Origin: Cyanidiococcus yangmingshanensis | Lineage: Eukaryota > Rhodophyta > Bangiophyceae > Cyanidiales > Cyanidiaceae | Direction of reading: 5' to 3' | Assembly: GCA_013995675.1 (NCBI GenBank) | Contig: VWRR01000020.1 | Coordinates: forward strand, 1-64,000 | DNA length: 64,000 nt | In this document: positions 1 to 64,000 of the stretch, in pieces | Position numbering within the stretch: position 1 is the first letter of the stretch | Layout: the number at the start of each line of letters is the position of its first letter | Program-made: the position numbers and the translations under genes | Notes under the pieces: model-generated | Seen by the model: the letters and a program-made list of their open reading frames with translations, nothing else | What the model was told of the DNA's origin: nothing | Databases searched by the model: none

Positions 1-112
1 TTCCCCCATTCCCCCTATTCCCCCCATTCCCCCCATTTCCCCCCATTCACCCCCATTCCCCCCATTCCCCCATTCCCCCCATTCCCCCCATTCCCCCACT
101 TCACCCCATTAG
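1..112. repeat. Telomere repeat array (C-rich strand)
   Basis: About eleven imperfect copies of a 9-10 base unit ATTCCCCCC run from the first base, with variants carrying five Cs, TATT or ATTT. The complementary unit AATGGGGGG is the telomere repeat described for Cyanidioschyzon merolae. The C-rich strand reading 5' to 3' inwards is what a left chromosome end should show. The copies become irregular after about base 90, as expected for the inner edge of a telomere. Confidence 0.9.
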
Positions 113-1739
113 CCTTATTCCACTGAATCATCTCTTACACTCCATTCACCGCCTTTTCACTGAATCATCTTTTTCACTCCATTCACCGCAATTCACCCCA
201 ATTTCATCATGTCTCCCATATCCCTTATTCCACTGGGGCATCTCAATAGCCCCATATTCTTTATCTACAGTGTTTCAATGATGACTCGAGTCAGCACGTT
301 CAATGTCTTTGTGCCATGCACTTCATCGATTCTTCTCTGAACTTTCTGCTTGGCTGGCGCTGACCAGGTTGGTGTTCGCCCATAGAATGGTGTTTCTGCT
401 TTGCTTGCCGACTCTGTCTCTTTATGTGGAGATTGTTTTGGTCACCTTGTTTAGCTTTTGTTTCGGTTGCTGTCGCTATCTGCTACCTTTATTATTAGCT
501 CACGTTTTTGTGCTTTCTACTTTGATGATTTCGTTTTGTGTTTTTCTCTTGCGTTGTTTTATATCCTCCAGACAGAGATGTGCATCTATATTTGGTTACG
601 CACGCTACTAGCTCTTTATTTGTTTAACTCTGGGTCTTTCCTTCGGTAACGATTTAGGTCTAGATCCTTACCAGTAGGTTGCTTCTCGGTTTGGGGAACC
701 GTTTCGTATTGTCAATCTTTGTGCTCTTGTTCAGATCTTCATCCTCAGTGCTCTTTCGCCGCCGTTGGGCATGCATACTGGACGCAGCGCTGGCGCACGC
801 CTCGGATTTGGATCGCTCCCAGGGTTACTCGTCGCGGATCTTTCGATTCCAGATTCGATAGCGCACCTTCTCGCGCACAACCATCTTATCACACGGTACT
901 CGTCAGGTTGCCCAGGGGTGCTATGCTGGCGCCGCCATCGCCGCCATCGTCGCCATCCATTCGGCGCTCCTCGGTCGATGTGCGATGCCGCCGCTCCCAT
1001 CCCAGAGGCCCGGCGTCCAACCTGATCTCTTGGATATACTTCACTGGCCCAATGGCGCCTGCTCATCTTGGATAGGCATGCTGCCGATCGGGGTTGCTTC
1101 GGACGAGCCCTCGACGTCGCAGCTGGGACCACAGTTACGATCCTCCACGACGCCGCTGCCTGGCCTAGACGCTCCTGCAGGGATCTTTTCCGGTTTGAGA
1201 CAATAACGAGCTGGCGAATGGCTGCACAACCAAGGACCCATGCAGATCTGAACGATGCTGGTTCGCTCGTCGACCACAGCATGAATCGTTGGAGACTCGC
1301 ATAGATCTTCAAGGTTTTCGTTTCGCTCTGACTTACTCTTTTGTGCCCAACTGCTCAAATATAGATTGATCGGACCAACTGACTATTTAACATCTCAATA
1401 GACCCATGGTTGTCTAGTCTGTATGAACAATGATTGGTATTGGCGCTTTCTCAATATTATTCGAACTGACGACATGCTATGCTATGTCGTATTGAATGAA
1501 TATCAGTTATGGAAACCTCTGGGGAGTAGCGAACAGTACGATCGGTCACCTCGGACACGCTCGCTCTGTCGGCGATTGAGGACAGCGAACGCAGCTTGCG
1601 CCGCCTTCGATCGCCAGGCCACGACCGGACTGGACACGACTGGCCGCGACAGATCCATCGCGCGGCGCGCATTTCCCGCCAACGCCTTTGCGCAGATTTA
1701 GGCGCAGGCGCACGCACGCTTTTGCCTGACCGAAAATGG

Positions 1740-1803
1740 ACAGACGCTGGACGCCGGACGAGATCGCCAGCGAGCGCCAGCGAAGCCAGCGAGCGCCAGC
1801 GTA
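1740..1803. repeat. Short tandem repeat of GCCAGCGA-type units
   Basis: Repeats of GCCAGCGAGC and AGCGAAGCCA follow each other for about 60 bases. A related (CAGCGC)n tract lies at about 2100-2130 and a (GATGCC)n tract at about 2215-2243. All are inside the gene-free subtelomere and look like slippage products. Confidence 0.6.
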
Positions 1804-2526
1804 CGATTGAGCGATTGCATGCGAACGCTCGCACGCGCAATTGATGCGCCGCCCCTAGCAGTGATGCGCCGCCGCCTCTGGCGGGACAGCATACGCGGGA
1901 CAGCTCACCGCGACAAGGTCAACGTGACAGCTCCCAAGAAAGCATTCCCTGACAGCTCCCCAGGACAGCACCTGCTGCGCCACGGCGTCCTGCGACTTAC
2001 AGACGGACACGGCGCGCACCCCAGCCGAGCGGCGTCTGTCGCCAATCCGCGGGTGCCGACCCAATTCGCCGAGCTAGGGTCGTTTCGTCGGCCACCACGG
2101 CGCCAGCGCCAGCGCCAGCGCCAGCTCCAGCAAACGCCATCTAGGATCATCGATTCCAGATCCACACGATGCGCCAGACGGAGACGATTTCAGCGATGGT
2201 CGATGACTGATTGTCGATGCCGATGCTGATGCCGATGCCGATGGACAATTGCGATCGCGATGGCCAACAGCGGCAACAGCAGCAGCAGCGGCGGTATTCA
2301 CAGAGATTGCGCAGTTGCCGGTGCCAGCATCGATCACAGTAGGAACCGACACCATGAACCCTGGAAAGCGACCTATGGTGACTTGACGTTACGAAACGAA
2401 GCGACCATGGGCATGCAAAAAAATCTACAATCGTCCAGAAACCTACCTTGCTCTATACCGGAATGAAACCTGACAAAAACAAAACAGCACTAGGGGGAGA
2501 CGGTCAGCGGCCTGCCTTGCTGGCGT

Positions 2527-2640
2527 GAGCTAGACTGCACAGACCTGATCTGAACTGAACGGAGCAGAATGATGCTGAACTGAACTGAAAAGAGCAGACT
2601 GAGCTGAACAGAGTCGAACTTTGCTGTACTGCATTCTGCA
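2527..2640. repeat. Degenerate CTGAACT/GAGCAGA repeat
   Basis: The words CTGAACTGAAC, GAGCAGA and TGCTGAACTGAAC recur over about 110 bases with base changes between copies. No coding sense is apparent. Subtelomeric simple-repeat DNA is the most economical reading. Confidence 0.5.
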
Positions 2641-3734
2641 GTCGTAGAACTGTGCGACACCGCGCACAGCCTCGGGACCGACACGCACACACACGTAGTC
2701 TAGTGGGACCTAACCTGATCTGGGACCTGATCTTAAAACGGACATCCAGATCTGGGGAGCTGCCCAGTGAATTCCAGAAATATACCTCGAATATGAATTT
2801 AATCATATTTGTGAGGTCACGAGTGTCCGGAACGCACCACGCGATTTTTGTGTTGAAAACTGAGACCCCTCTCTCTATACAGCCGCATGGCGCTAGCGCG
2901 TACTTGGACCGACGGACCCCCCCCGGCGACACTGATCGACCCTGACGCTCACAAAATTCAGTCAGCCTCAGCGCAACCTCTCCATATCAATAGACAAAAC
3001 CTTCTCCAAAACTAAACGAGAAAAAAAACGAAAGGAATAGTTTTACCAAACCAAACTAGAAAACCAATATCGATGCATGCTAAAGCTAGAACCATATCGA
3101 CTGGTACGCGTTGACTCCAGCCTGGCTGCTGGATCCATTCGCGCTGGGTCCAGATTCAATGAGCGCGCCTTCCGTCAGCGCTCAGTCGCATGCAGATTCC
3201 TGTCACCAGGATACGCTTGTCGGCCAGCCGCTGCGAAAAACTCGATCATGGATTGCCGACTGTCTGACAGATGCATTTCTGGGATTACCCTTTCCTGAAC
3301 ATCGACTCGCCGCCTGGCCTGCAGCTCCGATACCCATTGCATGGGTGACGTTGGTGGCTCGGCACCGCAGCCCCAGCCCCAGCTCAAGTCCAATTCTATG
3401 CAAGATCATGAACAAGATCATGATCATGAACAAGAACGGTGGTCTCCCGCTGTTGATCGCCAATACCAACAATGCATCCTTTTCCCGACCAGCGATCTCC
3501 CGTAGCGCTCACATACATCCATACTCAGTTCCGTTCCTATCCATGGTGGCATCCTCTCTTGGCTTCGTGCCCACACTACGCCGACAATGCGTCATCTTGG
3601 AATTGGTGACTATATACTGAAGACAGCATGGTGCATCTTGCTGCATCACCAATGGTGACGGCGGAAGGAGGATGCACGTTCCCGTCTCCCTGAACGCTCA
3701 TCTCATGATCTATTCCGCTGAGCCATAGCTCTTG

Positions 3735-3850
3735 AACGATGATGTTCCAATGAGCCGACGAGCCAATGATCCGATGAGTCAATGGTCCGATGAAACAATG
3801 AGCCAATGAATCGATTGAACAACAAACCAATAAACCTCCTTGTCAGGTAA
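3735..3850. repeat. Degenerate CCAATGATCCGATGAG repeat
   Basis: Units close to CAATGAGCC, GATGAGTCAATGG and CCGATGAAACAATGA recur about ten times with roughly 8-15 base spacing. The unit is not a multiple of three and no frame is conserved, so a non-coding tandem array is likely. A purine-rich GAGACAGAGA tract follows at about 4645-4710. Confidence 0.55.
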
Positions 3851-6463
3851 GCAATGGAACAATGATCCCATGAACCATCATCGGTCGCGCTGGTACACCT
3901 CGATTGCAATGATCTGGTCATTGCTCATCATGGGCGATGCGGCCATGATCTCCAGCAGCCGTGGGCGCCACCAATGTGTCTCCCTCACGCTCAACGATCA
4001 GGTCAAAGGCCTTTTCTTTCCCTTCGTCTCTGTGGCGATTCCCAGTGATAACCACTGGACGTTGAATGAATGCATTCTAGTATAGTCACAATTTTCTTTC
4101 TGAATACACCATCTCTGGTGTTTCTTTGGTACGCAGAGTCATGCTTGAGATAAGCGTTAGAGCCACGGCTCCTTTCAATGGAACAGAGGCGAGTACCATC
4201 CATGCCAGTGAAGAACCATCACCTGAAAAGCGATGCCTCTGCATCCCCTTGTCCCGTACGCTCCCACAGAGATACCGCTCGTTGCCATACAGGCGGCTGA
4301 GGTCTCGTTTCATTCTTCTCGATCGCTGCGCGGCTTTCATCAAGCGTCTCGGCGATGCACGGACCTAGTGCTCGAGCTGCGCCCTCTGAAATGCATCCGT
4401 TTCAGTCTCATAATCCAAAAAGCATCATGAAACACTCGGTGCTGGCGCACACCAGTTGATGAGTTAACGCGCCAGCCTTGTCTCGAAGCGAGTCGGCAAT
4501 GTCCCAGTCATCCCTCCTGAGACGTTCGAGAACTCTCTGAAATCCAGCGACCGCTCGAGTTTGCCACGTGAATCAGATCTGTTCTTTTTCGGTGCACCCA
4601 ATCTACATGATAAAACGGGATCTATCGACAGTACTGCCGTGGAGTCTCAGAGAGCCAAAGAGACAAAGAGAGACAGAGAGACAGAGAGATATAAGGAGAT
4701 AGAGAGACAACGATTCAGATCGTTTCCGCAACCCGCGGTGCGCTACAGCTATCGTAACCACGATAGAGAGAGAATTGTTCCTCATTCTATCTTGACTTCT
4801 CCAGTAGTTCTCCACTTGGATAGGTGTGCTGCTTCTGAGACGTCTTCATGTTACCATCGTGCTAGGATGCTTCGGATTCCTCAATGTCGCTTCGTAGTGA
4901 CGCTGATTCATTGAAAACCAATGCATCATGAGTAGTTCAGTTCAGCAGCGGAGCGTGTGTGCTACGAAAACATCGGGGCTGGGCTGCTCCCGCAGCATAG
5001 ACTTTCCAGCTCGCTCAACATAAGAGACATGGACAGTAGGGACGATCGCAAGAAGAAACTACGTTCCAAAGCAGAAGCTAGCAGGAGGAACGACTGGTAG
5101 GCTCCATCACTTCTACGAGGCAATCAAGCATTTATGAGTTCTATGACTGATTGGAGCGGTTCGAGTTCGCTTTCTCAGTGAATAACAGCGATTTCTAGAA
5201 CTGGACCAATATTCATCGAGACTGTTTCGGTAGATACGTCAAGACGTTTCGCACGGGCAAACACAATCAAAGAGGATGCCTCGGCCCCGGCATGTTTGTG
5301 GTGGTGTCATGGGCGCTCCGGGCCTGATGGCCCGTCTCGTTTTCTGTTCTAGGAAAAGCGGCGTAGAGATATCGTCGATTCTACTTGATGCTTGATATCC
5401 ATTCCAATTAACCTGTTTCTGAATGGGAACCAAATCTAGATGTTACTGAATATCTGAGGCACGCTATCCGCAATTCAGAGATATCCCAAGAGGGCACACG
5501 TCTCCGGGAATGCGCTCGACCTCATCAGAATCTCTGTCGCGATCTGGGCCCTGCATGGCTGCATGGTTGCAAGGCTTTATGACTGTATGGCTGCACAGCA
5601 ATGATCTGAAGACGCTCGGCTCACGCGCTCTTCCAATCATGATGGACAAACAGTATTCTTTTGAGAATATCGTTCCAGTTTTTACTTTCCATTTCGCGGA
5701 CTTTTCATAGACATTCTCATTTCTTTTGGTCGTTCCCTTCCGCGAAACATTCATGTCTCTCATAGATACTCATCGAGTATCAAGTGCAGAGAGCCCAGTA
5801 TGAAGCGACGATAGAGACCAGGTTCTCGACGCTTTGGCGTCTTTGGGTATTTCCAGGTGCATTGATGGTGCCATTGTGATTTGAAACTTCAATGACGCAA
5901 ACATCTGTGATCCATTCAGAACCCTAGACACAGCCATTTCGGAAAGCACTGGCAAGGCCTCGTGTCCCGTTCGACTCTTCGTATACAGACTCAGATCTAG
6001 GCATGCTGCCAAGCATTCTTCATCAGGGCCAAGTGGCTAGTGGCCTTGGTGGTTGTGTACTGTATGGCTAGACGGAGTACAGACTGCGAGGGCGACCAGT
6101 CAGGCATGCCCTGATTTTCAGGCCTAGACTGGACGGATGCTAGGCGCCCAAGATCGCAGCACGCTGCTCGATCACATCATCGTGGAGACTTGGGTAAAAT
6201 CTGATTCAACAAATTCTTGGTCGAAATTCGTGTTCGTTCTGGACAGCAGCGCGACGCTCATATCTTGCTGCGTACACTCACCAAGACCTATTCTAATGCT
6301 CGTTTTGACGTTTTCGAAATTGTTTCACAGAAGCATGTAATGCTCGATAGACTAGCTCCTTGCGAATGTATCGTTGCCCTCTGAACATCGTACGTTCCAA
6401 TCCCCAACCTAGAATATCCGATAGGACGACCGCTCGAAGGAACCTGACGCTTGGTGGAGGCAC

Positions 6464-9190
6464 CTACACAGCAGTAGCCAACGTCGTCGCAGACGCTGAA
6501 GTAGTTGCGGATACAATAGGCGATACCGTCGGACTCGGGGTCGGGGTCGGGGTCAGTGTTGGTATCGGACTTGCCACAACGCACTCGTTGTTGATGCACT
6601 CCTCATTCGAGCGACAGCAACGCACCTTGTTCACCAGGTTATCCGACGGGATCAAATAGGTCCCGCACTGCTTGGTCGGGTCCTTGCAGACGCAGAACGA
6701 GGGCAAGACGATCTGACTCTGCTGCTGCTGTTCTTGCTGCTGCTGCTGCTGAACAATATTGTTGTTGTTATTGTTGCTGAACGGGCTGTAGGTGCAGTTC
6801 TGCGTCTCGGCGTTGCAGCACTCGGGACCACACGCTATGTAGGTCGCGTTCGACGTGTTGCTGTTCATACCGCTCAGCGAGTTCGACACGTAACCATAGG
6901 TCTGGCAGACGTACTCGGTCACCCGCTGATAGCACTCGCCGCCAAAGCCGAGGCAGCAACCCGCGTCCAGACACTGCTGGGGCGTGTACGTCGGCGTCCG
7001 GTCCGTGATCTTATCGTCTCCATAGAGGATCGAGTGCAACAGACGTACCAACTGGTTGTTGTTTTGTTGCTGTTGCTGTTGTTGCTGCTGTTGCGGCACA
7101 CTGTTGCAGGGCTGGCGCTCAAACTCGGGCACCACACACGTCTTCTCGGGCTGGAAACAGTACGGGTCCGACGCAAAGTCGCTCGGCTGCTTGCCACTCT
7201 GCACCCACTGGTTCTGCACCTGCGAGTCGTAGCAGCACCCTTGGGCGTAGCAGGTGAACTGGTTGATGCCTGCGTTCCCACACGGCTGGCGCTGGCTACC
7301 TGGCGACGGACACTTGGGGACAGGCGCTTGCACTTCCTGTAGTGCCACCGAGGCCTGCGGCGCATGGTTGATGTCGTAGTAGCACCAGGGTGCCAGGATG
7401 CCGTTGGCGGTCGGCTGCCAGCAGCATCCGGGAATCGCAATGCACTCGTCGGGATAGATATAGCTCCAGCCACAGGGCACGCGTTGCGACACAGAGACGG
7501 CACTGCAGGCAGCAGAGACGCTCTTCAGGGTGCATTCATTCGTCGTCGGATTGAAGCAGCATCCGACTTGCTGACAGGCATCCTGGTTGTTGTACTGGCC
7601 AGGTGAGCCGCACACTTCATTGGTGCAGATCGGAGTAGGTGTTGGTGTGATTGTCGTTGAATGCGTTGCTGTTGCAGTGAATGTCGGGGAGGCTGTCGCT
7701 GTTATCGTCGTTGTTGCCGTGACTGTTGGCGTGGCTGTTGCTGTTGGTGTGGGTGTGGGCGTGGGCGTGGGCAGCACCTCCGCAAGTGCGAAAACATCGT
7801 TGAGATATCCTGGTCCTGTCCCAGTGGAGTTCGAAAGTCCAGCGCCTCCAAACACTATCGGATCATTGCCGTTGGTATTCCAGAGAACAGAGCCGTAACG
7901 AGCCCCAGGCACAACACTTGGGCTGGAGACATTAAACACACCATAGTCTGCGATTGCATCCACCTGCGTGCTACCGTTGATCCATGCCCATTGACGCAAG
8001 CCGATGTCGAAGATCCACAAATCATTCAGCTCCCCGAAAATGCTGGCTGAGTTCGCATAGCCTTCACCACCAAAAAGCTGCAGATTTCCGAGAGCGTCGA
8101 CAAAGCTTGTGCTAAAGTACCTTCCACCAGGATAACTGGCTGGAGACAGCTCACCGAATGTGCCGTATACTCCAGGATTGTTGGGGGTAGCATTTCCTGC
8201 CACAAAAATCCAGGCGGATAAACTCGTGTTGTAGACCCATAAGTCATTCAGGTAACCAAACTGGTCTGTACTGTTTCCGTATCCATCCCCACCGAACAGC
8301 CAGAGGTTTCCCTCAGAGTCTACCCACGAGGAGGGACCATAACGCCCCCCGGGTGCATTCAAAGCATTAACCACACCGGGGGCGCTGTAGTTGCCTGGTT
8401 GATTAGGCATTGTAGAGCCACCTTGATATGCCCATTCAAACGAAGAAGTGTTGAAAGACCATAAATCCGAAAGAAAGCCTTCCGGGCTCTCTCCTCCAAA
8501 CAACCACAGTACTCCATCTGACTTAGTCCAGAATGCAGCGCTGTCCCGAGCTCCAGGATTATAGTTAGGACCATAAGTACCTTTCGGCCCGTACACAGGC
8601 GCAACGCTGGTAGTGTCATTTCCTGCTACCCAGGTCCAGTTGCCACTCGTTGTGTCGTACAACCACATGTCATTCAGATCGCCCTGATTACCATTCTTAT
8701 CAAAACCGAATCCACCGAACAACCAGAAATATTGCTCATCCGTCTGCCAGTACGCGGTCTCGTCACGTCCTCCGGGAATATTCGTTGGACTTCCTTCGCG
8801 AAACGTTCCGTATACTCCAGCCTGGCCAGTCGTTGAGTTGCCCCCGATCCAGGTCCACTCTAGGGAGCTTGTGTTGAAATACCAGAGGTCATTGCAATAC
8901 CCGAATGATGATGCGTTTCCATAACCAAGCCCACCAAACAAATAGACCAAACCCGAGCTTCCAACCCACGCTGCCGAATTTTGCCGGCCTCCGGGAACAC
9001 TACCTGCAGAGGTCACGTTCAGCGTTCCGTAAATTCCAGGGTTACTGAGCCCGGTCTCTCCACCAATCCATGTCCAGCTGACAGCACTCACAGGAGCTGG
9101 AGTGGCCACAACCCACTCGGGAGACGTTACCGCCAGCGAAAACAGGAGCGCCACCCATAGGGCAGACACCCAGAAACGTGAGTGATTCAT
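6464..9190 (-). CDS. Secreted Kelch-repeat and trefoil-domain protein
   Basis: A 908-residue protein of the secretory pathway. The start MNHSRFW at 9190 is chosen because it is directly followed by a hydrophobic signal peptide (residues 6-30); the open frame continues upstream only without ATG support. Residues 39-470 hold six Kelch-type repeats, each with an FGG blade core, an LNDLW strand, a W.W..G turn and a PG.R loop, which should fold as a beta propeller of the galactose-oxidase kind. Residues 474-520 are a Pro-Thr linker. Four trefoil (P-type) modules follow (about 522-755) with the signature Cys pattern and GCC core, then a Cys-rich segment (771-872) and a Thr-Pro tail. Poly-Gln tracts interrupt the third part (699-709 and 814-824). 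Many N-x-S/T sites suggest glycosylation. No catalytic tyrosine-cysteine pair was identified, so an adhesion or wall role is inferred. It is the gene nearest the telomere. Confidence 0.85.
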   Translation of the reverse strand: MNHSRFWVSALWVALLFSLAVTSPEWVVATPAPVSAVSWTWIGGETGLSNPGIYGTLNVTSAGSVPGGRQNSAAWVGSSGLVYLFGGLGYGNASSFGYCNDLWYFNTSSLEWTWIGGNSTTGQAGVYGTFREGSPTNIPGGRDETAYWQTDEQYFWLFGGFGFDKNGNQGDLNDMWLYDTTSGNWTWVAGNDTTSVAPVYGPKGTYGPNYNPGARDSAAFWTKSDGVLWLFGGESPEGFLSDLWSFNTSSFEWAYQGGSTMPNQPGNYSAPGVVNALNAPGGRYGPSSWVDSEGNLWLFGGDGYGNSTDQFGYLNDLWVYNTSLSAWIFVAGNATPNNPGVYGTFGELSPASYPGGRYFSTSFVDALGNLQLFGGEGYANSASIFGELNDLWIFDIGLRQWAWINGSTQVDAIADYGVFNVSSPSVVPGARYGSVLWNTNGNDPIVFGGAGLSNSTGTGPGYLNDVFALAEVLPTPTPTPTPTATATPTVTATTTITATASPTFTATATHSTTITPTPTPICTNEVCGSPGQYNNQDACQQVGCCFNPTTNECTLKSVSAACSAVSVSQRVPCGWSYIYPDECIAIPGCCWQPTANGILAPWCYYDINHAPQASVALQEVQAPVPKCPSPGSQRQPCGNAGINQFTCYAQGCCYDSQVQNQWVQSGKQPSDFASDPYCFQPEKTCVVPEFERQPCNSVPQQQQQQQQQQNNNQLVRLLHSILYGDDKITDRTPTYTPQQCLDAGCCLGFGGECYQRVTEYVCQTYGYVSNSLSGMNSNTSNATYIACGPECCNAETQNCTYSPFSNNNNNNIVQQQQQQEQQQQSQIVLPSFCVCKDPTKQCGTYLIPSDNLVNKVRCCRSNEECINNECVVASPIPTLTPTPTPSPTVSPIVSATTSASATTLATAV

Positions 9191-10391
9191 CCAGACAGAC
9201 ACCACCAGTTTCTTATAAACAACTTTGTTTCTTTTCGGTAATTCCTTAAATAACCACCGCCAGTACGAGTTTGAATTGTGAACTCGAGCGTAACCGTCAT
9301 GTTCAGTGAGAACAACAAAGCGCGAAAGCGAAACCAGGGTAACCGTCCGCTTCGCGGTGCGCGCCAAGCCACGGCGGGAATTCAAATCGCGTATGATTGC
9401 CGTTTCGTTCACGAAACAGTCGTAAAGGTTTGAGTGGATTTTTGTCGTGGAAGGTGATAAGATTTCCAAGTTTGGAGTTGCCGGATACTCTACTTGAAGG
9501 AGAAACTAATGGACACTCAAAACGAGCCTGATACATGTGGAAGATTTGTAACAATTTCTTGTGGTTGTGTATAGAGAGCGGTGCGAAAGGCCAAACACGC
9601 TCGGAGAACAGAGTGCTTTATCTATCACTGTCGAATGACACCCGTCTTGGAGTGGCCAAATGCGAGATCAAGCTTTCAGCACCAACTCCAATATGTCTGA
9701 AAAGTCCTGCCTCCTTTTTTCTACGCTGATGAGAGAAAGGCTACTTGTCTCCAAAGATGATTGCTTGACTTTGAGGGTGATTCTCGTTGATCGAAAGATA
9801 TCCGATAGTTACTTCAGGTTGCCTGTTCCGCACACAAGACTTTAAAAGAATCTGCGCAAAGAAAAAGAATAAACTTCTGTTCTTGCTGCTTTCCGCATAC
9901 AGAAGCCATAAAAACAGTATCCTGTTCTACATATCATAAGAAAGAACGCATACGAACACCACTCGTCTACAAAGCACACGAACAAAAAATTCATACTTTT
10001 TGGTCTATCGCGGTATCATGAGTCACTGGAGCGAGCGTGTCCGGTCATGTCCAGCATTAGAGCGGGATCCAAAACGCACCGAAGGATGCTTACGACGACT
10101 TTGAATATCTCTCAAGACGATCAAAGTCGAGACTCTGAGGAAATCTTTACTAGTCATCAAGAACACCTATAAGCATTCATGTTGACTCCATGAGAAATGA
10201 TCAAAAGGACCATAAATTCATGAACAAATTCGCCTTTTTTTCTTGATGTTCACGATCCAGACTATGTCAGACACAACTTTCGTTCTATGGATCCCCGTCT
10301 CTTTCACGGAATTCAAGATGAACCCTTAGGTGCCTCGCCAGAGCAAATCTTTTCGGCAGATACCTCTATTCATTGATCCTCTCGTCTTCCA
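9191..10391. other. Divergent intergenic region
   Basis: About 1.2 kb between the divergently transcribed Kelch/trefoil gene and the signal peptide peptidase gene. It is more AT rich than its flanks, with A-rich runs at about 9850-9990. Both promoters must lie here. No further gene is seen. Confidence 0.6.
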
Positions 10392-11905
10392 ATGACTACC
10401 ATCCATCGCTGTTCAGAACGGCTTTTCCAAACGGCTCTAGGCTTGCGCGTCGTTCAACAACGAAACGCAGTTCGGCACGCCTCGCGCACCCAGACGTTGC
10501 GTCACCAAAGTCTTCACTCGTCTCGGTACACAAAGCAACGAGTGCACGATCTTAGAAACAAACTGATGACTCGATCCAGAGGTGCAGACGGGACGAGGAG
10601 CAAGCGCCAGCGCGACGCTGCAGCCGAGGACTGGGACGAGCTCGCTGCAGCGCTCTGTCAACGTCGCGCGGCTTCAGTAACCAAGCGTCTCGTTTTCGCG
10701 TACACTTTGCTCGTCTTGGTGCTGGTCGGCTTTCCGCTGCTCTACACCAGGGCCGAGGACAACGGTCTGATTCCACCGGCGCCGCAACTCTTGTCTGCCT
10801 CCTCAGTTGGCGTCACCCTCACCAATATGCTGCTCGTCTCCAGCAGTGTCGTGTTTATCGGTGCACACGTGTCGGCGTCGCGGGCAAGTCATCGACAGTG
10901 GGTGCTCGAGCAGCTCCGCCAGCGCACTGGGAAACACGACGGTGACTCGGTCACGGCAGCACTCGCCGACCTGGAGCGAGACGTTATCGGACGAGGAGAC
11001 GCCCTTCGGTTTCCGCTGATCGCCTCGCTCGGCCTGCTCGGTCTCTTTCTGGCGATACGCTACCTCCCACCTCGTCTAGTGCAGCTGGCTGCTCGGTGCC
11101 TATGTGGCCATGGCAGCGTTGGTCTCCCTGACCAGCACCCTGTCGCCCCTGCTGGATATGATCGAGGCCCGTTTGCGACGTTCGCGTGCCAGGTCGCTCG
11201 GCATCCTCCTGTCGCGACGACTGTCCCTGTTCAGCGACACGCTTGCGTTCCATGGTCGAGACTTGGTCAGTATGACCGTGGCTGCCCCACTTTTGTACGC
11301 ATATCGCGGAGCGAATGGTCTCAGCGCAGCTGTGCTGAACAATGTGTTCGCAGCGAGCCTCGGTGTGGCAGGCATCGATCTCCTGGCCATTGGCGACTTT
11401 CAGACTGCGGTCGTGCTGCTGCTTGGTCTTTTCCTTCTACGACATATTCTGGGTATTCGGCAGTGAATCCATCTTTGGAGACAATGTGATGGTATCGGTG
11501 GCGCGAGGCATCGACGGGCCCTTCAAGTTCATCTTCTTCCGACCGCGAACTCACTTGGACGCAACCCGCGAAACGTCCATGCTTGGTCTCGGTGACCTAG
11601 TGATTCCTGGACTCTTTGTGGCGCTGATGCTCAGATTCGACAATCGTCGAGCACCCAGTTGTGGTCTAGCGACTGCTACACCGTACTTTTGGGCATCGTA
11701 CTTGGCGTACGCCCTCGGTATGGTGGCAACGTTTCTCGCAATGGCCGTCTTTCATGTGGCGCAACCGGCGCTGCTCTACCTGGTGCCGCTCTGTCTCGCG
11801 GCTCCTTTAACGCGCGCCTGGTTTGCAGGAGAGCTGCGTTCTCTCTGGCACTATCGCGAGCCGGACCTGGACTCGAAACAGGCGTCTGTTTCACGCTCCA
11901 ACTAG
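10392..11905 (+). CDS. SPP: Signal peptide peptidase (presenilin-type aspartyl protease)
   Basis: Intramembrane aspartyl protease of the ER that cleaves leftover signal peptides. All diagnostic motifs are present: a FYD/YD.FWVFG motif at about 11435-11460, GLGD followed by LVIPG at about 11587-11610, and QPALLYLVP at about 11761-11790. The match to human HM13 runs from RFPLIASLGLLGL onward. They lie in three different frames. Reading continues only with a +1 shift near 11088 (QL to LLGAYVAM) and another near 11437 (LGLFL to YDIFWVFG); both junctions align with the family without gap. The ATG at 10392 gives about 58 basic, Ser/Arg-rich residues before a second ATG at 10566; the latter is closer to the usual start, or the extension could be a presequence. 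Two changes of frame could mean assembly errors, real frameshifting or a pseudogene; the intact motifs argue against decay. Confidence 0.88.
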
Positions 11906-12974
11906 GGTTCTGGTCTCGGAGAGTACTTGCAGAACGCGACCTGCAGACAGGTACATAGGTGTGAATATGTTGGTAGGCAAACATACAGAACAAAGTCTAC
12001 GTTGCACTACTAGAGGTATAGACGGGCAACGTGCTGAATCTATATCGTCGCTGGCGCTACGTTCATGGACGAAAAAGACGGGATGAACAATACGAAAACT
12101 AGAATAGAACGAACATTGACGAGAATGGATATGCGCTTTGTATTCCCGCACAATGACGACCAGAGAATCATAGAGTAGAGATGAGTCAGCGCTTTCTCTA
12201 CGAACTAGAAAGGAGATGCCACCACCGACTGACTTCATGAGCCGCTCATGACGCTGCCGAGACAGCGGTAAAACGTAGACACACGAAGCTCCTATAGCGT
12301 ATCCGAACGAGTCCGGACATGGCGACTGCCAGTGCTGATACAACTTTGGTGTTCACACCAGCGGTTATTTTCGTTGAGCCTGCTTACCGGCACGAAGTAT
12401 CCTAATCGGCCCATCGTTTCTTGACTTGAACTGCGCTTACGACCAAGTACGCTGCTGGGTCATGGTCCCAATATGGAAACCATCGAGCAACCTCGCGTTT
12501 TCCAGAGAGCCAAGTCCTATTCTAGCTCAGCAACCCGCTTCGATCACAACCTCAGTCTGCGAGTACGAACGACTGAAAAAAGCTGCACAGTCTACGCTTG
12601 CTGCTACGCTTGCTGCTACGCTTGCTGCTACGCTTGCTTCAAAGTCTCAGACTCGCGTCGATCGAAAACCGTCCTAGGAACGTGCAGAGACACTGTGCCG
12701 CCCTTCAGCTGCCTGGAATACTCCAGTTCTCACTCGGAGCGACGAGGGAGTGAGCGCCAGACGTTCATGGACCGACCTTGTCTGCTTATCAGGAGAGTCT
12801 GGTCGGCGAACCCAGCGTTTACGCAGCGCGTCGCGTCCCAACACCTGCCGCAGCAGTATCATTCCAAGACCTTGACAAGACCCATACCTGGACTCGAGAC
12901 TCGTCCACAGCGTCAGCCTGCCCCGACCAAACACCAGCGTATGCTTATAGTTGCCTTATAACCTCCCGCTTATT
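11906..12974. other. Convergent intergenic region
   Basis: About 1.07 kb between the ends of the signal peptide peptidase and SF3B1 genes. It contains a 12-base tandem repeat (GCTGCTACGCTT, about four copies) at about 12597-12640. The open frames across it have no recognisable features. Confidence 0.6.
12597..12640. repeat. 12-base minisatellite
   Basis: Four near-identical copies of a GCTGCTACGCTT unit in tandem, ending with a diverged copy. It sits in the space between convergent genes, so it affects no recognised protein. Confidence 0.7.
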
Positions 12975-15842
12975 TCACAAACAGGCTTCTGGGCATTCCG
13001 GCCCGGCCAAAGCAAAAAGACAACTCGAGCTGCCGCTCATGCCGCCAAAATAATCCCCGAGCCAACGTTGCACTGGCCAGTAGAGGCCACGCACCGCCTT
13101 GGCGGGATGAAACAAACCCTGGGCCAGGTACTGGTGAAGCACGCCGGCCCCCAACGCTACCCCCAAGGCCCGCACCGCAAACTCGACGGCATGAGTGAGA
13201 TGCGAGTCCGAGACCTCGGCACCCAAGGCAATGTAATTGGGCCAAACGTGATCCAGCAGGTGCACCAGAGCCTCCTCGTAGCCTTGATCAACCAGCGCCA
13301 GCGCGAAATGGCCAACAGTCTCGCAAGCCACCTGACGATGGGTCTCGTACCGCTCAACCAGCGCCGACTCGAGCAGACGCGTCACCGCATAGACCTGGAC
13401 CGGATCCCAGACTCGTTTCATGGCGCCTGTAAACGAGCACAAGAAACCAATGGCCTTGATCACGCCGGTCTGGACATGCTTGTCCTCCTCAGTGACGTAG
13501 GCATCCAGGAGGAGCGGTAGGACACTCCCCAAATCCTGTGCTGCGGCAATCGCGAGAGCCACCGCGGCAGCGATACGCATCGAGCGGTCCGACTGCTGCA
13601 GCACCGACAGGAGCGGCCCTACGAGCGTCTCGATCCGACCAAGCACGCGCGCTACCCAGCCATATGCCTCTACGGCTCGGTAGCGAACGCGACGACGCTG
13701 TGCTCCGAGCGTGTCGCGCATCTCGGGGGCCACTCGCAGCCACGCTGTATCCGGTATGCTGCGTCCAGCGTGGCGAGCAATCACCATGACGAGATACACT
13801 GCAGCTGCTTGGACCTCCTCCGCTGGATTGCGCAGCACGAGCGTCAGACGTGATAGGATCTCTGCAAACGGGACATGTCTCGGTTGCAGCTCGGTCGCCA
13901 ATGCATCCAGAATGGTCGCGAGCGCTTCCAGCAGACGAGCCAGGGCCTCGGGGTACACCTCGCTGTAGCAAGCGGCAAGCACGGTGCCCAGTCGTCCGAG
14001 CACCTCGACTTGTCCGAAACGCGACCATATGGGCACCAGCAGACTCACCAGTCGCGCAGCCTCTGTCCGTGTTGATCCATTGGGACTCTGCAGACGAGCC
14101 ATCGCGAGATGCCCTAAGGTTTCTAGCCACGGCACGAGACGTTCACCGAGGCTCTCTGCGATCGAAACAATGGTATGGTAGGGAGTCGGTGCAGGCGCCT
14201 GCAGCCACTGCAGCAAACCCTGCACCAGTCGCTGGTCGTCGGCCGGCGACAAGTCGTATCCACCATCGGTGGCCGCCAGAACGTGTCGAGTCGTCTCCAG
14301 GGCCAAGCTGCCGACCGCTGGCGAGACACTGGGGTCCGACAAACACCGCAGGGCCTGGTCTGTCAGGACGGCTGCAGCGCCTAGATCCTCGGCTAGGAGT
14401 GCGGCCACTCGCGCCAAGCGTCTTCGACCGCCGTGATGACTCGCGGTCTGCAGAACAGCACGCTCGGGCTTGATGAAACACATTTCATGAAACTCTGGCA
14501 AAACCTGGGACATGAGCAGCTCGGGCGGAAACTGGCCTAGTTCAAGCAGTTGCTCCAGAATGCGGACCGGACAAGTTGAGCGCATCGCTTGCATCGTCGG
14601 CGTCAAAAGCGAACAGGCTTGATAGGCTCGTTCGCGATCGTCCATCGATGAGATGATAGCCACCGCAGCAGCGAGAAACGCAGTGAGCGTGCGGTCTCGG
14701 TAGAGGCGTACGCCATCCCAGAGCGGGGCTCGAAGCGGCTCCAACAGCACCGCCTCCGACAGAGAAGCAGTCGCGGCGAGGGCAGAGACAGCGCGGGCAC
14801 CCGCGAGTTTCACGAGCGGCTCAGGGTCCACCAGGGCGCGCTGGGCCATACGCACAAGTGTTGGCAGGTGCGCTCGCACACTCGGCCCATCCATGAGCGC
14901 GATCGAGCAAAGTGCCAAGGCAGCTGTCTCGCGAGGCAACGGGCCGTATCGCTGCGAGCGTAGCATCGACTCTAGAAGCGCTTCGAGTGTGCCGAATCCC
15001 CAGATACATGCCAGCAGGGCAATGATGCGGGCGGAATGTTGTCGAACCTGGTTGTCAGGAGACTCGAACCACGGACGAATGGCCTGAATCATCACGGCAA
15101 GACCAGCATGTTCGCTCAATGTTTTGATGAATGCAATGCACGCTGGTGAGTGAATGTCCAAGGCGCGTTCATGAACGGTGTCTGCAGCGCTAGCAACCGC
15201 GGAGCGCTTAGCCGAGCGACTCGTGAAAGGTTCAGGGATTTTCGGGGCAGCATCCATACGTCCAAGGATGGCGACCTCCAGGAGCGCACTCGCGTATGGC
15301 TTGATCTGCTGACCTGCGGCAGCAACAAGTCGCGGCAATGCTCGTTCCAGCGCGAGCAGAGCGCTCGCTTTCCAATCATCATGCTGCCACAGGTCTATGA
15401 GTGCCCCGAAAACAGCGTCCGCTTGACGCTTGTGTTCAAGGCTGGTCGTCAGCACGCGTAGAGCCGCTTTACGCTCAGACGCATCGGCAGCGTTCTTGAA
15501 CTGCAGCAACGCTCGCAAGGTATGTTCGGGAGCCACGCCTTTTGAAAGAGCGCGTCTAGCGAAGGTTTCGTCTGTTGCCGTACGACACCACCCTCGTACC
15601 GCCTCCGGCAGTGCAGCTGTTTCTGCTGGCACTCTGCCTTCGCGTCCGTTTAGAGAGGCCAGAGCCTCCTGGCCGTTCTCTGGAAGGTCGTGATGGTCCC
15701 TCGACTCGGGCGCAAAACTTGTTGCTTCATCCCAGCGAGTGCGTTTCCGTGGCGGCGGCAGCAGCGGGGCCACTGTCTCCTCGGTCGCAACTGTTTCCGT
15801 ACAATGGTCTGCTTCAACGTTCGAAACGATACTTACGTTCAT
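12975..15842 (-). CDS. SF3B1: Splicing factor 3B subunit 1 (SF3b155)
   Basis: Scaffold of the SF3b complex in the U2 snRNP, which holds the branch-site duplex. The 955-residue product starts at ATG 15842 and has a UHM-ligand motif KRTRWDE at 33-39, the element that binds U2AF-like partners. From about residue 80 to the end it is HEAT repeats. The C-terminal part matches the human protein well: HVWPN, HQYLAQGLFHPAKAVR and GLYWPV correspond to NYVWPN, LQYCLQGLFHPARKVR and DVYWKI. It is shorter than the 1304-residue human protein, mainly through a reduced N-terminal ULM region and loss of the last ~40 residues. By alignment of ALVDPEPLVK (336-345) with human GLVDEQQKVR, the residue at the human K700 hotspot is leucine. 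A GTAAGT word directly after the second codon looks like a 5' splice site, but the frame stays open, so I treat it as chance. A second in-frame-independent ATG overlaps just upstream. Confidence 0.9.
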   Translation of the reverse strand: MNVSIVSNVEADHCTETVATEETVAPLLPPPRKRTRWDEATSFAPESRDHHDLPENGQEALASLNGREGRVPAETAALPEAVRGWCRTATDETFARRALSKGVAPEHTLRALLQFKNAADASERKAALRVLTTSLEHKRQADAVFGALIDLWQHDDWKASALLALERALPRLVAAAGQQIKPYASALLEVAILGRMDAAPKIPEPFTSRSAKRSAVASAADTVHERALDIHSPACIAFIKTLSEHAGLAVMIQAIRPWFESPDNQVRQHSARIIALLACIWGFGTLEALLESMLRSQRYGPLPRETAALALCSIALMDGPSVRAHLPTLVRMAQRALVDPEPLVKLAGARAVSALAATASLSEAVLLEPLRAPLWDGVRLYRDRTLTAFLAAAVAIISSMDDRERAYQACSLLTPTMQAMRSTCPVRILEQLLELGQFPPELLMSQVLPEFHEMCFIKPERAVLQTASHHGGRRRLARVAALLAEDLGAAAVLTDQALRCLSDPSVSPAVGSLALETTRHVLAATDGGYDLSPADDQRLVQGLLQWLQAPAPTPYHTIVSIAESLGERLVPWLETLGHLAMARLQSPNGSTRTEAARLVSLLVPIWSRFGQVEVLGRLGTVLAACYSEVYPEALARLLEALATILDALATELQPRHVPFAEILSRLTLVLRNPAEEVQAAAVYLVMVIARHAGRSIPDTAWLRVAPEMRDTLGAQRRRVRYRAVEAYGWVARVLGRIETLVGPLLSVLQQSDRSMRIAAAVALAIAAAQDLGSVLPLLLDAYVTEEDKHVQTGVIKAIGFLCSFTGAMKRVWDPVQVYAVTRLLESALVERYETHRQVACETVGHFALALVDQGYEEALVHLLDHVWPNYIALGAEVSDSHLTHAVEFAVRALGVALGAGVLHQYLAQGLFHPAKAVRGLYWPVQRWLGDYFGGMSGSSSCLFALAGPECPEACL

Positions 15843-18763
15843 TCATTCCGAGGAGTCAGCGTCTGGGCCAGTCCCAGTTCGTCCAGTCTGTTGAACGCAA
15901 CCGTAAACGTCGGGGAGCCAAGCCCACTGATCCGCTGCCTTCCAAGCCGTTTCCATGTTGATTCCAGTCCCATCTCTGAATGGGAGGGAGGTTTCTGTTC
16001 GGTGCAGACATTCATAGCAAATACAGGAGCCTCGTTTCATCGGCTTAATGAATGGATTCCATGAGCATCAAACTTATGAATCAGATTCTAGACACGAGAA
16101 GCATTGAAAAGGATCTTTGATCCGCATAAAAATTGGTGTCTAAGCTCTCCATTACCGTCCAATTTCGGAGATTGATGGATCTAATATTTTGCCACTCGAC
16201 TATATCTCTTGCAGATCATGAGGTCGGCACATTTTGTCTATTGACAAGCATTGGGCTTGCATCCGCACTGAATGCCGTGACACGTTTACGCGGTCGCTCC
16301 TCCCCTCTTAATCAGAACGGCGGTGCACACTGCAGTTCTCGTGAAAGCTTTTGAGCACTCCTCATAGGAAGCCTGGTTCTAAATCTATTGAGAGATTGGA
16401 CGATCGCTTCCATGCGGTCACCCTTGGGGAGCAGATCGTGTTCTAGGGAATAAGCAGATTGCGATGAATGCGGTAGAGCTGATTTGAGACGAGCTTGAGA
16501 TGCACGGAGACACTTAAGGCCGTCTCCGCTTCTGACAAGTTTCTAGATTCTCGCAAAGTCACACTGAAGACAGCAAACTGCTGGCGATGGTCCCCTCGAA
16601 ATATGAGGTTCACAAAAGCTGTGGACTCGTGAAGCGTGACTCCACTCAGGAATGTGCCCATAGGGTTGGGGAATTCGTTCGATGCTCTCCTAGCGCTTGC
16701 GGGGGATTATAAATCGAAAAATAGCCCTTTATGGTCAGTGACAAGAGGCGCCGCCTCAAGCATGCCGCAGCTGCCTCTGAAGAAGATTGGCGTCGACAAC
16801 ACATGCATTTCTTTCGCATCATTGCTTACTCGGACATCGACTTTTTCATGCTAGACTTTGAGTGAGTACCTACGAGAGAGTCGTGTCACCCCATACTCAC
16901 TCTCTATTTTGTCCAGATGATTTATGGATCGAGAGCTTGTTTTTGGAACATTACGCCTGCTCTCGAGTCCACCACGGTGTATTCAATCATGTCGTTGCTC
17001 ACTTCGTGTGAACCGTCGTGCATCAAGAGAAAACTTGCGACAAGTCTCCATGTAGTTTAGTGTTCGAGGGCCAGAAATGTTTCTCGATTCGCGTGCACGG
17101 GAACTCGACGGATTTTCGCCCTCGAGGTGTCGTAGACTCGGGAGAAGCCTTCCCCGAAAGAATATTGCTTGCTTTTTCTACAACGCTTTGCCTTGGAATG
17201 CAGTCGAGCTCAAGGACGCTCGCGTACAAGCGTGAATAATGGCTTCGGGTGTTGCCTCATCAGGGAGGCATCATCGAACGACAAGTAGGCTACGCATTTC
17301 AGCCAACTAGAATGGCGCTGCAATGTGTTTTCATGCTCAGAGAGATATTCCTAGTCTCTTGACTCGGGTTCGCCCCGAAAGAGTTTGTGTTCTCCTTAAA
17401 ATTGTATGCGGGCATTCGAGCTTGCCAAATTCCGAGACAAGCCGAAAAGCCATCGATTCATCTTATTTTTTGAGAGATTGATGCAGAATGCCTCAGCTGT
17501 TTACCATGCACGCTGGAGATGACCAACCAGTGCCCTGGCGTGTGTTAGCGAACGGAGCATTAACGCGTTCTACAGGCAGAACTTCAGCTTGGGCACCTCA
17601 GGCTAGCGAGTCACATTCACTTGATCATCTGTTTATTGAACAATTTTCACAGGTTTGTTGTCTAGTTCAGCCTTTTCTCCCAAAACAATTCAATGGTGAG
17701 CTTGATCTGGTCGCATTCGGTCCTTTGCCCTTCAACCAAGCAAACATAGTAAGAATGAGCTGGATCAGCTCGGTGGCAAATCGTTGTCTGCGACAAGTAC
17801 ACCAACATTCCGGTTGCGCGTGCCCTGTATCGAGTCGATGCTTGCCTCTGTCGTCGGAAGCCATTTTTTCTGAAGAAAATGGGATTTGCCTCTGAGAGCG
17901 GCGCCGGACTTGGCCCTTGTGAATTTTTGTGCGGTTCCCGCTTGTCTGCATCATCTATTTTGAATTATCTCAGGTGTCTCGAGAGCGCATCAGACGATCC
18001 GCCAGAACAGCTCACCCAGGTCAGCACCACGGGTCGATCATCGAGTCATCTTCCGCACCCATCGCACCATTGTTTCGCTTCGGATTCCGAAACAACCAGA
18101 CAATTTTCTCGATAAATTAGGTCGCCCAAAATGGGTGCGTGAACACGTCGCATCTGCGTTTGTCGCCTCGACATCAGGGATGGCCCCCAGTCCATCAAGC
18201 AGCGCAGTTGTAGAGAATGGTGCCATGAATAGTACTAAAACGAATCAGAGGTTTAGATCAACCAACGATCTCCGTACCGCGGAGGAAACGGTGACATAAA
18301 CTTGTCCAACGAAAACGACGACATGGGATGTAGAATTCATCCCGATTCCATTCCATAAACGTTGATGGAGTCGTCACGCTGATGTTCCGTTTCGACATAA
18401 GTTCCTTGTGACCACGCTTATCCTAGCGCCCTTCGATTCTTCTCCGGTATGAATTCCCAAGGAGAGGAACTATGACAAGTACTCGATAAAGAGGTCCGTC
18501 TCTACTCTCCGCTTGAGGCATCGCACGAGTGCCGCAGAACGGACAGGGACCGCGTCGGCACGACCCGCTGATTGCTTCGCCTGGAAACGTTCAACGAGTT
18601 TTGTTGACGTCTCTGCTTGCGGACTCGGCATCAGAGTCATTTGTGCTGTCGTTTGCTTTGCACGCTGTTGTGGGACAAGGCGAGCGCAGCAGCTGACTAG
18701 GCACGAACGGTGCGCGTAGACTCGTCGGCAAGCGTTCGCGTCAGTTCAGCCTCTTGAGAGACT
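15843..18763. other. Gene-poor stretch of 2.9 kb
   Basis: The longest space without a recognised gene outside the subtelomere. It lies between the divergent SF3B1 and MPC1 genes. Base composition is more AT rich than the genes. The best open frame (17488-17895, plus) has an ATG but no convincing family match. No RNA gene was identified by eye. Confidence 0.5.
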
Positions 18764-19135
18764 ATGGCACTGTTGCAAACCTGGAGTCGTTTCAAGTCCT
18801 GGGCGCTGGGCCCAACAGGACTCAAGACAACGCATGCGTGGGGCCCAATCTCGAACGCTGGACTCCCGCTTTCTGGGATCGCGGATATTACAAAGCCGCC
18901 AGAGAACATTAGCGAGAACATGACTGCCGCCATGTGTCTCTACTCTCTCCTGTTTATGCGTTTCGCCTGGAGGGTGCAGCCCCGAAACTATCTACTCTTC
19001 GGTGTTCACGTGAGTAACGAGCTAATCCAAGCATATCACCTACAGCGCATACTCGGTGGCTACGACTTTTATGCTGGCAGGCACGCTTCGCAAGAGCAGG
19101 CGACACCCAAGGCCGCTCCAACGGTACCTGCGTAG
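18764..19135 (+). CDS. MPC1: Mitochondrial pyruvate carrier subunit 1
   Basis: A 123-residue inner mitochondrial membrane protein that with MPC2 imports pyruvate. It matches the family over nearly its whole length: WGPISNAGLPLSGIAD, then KPPENISENMTAAMCLYSLL, then FMRFAWRVQPRNYLLFGVH and SNELIQAYHLQRIL. These correspond to WGPVANWGIP, KSPEIISGRMT, FMRFAYMVQPRN and TNEAVQLVQGYR in animal and fungal MPC1. Start at ATG 18764 gives the normal length with the short amphipathic N-terminus typical for the family. The Ala/Pro/Thr tail (about residues 108-123) is a small lineage-specific addition. The gene is complete in one frame. The neighbour on the other strand is also a mitochondrial carrier. Confidence 0.95.
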   Translation: MALLQTWSRFKSWALGPTGLKTTHAWGPISNAGLPLSGIADITKPPENISENMTAAMCLYSLLFMRFAWRVQPRNYLLFGVHVSNELIQAYHLQRILGGYDFYAGRHASQEQATPKAAPTVPA

Positions 19136-19511
19136 AGTCGATCCAGCGGTCTTGCGACAAGGCGCAGTCTGGATAACCTGGAGACTTGTGCGGTCTTGAT
19201 GGGTGTCTCCTATCGTCGAGTCTCCTTGTTGTAGTGTGCACAAGGCGCCCCATACCAAGTCGCCAAAGCTGATCTTAACAGAAACGGCGACGAATTTATT
19301 GTTGAACCATAGCCGTGAATATGCAGCATCGGCGGATACGCGAAACACGTTCATTCCACTTGGTGCCTATCCGGTATCTAGGGACTCAGAAATGTCGCCT
19401 TTGGGGAACGTTTCGGACTCTACAAAGGTATTCTGCTCGGCGTAGAAGCCGTTTCACGCAAGACCAGCTGCGCAGTTGCGTTGATTCCCGCCCTACCAGC
19501 GATCGTCGAAC
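19136..19511. other. Short convergent intergenic region
   Basis: About 375 bases between the 3' ends of MPC1 (plus) and the aspartate/glutamate-type carrier (minus). No gene or structured element is seen. Confidence 0.6.
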
Positions 19512-20730
19512 TCAAGAACTGTCAGATGCCCACTCACCCACATCGAGTATCGGCGCTGCCTGATCTGCGGCTCCACTAGGTCCGAAGAATCTATGCCACC
19601 ATACCTGCAGCAGTTCATAAGCTAGAAGCGTGAGGCCAAACTGCGGGGCCGATCTCGCCATGCGCGGTCCAAACCCCTTCCATAAAGCCTTGCCTCCTTC
19701 CTCCGTATAAATGCGTCGCGCACAATCCCACATGCCCCGGTATGCTTGCGTCTGGTGCCCACGATGTGCTTGCATGGTTGTCTTGATCACATCGAAAGGC
19801 GTCGTGATTCCAGCAGCGACAGATCCGGCAACAATACCAGCCATGAGACTGCTTTGAAGATGAGACGTGCTGCCAGGTGTCGAGGTCGCTTTCGGGGACG
19901 CTAAGGGTCCCTCGGGACCCGATATCCCTTTTGTTGCCTCTGGAGCTGAGCGGGAGTTTGAAAATGCCAGCCATTCAGCTGACGAGGCAAACCCAGCCGG
20001 CAAAGTGTCACGCAACCGATAGTACAATGGAAAGAATATCGCAGCAAAGATACTGTCACGGGCCAAGCATGGCCCGCTCCCAGTGTAGAGACCTCGGAGG
20101 CCCAGCTCACGAATGACATCCATCATACCTTTCGGCTTGCTCACCGTCGCACCCGTCGTTGAAGCGATCTCTCGCTGCAGCGCCAGTTGAACCATGAGGA
20201 TCTCACCGACATTGGTGAAGATAACTTGGGAGGCACCACCACAGGCACCAGCGCCTATATCCACCAACCATTGTGCAGCTACCGGCGAGAGCAAACGGTG
20301 CTCGTCTCCGTTCAGTGCACGTCGCTCTAGGTCTCGCACAAATCGGCGCCAACGAGGCTCGGATAGCATCGTTCGTCGCCAACTTGATCGCTTTCTCGGG
20401 TGCTACGCCCAAGATTTGTGGTACAACTCCTTGAAAGAGGCCTGAGACTCCACGCATCCGAATAACCTGCCTGAAGCAGTCCCATGCGCCGAGGTAGCGG
20501 ACACTACCAGCGCCATCGAGTACTCGAACGCTGGTTCCTCCCCTCTGGTACTGCAACTGCATCTTCACAAAGTTGATCGGATACGTGAAGTATGCCCCAA
20601 TAGCGCCAGCAGCACCGCCCAGAAAAAAGTTCCGCAACGACTCCTTCAGCCAAGGAGCCGGAAACCCGCGACCAAGCGTCGTTTCTGAAGCCGGCGCTAA
20701 ACCCAGCACCCGACGGTCATCTGCCGCCAT
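19512..20730 (-). CDS. Mitochondrial aspartate/glutamate-type carrier (SLC25A12/13-like)
   Basis: Mitochondrial carrier family protein with three carrier repeats. The first has TYPINFVKMQLQYQ and GLFQGVVPQILGVAPEKAIKL, the second GGASQVIFTNVGEI and GLYTGSGPCLARD, the third TTPFDVIKTTMQ and ALWKGFGPRMARSAPQFGLT. VAPEKAIKL, SQVIFTN and PQFG are shared with aralar and citrin, so exchange of aspartate for glutamate is the likely role; other amino-acid carriers of the branch remain possible. The ATG near 20730 gives a short N-terminus without the four EF-hands of animal AGCs, as in plant and fungal relatives. The first repeat and the rest lie in different frames; a +1 shift between about 20390 and 20350, in the matrix loop after NDAIR, joins them. 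The loop at residues about 250-275 is enlarged with Pro/Ser/Gly. It converges on MPC1. Confidence 0.85.
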
Positions 20731-22510
20731 GGAGACCCTTGCCGCGACGTTGGCTGCGATCACGTCACCAGCCACCCGCTGTACGGCTCCCGCCAGCCAG
20801 GTTTAGTGCCCGTCCGCCACTCCTTTCCCAGTGCTAGAAAAGGAGGCTGCCTCGCGCACCCGTGTGACGACAGCAGCGAGTCCGCGAGGCCCTCGTCAAA
20901 AGAAAACAGACGCTGTCGTAGCGTCGGCGGACGGACACTAGTGTTTTCGTCACAAGCCCAGTGAAACGGGCTTACAGACACAAACAACAAACCAAACGTA
21001 GAACCTATTCACGGTCCGGGACGTTACAAGGCCATGGCCTCAGCGCTGGTCGTCGTTAACCCCCAAACACAATACACAGCACAACGGTGAGTTCGCAGGC
21101 CAGCAGCGCCATGTCCCATGCGGTGTGCACCCAGCCGCCCGGGCGTTCTCGACGCCGCCGATCGCTCCAAGTGGCCGGGCTTTGGCGGCACTGAGAGCGC
21201 TCGGGTATCCCAGGGTCTTGCGTCTGTCTGTTTGCCTATCTGTCTGTTTGTATGTTTCTCTGTCTGTACCGATCATGGTTGCATCAAGTGTTTCCGTCTC
21301 GATGTCATGGAAAACGTATTTCCTGAACATGAACGCCAAGATATGTATCGTTGATGGTAGATGCTCAATGGCGTCAGCACCTTATGGATCATAAAGTTCA
21401 GTTTTCTTCCAAAAGAATGATTTGATTGGAACAAGGAGCACCGGATGCATGCTTCCTGATTCGTGTCTATCACGGTGACGATGGACGTCTGGCAGGATGG
21501 TGATTAGGCAATAATCTTTTCACAAACAGATTTTTTAAATGGAATAGAACGGCGTGCAGAAACTTGGACTGAGGAATCCACCCAGGAACGGATGGGTTCG
21601 ATTCGCTGGGCGCCACGGGCACGAGGACGATATATCGAGCCTCGTTCCAGTACGTCTCTAACAGACGAGATGATGGTGAAAACCGGAAAACTGGTGTCGG
21701 TCTGGATCAGCGATGTTATCTCGTGCGCGTCTAGTTTTTATGGGGTGCTTCGACGAGGTTTCGCCCGGGAAGCATGTGGGCGATACTTGGATCGTGCGGT
21801 TCTAAAAGAGTCTCAGCGAACTGCATCATCACGGTTGACCAAGAGAAAAACCCGAGCAAACGGCTTCGTCCAGCATTCGCGGAAGAACGGATCGATCTCG
21901 AAACGTTTCAGTGATCGTCTGGAACCGGGTGCCAGGTTCATGGTCTAACGAATCGGTGTCGCATACCTTGCCGAGACTCCCGCGCTAGATCACAAACTGG
22001 ACGATCGTTGTCATGAAACTCGATCGGAAACGACAACACCGGCACGCGCATCAACCAGCCTGGATGCAATCTATCTGCTAATCTCACGTTTTTACACCCT
22101 CTAGTCAATGCCCAGTCGTGGATCTCGTTGTGCATGACCTCCAAGCAGATCGCAGCGCTGCAGTATCCAGCAACAATCCTGAAAGAGCATGCCACGTAGG
22201 AAGGACCCGAATCACCCAAGCTCGTGGCCGATCCCTCCGCATACTCGTGTTCCGAATGATCACGATCATCGTCGATTACGAACGAAATCGCAGACAAGTT
22301 GTTACGTCGAGTGGAGTTGCACCATATATTGCGTTTGCGAGAGAAGACACATCATCGTTTGGTACATTCCAATTAATCGTCATGCACTGGGACGCGAACA
22401 CTGCCATATGAATGGCTCGGGACTAGAATCACCGCCACTGCCACCGCCACCACCGAGTACACGCTGCATGGAATCAGCCAAAGCGGGTGATCGTTTCTGA
22501 GAAGAAAAAC
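20731..22510. other. Intergenic stretch of 1.8 kb
   Basis: Separates two genes of the same strand. It has a pyrimidine-rich TGTCTGTTTG repeat at about 21223-21270. The longest ATG-started frame (21592-21948, plus, 118 residues) is basic and featureless, and I do not call it a gene. Confidence 0.5.
21223..21272. repeat. Degenerate (GTCT/GTTT)n tract
   Basis: Tetranucleotide words CTGT, TTGC, CTAT and CTGTTTGT recur for about 50 bases. It lies in non-coding DNA upstream of the aspartate/glutamate-type carrier gene. Confidence 0.5.
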
Positions 22511-23728
22511 TCAAATCGAGTCGCCCAAGTACCAGTCGACGGATGAGAGGGGCTCGTCCACAACCTGTCGATATTGTCCATTGGCTCGGGCACGCGCAGC
22601 GGCCGCCGCTCGCTGATCCATTTCGAACGCTGGATAGACACCTTTTGGATAGGACAGTTTCCCAATCTCTCGAGCAGGAACACCACTCACAATCGCATAA
22701 GGTGCTACATCCTTGAGCACCACTGAACTGGCAGTGATTTGGGCACCATCACCGATCCGAATATTTCCCAGTACAGTTGCGCCAGCACCGAGCAGCACAC
22801 CGCGACCTACCTTGGGATGCCGATCGCCAGCTTCCTTGCCGGTGCCACCCAGCGTAACATTGTGCAACATGGAGACATCGTCACCCACGACTGCAGTCTC
22901 GCCGATGACAATACCTGTAGCGTGATCGACCAAGACCCCAGAGCCGATGCGAGCCGCTGGATGAATATCAACGGCAAACGACTTGGATATCTCGCTCTGC
23001 AGAAAGAGCGCAAGTACCTTGCGGTCCTGGCGCCAAAGCCAGTGGGCCAGCCGGTACGCCTGCAGTGCCGCGAAGCCTTTATTGTACATGAGCACCGCGA
23101 CACAGTGCTTCATGGCGGGGTCGCGACGCACCACTGCCAAAAGATCTGCTCGTATCGCTTCTCGATAAGACTCCTCCTGATAGAGTGCATCACGGAAAAG
23201 CTTCACATACTGCGTGGCTTGAAAGAAAGGTGACGCAAGCTCGTTTGCGAGGTGGAATGCCAGCGTATCCTCCAGACAGCGGTGATTGAGTACAGTAGCG
23301 TAGAGAGAGCTCGCGAGTTGCGGCTCGTTTCCGGCACCAATCTCTGCTTCTCGCCGAATAAGCTCCCAAACAGGGTCCGTAGAATAGGTCAGCGTCCGGA
23401 CCATGTCTTCTACGGAAATAACGGGGCCAAAGCCACCCTCTGCAGCTGGAAGCGCCGAACTCGTCGCTGGCCTAATTGACTCGGTCGTGTAGCCCCGACC
23501 GGCACATAAAGCCCCGCCAGTTTGTTCATCTTCCGAGTGCTCCCCTGTATCGTGCACGCCATCACCAGGTCGTGTGTCTGACCCTGTTAGCCCGAGCGCG
23601 AGCAGTGCGCGCTGACTCGTCCGCTTGAGCCGCGACGGTCCTCCCCGGACGCGCTTTGTGAACCAGTGCTCCTGTCGACTGGCTCGACAATGTCGAATGC
23701 TGGGCGGGACCCCAGCGTGCAGAAACAT
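22511..23728 (-). CDS. SAT: Serine O-acetyltransferase, probably plastid
   Basis: Makes O-acetylserine from serine and acetyl-CoA, the step committed to cysteine synthesis. The 405-residue product from ATG 23728 starts with about 100 residues rich in Arg, Ser and Gly, fitting an organelle transit peptide. The SAT N-terminal helical domain covers about 118-222 (DPVWELIRREAE at its start). The left-handed beta helix follows, with DIHPAARIG (254-262), VDHATGIVIGET (267-278, holding the catalytic Asp-His pair) and LHNVTLGGTGK (288-298), all nearly identical to bacterial CysE. The chain ends in GDSI with a C-terminal isoleucine, the residue by which SAT tails enter the active site of O-acetylserine sulfhydrylase in the cysteine synthase complex. 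Complete in one frame. It lies upstream of no related gene, so no operon-like grouping is seen. Confidence 0.95.
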   Translation of the reverse strand: MFLHAGVPPSIRHCRASRQEHWFTKRVRGGPSRLKRTSQRALLALGLTGSDTRPGDGVHDTGEHSEDEQTGGALCAGRGYTTESIRPATSSALPAAEGGFGPVISVEDMVRTLTYSTDPVWELIRREAEIGAGNEPQLASSLYATVLNHRCLEDTLAFHLANELASPFFQATQYVKLFRDALYQEESYREAIRADLLAVVRRDPAMKHCVAVLMYNKGFAALQAYRLAHWLWRQDRKVLALFLQSEISKSFAVDIHPAARIGSGVLVDHATGIVIGETAVVGDDVSMLHNVTLGGTGKEAGDRHPKVGRGVLLGAGATVLGNIRIGDGAQITASSVVLKDVAPYAIVSGVPAREIGKLSYPKGVYPAFEMDQRAAAAARARANGQYRQVVDEPLSSVDWYLGDSI

Positions 23729-24765
23729 GGACTTGCCACGAACTCGGTCCAGGGTCGCCAGAAAAGTTGGGCAAGCGCATCAACAGGCAATGCTCACTTG
23801 AGCCAGGGTCGCCGAAGCCTCACGCCCACGTTCTCGAAAAGACTGTCGACGCTCCATGAATGCACGAGCGATTCTCCCAAGCCCCATATTGGACCCAGAG
23901 CTGCTTGGAGACCAGAATGACCACTGCTACAACGATAGATCCTCTGGAAAATTCATGGGCATTTTGCGCAAGATGATTCGGTCGAGATCAGAACCAAAAA
24001 GATACGTTTAATAGTTATTTCAGAAGAGGTCGCGATCCTGTCCAGGTCAGCTTCACTGCATTTGGTAACGTCACCAGGAGGTTGCTGACCCTCGTGACGT
24101 AGATTCTACCACCACGGACGGCGCTAGTCACTCATAAAACCCTCGCATTCTAGCGTCGTTCATAGATAATGCGTCCGCTAGCGTTTCATGAAGGGCGGAT
24201 CTGTTCGGGAAGCGTAGCGGTCTCTTCCGAAAGAGCGAGTCCCTCAAGCCATAACACCCTCGCCTATGATCGAAGGCACAAAAATTCGACATTCTGGAGC
24301 ATGACAGAAGAGGTACTGGAGCGGCGAAAACATCCATAAGAGTCCAAGTTGTTCTCCATGCCTCGACGAACGAGCGTTGATCGTCGGGAATGAAAATGCA
24401 TCCCTCCGGCAATCGTCCGGCCTTGCCTTTTCCGCGAGCCCTGCATCTCAGTGCGGTGGCGTTGGCATGACTCCAAGGATGGACAAAAACATCCAGAAGA
24501 GTGAAAACGAAGCCCCAAATGCGCAAGAGAGCGGCGTTTAGCGCCTATGCCTGAAGGCGCCTCGAACAGATCCCCCAAACCGATGATCAGCGCTGTTCGG
24601 ACAAAGCAAGCAAAGAGCAATGCCTCGAGACTACGTCACAGCCCGAGCTGTCTGGCTCAGTCCCCCAGGATGAGAGAATGTATCCCTTGGTGATCTGTCT
24701 CCGCCCAGTCGGCATGGTGCTACATCTGTAGCGGCATGAGCCTATATCGAGCGAAAACGCTCAGC
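23729..24765. other. Intergenic stretch of about 1 kb
   Basis: Between the polyol dehydrogenase end and the serine acetyltransferase start, both on the minus strand. Two related words, AAAACATCCAGAAGAGTG and AAAACATCCATAAGAGTC, lie about 150 bases apart near 24485 and 24328. The minus-strand open frame over them (24128-24526) shows no known domain. Confidence 0.45.
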
Positions 24766-26038
24766 CTAATCGGGGATCGTCAACATCACCTTCACTGCAC
24801 CGTTCGCAGCAGTCCGTGCTGTTTCAAAAGCTGCCTGCAAACTAGACTCTTCTAGACCCAGAAAACGATGCGTAATCAACGGCTTGACATTGACTCGACC
24901 CGACGCCAGGAGCGCCAGACACGTCGGATACGTATTGCAATATCGAAATACGCCAACGATATCCACTTCTCGACTGGACGCTTCCACAAGCGGGACTCGC
25001 ATTTCAGCAGCGCCCATGCCCACAAGACAGATACGACCACCCGAGCGGACTATTCGTATCGCCAGGCGCATGGTACGCTTCGAGCCCAGCACAATCTAGG
25101 GCAATATCGGGCTCCTCCCGGCCAAACGCTTGCCTCACAACCAGTGCAGCATCCCCTTCGTCTAGGTCTCGCGTGTTCACGACCGCGTCAGCGCTGGCGT
25201 GGGCTCGTGCAAACGCCAGCCTCGTGTCATCGATATCGGTGACCACGACATAGGAGGCACCAAACGCCTTGGCCACCATGCAGCTCAGCAAGCCGATAGG
25301 TCCGGCGCCAAGTACCAGAACCAAAGAGCCTATCGCTGTTCCCGCACGACGATTGGCATGGACAGCGACACTCAACGGTTCACAGAGAGCGCCCTCCTCC
25401 AAGGATACCGACTCGGGTAGGCGATAGCACCAGGTGGCCGGGTGGCAGACGTAGCGAGCAAGCGCGCCATCCACAGGTGGTGTCGCAAAAAAGCGAATCT
25501 GCTGACACAGGTTGTAGCGACCTTGACGACACCGGTCACAGTGCAGACAGGGAATTCCGGGCTCCAGTGCGACGCGGTCCCCGACCTGGAGCGTCGTCAC
25601 ACCAGCGCCGAGCGCCTCGACAACGCCGGCCGACTCGTGTCCTATGACCATCGGGTCGTGGAGGTGGAACGGACCGCAACTTCCATGCCACCAGTAGTGT
25701 ACATCTGATCCACAGATGCCCACGTTGCGGACGTGGACCCGCACCTGGCCTGGTGCCGGAGCCGGCACGCTGCGCAGCAACACCCGAAGTTCGCGTGGCT
25801 GTACCAGGACACCACAAAGGTTGCTCTTCTCGATGGTCGCCGAATTCAGATCCGAGCTGTCTGTCTCTGTGTCCATCTCGTTCATCAATAGCGATCGATG
25901 GCAAGCACCGCTCGCTAAGGGCAACCTCGACTCGGTAGAGACCCCGACTTGTGCGTCGCGGAAACGTTCGCGATGCTGAGGCGGCGACCAGCTGCCGTCA
26001 TCTCCCTCTGGGACACGCGCTGTTGCAGCTGATGACAT
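24766..26038 (-). CDS. Sorbitol/xylitol dehydrogenase-type polyol dehydrogenase
   Basis: Zinc-dependent medium-chain dehydrogenase that oxidises polyols such as sorbitol or xylitol to ketoses with NAD. Seen in order: GICGSDVHYW (catalytic zinc Cys), GHESAGVV (zinc His-Glu), the structural zinc cluster CLHCDRCRQGRYNLC, and the nucleotide fold VLVLGAGPIGLL followed by VVTDIDDTRL, where the acidic residues favour NAD. The C-terminal part has RSGGRICLVGMG, VDIVGVFRYCNTYP and VNVKPLITHRF, close to mammalian SORD. The two parts lie in different frames: DCAGLEA is followed, after one extra base near 25075, by TMRLAIRIVRSGG, a gapless match to the family DCTGAEASIQ...RSGG. ATG 26038 gives ~50 extra residues; MNEMDTETD at about 25885 is a good alternative start. 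Exact substrate cannot be read from the sequence. Confidence 0.88.
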
Positions 26039-27707
26039 TTCCGAACGGTTTCATCACCTAAGATGTGGTGTCAAGCGACGAAGCTTCATGGAAGGATGTT
26101 CGTGTCCGTCAAGCAGGAGCATATCAACTCGAATCGTTCGGCACCTTCTATCGTGAGACGCTATTCGCCCGAGCAGGGGTTAGCGAACGCACTTGCTACA
26201 CTCGTCTTTGCCAAGCAGCGGATGATAGCGATGATCGACATCTGACACGCGATGCCAACTGCAACAGCTTGGGTATTTCGCTCCGAACACTATGCCGGGT
26301 TACGTATCAAGGGGCCGACACGGCATCCGGCCCATGAAGTGCTCACCCGACTCTCTGCCTGCAGAGCGAGCTCTCCCTCATAGCGACGATAAGACTAGGG
26401 GCACCTAGCTTGATGAGGTGTCCCTTGTAAACATGAACGCCAAACCGATAATCATGAACCATGGGGTCTGCTTTGGCGAACCAGAAGAGATTCTCATGTC
26501 GCTTTCATTCTTGATTGAAACGAGGCTTGGCTTCAACCTGATGATAGGAAAAAGGTACCAGAAACACATGTTCAGAAGACATTGGAACTGCAGGCAAAGA
26601 CAAGGACGGTTCGGAGACTCAGTGCCCGACGTGTCTGTCGAAAGCAATCCATCACGCATCCTGATCCGTCTAGTCCCATGAAGTTCTGTCCAGACCAGGA
26701 CAGAACACCAACGTGTGAGACCAGAGCAAGTAGTCTGATGCAATCAGCCCTGGTCTGACCCAGATACGCCAGCGCTTGGTGGTGCTCGTTCACGAGGCAT
26801 CCAGGTAGCCAGGGCCGTCACCCGGCCCCGAGTTGCATCCATATCAACATGCTCTTGACGAATGTAGTCAACACGGCCGGGCTAGGAATGATAGATGCTG
26901 TGTTTACCTCAATAACACAACCTAAAGATGGTTTTGATTTCTTGCCCATGGTCCATGACTGCGCTCTTCACGGGCAGATCCCGACAGAAATCGACGTTGA
27001 GAGGCCTTCTCCCGGAATAGACTTTTCTGACGGGAGAGGACGTCATAGAATCCGTTTGTGACACTGAAACCAAATATCATGGATGCAGACACTCAATATG
27101 GTCAGCTCTGCAGCCTCGTACCGATGGAAGACTATCAAAGAGGTAACGCATGCCGACTCGCTCCACTGGATCGATTATGGGAAGCGTCCAGCACGGCCAA
27201 GAACGCATGACCGTCGCGGCTTCAAGCACAACCCGTATCGATCCGGTTGCGTTTGAAGGCGCTCAGCTTGCTCATCACCGAGCTTGATGTCGATGAAGCG
27301 CTGCCGTATGCTGCATGTCTCTGGTCAGGAAGCGAGTTTGCAAGTCTCATGAAACGATTCAACGTTGAAAGAATTCATCGAGGTACGCTGAGCTGCCGAG
27401 AACACTTACGCGCAGCTTGAAGGGTCTCGCCAGTTACCTTGGCGACTGGACCTGAAGTGCACAGAGACGCCTCTGCTAGAGCTGCCCTTCCGCGATAAAC
27501 GGTTGGCTGACAAGCCGGAACCGGATCAGTTGCTAGAACTTGGCGTGAGTCGAGCTGGACTCTGACGGAGCAACAGGAACGAAAGAACGCGTGTACCTTC
27601 TGTACGAGCGACCGAGGACAAAGCCACGCACGGGGTTTCCTTCTTCGTCTCGTTTCGATAACTGTCTCAAAGAGTACATGAAAAGCGCGTGCTCGTGACA
27701 ACTGGTT
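26039..27707. other. Divergent intergenic stretch of 1.7 kb
   Basis: Between the polyol dehydrogenase and VPS33 genes, which point away from each other. Open frames are short and mutually overlapping with no recognisable product. A short N-terminal piece of VPS33 upstream of 27708 in another frame cannot be excluded. Confidence 0.45.
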
Positions 27708-30313
27708 ATGGAGGACGCCCTCGGCCCGCTGCCTGCTGGTTGTTTGGGGCGCATCCTCTTACTAGACCCCGCTGCGGCTGATGTATTTGCGCTCGCCACC
27801 CGTGATGTACAGAACTGGCCAACAGAATGGGCAATTCTCTTCGTTGATATGCTCGCTCCCCGCTCGAGTCGTATGAATGCGCGCTCATGGCCAGTCTCAA
27901 GCCTGGAGAATGTGCAGGTCGTGCCGTTTCTGAGTGCCTCTCATACCCGAGCTCTTGGGTGGCTCCTGGAATGGCTCGCAGAGGCCGCAAGCAGCCTGCA
28001 TATCGACCGAGCTCCCAAAGACCAGTTAGGAACGGAACCAAAAGTGCAGATGCCAGTCATCTTAAATGCGGCCGAAAAACGCCATCGCTTGGTCTATGGT
28101 CCCTGGGTCTCGGAAAGCGGTCTGCGACGCCTCGCCCGAGCCGGCTGGTTAACCCATTTCAGCGTGGGCCTGCTTCCAGCGAGGTTCTATCCAGTCAACG
28201 AAACGCTATGGTCACTTGGGTGGCCTTTTGCTGGCCACGCGCTCCTCGTTCGCGGGCAACAGTACGATCTTACCGAGGCAATCATTCAAGCGTTGGAGTC
28301 ATTAGGCTACGAATGGGAACGGATCCGGGCCCTTGGGGCCTTGCTCTGAACAGCTTGCGGAGCGGCTTGCCTGCCGCTGCGACGACCAAGAATACGAATG
28401 CAACGCAGACTGCCCCAGAGATGGCGTCTCGGGATCGATTCGGGTTGTCGTCAACCGTGGGTTCTGTAGAACGTCATTCGCATGTCCTTGCTGCGCGCTC
28501 AGAGCAGGACCAAGAGCCTACTCTATTGACAGACATGAAAACCGCAACGGAAGCCGAAACGGAAGCCGAAACGGAAGCCGACACCCATAGATCGCGCTCA
28601 GGTCTATGGTCGACTGAGTCAAAGTCTGGCACAGCATCCGCTGAGCATCGCCCAGTCGAAACAACTGAAGAACCTTGTTTGTTTCAGGAGCCGTGGCAGC
28701 GGCTCGGCAACGATCACTGCGTCTGGCCGAGAGACCCTGATACGCCTGCCGACAATCCAGGTGTCGTTTTACTTCCGCAGGAGCCGGAGGCGATGTCGAC
28801 AGCGTCGGCAACCACAAGACGGCGCCCTCGAGCCAGGTTGGTACTCCTTGATCGCTGGCTGGATCCGATCACGCCGCTTGTAACACCAGTCACCATCCAT
28901 GGATTGGAATACGAACGCGGTCATGCTCCCTGCTGGCAGCGCTGGAACTGGACCGAGCCGCGTCCAGCCGAGGAGGTCCAATCCTGGCTCCTTGAGCAGG
29001 AACGGAAAACATCGGCTTGCTCGATCTTGCAAATGGAATCGACAGGGAAACGCCTTTCGGAGGCGGAACAAGCAAAACTCCATCAACGCATACAGACCAT
29101 CTGCCAAGAGCCGTTCTTCAAAGCAACATCCGACATCGGAGCGTGGGCTCAAGCGCTCAAGCGCTTCTCAGACGCGAGACCCGACCCCAACGCAGCCGAT
29201 ATGGCCCAGGTCGCTGACTACGTTCGTGCACTGCAACGTCATCAGGCGGAGCAGCGTCTGGTCTCAGAGTTGCTCCTGCGCGCTCAACAGTTGAGCGCAG
29301 ACACCTTCGACCACGTGTATTTCCGTGAACTCTTGGCGCTCGAACGTGAGCTCCTGCGCGGTGAGGCAGAGCGTCGGATCGGTACCGAGACGTTCGCAAA
29401 ACGTCTCGAACAGATACTCGCGGCTGTGGTTGTTGCCCCTTCAGGAAGCTGGCTAGGGGATCGTAGTCTATTCTGGCGTCTGATTGTGCTCCATGGTTTC
29501 TGTACTGGATCCGATGACTTTCTGGAGCGGCACACGAGCCTCTTCCATATCGCTGCCTGTTGTTATGGGATCGATCGATTACGCAGCGACTGGAGAGCGC
29601 TTGTTGAATCCGACCTGGTGGCTCAGATCACGCGCAAAATACGCGGCACTCGACATGGGGTCGGCTTGCTGGCACCTGCAAACTTTGACTGGCCTCTTGC
29701 TCGTGACGCGCTGCAGTTGAATCATGTCGACTCGAATGTTACGGATGCGTACGCCGGCTATTTACCGCTGAGTGCTGCACTTGCAGTCCTCGCGTGTGAC
29801 GGGAAACGCTCGCCCTGGCAGTTTCCAACGTCACCACTCAAACATGCTTCGCCTGGTGACGACAATAACACCGAGAATGAACCGCAGCAGGTGCAGACAT
29901 CATCAGCAGGAGAATTGAACCGCTCACTGCTCATTCTGCGTCAGACGCCGAATCTCTTGCGCCCCATTCAACCTCGCCATTGGCACCACGGTCCGTTCCG
30001 AGAGCTGTGCCAACGAGCACTTGGTTGTCACAAGGGCCCAATGACCAGGGCGATATCAATGCCTCATTCGGAGGAAACGCTGAGTCTCACGCCGGTCGGA
30101 AAGCGAGAGAACGCGACTCCTGAATGGATTCTAGTCATTGGCGGCTGCTCGCCAGTCGAGGCCGAGTGCCTCGCCTCTGCTGTCGCTCAGAGCAGAGGCG
30201 CTTCCTGTCCAGTGCAGGTCCTGACCACAGGGGTACATTCGAGTCGCGAGTGGCTGCTGCTGACCCTGCACGGCGACGATTCTACATTGTGGGACCGACA
30301 AAGCGTCTCGTAA
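27708..30313 (+). CDS. VPS33: VPS33, Sec1/Munc18-type vacuolar sorting protein
   Basis: SM protein of the HOPS/CORVET tethering complexes that templates SNARE pairing at late endosome and vacuole. The N-terminal part (27708-28337) has GLLPARFYPVNETLWSLGWP and the helix ending in YEWERIRALG, aligning to the human VPS33 segment LGSFIHREEYSLDLIPFD and ALYGTIPQIFGKG. The SM core has ARLVLLDRWLDPITPLVTP (about 28834-28890), equal to the VPS33 LLLLDRNVDLLTPLATQ motif. The end, ILVIGGCSPVEAECLASA, equals FVVGGVTYAEIAALRF. The gene uses three frames: a +1 shift at about 28338 leads from RALG to PCSEQLAERLAC, which fits the family GKGECARQVANM, and another +1 follows somewhere in 28380-28600, a low-complexity region with a 12-base repeat coding for Thr-Glu-Ala-Glu. 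The acidic insert of ~130 residues before the core is lineage-specific. Confidence 0.82.
28538..28580. repeat. 12-base coding repeat in VPS33
   Basis: About three and a half copies of GGAAGCCGAAAC in tandem. In the VPS33 frame it gives repeated Thr-Glu-Ala-Glu. One of the two frame changes of this gene lies in or near it. Confidence 0.75.
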
Positions 30314-30911
30314 CGATGCTCACAACGCTATCGCCAGAGACGAATCGTTCATTCGGTGCGATGAAGCGAGACTCGGTATCTGGACGAATATCGGCGAATA
30401 TTGGGCGACCGCCAGGGATATCGCTCGACTTGTGATCTCCATGGATGGCTTTTTGGGCAGGAGGCATCCACAAGGCATTCAGAGACCGAGCATTGTCCTG
30501 GTTTGTCTGGAGCTGTCGTAAACGTTGTCATTCATTTCTTGATCGATATCACGAAAAGTCTCGCACTCGACAGGTCCAGGGAGGGCACCTTCATCGACGG
30601 CAGCCACAGGCAGACACTCGCCAGACTCGGATCATGGTTGCCAAACCCAAAACGGGTCGGGAAAGAACTGGAATCCTTGGTGCAGGCTTGTCTACCAGCG
30701 ATCTGGGACGCTCTCTGCTGGTCGAGGTGCGTCTCCCCTCTATCGAGAACCGACGTTTTGGGTCACCGAGTACCTGCATCGCTTTCAGCTGAATGCATCA
30801 GGCCAGTGTGGACAAAAATGTCAAGTAAAAGAACGCTCTTAAAACAGTTTGAGTGACAAGCAAACGTTTTATAAACGGCAGCGCTCCTAATCCATTTCCT
30901 TCAGGAACGGC
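30314..30911. other. Intergenic region between VPS33 and the aminoacylase gene
   Basis: About 600 bases between two plus-strand genes. A frame crosses it but it lacks an ATG start and any recognisable domain. Promoter of the downstream gene is expected here. Confidence 0.5.
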
Positions 30912-32453
30912 ATGGCTTGGAGGCGGACCCGCTCGAGCCCGGGACGATTCGCTCCCAAAACAGCTCCAAAAAAGAGCACTTTAGAGCTTTCGTTTTTGCT
31001 CCTCTGTTGCAAGTTTATGGGACTCTTCGGAAAACTTCAAAAGACAGTCATAGTCGCCTTGGTTATCCTGGTAGCGGGGTTATGGTCTCCGTTCGAGCAA
31101 CAACCACGTCGAGTGCTCGCCTCACCGCGGAACGCCACCTCGGTCGCCCTGGAGACACTCCAGGCCTACCTTCGAATTGACACGGCCCAACCGCACCCAC
31201 ACTACCGCAGGGCTGTGCGCTTTTTACAGCAGGTTTGTAAGCAAGTTGGTCTGGACACTTCTCAACAGTTTGCCTTTCAGCGAGGCCGGCTCGGTGTGGT
31301 CTGTAGCCTCAGGGGGCGGGAGCCGCACCTCGGTGCTGTGGTACTCAGCTCGCACCTTGATGTCGTACCGGCGGAGTCGTCATCCTGGCGATTGGCGCCT
31401 CCTTTCTCGGCAGCGATCGTCAACGGCTGCGTCGTTGCTCGCGGGGCCCAAGACATGAAGACCCAAGGGGTGCAGTACCTCGAGGCGCTGCGTCGACTAC
31501 GAACGTCTGCTCCGAACATGTGGCCTTTTCGGCGAACTGTGCACGTCTTGTTTGTGCCAGATGAGGAGGTTGGTGGCCACACCGGCATGGGACTGCTTGT
31601 GAACTCGAGTTTGTGGCGGGATACGCTACGGCCAGCCGTACTCATTGATGAATGCCTTCCAGAACCTCGCGCAGGTATCTACAAAGTGTGCTGCGGAGAG
31701 CGCCAACCTTGGTGGATGACCATTCGGACGAAGCATCGCACTGCTCACGGTGGCACACTGCCCGCAGACACGGCCATCCAACGTCTTTATGCACTCCTTA
31801 CGCGGATACTCGAGTACCGAGAGCGCGAGCGGTTGGCAGTCGAGCACGGGAAGAAAGCACTCGGCCAAGTTCTGGGTGTGAATGTGGTGCACTGGGCCAG
31901 TGGTGGTAACGGCAATGCGACGAATGTGATTCCCAGTGAGGCTGAGTTACGTTTAGATATGCGGGTACCTCCGCACCTGACCGAGACCCAAGTGCTGACC
32001 ACGTTGGAGAACTGGATGCAGGGCACCTGTGTTTGGCTCTCCAAGGATCAGTTGAGCTGCGCGAATGCAACCTTTCAAGTGCAATTTATCGATCGTGTGA
32101 TCGCTCCGTTTCAAGAATCAGTTGATGAAACGGCTTCTGCTCTCTATCGTGCGATTGCTACGGCAGCCAGAGCAGAACACGTTCGCCTTGAACCGTACCT
32201 CTTCCCAATGAGTACAGACTCGCGATATGTAAGGCAAGCCGCGGTACCTGCGTACGGTATCATGGCCTTGGATGGGGTGGCACAAGGGCCACAACTCCAC
32301 CAGCCCGATGAGTGTGTTCCATTGCATGCCTTCGAACGTGGCATCCAGTTCTATATGACATTGGTGCGTCACCTTGCAGACGAATCCGACTGGAAGTCGC
32401 CGTTCGACGAACCGAAAACCACCCCAATCAAAGCATCCCAAGAAGAGCTGTAG
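30912..32453 (+). CDS. ACY1: Aminoacylase-1-like M20 metallopeptidase, membrane-anchored
   Basis: Zinc enzyme that removes acetyl groups from N-acetyl amino acids. M20 motifs are all present: LSSHLDVVPAE (His148, Asp150), ARGAQDMK (176-183, bridging Asp181), VPDEEVGGHTGM (catalytic Glu218 and zinc Glu219) and LIDECLPEP (Glu247). The last zinc His is in LHQPDECVP. ARGAQDMK..QYLEA.RRL, the VPDEEVGGH..GM segment and PWWMTIRT are diagnostic for aminoacylase-1 over other M20 peptidases. Unlike the cytosolic animal enzyme it has an N-terminal hydrophobic segment (about 43-57, TVIVALVILVAGLW), so an anchored or secreted location is inferred; a second ATG at 31017 starts just before it and may be the true start. 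Several N-x-S/T sites support a secretory location. Complete in one frame, 513 residues. Confidence 0.9.
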   Translation: MAWRRTRSSPGRFAPKTAPKKSTLELSFLLLCCKFMGLFGKLQKTVIVALVILVAGLWSPFEQQPRRVLASPRNATSVALETLQAYLRIDTAQPHPHYRRAVRFLQQVCKQVGLDTSQQFAFQRGRLGVVCSLRGREPHLGAVVLSSHLDVVPAESSSWRLAPPFSAAIVNGCVVARGAQDMKTQGVQYLEALRRLRTSAPNMWPFRRTVHVLFVPDEEVGGHTGMGLLVNSSLWRDTLRPAVLIDECLPEPRAGIYKVCCGERQPWWMTIRTKHRTAHGGTLPADTAIQRLYALLTRILEYRERERLAVEHGKKALGQVLGVNVVHWASGGNGNATNVIPSEAELRLDMRVPPHLTETQVLTTLENWMQGTCVWLSKDQLSCANATFQVQFIDRVIAPFQESVDETASALYRAIATAARAEHVRLEPYLFPMSTDSRYVRQAAVPAYGIMALDGVAQGPQLHQPDECVPLHAFERGIQFYMTLVRHLADESDWKSPFDEPKTTPIKASQEEL

Positions 32454-33250
32454 GCAGTACGCGTGCCACACAAGTTCAAGAGACACTCTAACAGGTTCGT
32501 CGGCAAACGTGAATCCTTCATATCCTTACTTTGAGATGATCAGTCGTTGTTTCACCCTGAGCTGGAGGAGACGGATCAAGCGCCGCCTTGACCCTCATTC
32601 GTCGTCGTCGTCATCGTCTCTTTATGAGTCACCAGTTGACCGAGGATAGTCCAGATGGTTCCGGCACAGGCGCATCCTCGCCTCACTTGACGCACTGGTA
32701 ATAGTTTGGTGAAGCGGCGGACTCACGGCGACAGTGACGCTCCGTCACCTGCAATCAGACGCTTAGAGCTATGCCAAAGACTCGACACATAATATAAGGA
32801 TAGCTCGCCAACATGAAAACGGGTATTACCCTCAGTAATCGGGTCGATCACCTGCATACAAAGATGGTGGTTTCCTCTCGCGTGGTGAACGAGCCGCCAA
32901 CAAAGAGGTGACAGACCCGCCGAGTTACGCCCATAAAACGCAACCTCTTCTCAACTGCATCCGACTTTCAACCTGGATCGTGTTCAAACTCATCCTATAT
33001 CCTAAACGATTCCGGATTAAAGAAGGAAACCGAACTTTGCAGAGAATCGATTGTCACTAGAGCGCCTATCATCTAAGGCCATGCAACTGCGGCGTTCATT
33101 GCTGAAGCACTTGTTCGGTTTCAGCGCGGACGAGCGACCGCTTTCCACCTTGTCTGAGACGCTTGCTCATCGTGTGCTTCGTCTCTGGTGGAATAGAGCT
33201 TCACTTCACATATTTAGGTAGAAAGCGTGATCATTGCTGGGTGTGAAGCT
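32454..33250. other. Intergenic region
   Basis: About 800 bases between the aminoacylase and SRPBCC genes, both on the plus strand. A short CGTCGTCGTCATCGTC tract lies at about 32600. No gene is seen. Confidence 0.55.
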
Positions 33251-34183
33251 ATGTTTATCACGGGAATAGGACAAGTCTGTTTGGACGGGGGTCGAACTCG
33301 CGAAGCAGCCCCTCACGGCGAACAAGTTCACGTTGCGGGTGTCTCACGCAACTCGGTGCAACATTCTTGGTATGAAGTCTTCAAGTTGCCTCGGGAGCGA
33401 TGCTGCCTGCATGCGCGCAGGTCGGAAAGGACGCTCTGGGTACGAAAGTATCCACGTGAGCCGGATGGAGCGCTGGGGGCGCTGGCTCAGGGGGCGTCAC
33501 GACAACCTGGAGAACGATTCGGTCGAGTGCAGCGTTCGGAGAAGCAGACCACTCTAGGCACTTCCGCTCCGTTGATTGAGGCTCCTGCACACAACTGTCG
33601 CCGAATAGCAGCCGCAGTACGAGTTGACGCCCCAATCGCACTGGTGTGGCAGGTACTGACTGACTATAACCACCTAGCAGACTTTATTCCGAACCTGGCA
33701 GTATCGCAAACGTCTCCGCATCCGAGTGGCGGTATTCGTCTCCAGCAGGAGGGCTTGCAGAACGTGTTTGGTTTTCGTTTCCGCGCAGCCGTGCTCATGG
33801 ATATGAATGAAGTTATCGGGGATCCAAAGGAAGTTCCTCATCGTCGAAGTATCTATTTCGATTTGGTTCACAGTCGAGATTTTATTCGTTTCGAGGGCGA
33901 GTGGTACATGGAAGAGCGAGATGCGCAACGCTCGCCCTCCGATATGGTGTCATCGTCGAACGACCGTACAGATGCATCGTTGAATCGGGTGTACACAACA
34001 CTCGGCTATGTGGTGGAGATCGTCCCGCGACACATGTTGCCAGTGCGGTTGGTCGAGTGGCGCATTCGTGAAGATCTTTTACCGAACCTTCTGGCAGTGA
34101 AGCGAGAAGCTGAGCGACGATATTTGTTGGCTCGTCGAGCAGAGGCAGTGTCGCAGTCGCAAGGAGATGCGTCGTCATCGTAA
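33251..34183 (+). CDS. SRPBCC / polyketide cyclase-like lipid-binding protein
   Basis: A START-like (SRPBCC) domain fills residues about 110-290: IAAAVRVDAPIALVWQVLTD, YNHLADFIPNL, then the conserved W.I and a C-terminal helix WRIREDLLPNLLAVKREAE. This is the pattern of COQ10/cyclase-dehydrase relatives found in cyanobacteria and in plastids of algae and plants, which bind a hydrophobic ligand; the ligand is unknown. The first ATG in frame is at 33251; the ~100 residues before the domain are rich in Arg, Ser and Gly and could include a plastid transit peptide. The insert at about 210-235 (Asp/Ser rich) is absent from short bacterial homologues. The 310-residue product is complete in one frame. 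Role in quinone or lipid handling is inference only. Confidence 0.75.
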   Translation: MFITGIGQVCLDGGRTREAAPHGEQVHVAGVSRNSVQHSWYEVFKLPRERCCLHARRSERTLWVRKYPREPDGALGALAQGASRQPGERFGRVQRSEKQTTLGTSAPLIEAPAHNCRRIAAAVRVDAPIALVWQVLTDYNHLADFIPNLAVSQTSPHPSGGIRLQQEGLQNVFGFRFRAAVLMDMNEVIGDPKEVPHRRSIYFDLVHSRDFIRFEGEWYMEERDAQRSPSDMVSSSNDRTDASLNRVYTTLGYVVEIVPRHMLPVRLVEWRIREDLLPNLLAVKREAERRYLLARRAEAVSQSQGDASSS

Positions 34184-35038
34184 ACAATCCGCTCCTATTC
34201 ATGGCCACGATCAAGGACGACGCCAACCTCTGTAGGATCATGACGCAATCGAATGTTCTGGACTCGCTGAACAATACAACCGGGATGGTCATGGATACCG
34301 GACTCGACTAGGCAGTATCGTTGACGAAGACCTCTGGCGAGCAATGGATCATGATTCGTGCTCGGAGACGTTTATTATACTTGCGAGCGATGAGCACGTG
34401 ATTTTGAGTCGACAAGTGAGGCGCTCGATGCCAGCAGGATCAGGAAAATAGACGAATCCGTTTATTGTGTGACAAGTATCGACGACAGGAATGCCGAACG
34501 AACACCTTTGATCTCGACATCGTACCATTCACGATTCATTGCCGGAACGAACAGATTCTATTCGCTTGTGCTAGAGACATGGGTTCCAATCAAATTTGGA
34601 TGAAACCCTCCATAGACGCTTCTGTAGATACAATGCTCGACTCAATCGCAGTAGGCCAGTAGAACGCATCACCATCACGACGATGGTGACCAACGATGTC
34701 TTCGCGGCAGCCATGGTCTCCAGAATCATTTCGGCTCGCTCATCAGCCCACACAATAGAATAGAGCGCGGATTCAGTCACAGTCCATAAATTTCGGGAGC
34801 CATTCATGGTCGCCTTTACAAAACCATGATGTTCGAGTACAAGGCTGCGACAAGATGATGCCACATCGTCATGGGTGATATCCCGCTTCAGTTTTCCCAA
34901 AGACCGCTCATGAACCGTCGCAAACCATGCCTGGGTCCTCTATTTCGGAACCTTTACGAACGATCGATGATGCACTACAGACAACAAGTACATGGGATCA
35001 AGCCACAGCGCTGCGCGGCAACGAAAACCCAGGACGAA
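34184..35038. other. Convergent intergenic region
   Basis: About 850 bases between the ends of the SRPBCC gene and TSR1. A minus-strand frame at 34571-34900 vaguely recalls the last part of TSR1 but not strongly enough to call. No RNA gene recognised. Confidence 0.5.
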
Positions 35039-37768
35039 TCACCTGTCCACGACAGTGTTCGTGATACCGGTTTCATCCAAGGTATCACAGGTCGATCCGG
35101 AGACCCATTCGGGGAAGACGCGTCTGTACAGGCTCAGACATACCGTGTCACTGTGTAGAATCGTACCATCGAATGTCGCTTTCATCGCTCCATGAGTTCC
35201 GAGTGACTCCTCGATACGCCCGAGACGCCCATGCTTCGTCCAGAGTGGCACGTTCTTGTAATGTTTCACATCCTCGGGATCGAAAAACATATATCGGATC
35301 GTCGCACGCGTCTTATGGGCTCGATAGGGAACGCCGGTGAGCACCACCCGTTTCAACACAATTCGGTCTGGGTTGGCCCCGACGACAGAGCCAGTTGCCA
35401 CGAGCAGCGGCCTTGTTGACACCTGGGTTGGTCCTTGAATCAAGTCCGGTATTAGAGTGCTGCTGCTGGGTAGCGTGACCAGGACTGGCGCAGGTGGATA
35501 GGTCACTGGTGCGTAGAGCGACGCCATGCTCCAACGCGCTGGCAGCAAATAGCGCTCGTAACGATGCTTATCACAAGTGGAGTCTGGCTCGGAGAAAATG
35601 GGCCGCGCCAGCAGACGTCGAAACCCGATATGGAACGTAAGTAGCTGTTTGGAGCGCACAAGCTGATCAGATGGAATCGACGCGGTCACTGCCACAGCAT
35701 CTAGATTTGGACACACTTCGCTGAACGAGGCAGTGCATCACCGTGGGAAGATGCTCGTAACGAAGCAAGCTGGTCGCGATGAGCGGACCTGTCCAGCCTC
35801 GCATGCGCTGTGCAACTGAAACTGGCACAGATTTCAAAAGGAACGCAATGTAGGTGTGCGGCTTCACCGGTGACAAAGCTGCCTCTTGATGAGCATTGCG
35901 GACTGCTCGGCGAAAGTGCTCGAATTGCACGACACGAGCATAGGCCGGCGGCAAGGATGTGTTCGAATCCCAAGGCGTCTTCCGATACGATGGAAGAGGT
36001 CGGTAGTGAGCGAATCTTTCCCGCACTGGACAATCGGTTGGAGTATCGACTTCGTCCGGAAACATAAGTTCGTCTCGCTCGATCTCTTTGACCTCTTCGA
36101 GCGCGCCTTGGGAGCGTGCTTGTGGAGCATCAACTTCCGAATCCGATCCAGACATCGACGCACTCGATGCTCGATGCAGCACTCGGTCCTTCGAAAGCGG
36201 CATGGCGCCTTGCCGTGTGCTCGCGGTCGACACATTCCGAGTCACTGTCGACGAAGGAAGCGTGTGAACCCGTCTCGTCTGGATCGTCTGTGTCGGATTC
36301 GTCGTCCTCCATATACGCACTGCGTCTGGACATTGGTGATGAGCGAGTGTCGTCCCAGGAAGTAGCCTGCTTATGAGGGTGCTCTAGGGATGAGCGCTGG
36401 GATCCCGCAGTCCTCGTAACTCATTTCGTTGAGCGCACGCTCATGAATTCCTGCCCTGTTCGGTGGCAACGCCCATGGGCAATGCGCTAACGTAGCCTCC
36501 TCCGCTGCTTCGCCAACCAGAATATCCTCGTTGGGCGATCGCGAACCGAAACTTGGCGTTTGCTTCGTTTGGGCGTTTGCGCTAGTCTGTACTGGCCCCA
36601 TGCCGTTGTCAGACACGTCATCCCGCCAGTCCGCTGGAACCGTATCCTCTATCTGCATGCCCGATACCATCGCGTATGCCTCCGATGGATCATCGGCCTC
36701 ATCTAGAACAAGCTCCGAAGCTTCGATTCCGTCCATTCGGACCGAATTGTTTCTCCTAGTGCCAAATAATGGACCCAAAAAGGGTACTTGAGCTCGCTCT
36801 ATTCGCGACACCACAAATGTACCCATACCAGTTAGATGAACCAGACGACGGGCATTGGTGCCTGCCCCACGAAGCCAGCCAATGATTCGAACCGAGCATT
36901 CCGTTGAGTCAGAATCCGACTCTATGAATACCTGTTCGACAAGCATGTATGGTCGATCAGCACGCCAACGGATGACTCGCCTCTTCGCGTGCTCCAGTTG
37001 TCGACGAATCTGCTCAGCATCGCCACGACTGCGCATGATTCGCACCTGAATAGGCTTCTCTTTCGCATCCAGGATAGAGGCTGCTGCCAGACGATCGTTG
37101 CAACAGGCCAGCCACGGACGTGATGCAGGGGAGTCCTCCACCGAGCCGAGTGCCAGCGAACCCCCCGATAAATACGACTCCGAGTGGTTGGACTCTAGCA
37201 CCATTGCGTGGTCACTTGTCGCCGTCATGGAACGCACCAGTGGTGGCACTGCAACAGCAATACAGCTCATGAGACCCTGTGCACGGATGGAGTCAAGCCA
37301 AGCCTCGGCAGTCTCCTCGACGGCTCGCTGCTCGACATAGAGCAAAAGCCCGAGATCAGCAACTTTCGCGGCATCAAGCACCGCTTCGAAAGGCGCTTTG
37401 GCATCCAAACACATCCAATGCATTCGACGAATCTCGTTGTTGCGATCCTTCGCCACAGAGTTCACCAGCCGGTACCACGAAGAAGTCAAGTCGTTGCGAG
37501 GGCCAGCGACGCCACTGGAAGCGTTTTCACTGGATCCTCTTTTTCCTATATCGGCAGACACCTCATACCCCCATTGACAGAGACAGTACTCGAGCGCAAG
37601 CTGGAGGTCCAAACCCTCGGTCATACCCAGTACCAGCACCAGGGTTGGACAAGCTTCATTCGGGTCTTGCGTCGCGCCAGCTTGAGTGTGCTTGTTCCGC
37701 TCCTGACGCTGTTTTCGGGCCACGATCCGTCGATGCACGGCTACTCGCTGTCGCTTTCTCCCGACCAT
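35039..37768 (-). CDS. TSR1: TSR1, 40S ribosome maturation factor
   Basis: GTPase-like factor, inactive as a GTPase in known members, that caps late 40S precursors in the cytoplasm. Domain II appears as RPYMLVEQVFIESDSDS, VRIIGWLRGAGTNARRLVHLTGMG. The family centre MFPDEVDTPTDCPVRERFAHYR and TPWDSNTSLPPAYARVVQFEHF follows. The C-terminal barrel has HIGFRRLLARPIFSE, VLKRVVLTGVPYRAHK, IRYMFFDPEDVKHYK, GRIEESLGTHGAMKATFDG and LYRRVFPEW, all near-identical to human TSR1. These blocks use four successive frame segments joined by +1 shifts: near 36380-36400 (into the acidic AYMEDDESDTDDPDETGS), between 36200 and 36140 (into the FPDEVDTP segment) and near 35715. The ATG at 37768 opens on a basic stretch typical of the N-terminus; the frame stays open to 37939 without another ATG, so the true start is uncertain. 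Confidence 0.85.
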
Positions 37769-38703
37769 CTCTTCCAAAACCTTAATCAGCTGATTGATTT
37801 CGTTTCTGTTCAGTTCAATCGATTCGGTGTGGTCTTGCGTTCGGTGAACCTGCGTTACCGAGTCAACAGCGCCGAGCGCCTCGGACGAGCCAAGCCTGGC
37901 TAGGCGTTCGGCCCTCGAGACAACCGTTCTCGGAAGCACGTTTCAGACAGTTGTTTTATTGATCAAAGGTGAAATCAGAGCCTACATCCTAAGCTTTTCC
38001 TTGATAGGCAAAAGGGTTGGGTATTGTGTACTGAAACCAGACCGCTTTTGTTTGGTCGTTGGTAGAGGGAGTCAAGGGGTTGTGGGCCTCGGCAAGGCTC
38101 CACACCCGCTCAGCGGACGTTGAAGTCATTCGCCCGACTTACTCCTTTCCCTAGTAGTTGTTCGAAACCAGTTTGATACTATTTAGGCTCTCGGGGACTC
38201 GAGGAGAGGATTTTTAGGCGTGTTTCGGAGGCTGGTAAGACACGACACTCGCCTGGTTGCGAACTGTGGCCAGTGCAGAGGGCTGGTCGGCACCTGGTCA
38301 GAGAACGCGGACGAAACGACGTCGTGGAGGCTCTCATCCCGCCACGTGCGACTGCACGCTGTCGCTCTTTATAGGGAAAGCGCGTTTGCTCGGAATCGTT
38401 CCATCGGAACCCAGCAGGAGCGAACTGCATCCGTGCTTTCAATCTTACCGCGTTTGCGGTGTGTTGAAACTGATCGCGCGAGCCGACGAGTCTCGCCTCT
38501 GCTGCAAGATCAGTACTGTCTGCGCGCTAGGGACATACGCTGCATATCCAAGGTGGCTTGAGGTGCCAGTCGAGAGGTTTGAGCGCCCTTTTGAAAATAG
38601 TTGGCGAAGACTCCTGGCTGAGCACTGGGCTTGAGACGCGCTATCCAGTAGGGCCACATCAGCGCAAAGCGCAAATCCAGGAGACGCGCTATATTCAGAA
38701 ATC
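37769..38703. other. Divergent intergenic region, TSR1 and TFIIA
   Basis: About 930 bases carrying the promoters of two divergent genes. The first 170 bases beside TSR1 continue its open frame upstream of the chosen ATG and may belong to the gene. Nothing else is recognised. Confidence 0.5.
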
Positions 38704-39297
38704 ATGAACGGGGCTCAGCTCCGACAGACTCTGGAGGAACTCATCAGGGATGTTGTGCAGTCGTCGAGAGATGCGCTCCGCGCCCAAGGAGAACTCAACG
38801 AGCGAAATGAGACTGCACTGATATCTCTGGAGCAGCAGTGGAAACAGCGACTCGTTGAAGAGCTTCATGAACAAGGTGCTCTACGCGTCGTGCTTTGCCA
38901 CGCGGACCTCTTGTCTCCGGGTCCAGGCGCGACCGCAGTCACTTCGAGTCGGACGGATCCGTTTCGTTATGCCTACGAGGCCCTTCGTCAACGTGATCCG
39001 CGTGAACGTCGATCTAGCGCTCCTCAGGAACGTTCCGTGAAATCATCCCAACAGGATGATCACGACACAGAATCTGCAGAGGCGCTCTCTTCTGGTGACG
39101 ATGATGATGAGATATCGCAGGTTGCAGGCCAGCCTGAACCCGAAACAGCGAACTACATTTTGTCACAGTACGAACGCGTACTGGCGCCATCAACCAACAA
39201 GCAGCGCATCTGGCGAGTGTTCCTCCGAGATGCAATGGTTCATGTGAATGGCCAAGACCTTTTACTGAATCAGCTTCAGTGCCAATTTGATTGGTGA
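38704..39297 (+). CDS. TOA1: Transcription factor IIA large subunit (alpha/beta)
   Basis: TFIIA stabilises TBP on promoter DNA for RNA polymerase II. The 197-residue product has both conserved ends. The N-terminal four-helix-bundle part is LRQTLEELIRDVVQSSRD, followed by ALISLEQQWKQRLVE, matching the animal LYRSVIEDVINDVRD and MELKTLWENKL. The C-terminal beta-barrel part is NYILSQYERV, IWRVFLRDAMVHVNGQDLLL and CQFDW at the very end, matching NLMLCQYDKV, KWKFYLKDGIMNLNGRDYVF and DAEW. An acidic stretch with four Asp in a row (about 132-140) precedes the barrel, as in other species. The linker is very short compared with the 376-residue human protein, close to the minimal functional core. Start at ATG 38704, one frame. 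Confidence 0.92.
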   Translation: MNGAQLRQTLEELIRDVVQSSRDALRAQGELNERNETALISLEQQWKQRLVEELHEQGALRVVLCHADLLSPGPGATAVTSSRTDPFRYAYEALRQRDPRERRSSAPQERSVKSSQQDDHDTESAEALSSGDDDDEISQVAGQPEPETANYILSQYERVLAPSTNKQRIWRVFLRDAMVHVNGQDLLLNQLQCQFDW

Positions 39298-40394
39298 CCC
39301 TTCTAGGCATCAGAGATGTCGTTACGGACATGGAGCTCGAGCAATGGTGCTAGGCATCGCTGGGAAGCCACCAAAGCGTATGCCTGCCCCAGCACAATAA
39401 AGGGAGCGTGTCGCGCCAGCCCCTCAAGGGGTTTGCTCCCGAAACAGAGCCAATGTCTCGCACGAACCATGACGAGCGTATGAGACCACGCTCAGCACCC
39501 AATATGTGTGTGTGTCATCCAACCATTGACGGTGTCACTGGGAGCCGACCTACGCATGCGTCGGTCTCACTGGCATCGCTTGGGAGAATCGCAAACGTCC
39601 CGGAAGCTTGTGCGGTGTGCTTTTGGCCATGATGACGGGCTGGAAGCTGGTCGGGCCAATCGTAACCGATGAAATGGATCGTGCTCATTGTCTGAGAATT
39701 GCGCTCGTTGAATAGACCTCGCCACACATCTCTGTCGATAGAGCACTTCTATCGGGAATGCTACCGGTTGGCTCTGACCAAATCGAACTTTATGCAACAG
39801 AGATTGGTCGCTGACCCTGAATCATGAGTCGACTGGAACGCGCATACAAGTCGGATGGAACGATGCGAAATTGGCGACCCTATCCTTGGAGCTACAAGGC
39901 CCTTGAAATCTTTTGTACATCCCAAGCAAGGGATCAGCCGCTACTCCAAAGCAAATGAGTCGTTGAGCACCGTAGTGACAGGAACAACCCGACTACGCTC
40001 ATGAGGCCGATAAAGGTGGACGTGATACGCAGGCTGGCTCGCGTGTCCATGCCACCATTGTCGGTGACCCGGCCGCTTACCAGACTCTGGACGAGTATGC
40101 CAGTTGGGTCTCTTAGACACAACGCGAAAGCCCTTGACCCATCGAAACGGTGCATCACGTTGCCAGAACTAGGCGTCGCTTGTAACCGAAACAGCTGTTG
40201 GAATACGAACGACGCGGAGCGATCGAGCACCTCACCGGGGCTGTGTACTCCTGAGCGCCTCGACCGCCACCCAAACACTGACCAGAAACTGTTCATGATC
40301 GGGAGCAATGCAACCGATCAGCTCCCTTTAGAGATTTGCCTGCAGATCCGATGCAGCCTAGACACCCGCTCCCTCGACAGCATGGACCCGTGAA
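39298..40394. other. Convergent intergenic region
   Basis: About 1.1 kb between the 3' ends of the TFIIA and GPAT9 genes. Open frames on both strands are short and featureless. Nothing is called. Confidence 0.5.
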
Positions 40395-42062
40395 TCAAAA
40401 CCGCGCAGTTTTCGGTCGATGAGTCTTCAGGTCATCCTGACCTTCGGTATCCACATCCGCCTCGGACTTGGTCGGTCGATGAGCACTCTCAATCGCCGAG
40501 ACAAGTGCTTGTGCAACTTGTTTCTGCCGAGCACGCACATACTTGTCACTCACTTGCATTCGTTTGTAGTAGCCATCAATTTCGACGGGTTTCAGACCAG
40601 CAGCCGCACAGATCGCTCGTTTTACGCGAGCTGCAAACTCCGTCGCGGACTCATGCTCTTGCTGCTTCATCGGCTCCAGGAAGAAAACATCCGCGACCAA
40701 AGCCCAACTCGTCCAGATGCGAAATAGATGCCAGAGGAATGACTCCTCCATCGAGTTCCAGAACGCATCAGCAAAGAGCTTATTGTACTTGATTGCGACC
40801 GGATAGATGACGGCATCCTTCATCTCAAACGCGCCCTTCTTAAACATCAAACAGTACTCATTATTCACACAGGTGCCTTCGGGGAAGATGAGCAATGGCG
40901 GAACGCTGGGCTTTTGCAGATGCTCTTCGATTCGCTTTCGCACCAACTGACGATCGCGGAGGTCATCGCGAGAGAACCAAATACATCCCAGACATGCCAG
41001 GACGCGGTTTTGGAGGAAACCCACCACACCACCATGTGCCTGACCGACCGTTGCAAACGGACATAACTGTTGGAGCACAATAAGATCAATCAGCGAGGAG
41101 TGATTCGCCACATAGATCGAGTGTGGACGCATTCGTGGTCGAGTCCCGTGGTAGGCAATCACACCACTCATCGACATGATCCAACAGGCGGAGTATAGTA
41201 CAATAAGCTTACGCTCAAGTTCATGACGGCGCTCGGCCTGACGGCGATACAGCCAGCGAGTCATCAGTAGTGCCAGCGCGAACAGGACACTTCCGGTCAA
41301 GAGACATAGCACGCGCAACGGCAGCAGGATCCCGTAACGCAGACAGACACCGAACATCCAGGGTATGAACAGGTACACGTTCCAGTTCCATGATGGAACC
41401 AGGGTTCGCTTGAAGCATCGAGAGAATTCATCCTCCACCACGTCCTCCATGGCCTCCGTAACGAATGACAGGGGTGCACAGAGGATAGGCAGACCGGTCA
41501 CAGGCATCGTCTCCGCTCCGAGCGCCTCCACGAGTGCTCGCTCGAAGCGTTCCTGGACACGCTCTCGATCGGAGCTTGTCTCGAGGTCTCCGCGGACCAT
41601 TCCCGCAAGATCAGCCCATGATTCGCTCGCTCGTTGTAGGGCCAGCTTGGTGCGTGTTTGACCCCGCGTCAGCAAACCCTCACGACCAGGTCGACTGGCA
41701 AGGACCGGAGGTGACGACGCTCGGTTCGTCGACACCCCAGCCGCGGTCATGGTTTCCGTCGTTGCCAGTGGTGACATGTCCATGCAAGCCGATACTTTTG
41801 TCCTTGAGCTATCCGAGTCTAGCGTGTCGTTCTGGAGACGCAGCGAAGCACTGTCGAATGCCTCCGCGCTGTGTGGTAGCTCTCCACCGTTGGTTTGACG
41901 CTTGACCTCGACAGTATCCGCCTCCGTCACCGACTCCAGAGACAACTTCGTCGGAATTGCCGGTCCATCTTTCATATTCGACGTTCGCCCACTCGATCGA
42001 GGTGATTCGTTGGTGCTGCCCTGATCCAAAGGGGAAGGCGCTTTCGCCGCAGTCGCAGCCAT
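40395..42062 (-). CDS. GPAT9: Glycerol-3-phosphate acyltransferase, GPAT9/GPAT3-4 type
   Basis: ER enzyme that acylates glycerol-3-phosphate at sn-1, the first step of glycerolipid and triacylglycerol synthesis. The 555-residue product from ATG 42062 has about 190 Ser/Thr-rich residues, then membrane segments between about 228 and 270 (LFIPWMFGVCLRYGILLPLR and the following hydrophobic run). The acyltransferase motifs are NHSSLID (320-326, catalytic His-x4-Asp), CIWFSRDDLRDR, LLIFPEGTCVNN (391-401) and VIYPVAIKYNKLFADAFWNS. The last three are signatures of the GPAT9 branch rather than LPAAT, matching plant GPAT9 and mammalian GPAT3/4 in sequence and order. The C-terminal segment AAGLKPVEIDGYYKR also matches the branch. 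Gene complete in one frame. The long N-terminal region is larger than in plants and has low complexity, so it is probably disordered. Confidence 0.93.
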   Translation of the reverse strand: MAATAAKAPSPLDQGSTNESPRSSGRTSNMKDGPAIPTKLSLESVTEADTVEVKRQTNGGELPHSAEAFDSASLRLQNDTLDSDSSRTKVSACMDMSPLATTETMTAAGVSTNRASSPPVLASRPGREGLLTRGQTRTKLALQRASESWADLAGMVRGDLETSSDRERVQERFERALVEALGAETMPVTGLPILCAPLSFVTEAMEDVVEDEFSRCFKRTLVPSWNWNVYLFIPWMFGVCLRYGILLPLRVLCLLTGSVLFALALLMTRWLYRRQAERRHELERKLIVLYSACWIMSMSGVIAYHGTRPRMRPHSIYVANHSSLIDLIVLQQLCPFATVGQAHGGVVGFLQNRVLACLGCIWFSRDDLRDRQLVRKRIEEHLQKPSVPPLLIFPEGTCVNNEYCLMFKKGAFEMKDAVIYPVAIKYNKLFADAFWNSMEESFLWHLFRIWTSWALVADVFFLEPMKQQEHESATEFAARVKRAICAAAGLKPVEIDGYYKRMQVSDKYVRARQKQVAQALVSAIESAHRPTKSEADVDTEGQDDLKTHRPKTARF

Positions 42063-44800
42063 GGCCAGTCGGTCAAAGGGTGTGCTCGAGCTTTCGAGTC
42101 CCGCAAACCTCCGTGACGCCAGTACGTGTGGCGCAGTCCCTCAGAACAGAATTGCTAGTTCCTTCAATCAAATGGTCGCGATGTCGACAATCGAGGACTC
42201 GCTCGACACCCTGTTCTTATGCAACGACTGAGCAGCTTTCGCGCTGTACGGGTGCGATGGAGCGAGCCTCTCAGCCGTTGCCATCATCATGTGCGCTTTG
42301 TACCAAGAATGGTAAGAAGCGGGTTTGGACGCCAAGGCCCTGCCCCCTTGCAGATCACCGCCTCTATCTGCAGAATGATCAATCGACATGTTCAGATTCC
42401 TTGAGGAAAAAGCATAAAATAGTTCAGAGAGCAACACATCATTATTGGAATGACAGAGACAGGGCCGCGGTGGATGTCTCCGCCTCTATCTGTCGATCGA
42501 TCTATCGGGTTATTCGTATGCCCTGAGCATGAGTATCTCCATGATCTGGGGAATGGCTGTTATCGTCGTTGGAAGGAGAAACGAGTGCGTGTCATTGAAT
42601 CCCGTTCTACAACCGGGCGCAAGACAGCGCTGGTTTCGATCTGCAGGATGCTTGAGCAGTACAGATGACGCATCGGGTTTCAGCGCTTTCTCGATCACGT
42701 GAGATGACCAGAAGCTCAGGGACCAGTTGCAAGACTGCAAACACGTCTCCCGGACAGGGTTCGTTGGCGGTTCTGGCCAGGGGCATCCATGGGACGCTCA
42801 TTTCTGAAACATACCGTTGAAGACATGGAATCAGAGACGGGGAAAGTGATCTTAGCTTCCGCAGCAGACAGTATCCTTTCCATTGACCCGCAACCGCTTG
42901 GAGACGAAACGCGACGACAGCACCGAGAACGAATGTTTTTGGAAAAGTTTGCACGACGGTAAACGCATCGCGGTCGGTTTCGTTCCGATCCGGGGCTGCA
43001 CAAACGTGGTCACGTTATCGTACGCTCGACATCTGGATACGAGTCGACCAGCGGAGCGATTGAGATGTCTCCAGAACAGCGTCGGCATCCATGCTTCTCA
43101 TTCATATAGATTGTATTTCGTAGATCTCGACAACAATAAGGGCAATGGAACGTTATTGCAGCGACCCTAATGATTGGCGAGCGTGTAGAGCACTCGCCGT
43201 GTCCCAACAATAGGCAAAAGCACTCGCTACAAAACCTTTCATTCCTTTTCCGACTGCTTCTCGAGCGCTTCGAATCAAGGTAGTGCCTGGCATGCCTTAT
43301 ATTCAGGTGAAGGGCCATGTGCTCGTCGCCTATGGTAACAACGCAGACTTCGAACAAGACCGCGTAGCAGCGCGAACAGATCTTTATCGACTTGGAGACG
43401 GAAACGAAGCATAAAGAGCCTCACATATCATCGAAACGAACAGCAAATCAAAATAAACTGATTGTATCGAGCGCTGTACCTAGTGCGCAGGTATCCAACG
43501 AGCGACGCCTCGCGGGGGCTGAACGCACCAACCATTCCGCAGGTAGGGCGGTCTGAATCACGGGGTTCTACCTCCGAGGTCACGGACGAGAACATCATCA
43601 GAGACCTTCATGAGGCGCCGAACGAAACCTCAGTGCCAGAAAGGCCACTAGCGAGCGCTGGTACGGCGACAGACCTCAATTCGCCTGAAATGAATAAAAC
43701 GCTCCGATCTTTCCGAGAACTTGATGCGACACGCGCTCTACGATCGAAAGCGACTAGAACAGTCATTGAGGCTCGACTACCTTCCAGCGCACAACTCGCG
43801 AACCAAACGACCCAGAGAATGAAGCCACGCACGCTTCTTCAGTGCTCGCGTTCTTGGTCAACACGAACGAGCACGAAAGCAGTCCGTTGGCCTAGACCAA
43901 ACCATCCCGTGCTCAGTCAGCGATAACACCCACGCTGTCTCCTGTTCTGAATAACTTGCTTCAGAACAAGTCTAGTCCAATCAGTCTCCACCCTTGAAAG
44001 CACCTGCCCATGAAGCAGGTCGCTGACATTGCACAAGTGCACTTAGAACAGACGTCTGTGTACCCGCTGAACAGGTTCGTGAGCGATGCAGTTTGGCCGC
44101 ACGCCCCGACGAAGGCACCAGCCTGCTGTGAGCGCTCTAGCGTCTGTTCGGGTCAGCGGACGCTCAACGTTCCTCGACTCGTTCACTTGCTCACGATTGG
44201 TACGGGTGCGTGATCTTCCTGGACTGTGCGAAGAAACAACATTGAAATTCCTGGGCTTGATGGGTCGCTCGGGGGCCCCGCGAGCGCCAACTCGAGTGAA
44301 CGGGCACCGCTGCGGAGGCACAACAGTCCGCTGGGGCGGTCTCAACTGCAGGACCCAGGCGTGCCACTTCACGGAGGCTCGAGAAGACAGGCAACACTGC
44401 TGGCGAAAGCGTGAGTACTCGGAAGCAGGCCGCCGGTCACGTCGGAGCGAGCACCGACTTGGCGTTCTCGAGTGAAGAGGCGTCTGTACCAGCCGATGCT
44501 GGTCGCTCTTTCTCTGCGGACGGGCCCGGGCCGCCTCGCTCTGCACGAGTGCCGAGTGCTCGTTCGGATAGCGTCTCTCAGGGAAAACCTGTGCAACTTG
44601 ACTCGGAAACGGTGGAGAACCCTGACCCTCTGACTGGTCGGGTTGGCGACGAGGTCACCTCACAACGCCCTCGTTTTGATGCGGGTCCACGACAAGTACG
44701 CAAACGGGTCGTGCGGCGTGGTCAAGATGAAATAGCAGTCTCGAGCGCTTCAGTTGCTGGTGTACCTGGACAGGCCTCTGGGGTAGGCCGCGCTCGTTCT
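42063..44800. other. Divergent gene-poor region of about 2.7 kb
   Basis: Between divergent GPAT9 and BRF1. The part 42063-44080 shows only short featureless frames. From 44411 the BRF1 frame is open upstream of the chosen ATG (see that entry), starting with a GTGAGT word that resembles a 5' splice site. No other gene is supported. Confidence 0.45.
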
Positions 44801-47239
44801 ATGGATTCCGCGGGGCTCGACCTCGGCCAACAACAACAACCAGAACGAGAATCCTTTCAATCCACAAGTGACGCCGATGCTGTCCAAGGACGAGCGGTGG
44901 TCATGGGGACGGACCCCCAAGGCTCCTGGGACCGAAACAATGGGCTTGCCGTTGTAGCGCAAAGGACTGCAGATGACTTGTCCTCGCCGCGTATCACAGA
45001 GGGCCTACAATCCAGTGGACTCTTGGAGCGCGTTGGAGTCAACGCTTCAACAATGGATGGAAAAGGCACTCCTGCTGCGTCACTCAGGCGCTGTCCGAGT
45101 TGTGGCAGCGAAGAACTCGAATTTATGAGCAGCTCTGGTCAAACCACGTGCATTGTCTGTGGCCAGGTGATCGAGGAGAATGCGGTGGTGAATGAACTGC
45201 AGTTCATGGAGGGCGCCGGCGGTCACAGCGCAGTCGTTGGCCAGTTCATTCGCACGGGCAGTAGCGGGACAGCAGTAGCCGGGGCGTCTACTGCCGCCAC
45301 TACCTTGATGCTCTATGGAGCATCTGCGGTCGGTATGGCACGGCTCACCATTGGTCATCGGGAGTCTCGAGAAGTCACGTACGCAGCCGGTCGACGCCGG
45401 ATAGCAACCATAGCCTCACAGCTTCATCTGCCTCCTCGCTTCGTGGATGCAGCCCACCGATTGTTTACCTTGGCTGTCCAGCATAACTTTGTTCAGGGTC
45501 GACGCACCCAGAATGTGGCTGCTGCTGCGCTCTACATTGTATGTCGACGGGAGAAGACCCCTCATCTGCTCATTGATTTCAGCGACGCCTTGCGCATCAA
45601 TGTCTATGTACTTGGCCATACCTACCTCAAACTGTGTCGTGTCCTCCACCTTTCTTTGCCGATCATTGATCCATCATTCTACATCCACCGCTTTGCAAGC
45701 CGTTTGGAGTTTGGAGAGAAACAGAATCTGGTGGCACAGACGGCGCTCCGCCTCATTAGTCGCATGAAGCGGGACTGGATCCATACTGGTAGGCGTCCTG
45801 CCGGTCTCTGTGGAGCCGCTCTCCTCATTTCTGCTCGAATGCACGGCTTTCGCCGTTCTCAACGAGAAATCAGTGCCGTGGTCCGCGTTGGTGACATGAC
45901 GATCCGACAACGACTCAGCGAGATTGAGGAGACACCCACAGCGACCCTCACTGGTCGAGACCTAGAGAGCGACACCAATGCCACCGAACGTCTCCACGTC
46001 GACAAGGATACAGTTATGGAAACGACAGGCGACGAGACGCCTTTTGTAGCTGCTTTGATGGAGGAAACGAGCAGCGTCGATGGATGCGATCCTCCCGCGT
46101 TTCGACGACGTCAGCCGCTACCTCTGGAGTGGCTCGAGCAGCAGCAGCATATCCTCCAACAGTACGAGAGCTCTGAACTGAATGCGGTCGTGGATACCTC
46201 CCTGACGGAACAGGAACGAGCGTTCCTGGAAGCGTCTGCAGCCGCCGAGGGCCAGCGCGTGCCCGTGACCGTCCTGGTTGCATCGGCAGCACCGAATGGG
46301 TCCGTTTCTAACTACGTCGGCTCGGTCTGCCGCTCAGAACCAATACGATCCCCTCTGAACGGAACATTGCCCTCGGCAGATGATCCGGATCGAAGGATGT
46401 CGAATGCGGAATCCGAACGAATGGCAACAGATGCCGGTCCTGCTTCAGCTCTGGAAGCGAATCGCCGCTGGGTCAGCGAACGCGTAGAGGAGCTGAGTGA
46501 CCTAGACTCGGACGAGGAAGCCATGTTCGTCTGCACACCCGAGGAGACCGCTTTTCGAGAAAAGATCTGGACCGCCATGAATCAGGAATGGATTGAACGT
46601 GAAGCGGAGATTGCTCGCTGGGAGCGTGATGACCCCGAACGCTACCAGCGCCTCATGCGCAAACGCGAGTACATGCGCGGTTTCTACAAGTCTACTAGCG
46701 CCACAGTAGAAGCCAACTGGAGCAGTGCCCCGACGGCGCTCACAGCAGGCGCCGTTCATACCCCTGTGGTGACTGGAGCTCAGAGAAATGCGACCACAAC
46801 GGCTCGAGCGCCAAGCATGGCCGCAGGCGTCGAGCCAGTGCGTTCCCTTCGCGATGCCGTTCGAAGTGCAGTGACCCACTCCAAACGAACTAGCAAGAAG
46901 ATCAATTACGAGGCACTGGAGCAGTACGATGCTGCGCAGATGGAGAGGCATCTCGTGTCGGGTGCCTCTCCATTCAATGAAGATGAGACCGTTCGTCCGA
47001 GTACCGAACCGAGTCTCTTCGATTTCGGTGATCCTGTTCCTCAAACACATCACTCTGCGCGATTGCCGACGGCCGAGAATACGACCAGAACAAGTGCTCA
47101 TCGTCGCTCCGGTTCTAGACGTTCAACGAAAGAGAACGCTGAGACAAGTCCATCCAAGTCGCGGGCCCGCTCGAGACAACGAACTGCTGCTGCTGCTGCT
47201 ACGGTTGTGCGTACAGCCTCGTCCAGTGACGGACGATGA
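44801..47239 (+). CDS. BRF1: BRF1, TFIIB-related subunit of TFIIIB
   Basis: Recruits RNA polymerase III to tRNA and 5S genes. The zinc ribbon is CPSCGSEELEF...CIVCGQVIEE, with all four Cys (98, 101, 117, 120 counting from ATG 44801). Two cyclin folds follow: RRRIATIASQLHLPPRFVDA, NVAAAALYIVCRREKTPHLL, DFSDALRINVYVLG, then FEFGEKQNLV-like LEFGEKQNLVAQTALRLISR and DWIHTGRRPAGLCGAAL. The Brf-specific C-terminal half contains the helix with RDDPERYQRLMRKREYMRGF and the motif SKKINYEALEQY that packs on TBP in yeast Brf1. The frame is open back to 44411 without ATG; 44801 and 45053 are candidate starts, the latter placing the zinc ribbon at the very N-terminus as is usual. The extra upstream frame is Ser/Pro/Arg rich and may be translated through an unseen exon or frame change. 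812 residues from 44801. Confidence 0.9.
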   Translation: MDSAGLDLGQQQQPERESFQSTSDADAVQGRAVVMGTDPQGSWDRNNGLAVVAQRTADDLSSPRITEGLQSSGLLERVGVNASTMDGKGTPAASLRRCPSCGSEELEFMSSSGQTTCIVCGQVIEENAVVNELQFMEGAGGHSAVVGQFIRTGSSGTAVAGASTAATTLMLYGASAVGMARLTIGHRESREVTYAAGRRRIATIASQLHLPPRFVDAAHRLFTLAVQHNFVQGRRTQNVAAAALYIVCRREKTPHLLIDFSDALRINVYVLGHTYLKLCRVLHLSLPIIDPSFYIHRFASRLEFGEKQNLVAQTALRLISRMKRDWIHTGRRPAGLCGAALLISARMHGFRRSQREISAVVRVGDMTIRQRLSEIEETPTATLTGRDLESDTNATERLHVDKDTVMETTGDETPFVAALMEETSSVDGCDPPAFRRRQPLPLEWLEQQQHILQQYESSELNAVVDTSLTEQERAFLEASAAAEGQRVPVTVLVASAAPNGSVSNYVGSVCRSEPIRSPLNGTLPSADDPDRRMSNAESERMATDAGPASALEANRRWVSERVEELSDLDSDEEAMFVCTPEETAFREKIWTAMNQEWIEREAEIARWERDDPERYQRLMRKREYMRGFYKSTSATVEANWSSAPTALTAGAVHTPVVTGAQRNATTTARAPSMAAGVEPVRSLRDAVRSAVTHSKRTSKKINYEALEQYDAAQMERHLVSGASPFNEDETVRPSTEPSLFDFGDPVPQTHHSARLPTAENTTRTSAHRRSGSRRSTKENAETSPSKSRARSRQRTAAAAATVVRTASSSDGR

Positions 47240-48132
47240 CCCGCTCTCATCTCTACCTTGAATCGATGCACTCGGTTTTGAGCAGAACGCGATGACTGGC
47301 GTCGTCCGTGGCCAACAGCAACGTGTTGCTTGTTTTTACATAAGACTAGCGGACTTTTCTGGTACCTAGTCTCCGCACGGTATATCAGCGATGATGCTAT
47401 CGAGGAGGCGAGATGCACTCACCGCGAGCGCCCGGTTGAATGCCCAGCACTGTTGTCCTCGGCGATAAAGACATACTGTTTCAGTCGCCCGTGCCATTGT
47501 TCAGGAATTGATTGCGGTACTCGTACGCAAATCCCGGGTCCAGGGTGAACGCGACCTGACACTGACCTGTGCTTGGATGTTTCTGGATAGGTGCAGACGT
47601 CACTGTCCATTGACGCTAGGATTGGTCGCCTTGGTTGCTCTGGTCGTTCGTTTTCGGTCTCTTGTTCCATGAAGCCTCTGGGTGATGAGCCCAGACTGCA
47701 TGCACTTGGTGCGAACGATGGATCCGATGAATTGAAGCGGCTGCGGGAAAGAGATCGAGGACGATTCGTTGGTCTGGATCGCGTCAGACTCCAGCTCCAT
47801 AGACACTCTATCAATCACTGTACTGGATGCATCAATCTGACCGAACCAAACCGCAACAGGTTGCTGACACGGTCCAACTGGAGACGTTTCGGAAACCAAG
47901 CAGTCTTGGGTACTCTGGGGCACGCAACGGTCCAAATTGCAGTGTAGCAGCTGATTTTATGGGCAGATGGTCGTAGGGAGGCAACGAGTCCGATGATTGA
48001 CAGGCAAGCGGCCCATTCGTCCAAACCGAATCGAAATAAATTCAGATACATCCTAGTGCTTGCAAACGTCCACGGACAAGTGCGTTTATCCGTCTAGGGA
48101 AAAGCTCCGAGAGATTTCACGCGCACTGCTAG
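47240..48132. other. Convergent intergenic region
   Basis: About 890 bases between the ends of BRF1 and the DnaJ gene. No coherent open frame or RNA gene is seen. Confidence 0.55.
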
Positions 48133-50436
48133 TCAGTGACGTGAGAAATACGCGGCAACTGTTGCGATGATGTGGAGCGCTGCGATGATGTGGAGCGCTG
48201 CGTTGCTGCCTGGTGACAGTGCGGACAGGTTTTCCAGTCGGGCGGCAGTCGTCGAACTCGTTCGGCAGGTGACGATTTCCTCAACTCGTGCAACCGCGTC
48301 TTCATCGGTATCGTCGTCGTCGTCGTCGTCGTCGTCATGGGTCGAAGGCGAGCCCGTCGACAGCGTTCCTCGATCGTCTTCGGTGAGTGCCGAGCCGAGA
48401 GCGCCGACTTCGGCCTCATCGAATAAGGGTCGCGCCTCGTCAACGGTACGGACCGACTCGATACTCGTCCGATTTTCGGTAACGATGCCGCCGTTATTCA
48501 TGGGCTCTGGCGGGCGCGTCTTGGGCGCATCACCTGCACTGGCAATCGTTGCCAGCGCAGCCAAAAGCTGCTCTTTCACTGGCCCTCGAATGACCCCATC
48601 GTGTGGCCATTCTACATCGAATTCGACAAAGAGGTCCCCAAAATCGAGGGGCGCGTTTGGACAACGCCGCCGTTTGGGCATACCTTTCCCGGGAATACGC
48701 TTCACCGTGCCAGGGCGAGTCACGCAACCATCGTGGCTCTGTACCATGATGGTGCGTCCGTTCAATAGCTTGAGGGTGAACGAGTACCCGCAGAGCGCTT
48801 CCGCCAGCGTGAGCTTCTTGCGCATGCGCAGGTCGTCCCCAACACGAGCGAAACGTGAGTGCTGTTTTTCACGCAACACAAAAATCACGGATCCAACGTC
48901 TGCACCCGGTGATGTAGCGTTGGCATAGCCGGGGAACTCGACGCGATCACCGTCGCGCATACCTGGCTCAACCTGGATCGTGAGTACGCATTCCTCTCGA
49001 CAGCGCGTGCCATCCAGTCCAAAGCCCATTCGCTCAATCGCCACACGCAACACTCGACCAAGGTAGAAATCGGCGAGATCCAAGGCCAGCTCATGGACCG
49101 CATTCGGTGAGGGCAATGTCCCGCCAGCCTGTAATACTGGTCTAGAGAGCGCCTCTCCTGTATCGGGCTTGATCCGTTCCGCATTGGCGTGCGCGCCTTG
49201 ACACCAATTCGTTGCCAGGTTCTCTGGTTGCGACACGGAGCACGTCAGATTATCACCAGGGATACGATTCAGGCATCGGTCGAGCCCACGTCTTTCTGCA
49301 ATTTCCGCGCTGCAACCGTTGTCCCACCAGCCGTAAGCAGGCCCACCGGCGCCCGTGAAACCATACGAGGCGGACACGGGATTCGCTGCCTCCTCTCGTC
49401 TCCCGGACTGCGCGCCCACTCCGGGATCATTCCGATTCCGTGACGTGCGCAGGATGCACTCCCGCAGCTGTCGCGTTTTCAGACTTTTGCAGCGGATGAA
49501 CTTACTCAACTGAATGATCATATTCAACAGACGTCGATCTCGCACACATCGATACCCAAAGGTATCGTAGATACGACGTCGCTCCGAGTCACCGAGCGTC
49601 TCAAACGCCAGTTGTATCTCCTGCGTTCGAGCAACATACGCTTCTCGCACCGACTCCAGGTACTCGAGCGTACACTGTTGTGACCCCTCGTGATCGGTGA
49701 CGCCCTCACGACTTCGACGATACGCGTTGATGAGTGCCGTCACTCGGTCGGGATGGTACTTCCATATTTCACGAAGGTATGCATTACGCAGCTGACGCGG
49801 ATTGCTAAAATCAGGGGGGATCCCCAGAACCTGATAGAGTCGATCGCGATCGTCCGTCAACGGTGAGGGCATCTGCAGTTGCTCAATCGAGTTCAGCAGG
49901 GTGCTCAACCGTTGCGACCCTTCCCATTCCCCTGATGGCGGCCGTCCACCATCCAGTGACACGGCCGCTCTGGAACCACCCTCACCACCGGAAACAGAGG
50001 AAAACTGCGAACATGACGTCGAACTTGGTTGCAGAACCGACGTCTTGTCTGCAACTGGCGGGGTCGCTCGTCCGCCGGCCGCCGTCTCGCCAGTCGCAAG
50101 CCAGGGCCCCTGGTCACCACCAAGCTGCGCCTCCAGACTGCGCAGCTCAGGATAGCGCAGACACGCACGAGACGCCAGCGCCCCGTCCTTCGCCCCAGCA
50201 TCCGCGGCGCCGAGCGCCAGCGACCGCCCGCATGTCTTGAACTGTTGCGCAGCCGTTGGACGAAGTGCATGACGCATGGCCCGAGCCGGACTCGCACCCT
50301 GACCAAGTCGTTCCTCACTCGCGCTCTTTGCTAACCGCTTCGTGCCGTCCACAGAGGAAGCCGCAGCCGGCTGCCGCAACGACCCCGTGTCACTGCCCTC
50401 GAACTCCATCGCCTCCCCAGCACCGGTCGGCATCAT
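48133..50436 (-). CDS. Large DnaJ (Hsp40) co-chaperone with two C-terminal domains
   Basis: Stimulates an Hsp70 ATPase and hands over substrates. The ATG at 50436 (MMPTGAGEAMEF) is chosen because the frame has no earlier ATG. Residues 1-195 are low complexity. The J domain spans about 198-294: YQVLGIPPDF, YHPDR (HPD at 228-230), then QLAFETLGDSERRRIYDTFG. Between HPD and helix III lies an insert of about 35 residues, unusual for a J domain. The peptide-binding CTD modules follow at about 420-635 (ECVLTIQVEPGMRDGDRVEF, FVLREKQHSRFARVGDDL, LTLAEALCGYSFTL, RPGTVKRIPGKGMP, GDLFVEFDVEWP), closest in pattern to DNAJB11/ERdj3 and other class B proteins. No zinc-finger CXXCXGXG repeats and no signal peptide are visible, so the compartment is unclear. 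An Asp run coded by a trinucleotide repeat lies near the C-terminus. 767 residues. Confidence 0.85.
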   Translation of the reverse strand: MMPTGAGEAMEFEGSDTGSLRQPAAASSVDGTKRLAKSASEERLGQGASPARAMRHALRPTAAQQFKTCGRSLALGAADAGAKDGALASRACLRYPELRSLEAQLGGDQGPWLATGETAAGGRATPPVADKTSVLQPSSTSCSQFSSVSGGEGGSRAAVSLDGGRPPSGEWEGSQRLSTLLNSIEQLQMPSPLTDDRDRLYQVLGIPPDFSNPRQLRNAYLREIWKYHPDRVTALINAYRRSREGVTDHEGSQQCTLEYLESVREAYVARTQEIQLAFETLGDSERRRIYDTFGYRCVRDRRLLNMIIQLSKFIRCKSLKTRQLRECILRTSRNRNDPGVGAQSGRREEAANPVSASYGFTGAGGPAYGWWDNGCSAEIAERRGLDRCLNRIPGDNLTCSVSQPENLATNWCQGAHANAERIKPDTGEALSRPVLQAGGTLPSPNAVHELALDLADFYLGRVLRVAIERMGFGLDGTRCREECVLTIQVEPGMRDGDRVEFPGYANATSPGADVGSVIFVLREKQHSRFARVGDDLRMRKKLTLAEALCGYSFTLKLLNGRTIMVQSHDGCVTRPGTVKRIPGKGMPKRRRCPNAPLDFGDLFVEFDVEWPHDGVIRGPVKEQLLAALATIASAGDAPKTRPPEPMNNGGIVTENRTSIESVRTVDEARPLFDEAEVGALGSALTEDDRGTLSTGSPSTHDDDDDDDDDTDEDAVARVEEIVTCRTSSTTAARLENLSALSPGSNAALHIIAALHIIATVAAYFSRH
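48308..48339. repeat. Trinucleotide (TCG)n repeat coding for poly-Asp
   Basis: About ten TCG/GTC units in tandem, read on the minus strand as nine consecutive Asp codons within the DnaJ gene. A typical slippage-prone coding microsatellite. Confidence 0.8.
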
Positions 50437-51250
50437 GGTCCAACCGTTCCGTCTCAAAACAAATACATCCAAACACAAACCCAATCTCTATCAAGAAAAA
50501 AAGAACGTCCCTGAATCAAAACACGCAGAAAAACCAATCCAGAACGTAGTTCGTCACGGTCGTCTACAGCAAGCGTATGCGTATACCGCCGCCGCGCCAG
50601 ATGCGTGTCCAGTGCACCGCTTCGATGCGTGTCGTTTTGCGCGGGCCACCAGCGTCTGGAAGGCATCGATGAGACGTCCTGGGGCGCGCATGTGGCGACG
50701 ACGACGACGCGAACGAACAGAACTGCGTGCCGCCGGCATGCAGCGATGACGTCGGCGCGGTGCGTGTTCCCAATAGGGACAAGATCGCCAAGGCCATGCC
50801 GATGCCGATCGCGCGATCAATCGCGGTGTTGTTCTCATCGGGTTGTGCAGCAGGTGTCGTCGGCCACCGCCATGCGGAGGGGTGTCCGTTTTGGGTGTGT
50901 CTGTACGCTCTCGCCGATCTCCGGCTGGCGAGCTGGCGTGCTCGCGCTGCGGCGATGGTGGGTGTGCCCTCGAAGGGCGGATGCATCAGAGGCGGCAACC
51001 GTGTGCAGTGACGTCCATCAAAGCTGTCGATCGACTGCTTGTCATGTCGTTTCGTTTGACTCGAGAGGTCCATGATGAATGGAGAAAAATACGTATGTTT
51101 TCGTTGAGTGATTCTCGAGCTGGGAGGCTGCAGTTGGCGTCTGGTGTACGGTGCGGTGGCGCTGCTGGCCGGCACCGTGCTGGGAGCACTGGACAGGACC
51201 AGGTAGCAAGACCCGGTATTCTACTCAGGCCACTTCTCAGCACAGACCAT
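50437..51250. other. Divergent region, DnaJ and PPR genes
   Basis: About 810 bases. The plus-strand frame of the PPR protein is open back to 50843 with further ATGs (for example at about 51044 and 51095), so part of this may be coding. The segment near 50450-50530 is A rich in an otherwise GC-rich region and is a likely promoter area for the DnaJ gene. Confidence 0.45.
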
Positions 51251-53112
51251 ATGCTCATGTGGTTGTTGGCGCACCCTTCTTGTGCTTTGCAGCGCGATAA
51301 AAAGTGCTGTGGACGATGGTGGTGGCGAGCAACTGGGGCGCCGAAGCCGGTGTGGCGCAGGTCGCGGACTGTGCTGCGAATGCGGGTCGATGCCCCTCCA
51401 GCACCAGCCGAGCCTACTCCAGACTGGGAACGTCGATGGTCGATCAGTCCATCGGATCGGGGCGCTGGGACGTTCCTGGGCACGAGCGGTGACGCGAGCG
51501 AGGCACGGGCGCGCATTCTCGAGCTCGCGAACGCTGGCGAGCCAGAGCGCGCACTGGCCTGGTGTGCGCAACTGCACAGTGTTGGTGTCGCTGTAGACAC
51601 CTACGCGTACACGGCCATACTGAATGCTTATCGGCAAAAGCACGATGCGGACGGGGTGATGCATGTCTTGGCAACCATGGCGACGCGAGGTGTGCCCGCG
51701 AGCGACGTCACCTCTCTGCTCGCGTTTCGCGTGCTGCGCGATACTCGTCGTGCTGGCTGGATTCTAGACGCGATTCGTTTGGTAGAAAAGTCTGGTGGCA
51801 CCATCGGCTTGCGCAGTTGGGGCAATGCACTCTCGTGTCTTGCCGAGGCGTTGCGTTCCCTGCCTCGCCACCATATGCAGATCGAAGAGTACACGCGGAC
51901 TGGCTGGGAGGTTCTCTCACAGATGCTACGTATGCGCCAACATCGACGCCCCAACGCATACGTATTCAACTCGTGGATGGCGATGTATGCGTCAAGAGGC
52001 GATTGGGACGGAGCGCTGACAGTTTTCGGGGCCATGGCAGCGGGCGCTCGTGTCCAACCGGATGTCGTGAGCTATAACATCCTGTTGGAGTGTCTCGCTC
52101 GTCGTTTTGGGCAAGTCAAACAGTCTGGGGAAGCGCGTTCTATATCAGAAACTGGAGCGTGCAATCATCGAATCAATGCGTTCTCATGGTATTGAGCCGG
52201 ACGCCCGCTACACTCTCTGCACAGTTGCGCTTGGTGCAAGACGACCCGCAAACGATTCGGACCATTGAACGACGGGCGCTCTGGTACGGCGTTCGGATTG
52301 ATTCGTTCTATGTGAATGCGCTTATTGATGCCTATGCACGACTCGGTGATACTGCTGCGGCCGCGGCAGTGCTGGAGCGTCTCACTGTCCATCGAGATCA
52401 GTGTAGAGCAGCCGAGGCCGAAGGGCTCGTCACCGCCGAAACCGCAGCTTGTCCATCCGCGCTGCCGCCTATTACCTCGTACACCTTGAACGGCGTACTC
52501 AAAGCGTGCGCTCGAACGGGCGATGCCGAGCGGGCTTGGAAACTTCTCCAGGATATGGACACCCGTTACGGTATTCCGCCTGATGCGATCTCTTTCACCT
52601 GCGCGATTACAGCAGCCGCCAAGTCGTACGAGACTCGCGTCGCTCGCCAGATGTATGCCATGGCACTGGAGCGCTTACGCGATACCGCAAATGTTCGCTT
52701 GGCCACGGCCGCAATCCTGGCCGAGCGTGACGACACCGAACAAGCCATACGAGTGTTTGAGCGTCTGCTCAAGGATGCAGAAAAGTGTCAGCGTGGCGTT
52801 GCATCGGCTAGGACCACATCGCTGACCATGCCGATGGACTTTCGAATGCCAGTCCAGGCCCTGGTGCGCGTCTGTGGCCGCGCTCGAGCGCCTGCGAGAG
52901 CTCGCGAAATTGTACTCGCGGTGAAGAGAAGAAGCCTTTGCCTAATCGATTTGAGTTATTATCGATCTTTCATGAAAGGAGTTCAAGAGTCGCAAGAGCG
53001 GCGCCAAACTCAGGGCATTTACGATCTGACGCCACTGTCGCCGCTCTCTGCACCCTCGCTGTACCTGCTGAAACTGGAATGCACAGCTCCAGGGGATACA
53101 ACCGACTCTTGA
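51251..53112 (+). CDS. Pentatricopeptide repeat (PPR) protein, organellar
   Basis: Helical-repeat RNA-binding protein, expected to act on organelle transcripts. PPR units are seen as VDTYAYTAILNAYRQKHDADGV, PNAYVFNSWMAMYASRGDWDGA, QPDVVSYNILLECLARRFGQ, IDSFYVNALIDAYARLGD, ITSYTLNGVLKACARTGDAERA and PPDAISFTCAITAAAKSYE, each a 35-residue class. The first block (to about 52130), a middle block (LYQKLERAIIESMRSHGIEPDARYTL, about 52130-52236) and the last block lie in three frames; one extra base near 52130 and another near 52236 join them so that repeat spacing is kept. ATG 51251 starts MLMWLLAHPSC followed by Arg-rich sequence, which suits a transit peptide, but earlier in-frame ATGs exist. No DYW or SMR domain follows, so this is a P-class protein. 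Target RNA unknown. Confidence 0.8.
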
Positions 53113-54621
53113 TTCGAACGATGAAGAGACGCAGATGCACTCGTTCAGACCCACTGAATCCGTGCTGACCACCAGTTGGTTGAAGCGGACGCGACCGCCA
53201 AGGCGATTGCGGTCCACGCTGTGCTTGGACAATAGCGCACGTCTAAAGCCAGACCAGAACAGCGTCTCGCACTAATACTGCTTCACAATCGTTCTGTTTC
53301 GGATCCTGGTATGTGTTTCGAGCCAAGACCAGACCAGAGCGCGCCGGCATAATCTGCACTCGCTCAAGCAGACGACGACGTGTGATGCGTTTGCAGACGA
53401 GATCGAGATGATCCAAGTTCCGACTGAGAACGGATCCAACGTTCACTGGCATGGGTGGTAGCCACGAATCCACGGACGCTCAGACGGCTCCTCGCCATTT
53501 CGTGTCGTTGCTCTGTGCACGCAAGGGAGGTGTGCTTCCTCTCCAGTGCCGGTGCCGAAACCGGGTTTGTGTGATGATGGCAGCAATCGATCGTCTCGAC
53601 AAGTGTGCTTTGCTGACCATGCTTCTTGAATCTGGTCGGGAACCGAACGAGTGAGTGCGTTGACTTTAAAAAAACACCACCAGAGCGTTCGGACTGCTGG
53701 TTTGACGCACGCTAACCGGCAGGGCATCCATCTAGCCAGCCAGTTGATTGGTTGGTTGTTTGGCTGGTTGTTTGGCCCGCCAACGACATGCTTGGAAAGC
53801 GCATGTACGAGCCAAACGCTCCCTCCGGATCGACGGGAGGGCACGATCGATACCGCGATGAAACCGGCATGTCAGCAGGAGTCTGCAAAGCGCGTCCCGG
53901 GACCCACGAGAGCGCTTCGATCCTCCTCGCATCGAGGTAGCTATCCAGGTTGCCTGTCTCGTCCGATAGACACTGTAGAAGGCAATGCAACCCGACGTTT
54001 CCTGAACCGACACTGCAACTGAGATCAGTGTCTGATCGAGGCTTCTTCGGGGGGAACGAACTCTTTTCGATGGATCGTGAATAGAGCTTTCCTGGAGACC
54101 CGAAGGTTACTCGTTTCAATGACTCTTCGTGTCCAGAACCGCCTATCGTGGAATGCGGCCGATAGACCCGACCATCTCGAGCGACGCCGGGTATGCTCTC
54201 GTTCACGAGTGCGCTCGTCAGTGATATCGAATGGCCATTGGTTATCGTTTGGGCTGTTACAGATGCTGGTGGCAGCAACCATCGACCCTGGGCGTCGACC
54301 ATGAACAGCAGGCGCTGTCTCGTCGCCACGGGTGCGCTGCAGCACATCACTCGTCGCCGGACGAGCGGCAGCGCGTGACCATCAAGGAAAAAAAAACGAC
54401 TCGACGAACCCCATTCGTCTCATCTTTGAAAGGCTGAGAATCCAATAAAAACTGGAAATGCTGTTGAAAGTCTTTACGGTGCGTCTTTTACATGCGATGA
54501 GAGATTGAATGTGTGTTTCGCATGGAGCGTCTCCGTGCCCGCATCCAGCGCGTCCAGTGACCTCGCTGGTACGGGATCGCCTCGACGTCGAGGATCTGCT
54601 TGAACTTGGAGGCGTTCACCA
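53113..54621. other. Region with an unresolved minus-strand reading
   Basis: About 1.5 kb between the PPR gene and the Myb gene. A minus-strand frame from ATG 54347 to 53712 (about 210 residues) and shorter ones below it (53443-53844, 53243-53473) follow each other in different frames. The last ends LDHLDLVCKRITRRRLLERV and looks protein-like, but no family is recognised. It may be a frame-broken gene of the kind seen elsewhere here or no gene at all. A TTGGTTGGTTGTTTGGCTGG repeat lies at about 53745-53778. Confidence 0.35.
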
Positions 54622-55989
54622 TCAGCTGCACGAGTTCAGACACGGGTCAGGTGACGCGTCGACAGCAGGCTGACCTTTGGACGGCCACGTCGATGACGAG
54701 TTCGCCTTGATCTGGGCAATCCATCGGGCAAGTTCCGCGTGCACCGAAGAGTCTCCGTCCAGGACGCTTTCTTCAATACGCTCGATATCGCTCTGGAGAG
54801 TCGTTTTGCGGATTGATGGTTTGCGTCTCTTTTGCGCGGCAGCGACGACATCCGTACCGCAGGTCGATGCAATGAGAAGCGGTGCAATGTTGGGACGCAT
54901 TCGCCCACCTGCTGATTGACGCATTCTCGCCCGAAGCATATTGCGAAACTTATCCTTGAGGTTCATGGGTGTTCGCTTGGGATGGAATCCGTGCATCCGA
55001 CTAAGAATAGCCTTCCAGTTACCGATGCCGTAGAGCGCCACGCCTTCTAGAAGCAGACGCTCCTCCTCTTCAGTGAATCGGACATACGCCATCCGTCCAC
55101 TTTTCTTCTTTGAGTGTTGGGTCACTTCCGAGGCCGGCGTTTCTGTTTCCAGCGCCACCGATTGGGTCGCTGTCGTTGCTTGTGTGCCTACGAATCGAGG
55201 ACCTTCTCCAGACTGTTGCGCATTCGCTGACGCCTGCTGAGCACCAGTCTGCGCCGGAGCCATGGGCCAGTACGCTGGGTGCGGTACCGTAGGGCAGGCT
55301 GCGTTCGTCGCCGGCCATGCACTCATGCCGGGGAGCGTGCCAGGCCAGGCTGTTGTCGGCATACCATCCGGTCGAGAGGATGCACCGGCGGCAGACACGA
55401 GCCGCTGAGGGACACCCGCCTGAGGCAAACTCGACGCCATGACCGGGGCCGACCAACGCGGCGCCACCACACCCATCTGCGCCCCAAACTGGTACGTAGA
55501 CCAATACCGCATGCTGGCCGAGTCGGATGGAGCAAGTGACGTTGGCGGCCACCCGCGTTGGCTGTCCATGAATCCTGGACGCATATAAGCGGCGTCCACT
55601 GGCTCTGCCTCAGCAATATAGTGTCCAGCATAGTTCCAAAAAGCCGGCAGTCGGGACTCTACCCGTGGCCCACTCGCAACGTACCGCCGAATCGCTGGCT
55701 GGTTCGTATGCCAATACAAGGGCTCAGCGGAGACATCCTCGCTGGACGACGGCATCGCTAATGTGTCGTCACCGTGCCCAGACACTGAGGACCACTGTAC
55801 ACTGCTCTCCCGTTGCGAAGCGTGCTCCCTGAACGCGCCTGGGAGAGACGCAGACCGACCGGCCTTGGGCGACGCGAACGAACACGCACGCACGCCCTTC
55901 ACCAACGAATGGTTGTCAACGCAACCACTCACCACCTGTACGTCCGCCCTTGGCGCTCTTCTCAGACCAGTATGATATCCCTGATCCAT
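54622..55989 (-). CDS. Myb/SANT protein with telobox-like motif
   Basis: A 455-residue protein starting at ATG 55989. The first 295 residues are low complexity, rich in Ser, Pro, Ala, Gln and aromatic residues. Residues 303-356 form one Myb repeat: VRFTEEEERLLLEGVALYGI (first helix with the conserved acidic cluster), GNWKAIL (second helix with the conserved Trp) and MNLKDKFRNMLRAR (recognition helix). The recognition helix fits the telobox consensus VDLKDKWRN that marks TRF, Taz1/Teb1 and plant TRB/TRP proteins and contacts telomeric TTAGGG-type DNA. A telomere- or promoter-binding role is therefore inferred. There is no TRF homology domain or histone-H1 domain visible. The C-terminal 100 residues are basic then Ser rich. 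Complete in one frame. Confidence 0.75.
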   Translation of the reverse strand: MDQGYHTGLRRAPRADVQVVSGCVDNHSLVKGVRACSFASPKAGRSASLPGAFREHASQRESSVQWSSVSGHGDDTLAMPSSSEDVSAEPLYWHTNQPAIRRYVASGPRVESRLPAFWNYAGHYIAEAEPVDAAYMRPGFMDSQRGWPPTSLAPSDSASMRYWSTYQFGAQMGVVAPRWSAPVMASSLPQAGVPQRLVSAAGASSRPDGMPTTAWPGTLPGMSAWPATNAACPTVPHPAYWPMAPAQTGAQQASANAQQSGEGPRFVGTQATTATQSVALETETPASEVTQHSKKKSGRMAYVRFTEEEERLLLEGVALYGIGNWKAILSRMHGFHPKRTPMNLKDKFRNMLRARMRQSAGGRMRPNIAPLLIASTCGTDVVAAAQKRRKPSIRKTTLQSDIERIEESVLDGDSSVHAELARWIAQIKANSSSTWPSKGQPAVDASPDPCLNSCS

Positions 55990-56167
55990 CAGCCAAGCGT
56001 GAACGCACTATTTCGTTTTCTAACCGAGTCCACAACGACACGGTTTGAGCGTTGTCGTCTTCGAGGGCAGCTTCGCGTCGCTCTGGAAATGCCCCGACAC
56101 GGATCGTTCGTGCGTGCATGCAAACCGCCACCGCCGCCGCCAACGACGACGACGATCATATGGCGAG

Positions 56168-56509
56168 ATGCGTGGGCGTGCCTCGGGTGTTGCCACAAAC
56201 CGCCTCCATCGAGATGACGCCCGAGCGGCGGCTTGGGATATTTTGGCATCGCGCGGATGCGTGCGATCCGACGCCGACGCCGACGAGAGGAACAACTTTG
56301 ATGATGACGCTATCTTCTATGATAATGGCGATATCTTCTTTGATGGTGATGATGATGATAATGATACGATCTTGTATGATAGTGACGATATCTTCTTTGA
56401 TGGTGATGATGATGCATTCGTTCCTTGGGGTGCCAGCTCTTTTCAACACGCAGCGATCGGGTTGCCGGTCAGCAGCCATGTAATGCAGTGCTGTGCTTCA
56501 TGCGACTGA
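56168..56509 (+). CDS. Doubtful small protein with acidic 19-residue repeats
   Basis: A 113-residue frame from ATG 56168. Its middle carries two copies of a 19-residue acidic unit (DAIFYDNGDIFFDGDDDDN and a diverged copy), encoded by a 57-base tandem duplication. The unit length is a multiple of three and both copies keep hydrophobic IFY/IFF positions, which mildly supports coding. No family is recognised, the frame upstream lacks an ATG, and a competing frame also crosses the repeat. Could equally be a GAT-rich non-coding repeat. Confidence 0.25.
   Translation: MRGRASGVATNRLHRDDARAAAWDILASRGCVRSDADADERNNFDDDAIFYDNGDIFFDGDDDDNDTILYDSDDIFFDGDDDAFVPWGASSFQHAAIGLPVSSHVMQCCASCD
56311..56415. repeat. 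57-base tandem duplication, GAT rich
   Basis: The word GATATCTTCTTTGATGGTGA occurs at about 56330 and again at about 56387, each followed by more GAT units, and the flanks are similar. The spacing of 57 is 19 codons. It lies upstream (by minus-strand sense, 5') of the Myb gene start at 55989. Confidence 0.75.
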
Positions 56510-56933
56510 TTGGCGGTGTGTGACGGCATTGTCTGGATCCCCATTCGGTTGTGGTGTCGCGTATTCGAGCGGAGGAGCATGATCGGAACTCGTTATCGAA
56601 AGGAATGGGGATTTATATGCATCAGAATGTGAGGGAGTGAGAATCCTTGGTCACTGCGGGAGTCATAGAGTCCAGAGTGGATGCCACGCAGTCAACACTG
56701 GGTCGATGGCTCACGCGGTGCAAACCAACCTAGTCCCCAGATCGGTGTCTGCCAAATCTGATGACGGTAGGGGAACGGCCACATGTCTTGGTGGTCAAGA
56801 CAACGAGTGCATGAGCTAGGAGAAGCCATATACTTGGGGCCACCCATGGCACTCGTCGAGTGCATCCCGCGTCTCGCTCCACTGCTGAGACCATTGGCCT
56901 CTTCGTCGGACGTCGCTCGCGTCATCTTCGGCT

Positions 56934-57587
56934 TCACGATTGCGATGCGCAGGTCGCATTCTGTAAAAGACCGCCCGTATGTTGAGCATCAAAGAATGAT
57001 GTGTACGCTGTCGCTGTCACATTGAAGGCTGTACCCATGGCATCCCCAGGCACTCGAGTCCAGATACTCCCGGCCCCGGCCAGGAAATAGACTTGCGGAG
57101 CACTGCTGGTCACTGTCGCGGTCAGCACCAAGGATGGTGACTCCGTCTCCGGCCCAGTGAACATATGCGGCCAGCCTGGCGGAATAACCAACAGGTAGCC
57201 GCTCGTGATCGGCTGCCTGAGCAGCACAACAGACCCGTTCGACGACCATAAGCTGAATGTTCCGGAACCGCCTGTCACATACACATATTCGACGAGATTC
57301 GTATGCACATGGGGCGCCAAAATCGCACACTTTTCAATCGTAAAGACGAGCGTCGAGAGCTCCACGTCATGCAGAACCCCATTCGTCGCCCCATTCACCG
57401 CCTGAATAGAACCGAGACTCGTATTCGTCACCGTCACCAGCTCGTGTCCCAGATCCAGGACAAAGGCAGAGCCTGGCCACTGCAGCAGAGGCGCAGCCGC
57501 CGGGGCGTCAGCTGCCAGCGTCGCCTTACCTCCCCATGTCGTCACCAGCAGGAGCGCAAACAACGGTACCAGCAGACGACGCCACAT
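56934..57587 (-). CDS. Secreted germin-like cupin, copy 1
   Basis: A 217-residue protein from ATG 57587, chosen because MWRRLLVPLFALLLV begins a signal peptide; weaker starts lie upstream. The single cupin barrel holds motif 1 as PHVHTNLVEYVYVTGGSGTF (His93, His95, Glu100) and motif 2 as VIPPGWPHMF (His141), the full set of metal ligands found in germins and oxalate oxidases. Ending at a Cys near the C-terminus (NATCASQS) it also resembles germin-like proteins with a disulphide. N-x-S/T sites suggest glycosylation. The ligand and reaction (oxalate oxidase, superoxide dismutase or binding only) cannot be read from the sequence. A paralogue with the same architecture lies 1.9 kb away on the same strand. 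Confidence 0.88.
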   Translation of the reverse strand: MWRRLLVPLFALLLVTTWGGKATLAADAPAAAPLLQWPGSAFVLDLGHELVTVTNTSLGSIQAVNGATNGVLHDVELSTLVFTIEKCAILAPHVHTNLVEYVYVTGGSGTFSLWSSNGSVVLLRQPITSGYLLVIPPGWPHMFTGPETESPSLVLTATVTSSAPQVYFLAGAGSIWTRVPGDAMGTAFNVTATAYTSFFDAQHTGGLLQNATCASQS

Positions 57588-59482
57588 CAGTCTACCTCTC
57601 AGTGTCGTATGCTGTATCAGAGACCCGATCATAATTGACACCCAACCGCTCTAGTCACGAAAACGCCAAGAAAAACTCAGGATGCTCGATGGTCGTAGAA
57701 AGAGATCGGCGTGCCGGTCGTGTCGATACGCCTCGCCCGACTGGGCGCCTGCGATCACCCGAAAGCGTGCGTCGCATGGCCCGGGGCGCGCCGAACGACA
57801 CGTGTCCAGCACGGATCGTGCGTGCGCGATGCCGTCCGGCGAACGCCACGTCCCAATTCGGCGACAAATGGCACGCGGATCGCCCAGGGCACGTCTGCGT
57901 CATCGACGATATCGCGCTGGTCGCGCATGGGCGGCGGCGTCGACACCTGGCGCAACGCCACCGATTGGATCGTCGCTCGAGATGGCCTCAAGGCCAGATG
58001 GATCCGCAAACTGACTCCATATTTGGAGTCGAGCCGCTGGGGATAGGCACGAATCTGCAGTACATTGGAGGATAGATGGAGCGCTAAAAAGTCTCTGGGA
58101 TACGCTAGAGAGCGCGGGCCAGTGTCGTTGTGGATAAGACTGGCACTGCCTTGGTTATGGTATACAGGTAAGCGGTAGGGTTTTGAACCGTCGCCGATTG
58201 AGACCCATGTGGCCGGTTGGGTATCCTAGAGATGCAAGACATGCGTGGAGCTCGTTGCCGAGAGCGCTGTCACCGATGAATGTCGGGTTAAAGTCTGGAC
58301 ACGGCACGTTTCGAGGATGCTTGTCCTTTGGCCTGCGCAGAAAAGCAACGGGGATGGTGTTCTGGTATCACAATATGAATGAGTGCGGGCGTTTGTGTGT
58401 GCTCGTGTGCAGAAGGTCGGTTACAAGACACAGTGCTACACGGAAGCGGGTGACAAAGTTTCGAGGAGACATGCATTGCTGGCCTCTGGATAATCACTTT
58501 TGAGCTTCAACTCTAGTCTGCTCCGCCTTGGTCTCGATACGTTTCAAAGTAATTTTATAGACATAGCGACGGAAAATTGGTCCTGGGACGGGATATTTCG
58601 CTGTTCATGATGCCTGGACTTGGTACCGAGTCTGAGCGAGAAGGCGTCCGGTCTTTCGCAGAATATCCATTGATTCTCGTTGATGAGCAACGCCTATTGG
58701 TTCGGTTTGCGAGACGCAAACGCGGTCCAGCGCTCGCTGATCAGCACCGACATTGGTCTGCGTGTATGATCGCAGCGGCGCTTCGTCGAGGTGGTACCGC
58801 GCAGCACGCTGAGATGCATGGCACCCAAAGCGGCAGCTTATCGGCGCCCGAGACTTACCAAGCAACCATCGAGATTGGTAGGATGCTCCAATGAGCGTTT
58901 GAATCTTCGAGACTCAACGCAACTTGAGATGCAGCAAAGGCGATATGGGTGGATCATGCCGCGCCGCGGCAGAGAGCCAGCTTGGTCATCGGACTGAGAC
59001 ACACCGATGTTGTTACGGCCCCTATTTAGAAACAGTAACAACACGGCGTTGCCGCGTGATTCGGATTCGAGCGACATGTCCTCGTCGATGATGAACAATC
59101 TGGTTCGATGTCCGAGCCGCTGGCTCAAGTCCGCGTGACGCTTTTTCATTTTCCAACGCTCGATGGAGATTGTTTACGGATGGGCGGTCCAGAGGTCGCT
59201 GCATCGACCGAGACAGCACCCAACGAAAAACACGAACAGCCCAGTTGCTGGTATGCTACGAAGCGCCCTAACCCCACCGACACGAACCAATCTCGCTTCT
59301 TCATTGACTGAGAACTCGGTGCTATTCGGCGTATCTTCCGCGAATATCACGTTGGAGAGCGAGAACACCACAGAATGACCGCTGCGAAAAACCAGCCAAC
59401 GCCACCACATCTATCGTAACCACCACGATACTCCCCCGTGCATGCATAAGCCCACCCTCTAGTCGTTCGTCTGGAAACTACA
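57588..59482. other. Spacer between the two cupin genes
   Basis: About 1.9 kb. GC-rich at 57650-58020 with several overlapping frames on both strands, none with a recognisable domain. The rest is featureless. No third cupin copy is visible. Confidence 0.5.
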
Positions 59483-60130
59483 CTAATGACCCAGACAGGT
59501 CGAATTGAACACGATACCGACTCCTCCCTGGGCGCCGAAGAACTGCGTGTACGCCGACGGAGTGACGTTGAACGCAGCAGCCATGGTTGTTGCGGAGGTG
59601 CCCTCGAACACACTCCCCTTTCCGGCCAAAAAGTAGACCTGAGGAGCACCACTCAAGTACGACGCGATAAGTGTCAGTGGCGTTGAGGAAGTCTCGGGGC
59701 CCGTGATCATATGCGGCCAGCCAGCCGGAATCACCATGTAGCTTCCCGCCGTTATCGGCGTCTTCAAGTGAACAACAGATCCATTTGAGGACCAAAGACT
59801 GAACGTCCCACTTCCTGAAATGGCGTAATAGAGCTCCGGCGTATTCGTGTGAACGTGCGGCTCCAGAATTGAACACTTTTTCAATGTGAACAGCAACGCA
59901 GCCGCACCCACCGAGTTTAGCAGCGGGTTCTGGGCGCCCTCAAGCGCACGAACCGAACCAGCCGAGGTCGAAAGTGCAACCGCACCGTTCACGAAAATGT
60001 TCTGTACATATTCCGACGCCGGTGCTTCCAACAACTCCTGGATCGTACCAGCTTGTGGTCGGGCAGAGACTGACTGCACGAGCGCCACCACACACCACAA
60101 ACACCACAACGTAAGCCAGAGAGAACGCAT
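59483..60130 (-). CDS. Secreted germin-like cupin, copy 2
   Basis: A 215-residue paralogue of the cupin downstream on the same strand. The start at ATG 60130 (MRSLWLTLWCLWCVVALVQS) opens a signal peptide. Motif 1 is PHVHTNTPELYYAISGSGTF (His92, His94, Glu99), motif 2 VIPAGWPHMI (His140). GTFSLWSSNGSVV, PHM.TGPET and APQVYFLAG are shared word for word with copy 1, so they are products of a tandem duplication that has since diverged clearly, mainly in the N-terminal third. Both end in a Cys near the C-terminus (NSTCLGH here). Metal-binding cupin of the cell surface or vacuole is the safe statement; the substrate is unknown. Confidence 0.88.
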   Translation of the reverse strand: MRSLWLTLWCLWCVVALVQSVSARPQAGTIQELLEAPASEYVQNIFVNGAVALSTSAGSVRALEGAQNPLLNSVGAAALLFTLKKCSILEPHVHTNTPELYYAISGSGTFSLWSSNGSVVHLKTPITAGSYMVIPAGWPHMITGPETSSTPLTLIASYLSGAPQVYFLAGKGSVFEGTSATTMAAAFNVTPSAYTQFFGAQGGVGIVFNSTCLGH

Positions 60131-60869
60131 GAGATCAGCAGTGAGACAAGTATGCAACGAATAGATTGAACACAAAAATGATTATAGAACGCATTCCGTA
60201 GGTGTTCATGCGTTTCAAGCATCTGTTCCCTCTCAAGAACAGTGCCCCGAGTCGCTAAATTTGGCTCACTGGATACGATCCACCCATCGCATTTTGCAAG
60301 GCCGGGAGATCGAAGGCGCATCGTGGCCAGCCATGAACGGTTCTGTGGTCTGTCCTGAGACGCATTCATCATGCCCAAGTTGACGTTCGAAGCGACATCC
60401 ATATGATGCCAGTCGGATCACGACGACAGCATTTTATAAATAGTGAGACTAATGTGTTGAGGAAGGGGCGGTTCAAGCGCTTCCCAAGCGAATACAGCTT
60501 TCGATGAACGACAGGAAATAGGGTCTAGATCGACAGCGGATCGATCTGCGGTGCGACCAGAGATCAGGTAGAGTGCGTGGGTTCGGCGACTAGCGCGTAT
60601 CTATTTGTTGATGCGGCCGATCGCTTACGATCATAATGCGCGTATATAAGGCAGGGTTTCATGCTGATAAACTTGGACTGGTCGATAGCAGCGCTATGGG
60701 GTTGGTCTCGACTCGAACTCGAATAGCGGCGGCCTGTCTCAATGCAGTCGGAAAGCTTGGTGCATCCATGACAGGTGCCGCTCGTTTCAAAAGAAAAGCC
60801 GTCGTCAGCGGATCCGTTTGACTTTTAGCCAACTCTATCTATTTATTTGGTAATGATCGTCACGATGAA
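60131..60869. other. Intergenic region
   Basis: About 740 bases between the second cupin start and the end of the bromodomain gene, both on the minus strand. No gene seen; the promoter of the cupin gene is expected at its left edge. Confidence 0.55.
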
Positions 60870-62183
60870 CTAGCGACGACGTACATCGCTGCGCTTGGTC
60901 GCTGTCGTCGTCGTAGCAAGTATCTCTGCGTAGCTGTCGAGCTTGCCGAGAATGGTTGCAGAGAGTGCGTCGATTCGGGCCAGTATCTCGGTTTTCAGTG
61001 CCTGGAGGTCGGCTTGCGTAACCGACGGGACTGGTAGCGAAGCAGTTCTAGCAGCTGCACGAGCACTGCGGCCGCCGGACGCTGCTGCGAAGCCGCTCAC
61101 TTCCTCGCCAGCGGCCGCTGGACCGGAGTGCTGCGGTCTTCGTCTGGAGCTCACACCACCAGCACCAGCACCTGTGGGGTGAGAGGTTGCACTCTGCGTT
61201 GTCTGTACCTCACCCGTGCGTTGCGTCGAGGCAGCAGCAAACGCTCCGCCCGATCTAGGTCGAGCCCCATCGGCGCCCGTTCGCTCATGGGTAGAGCCGT
61301 TCGGTACGGGTACCCCGACACGCGCCGGTCGCCATCGAGTACCGCCTCGCTCCAAATTGAGCATTTCGCTAGACTGCGTCTCGGGAAAGAACACCTCATA
61401 TAAACCAGTGCCTTCATCGAAACGCAAGATCGTGCAACCCATCCAGGCCCGCAACGGTGCGTAGAAAACCTCAATATCCGTATTCGGATGCAAATGCGGG
61501 CGCAACATACGCTCGCGCAACTGGACGTGTACCTCGAGTTCCTTGAGTTTCGCGTCTGCCTCTGCAGCCTGCTTTTCGTACTCGACCACCTCGGCGCTGC
61601 ACTCACGCGCCCTCTCCTCGGCCGCCTCGAGTAGAAGCTCTGCGTGCTGACAAACCCAGTCCTCTGCTGGATCCTGATTGTATGCGCGTGTGTTGTCTCG
61701 CATGAGACGCATATCCTCGAGAAAAGCATCCAAAGAAGCGTACATATTTTTGCGAGCTCGCTCGCGTATATGGTTAAGGAATACTGGCTGCTTGATTCTT
61801 CGCCGATAGTCGTTCGTGGGCGGGATTCGAGTAAAGTCAACACCGGTGTTGGCAGGACGCGACAGGAGCGTCGCGTTTGCCGGCCGCTGCTCCACAGGCA
61901 GTGAGCGCGGCACTCGCCGAATCACGAGACGAGCAGGGTCATTCAGTTCTGCCGTCGCCTTTTGATCAATATAGGCCAGTTCTTCATCACGTAGTGCCTC
62001 CTCGATTGAAAGAATAACGTGGTTGATACGCTCCCGAGCCTCTTCACGAAACTTCTTCCAGTACGCCACTTGGTCCGACTCGAGCGCCGTGATTTTTGTC
62101 AACAACTCAAGGTACTCCTCATCCAGCTGTTTGCGTTTCTCCACATAGCTATCCAGCTTGGTTGCTGTCTCCGTCAAAACCAT
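60870..62183 (-). CDS. Bromodomain protein with coiled coils and a Tudor-like segment
   Basis: A 437-residue nuclear protein from ATG 62183 (the frame runs on upstream only to a GTG). Residues 8-70 predict a coiled coil. Residues about 105-190 look like a bromodomain: DYRRRIKQPVFLNHIRERAR, MYASLDAFLEDMRLMRDNTRAYN, ending with the Asn that in active bromodomains binds acetyl-lysine (Asn169), then a final helix. The ZA loop is shortened. Residues about 235-285 (IEVFYAPLRAWMGCTILRFD, LYEVFFPE) have the pattern of a Tudor/chromo-barrel. The last 35 residues are again coiled-coil (LQALKTEILARIDALSATI). The combination recalls subunits of chromatin complexes such as SWI/SNF, SAGA or NuA4, but I cannot assign one. 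Complete in one frame. Confidence 0.75.
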   Translation of the reverse strand: MVLTETATKLDSYVEKRKQLDEEYLELLTKITALESDQVAYWKKFREEARERINHVILSIEEALRDEELAYIDQKATAELNDPARLVIRRVPRSLPVEQRPANATLLSRPANTGVDFTRIPPTNDYRRRIKQPVFLNHIRERARKNMYASLDAFLEDMRLMRDNTRAYNQDPAEDWVCQHAELLLEAAEERARECSAEVVEYEKQAAEADAKLKELEVHVQLRERMLRPHLHPNTDIEVFYAPLRAWMGCTILRFDEGTGLYEVFFPETQSSEMLNLERGGTRWRPARVGVPVPNGSTHERTGADGARPRSGGAFAAASTQRTGEVQTTQSATSHPTGAGAGGVSSRRRPQHSGPAAAGEEVSGFAAASGGRSARAAARTASLPVPSVTQADLQALKTEILARIDALSATILGKLDSYAEILATTTTATKRSDVRRR

Positions 62184-63338
62184 GGCAGACAGGAACTTGT
62201 GGGTCACGATGCCGAACAGCAGACTCTGAACGTCAACAGGGAGCACGCGCGTACTCTACGCACCGACTCTGACTCCACAAAAACGAAAACGGCTCCTCTT
62301 CGGTACGATAGACGCTGAAGGTCACGAGCAACACCAATAGCGTCCTGAAAAGAACCAGAGCTGCTCGACAGCGCAATGACTGCGTTGCGCCGAACACGAC
62401 AATAGGTCGTAGAGCAGGCCGAAGCGCTTCCTCGAACCGAACGTGTCGCGTTAATGGCCCATAAATGGAATAATTTGAACCATATCGTACATCTTGAGAA
62501 GAACACGCCTTTGCGCATTCGCGGGGACCGACCGCCACCGATGGTGTGTCTGCCCGGGCGGCTTCTGAACGCTTTCGACGATGGCGCGAGGCAGCACAGA
62601 GAAGGAAGATACTCAGCAGGTAATGGTCGTTACGACGCTTGTTGCACTTGTTGCGACCAGTGCCAAGGCGATCCGCGCGCGCGCTGTGATTATGAACACA
62701 ACGGTCGGACACATGACCTGACGCTTGACTCCATAGAACCGAACAGGTATCCAGCCTACATTGACCGTTGTCAAACGACCTCTTTCCTAGTAGTCGTCAA
62801 ACGATCAGCAGAGAACAGGAGGGAATCGGAGCCGGCACTTGAAACTGGTGTTCAGGAAGGGTGCACGCCCCAGTGGCTCGCGCGCTCAGCGAATCCATCG
62901 AGACTCGTCTTCGACGCCACATGCATCGGTTCGCGATTCTTTGGCCGGATGGGAGCCTTCACTCGAGCAAGTGACTGTGTCTGCAGGGCGTACGCATGCG
63001 TACACACACACAAGAGAATATGTCCTTGTCTCGGGAACTGCTTGTTCCAATCGGAGCAATAAGCTTAGTCCTTCGTATATTTTGGAACCACCAGAGCATG
63101 GATTCTGGGAAAACAAGCATCAGCATTCTTCGACGCTGTCGTATCTGGACAATTTCATTCGGACACCTCACCCAAACTAGATCGTATGAATCGTGTTCTT
63201 CGGTGCGATGTCGGCAGCGCTCGATTCTCAGCCGATACGTTCGTCCCAACCGCAACGATACCCCGCTCTGATCGTGCTGTGCGCTCGATGCCATAGAGGG
63301 ACTCCCTCAGCGTGCGAAACGCCAAGACTACAGCGCAT
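62184..63338. other. Intergenic region of 1.15 kb
   Basis: Between the bromodomain gene and the HAD phosphatase, both on the minus strand. A plus-strand frame at 62454-63062 starts with ATG but has the random-looking composition (many Cys, Arg and His, no domain) of a chance frame. Confidence 0.5.
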
Positions 63339-64000
63339 TCACGACTCTCTCGAGCGATCTGCTTGGGACGCTTTCCCTGATTCGGCCTGTACTTGCTCTA
63401 ACAACGCCTTGAGTGCCTCCTCAGTCGCCAACGGGCCACGGTGTGCGCTCAGCGTCCATTCCGGATGCCGAGCGATTTCCGCCTGAACGCTTGGGTTGGA
63501 AATATTCGGTAAATACGCTGCTCCGCACCATTTCGCAAGCTCAAGGTCATTGTCGTCATCTACCAAGGCGACGGTTTGCTTTCGGCAGCCACCAATCGTC
63601 GACAAAATATACTCTGCTACATTCCGCTTTCCCGAACAAAGTGGGAAAACATCAGCCTTGCCCAGATTCAAAGCCATCTGCAGACCAAGCGGCGTGACCT
63701 GCGCCCGAATCTCTTTCGCCGCACAGTGTATGGTCTGTTCAGACAGGGGGTCATGTCGAGCACCATCCGAGGATTCGCCAGCGTTCCGACACCACTCCAT
63801 GCCTCCTCGTTGCAGAGACGCTGCAACATCGACGCGAAAGGCGGTATAGTACGCCCGGGTATCCAGCACCCACCCAGATGTCGAGAGTTGAGTCGCCGCC
63901 CTCCACAACGGTGCATCTATTGCGCTTGCATCTGCAGGTTCGGTGTCCGAGCTCGGCACCCCTGCTGCCTTCTTCGTCGTGGCATTGCTTGAAACAAGGG
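63339..64000 (-). CDS. HAD-superfamily phosphatase, partial (5' end beyond the window)
   Basis: The C-terminal 220 residues of a HAD hydrolase; the frame is open through the window edge with no ATG in reach. GKRNVAEYIL supplies the motif III lysine region and VALVDDDNDLELAKWCG is motif IV with the paired acidic residues that hold magnesium. AAYLPNISNPSVQAEIA after motif IV follows the pattern of subfamily IIB enzymes (Cof-like, sucrose-phosphate and related sugar-phosphate phosphatases). The first aspartate motif DxDxT must lie to the right of the window, so catalytic completeness cannot be judged. Substrate not assignable. Confidence 0.75.
   Translation of the reverse strand, partial: LVSSNATTKKAAGVPSSDTEPADASAIDAPLWRAATQLSTSGWVLDTRAYYTAFRVDVAASLQRGGMEWCRNAGESSDGARHDPLSEQTIHCAAKEIRAQVTPLGLQMALNLGKADVFPLCSGKRNVAEYILSTIGGCRKQTVALVDDDNDLELAKWCGAAYLPNISNPSVQAEIARHPEWTLSAHRGPLATEEALKALLEQVQAESGKASQADRSRES

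Follow-up and report, generated by a model that had tools for sequence, protein, structure and literature searches.

Several conserved genes near one end of a contig of the red alga Cyanidiococcus yangmingshanensis cannot be read in a single frame, which raises the question of whether the breaks belong to the living cell or to its published sequence. An earlier note on this DNA had described eleven frame changes, all of them +1, in six genes, and had left residual one-base insertions and genuine +1 frameshifting as the two readings. The window analysed here comprises bases 1-64,000 of contig C13 (302,643 bases), which belongs to a genome assembly of 12,072,675 bases in 20 contigs. Telomere-like CCCCCATTC repeats open the window; they are consistent with the telomere AATGGGGGG that is listed for the species (PMC13353863) and with a chromosome end. 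According to the first table of the same paper, two assemblies of the species have been published, 8.1.23 F7 (12.0 Mb, 20 contigs) and NIES-4659 Ha1 (12.1 Mb, 20 contigs), and both sequenced strains are described there as haploid. The accessions are JANCYV000000000 (reads in BioProject PRJNA851236) for the former and PRJDB19695 for the latter. The genome papers put the number of introns in the species at about 35-36 (PMC9812998, PMC13353863).

Six split genes in the window

A scan of 30 open frames yielded 18 genes with Pfam matches in the window, six of which are split between frames, namely those for signal peptide peptidase (SPP), a mitochondrial carrier, a polyol dehydrogenase, VPS33, TSR1 and a PPR protein (Table 1). 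These are the six genes that had been named as requiring a frame change, and this part of the claim was confirmed throughout. The number and sign of the changes stood in part: seven of the eleven are firm +1 changes (three in TSR1, two in VPS33, the second in SPP and the one in the dehydrogenase), those in the carrier and at the first SPP site are probable but unpinned, and the two in the PPR gene are ambiguous.

Table 1. Frame changes in the six split genes (positions in the window)
Feature	Position	Strand	Placement and basis
SPP, first +1	11082..11200	+	From the frame of 10377 into the next frame; interval only; three-frame view and coding signal
SPP, second +1	11433..11437	+	At GLFFYD/GLFLYD, upstream of the catalytic YD motif
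Mitochondrial carrier, +1	20206..20402	-	Interval with both frames open
Polyol (sorbitol-type) dehydrogenase, +1	25074..25087	-	One change
VPS33, first +1	28330..28338	+	CCCTTGGGG stretch, where relatives have RALGPCSE; alignment to P0011 and P0012, single-base scoring
VPS33, second +1	28390..28490	+	Variable linker, rough placement
TSR1, first +1	36373..36423	-	Acidic linker, rough placement; alignment to P0001 and P0002, frame view
TSR1, second +1	36180..36245	-	Acidic linker, rough placement; alignment to P0001 and P0002
TSR1, third +1	35701..35718	-	Alignment to P0001 and P0002, single-base scoring
PPR protein, two +1 or one -1	52069..52265	+	Pfam scores and codon model disagree

In the SPP gene, the coding segment 10605-11198 lies in the first frame. 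The N-terminal half has no Pfam match, so the first change, which is probably +1, rests on the coding signal and frame arithmetic. At the second site, Pfam A22B matches from 11339 onward and the joined peptide aligns across to SPPL2A; scoring of all single-base removals placed the surplus base at 11435-11437 and inspection by eye at 11433-11434. The mitochondrial carrier has Mito_carr matches in both frames, and frame arithmetic gives one +1, a probable though unpinned change; the left part only of its joined peptide aligned to ADP/ATP carriers. The joined dehydrogenase aligns smoothly to ketose reductase 1e3j and sorbitol dehydrogenase 3qe3, with the best single-base removals at 25074-25080 and a placement by eye in the GGG run at 25085-25087.

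For VPS33 and TSR1, intact single-frame relatives were available. Alignment of VPS33 to P0011 (861 residues, 51% identity) and to P0012 (937 residues, 41%) yielded two +1 changes with each, the second near 28489 with the former and near 28399 with the latter. A first codon-model pass had called one deletion, and thus a single -1, in this gene; that path was rejected because the relatives match the middle frame (GPCSE), in which GPCSEQLAERLA stands opposite GPCSERLAERLA of P0011. The frameshift-aware alignment of TSR1 to P0001 (1002 residues, 55% identity) and P0002 (915 residues, 62% in the best stretch) gave three +1 changes with each relative, even though a single -1 replacing the first two would have been penalised only half as heavily; in the codon model, the path through the middle frame outscores that with the single -1 by about 9 nats. 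Positions are approximate for the first two changes in TSR1 and the second in VPS33, where conservation of the linker sequence is poor. A possible fourth change close to the end of TSR1 was rejected, since the C-terminal ending is unshifted in the relatives. No second TSR1 gene was found, the other match being only a 32%-identical stretch on C8, and a 20-kb DNA query for an intact second copy elsewhere returned only a subtelomeric duplication, in which window 1615-6224 is 90% identical to C9:6327-10942. In the PPR gene, two +1 changes score 43.6 bits against 34.6 bits with the PPR_2 profile, whereas the codon model favours one -1 at 52180, and the sign is ambiguous.

The remaining twelve genes lie in single open frames and encode a Kelch protein, SF3B1, a serine acetyltransferase, an M20 peptidase, a polyketide-cyclase-like protein, a GPAT9-like acyltransferase, BRF1, a DnaJ protein, a Myb protein, two cupins and a bromodomain protein. 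Their one-frame status derives from open frames and Pfam matches, not from an alignment of each to a relative; residues 238-926 of SF3B1 align unbroken to human SF3B1 596-1270. The earlier note had spoken of more than a dozen other genes without a frame change. At two settings, the codon model called an insertion at 44,301, exactly where the BRF1 open frame begins. A candidate break in the DnaJ gene (48,136-50,487) was rejected, as the J domain resumes in the same frame past a long insert. In the Kelch gene (window 6467-9505, minus strand), one open frame contains two trefoil (P-type) domains in addition to the Kelch repeats, a combination unexpected in an alga, and the cupin genes are near each other on the minus strand (window 56937-57650 and 59486-60181).

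Frame changes elsewhere in the genome

A codon-model (HMM) scan of 364 kb (C13:1-264,000, C1:300,001-350,000 and C6:200,001-250,000) ended with calls of 25 insertions and 2 deletions. Without two insertion calls that have an empty right-hand segment, the ratio is 23 to 2 (two-sided p ~2e-5). The raw counts shift with the settings, from 18/4 at first and from 39/4 to 25/2 over five rounds, and to 27/2 or 30/4 at laxer penalties. When changes were planted as a control, the model recovered 57 of 60 insertions and 54 of 56 deletions and never mistook the sign; as this control ran on the training sequence, it overstates sensitivity, and the symmetry of the signs is what counts. The final pass detected only the dehydrogenase and the PPR gene among the six split genes of the window, and it overlooked both the condensin-2 G2 +1 and the C6 kinase step discussed below. 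Outside the window, 16 of the 22 insertion calls are without homology confirmation and may include introns. The confirmed calls are in GalE, thiolase, Hsp90, an ABC1 kinase, in which both halves match and the position is unpinned, and a SERCA-type ATPase (two sites). For the dehydrogenase, Hsp90, thiolase, GalE and SERCA, the joined peptides pass smoothly through the junction when aligned to solved structures. The ABC1 kinase-like domain is part of a stretch (C13:126,777-129,739; L007:2777-5739) in which it is followed by model-called frame changes and then by a beta-lactamase-like domain, either within one fusion or as a separate gene.

Seven families (PF00118, PF00069, PF00133, PF00012, PF00155, PF00501 and PF00227) were surveyed by coordinates, over 158 matched stretches with 110,631 bases. 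Of 39 adjacent pairs of stretches judged to belong to a single gene, 19 stay in frame, 17 shift by +1 and 3 by -1 or two +1. The +1 share is thus 17 of 20 steps (two-sided p 0.0026). A +1 step could equal two -1 steps; the two are told apart only when roughly one base is surplus, as in Hsp70 on C7, a chaperonin on C1, a kinase on C15 and the proteasome genes on C7 and C20. Introns may lie behind steps with a surplus of hundreds of bases, and PF00155 showed no frame step in 9 matches. By eye, the step in the C6 kinase is a +1 within a CTCTCTC stretch. Twenty steps in 110,631 aligned bases correspond to about 1.8e-4 per base (Q37), or one per 5.5 kb. Given this density, the eleven changes of the 64-kb window do not make it special.

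The opposite sign was found as well. A chaperonin gene has a -1 step at C1:208,356-208,359 with exactly one base missing, and condensin-2 G2 on C13, compared with the intact relatives P0014 and P0015, has a -1 at about 194,635, where the missing base falls in a CC-TTTT stretch, and a +1 near 193,235. A further +1/-1 pair at 193,418 and 193,368 is suggested by P0015 alone, without support from P0014. The NCBI protein for this gene (P0013) has 913 residues and ends just past the -1 site, whereas the relatives have 1399 and 1401. All firm sites in the window are +1, as had been claimed, but a common sign does not hold for the genome.

Two further observations were made during the survey. On contig C11, pairs of matches have identical scores (153,057-153,977 and 236,872-237,792; 100,714-102,219 on the minus and 186,417-187,922 on the plus strand), which suggests a large duplication; the open frames of the near-identical kinase copies span 1090 and 673 residues, and a frame break may be present in only one of them. 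A chaperonin gene at C18:203,671-205,608 (minus strand) is interrupted by 300 bases without a change of frame, perhaps an intron, and has stop codons inside the matches.

Sequence context and origin of the frame changes

Every single-base removal was scored at ten +1 sites for which a good reference was available. At six of these pinned sites the best removal hits a run of at least two identical bases, at four it does not; any of the four bases may be the surplus one, the contexts differ, and no shared sequence or slippery motif was found at the ten sites.

From these comparisons, we consider it highly probable that the frame changes reflect single-base errors left in the published consensus of a PacBio-based assembly of a haploid alga, with a base added in most cases and dropped in a minority. 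The actual genes would then be continuous and the extra base absent from the DNA of the cell; that the split genes are not a real biological feature is most likely. Ignoring one base restores the genes, and TSR1, VPS33 and condensin-2 G2 are in one frame in their relatives, the nearest of which are only 45-62% identical and none of the same species. The unbroken relatives, the absence of a motif, the distance of most sites from a stop codon, the roughly even density across several contigs and the real -1 sites outside the window favour assembly error over the biological reading. The changes resemble residual indels of long-read assemblies in that they are one-base events that split conserved genes, become visible against relatives, occur genome-wide regardless of gene function and in mixed contexts, and have both signs.

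Raw PacBio reads have been described with 12% insertions and 2% deletions (PMC3443046), but another study of raw CLR reads reported 2.9% insertions and 8.8% deletions (PMC5964698), and in a Nanopore example the residual errors were mainly deletions (PMC12007338); a bias towards insertions is thus not the rule across long-read assemblies. Unlike the published Nanopore indels, which are mostly missing bases, the changes described here are mostly surplus bases, and they persist in spite of stated short-read correction. Indeed, two points speak against assembly error: both published PacBio-based pipelines state Illumina correction with Pilon (PMC9812998, PMC13353863), and the BUSCO values reported for the 8.1.23 F7 protein set (92.4% complete, 4.3% fragmented) are better than a break in about one gene domain in eight suggests. 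Heterozygosity as the cause of failed polishing was dropped, as the strains are described as haploid.

Programmed +1 frameshifting in Euplotes takes place where a stop codon follows a slippery one. A programmed or tolerated +1 shift of the ribosome of this kind, with the extra base present in DNA and mRNA and skipped by the ribosome, would account for the strong +1 bias and for the many conserved genes concerned, but is very unlikely. With the stop-codon context determined for nine of the ten pinned sites, all but the condensin +1, a stop is the next first-frame codon at only two of ten, both after AAC (thiolase AAC TAG, second SERCA site AAC TGA). At the first SERCA site, TGA follows within about three codons, and at six sites (second SPP, dehydrogenase, Hsp90, GalE, first VPS33 and third TSR1) the first-frame stop lies several to more than 20 codons downstream. 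Together with the lack of a common motif, the unbroken relatives and the missing-base sites, which would have to be explained as well, these distances leave the frameshifting reading of the earlier note without support. A broader version, in which DNA and mRNA truly contain the surplus bases and a context-tolerant, stop-independent mechanism with +1 and rare -1 moves reads through them in hundreds to thousands of cases, is similarly improbable. Reading-frame transitions have been catalogued in prokaryotes with GeneTack, and conserved transitions were sought among them (PMC3711429). The present analysis shares the ab initio search for frame changes; in contrast to conserved transitions, two aligned relatives for each of three genes lack shifts at these sites. 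No paper on frameshifting in Cyanidiophyceae was found in the open-licence literature, and the word 'frameshift' is absent from the two genome papers (PMC9812998, PMC13353863).

Real inactivating mutations, from gene decay close to the end of a chromosome or from loss in this strain, would agree with the telomere-like repeats at the start of the window. We regard them as highly unlikely, as frame steps were found on nine of the 20 contigs (scan and survey combined) in unrelated families, far from the contig end and in housekeeping genes such as Hsp90, Hsp70, SERCA, chaperonin and proteasome genes; moreover, conservation persists downstream of the breaks, with 76% identity kept at the C-terminus of TSR1 in the downstream frame.

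RNA editing that removes one base could still yield intact proteins from broken DNA, but is hardly conceivable for surplus bases of all four kinds in varied contexts, since deletion editing is known only for U, and the -1 sites would require the addition of a base. Introns do occur in the species, and short spliceosomal ones may underlie unpinned calls and steps with hundreds of surplus bases, but as a general explanation they have a negligible probability, for at the pinned sites there is exactly one surplus base, no residue is lost and no removed stretch with splice signals is present. The earlier note had held that introns or -1 changes among the sites would refute a common sign; the pinned sites are not introns, and the firm -1 changes lie outside the window.

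Significance of the split genes

If the frame changes are residual assembly errors, the public assembly and its protein set carry truncated versions of conserved genes, for instance of condensin-2 G2, and with one step in roughly 5.5 kb of domain sequence, analyses of gene loss, gene families and selection could be affected. If, on the other hand, the biological reading were true, the split genes would represent a new decoding system in red algae.
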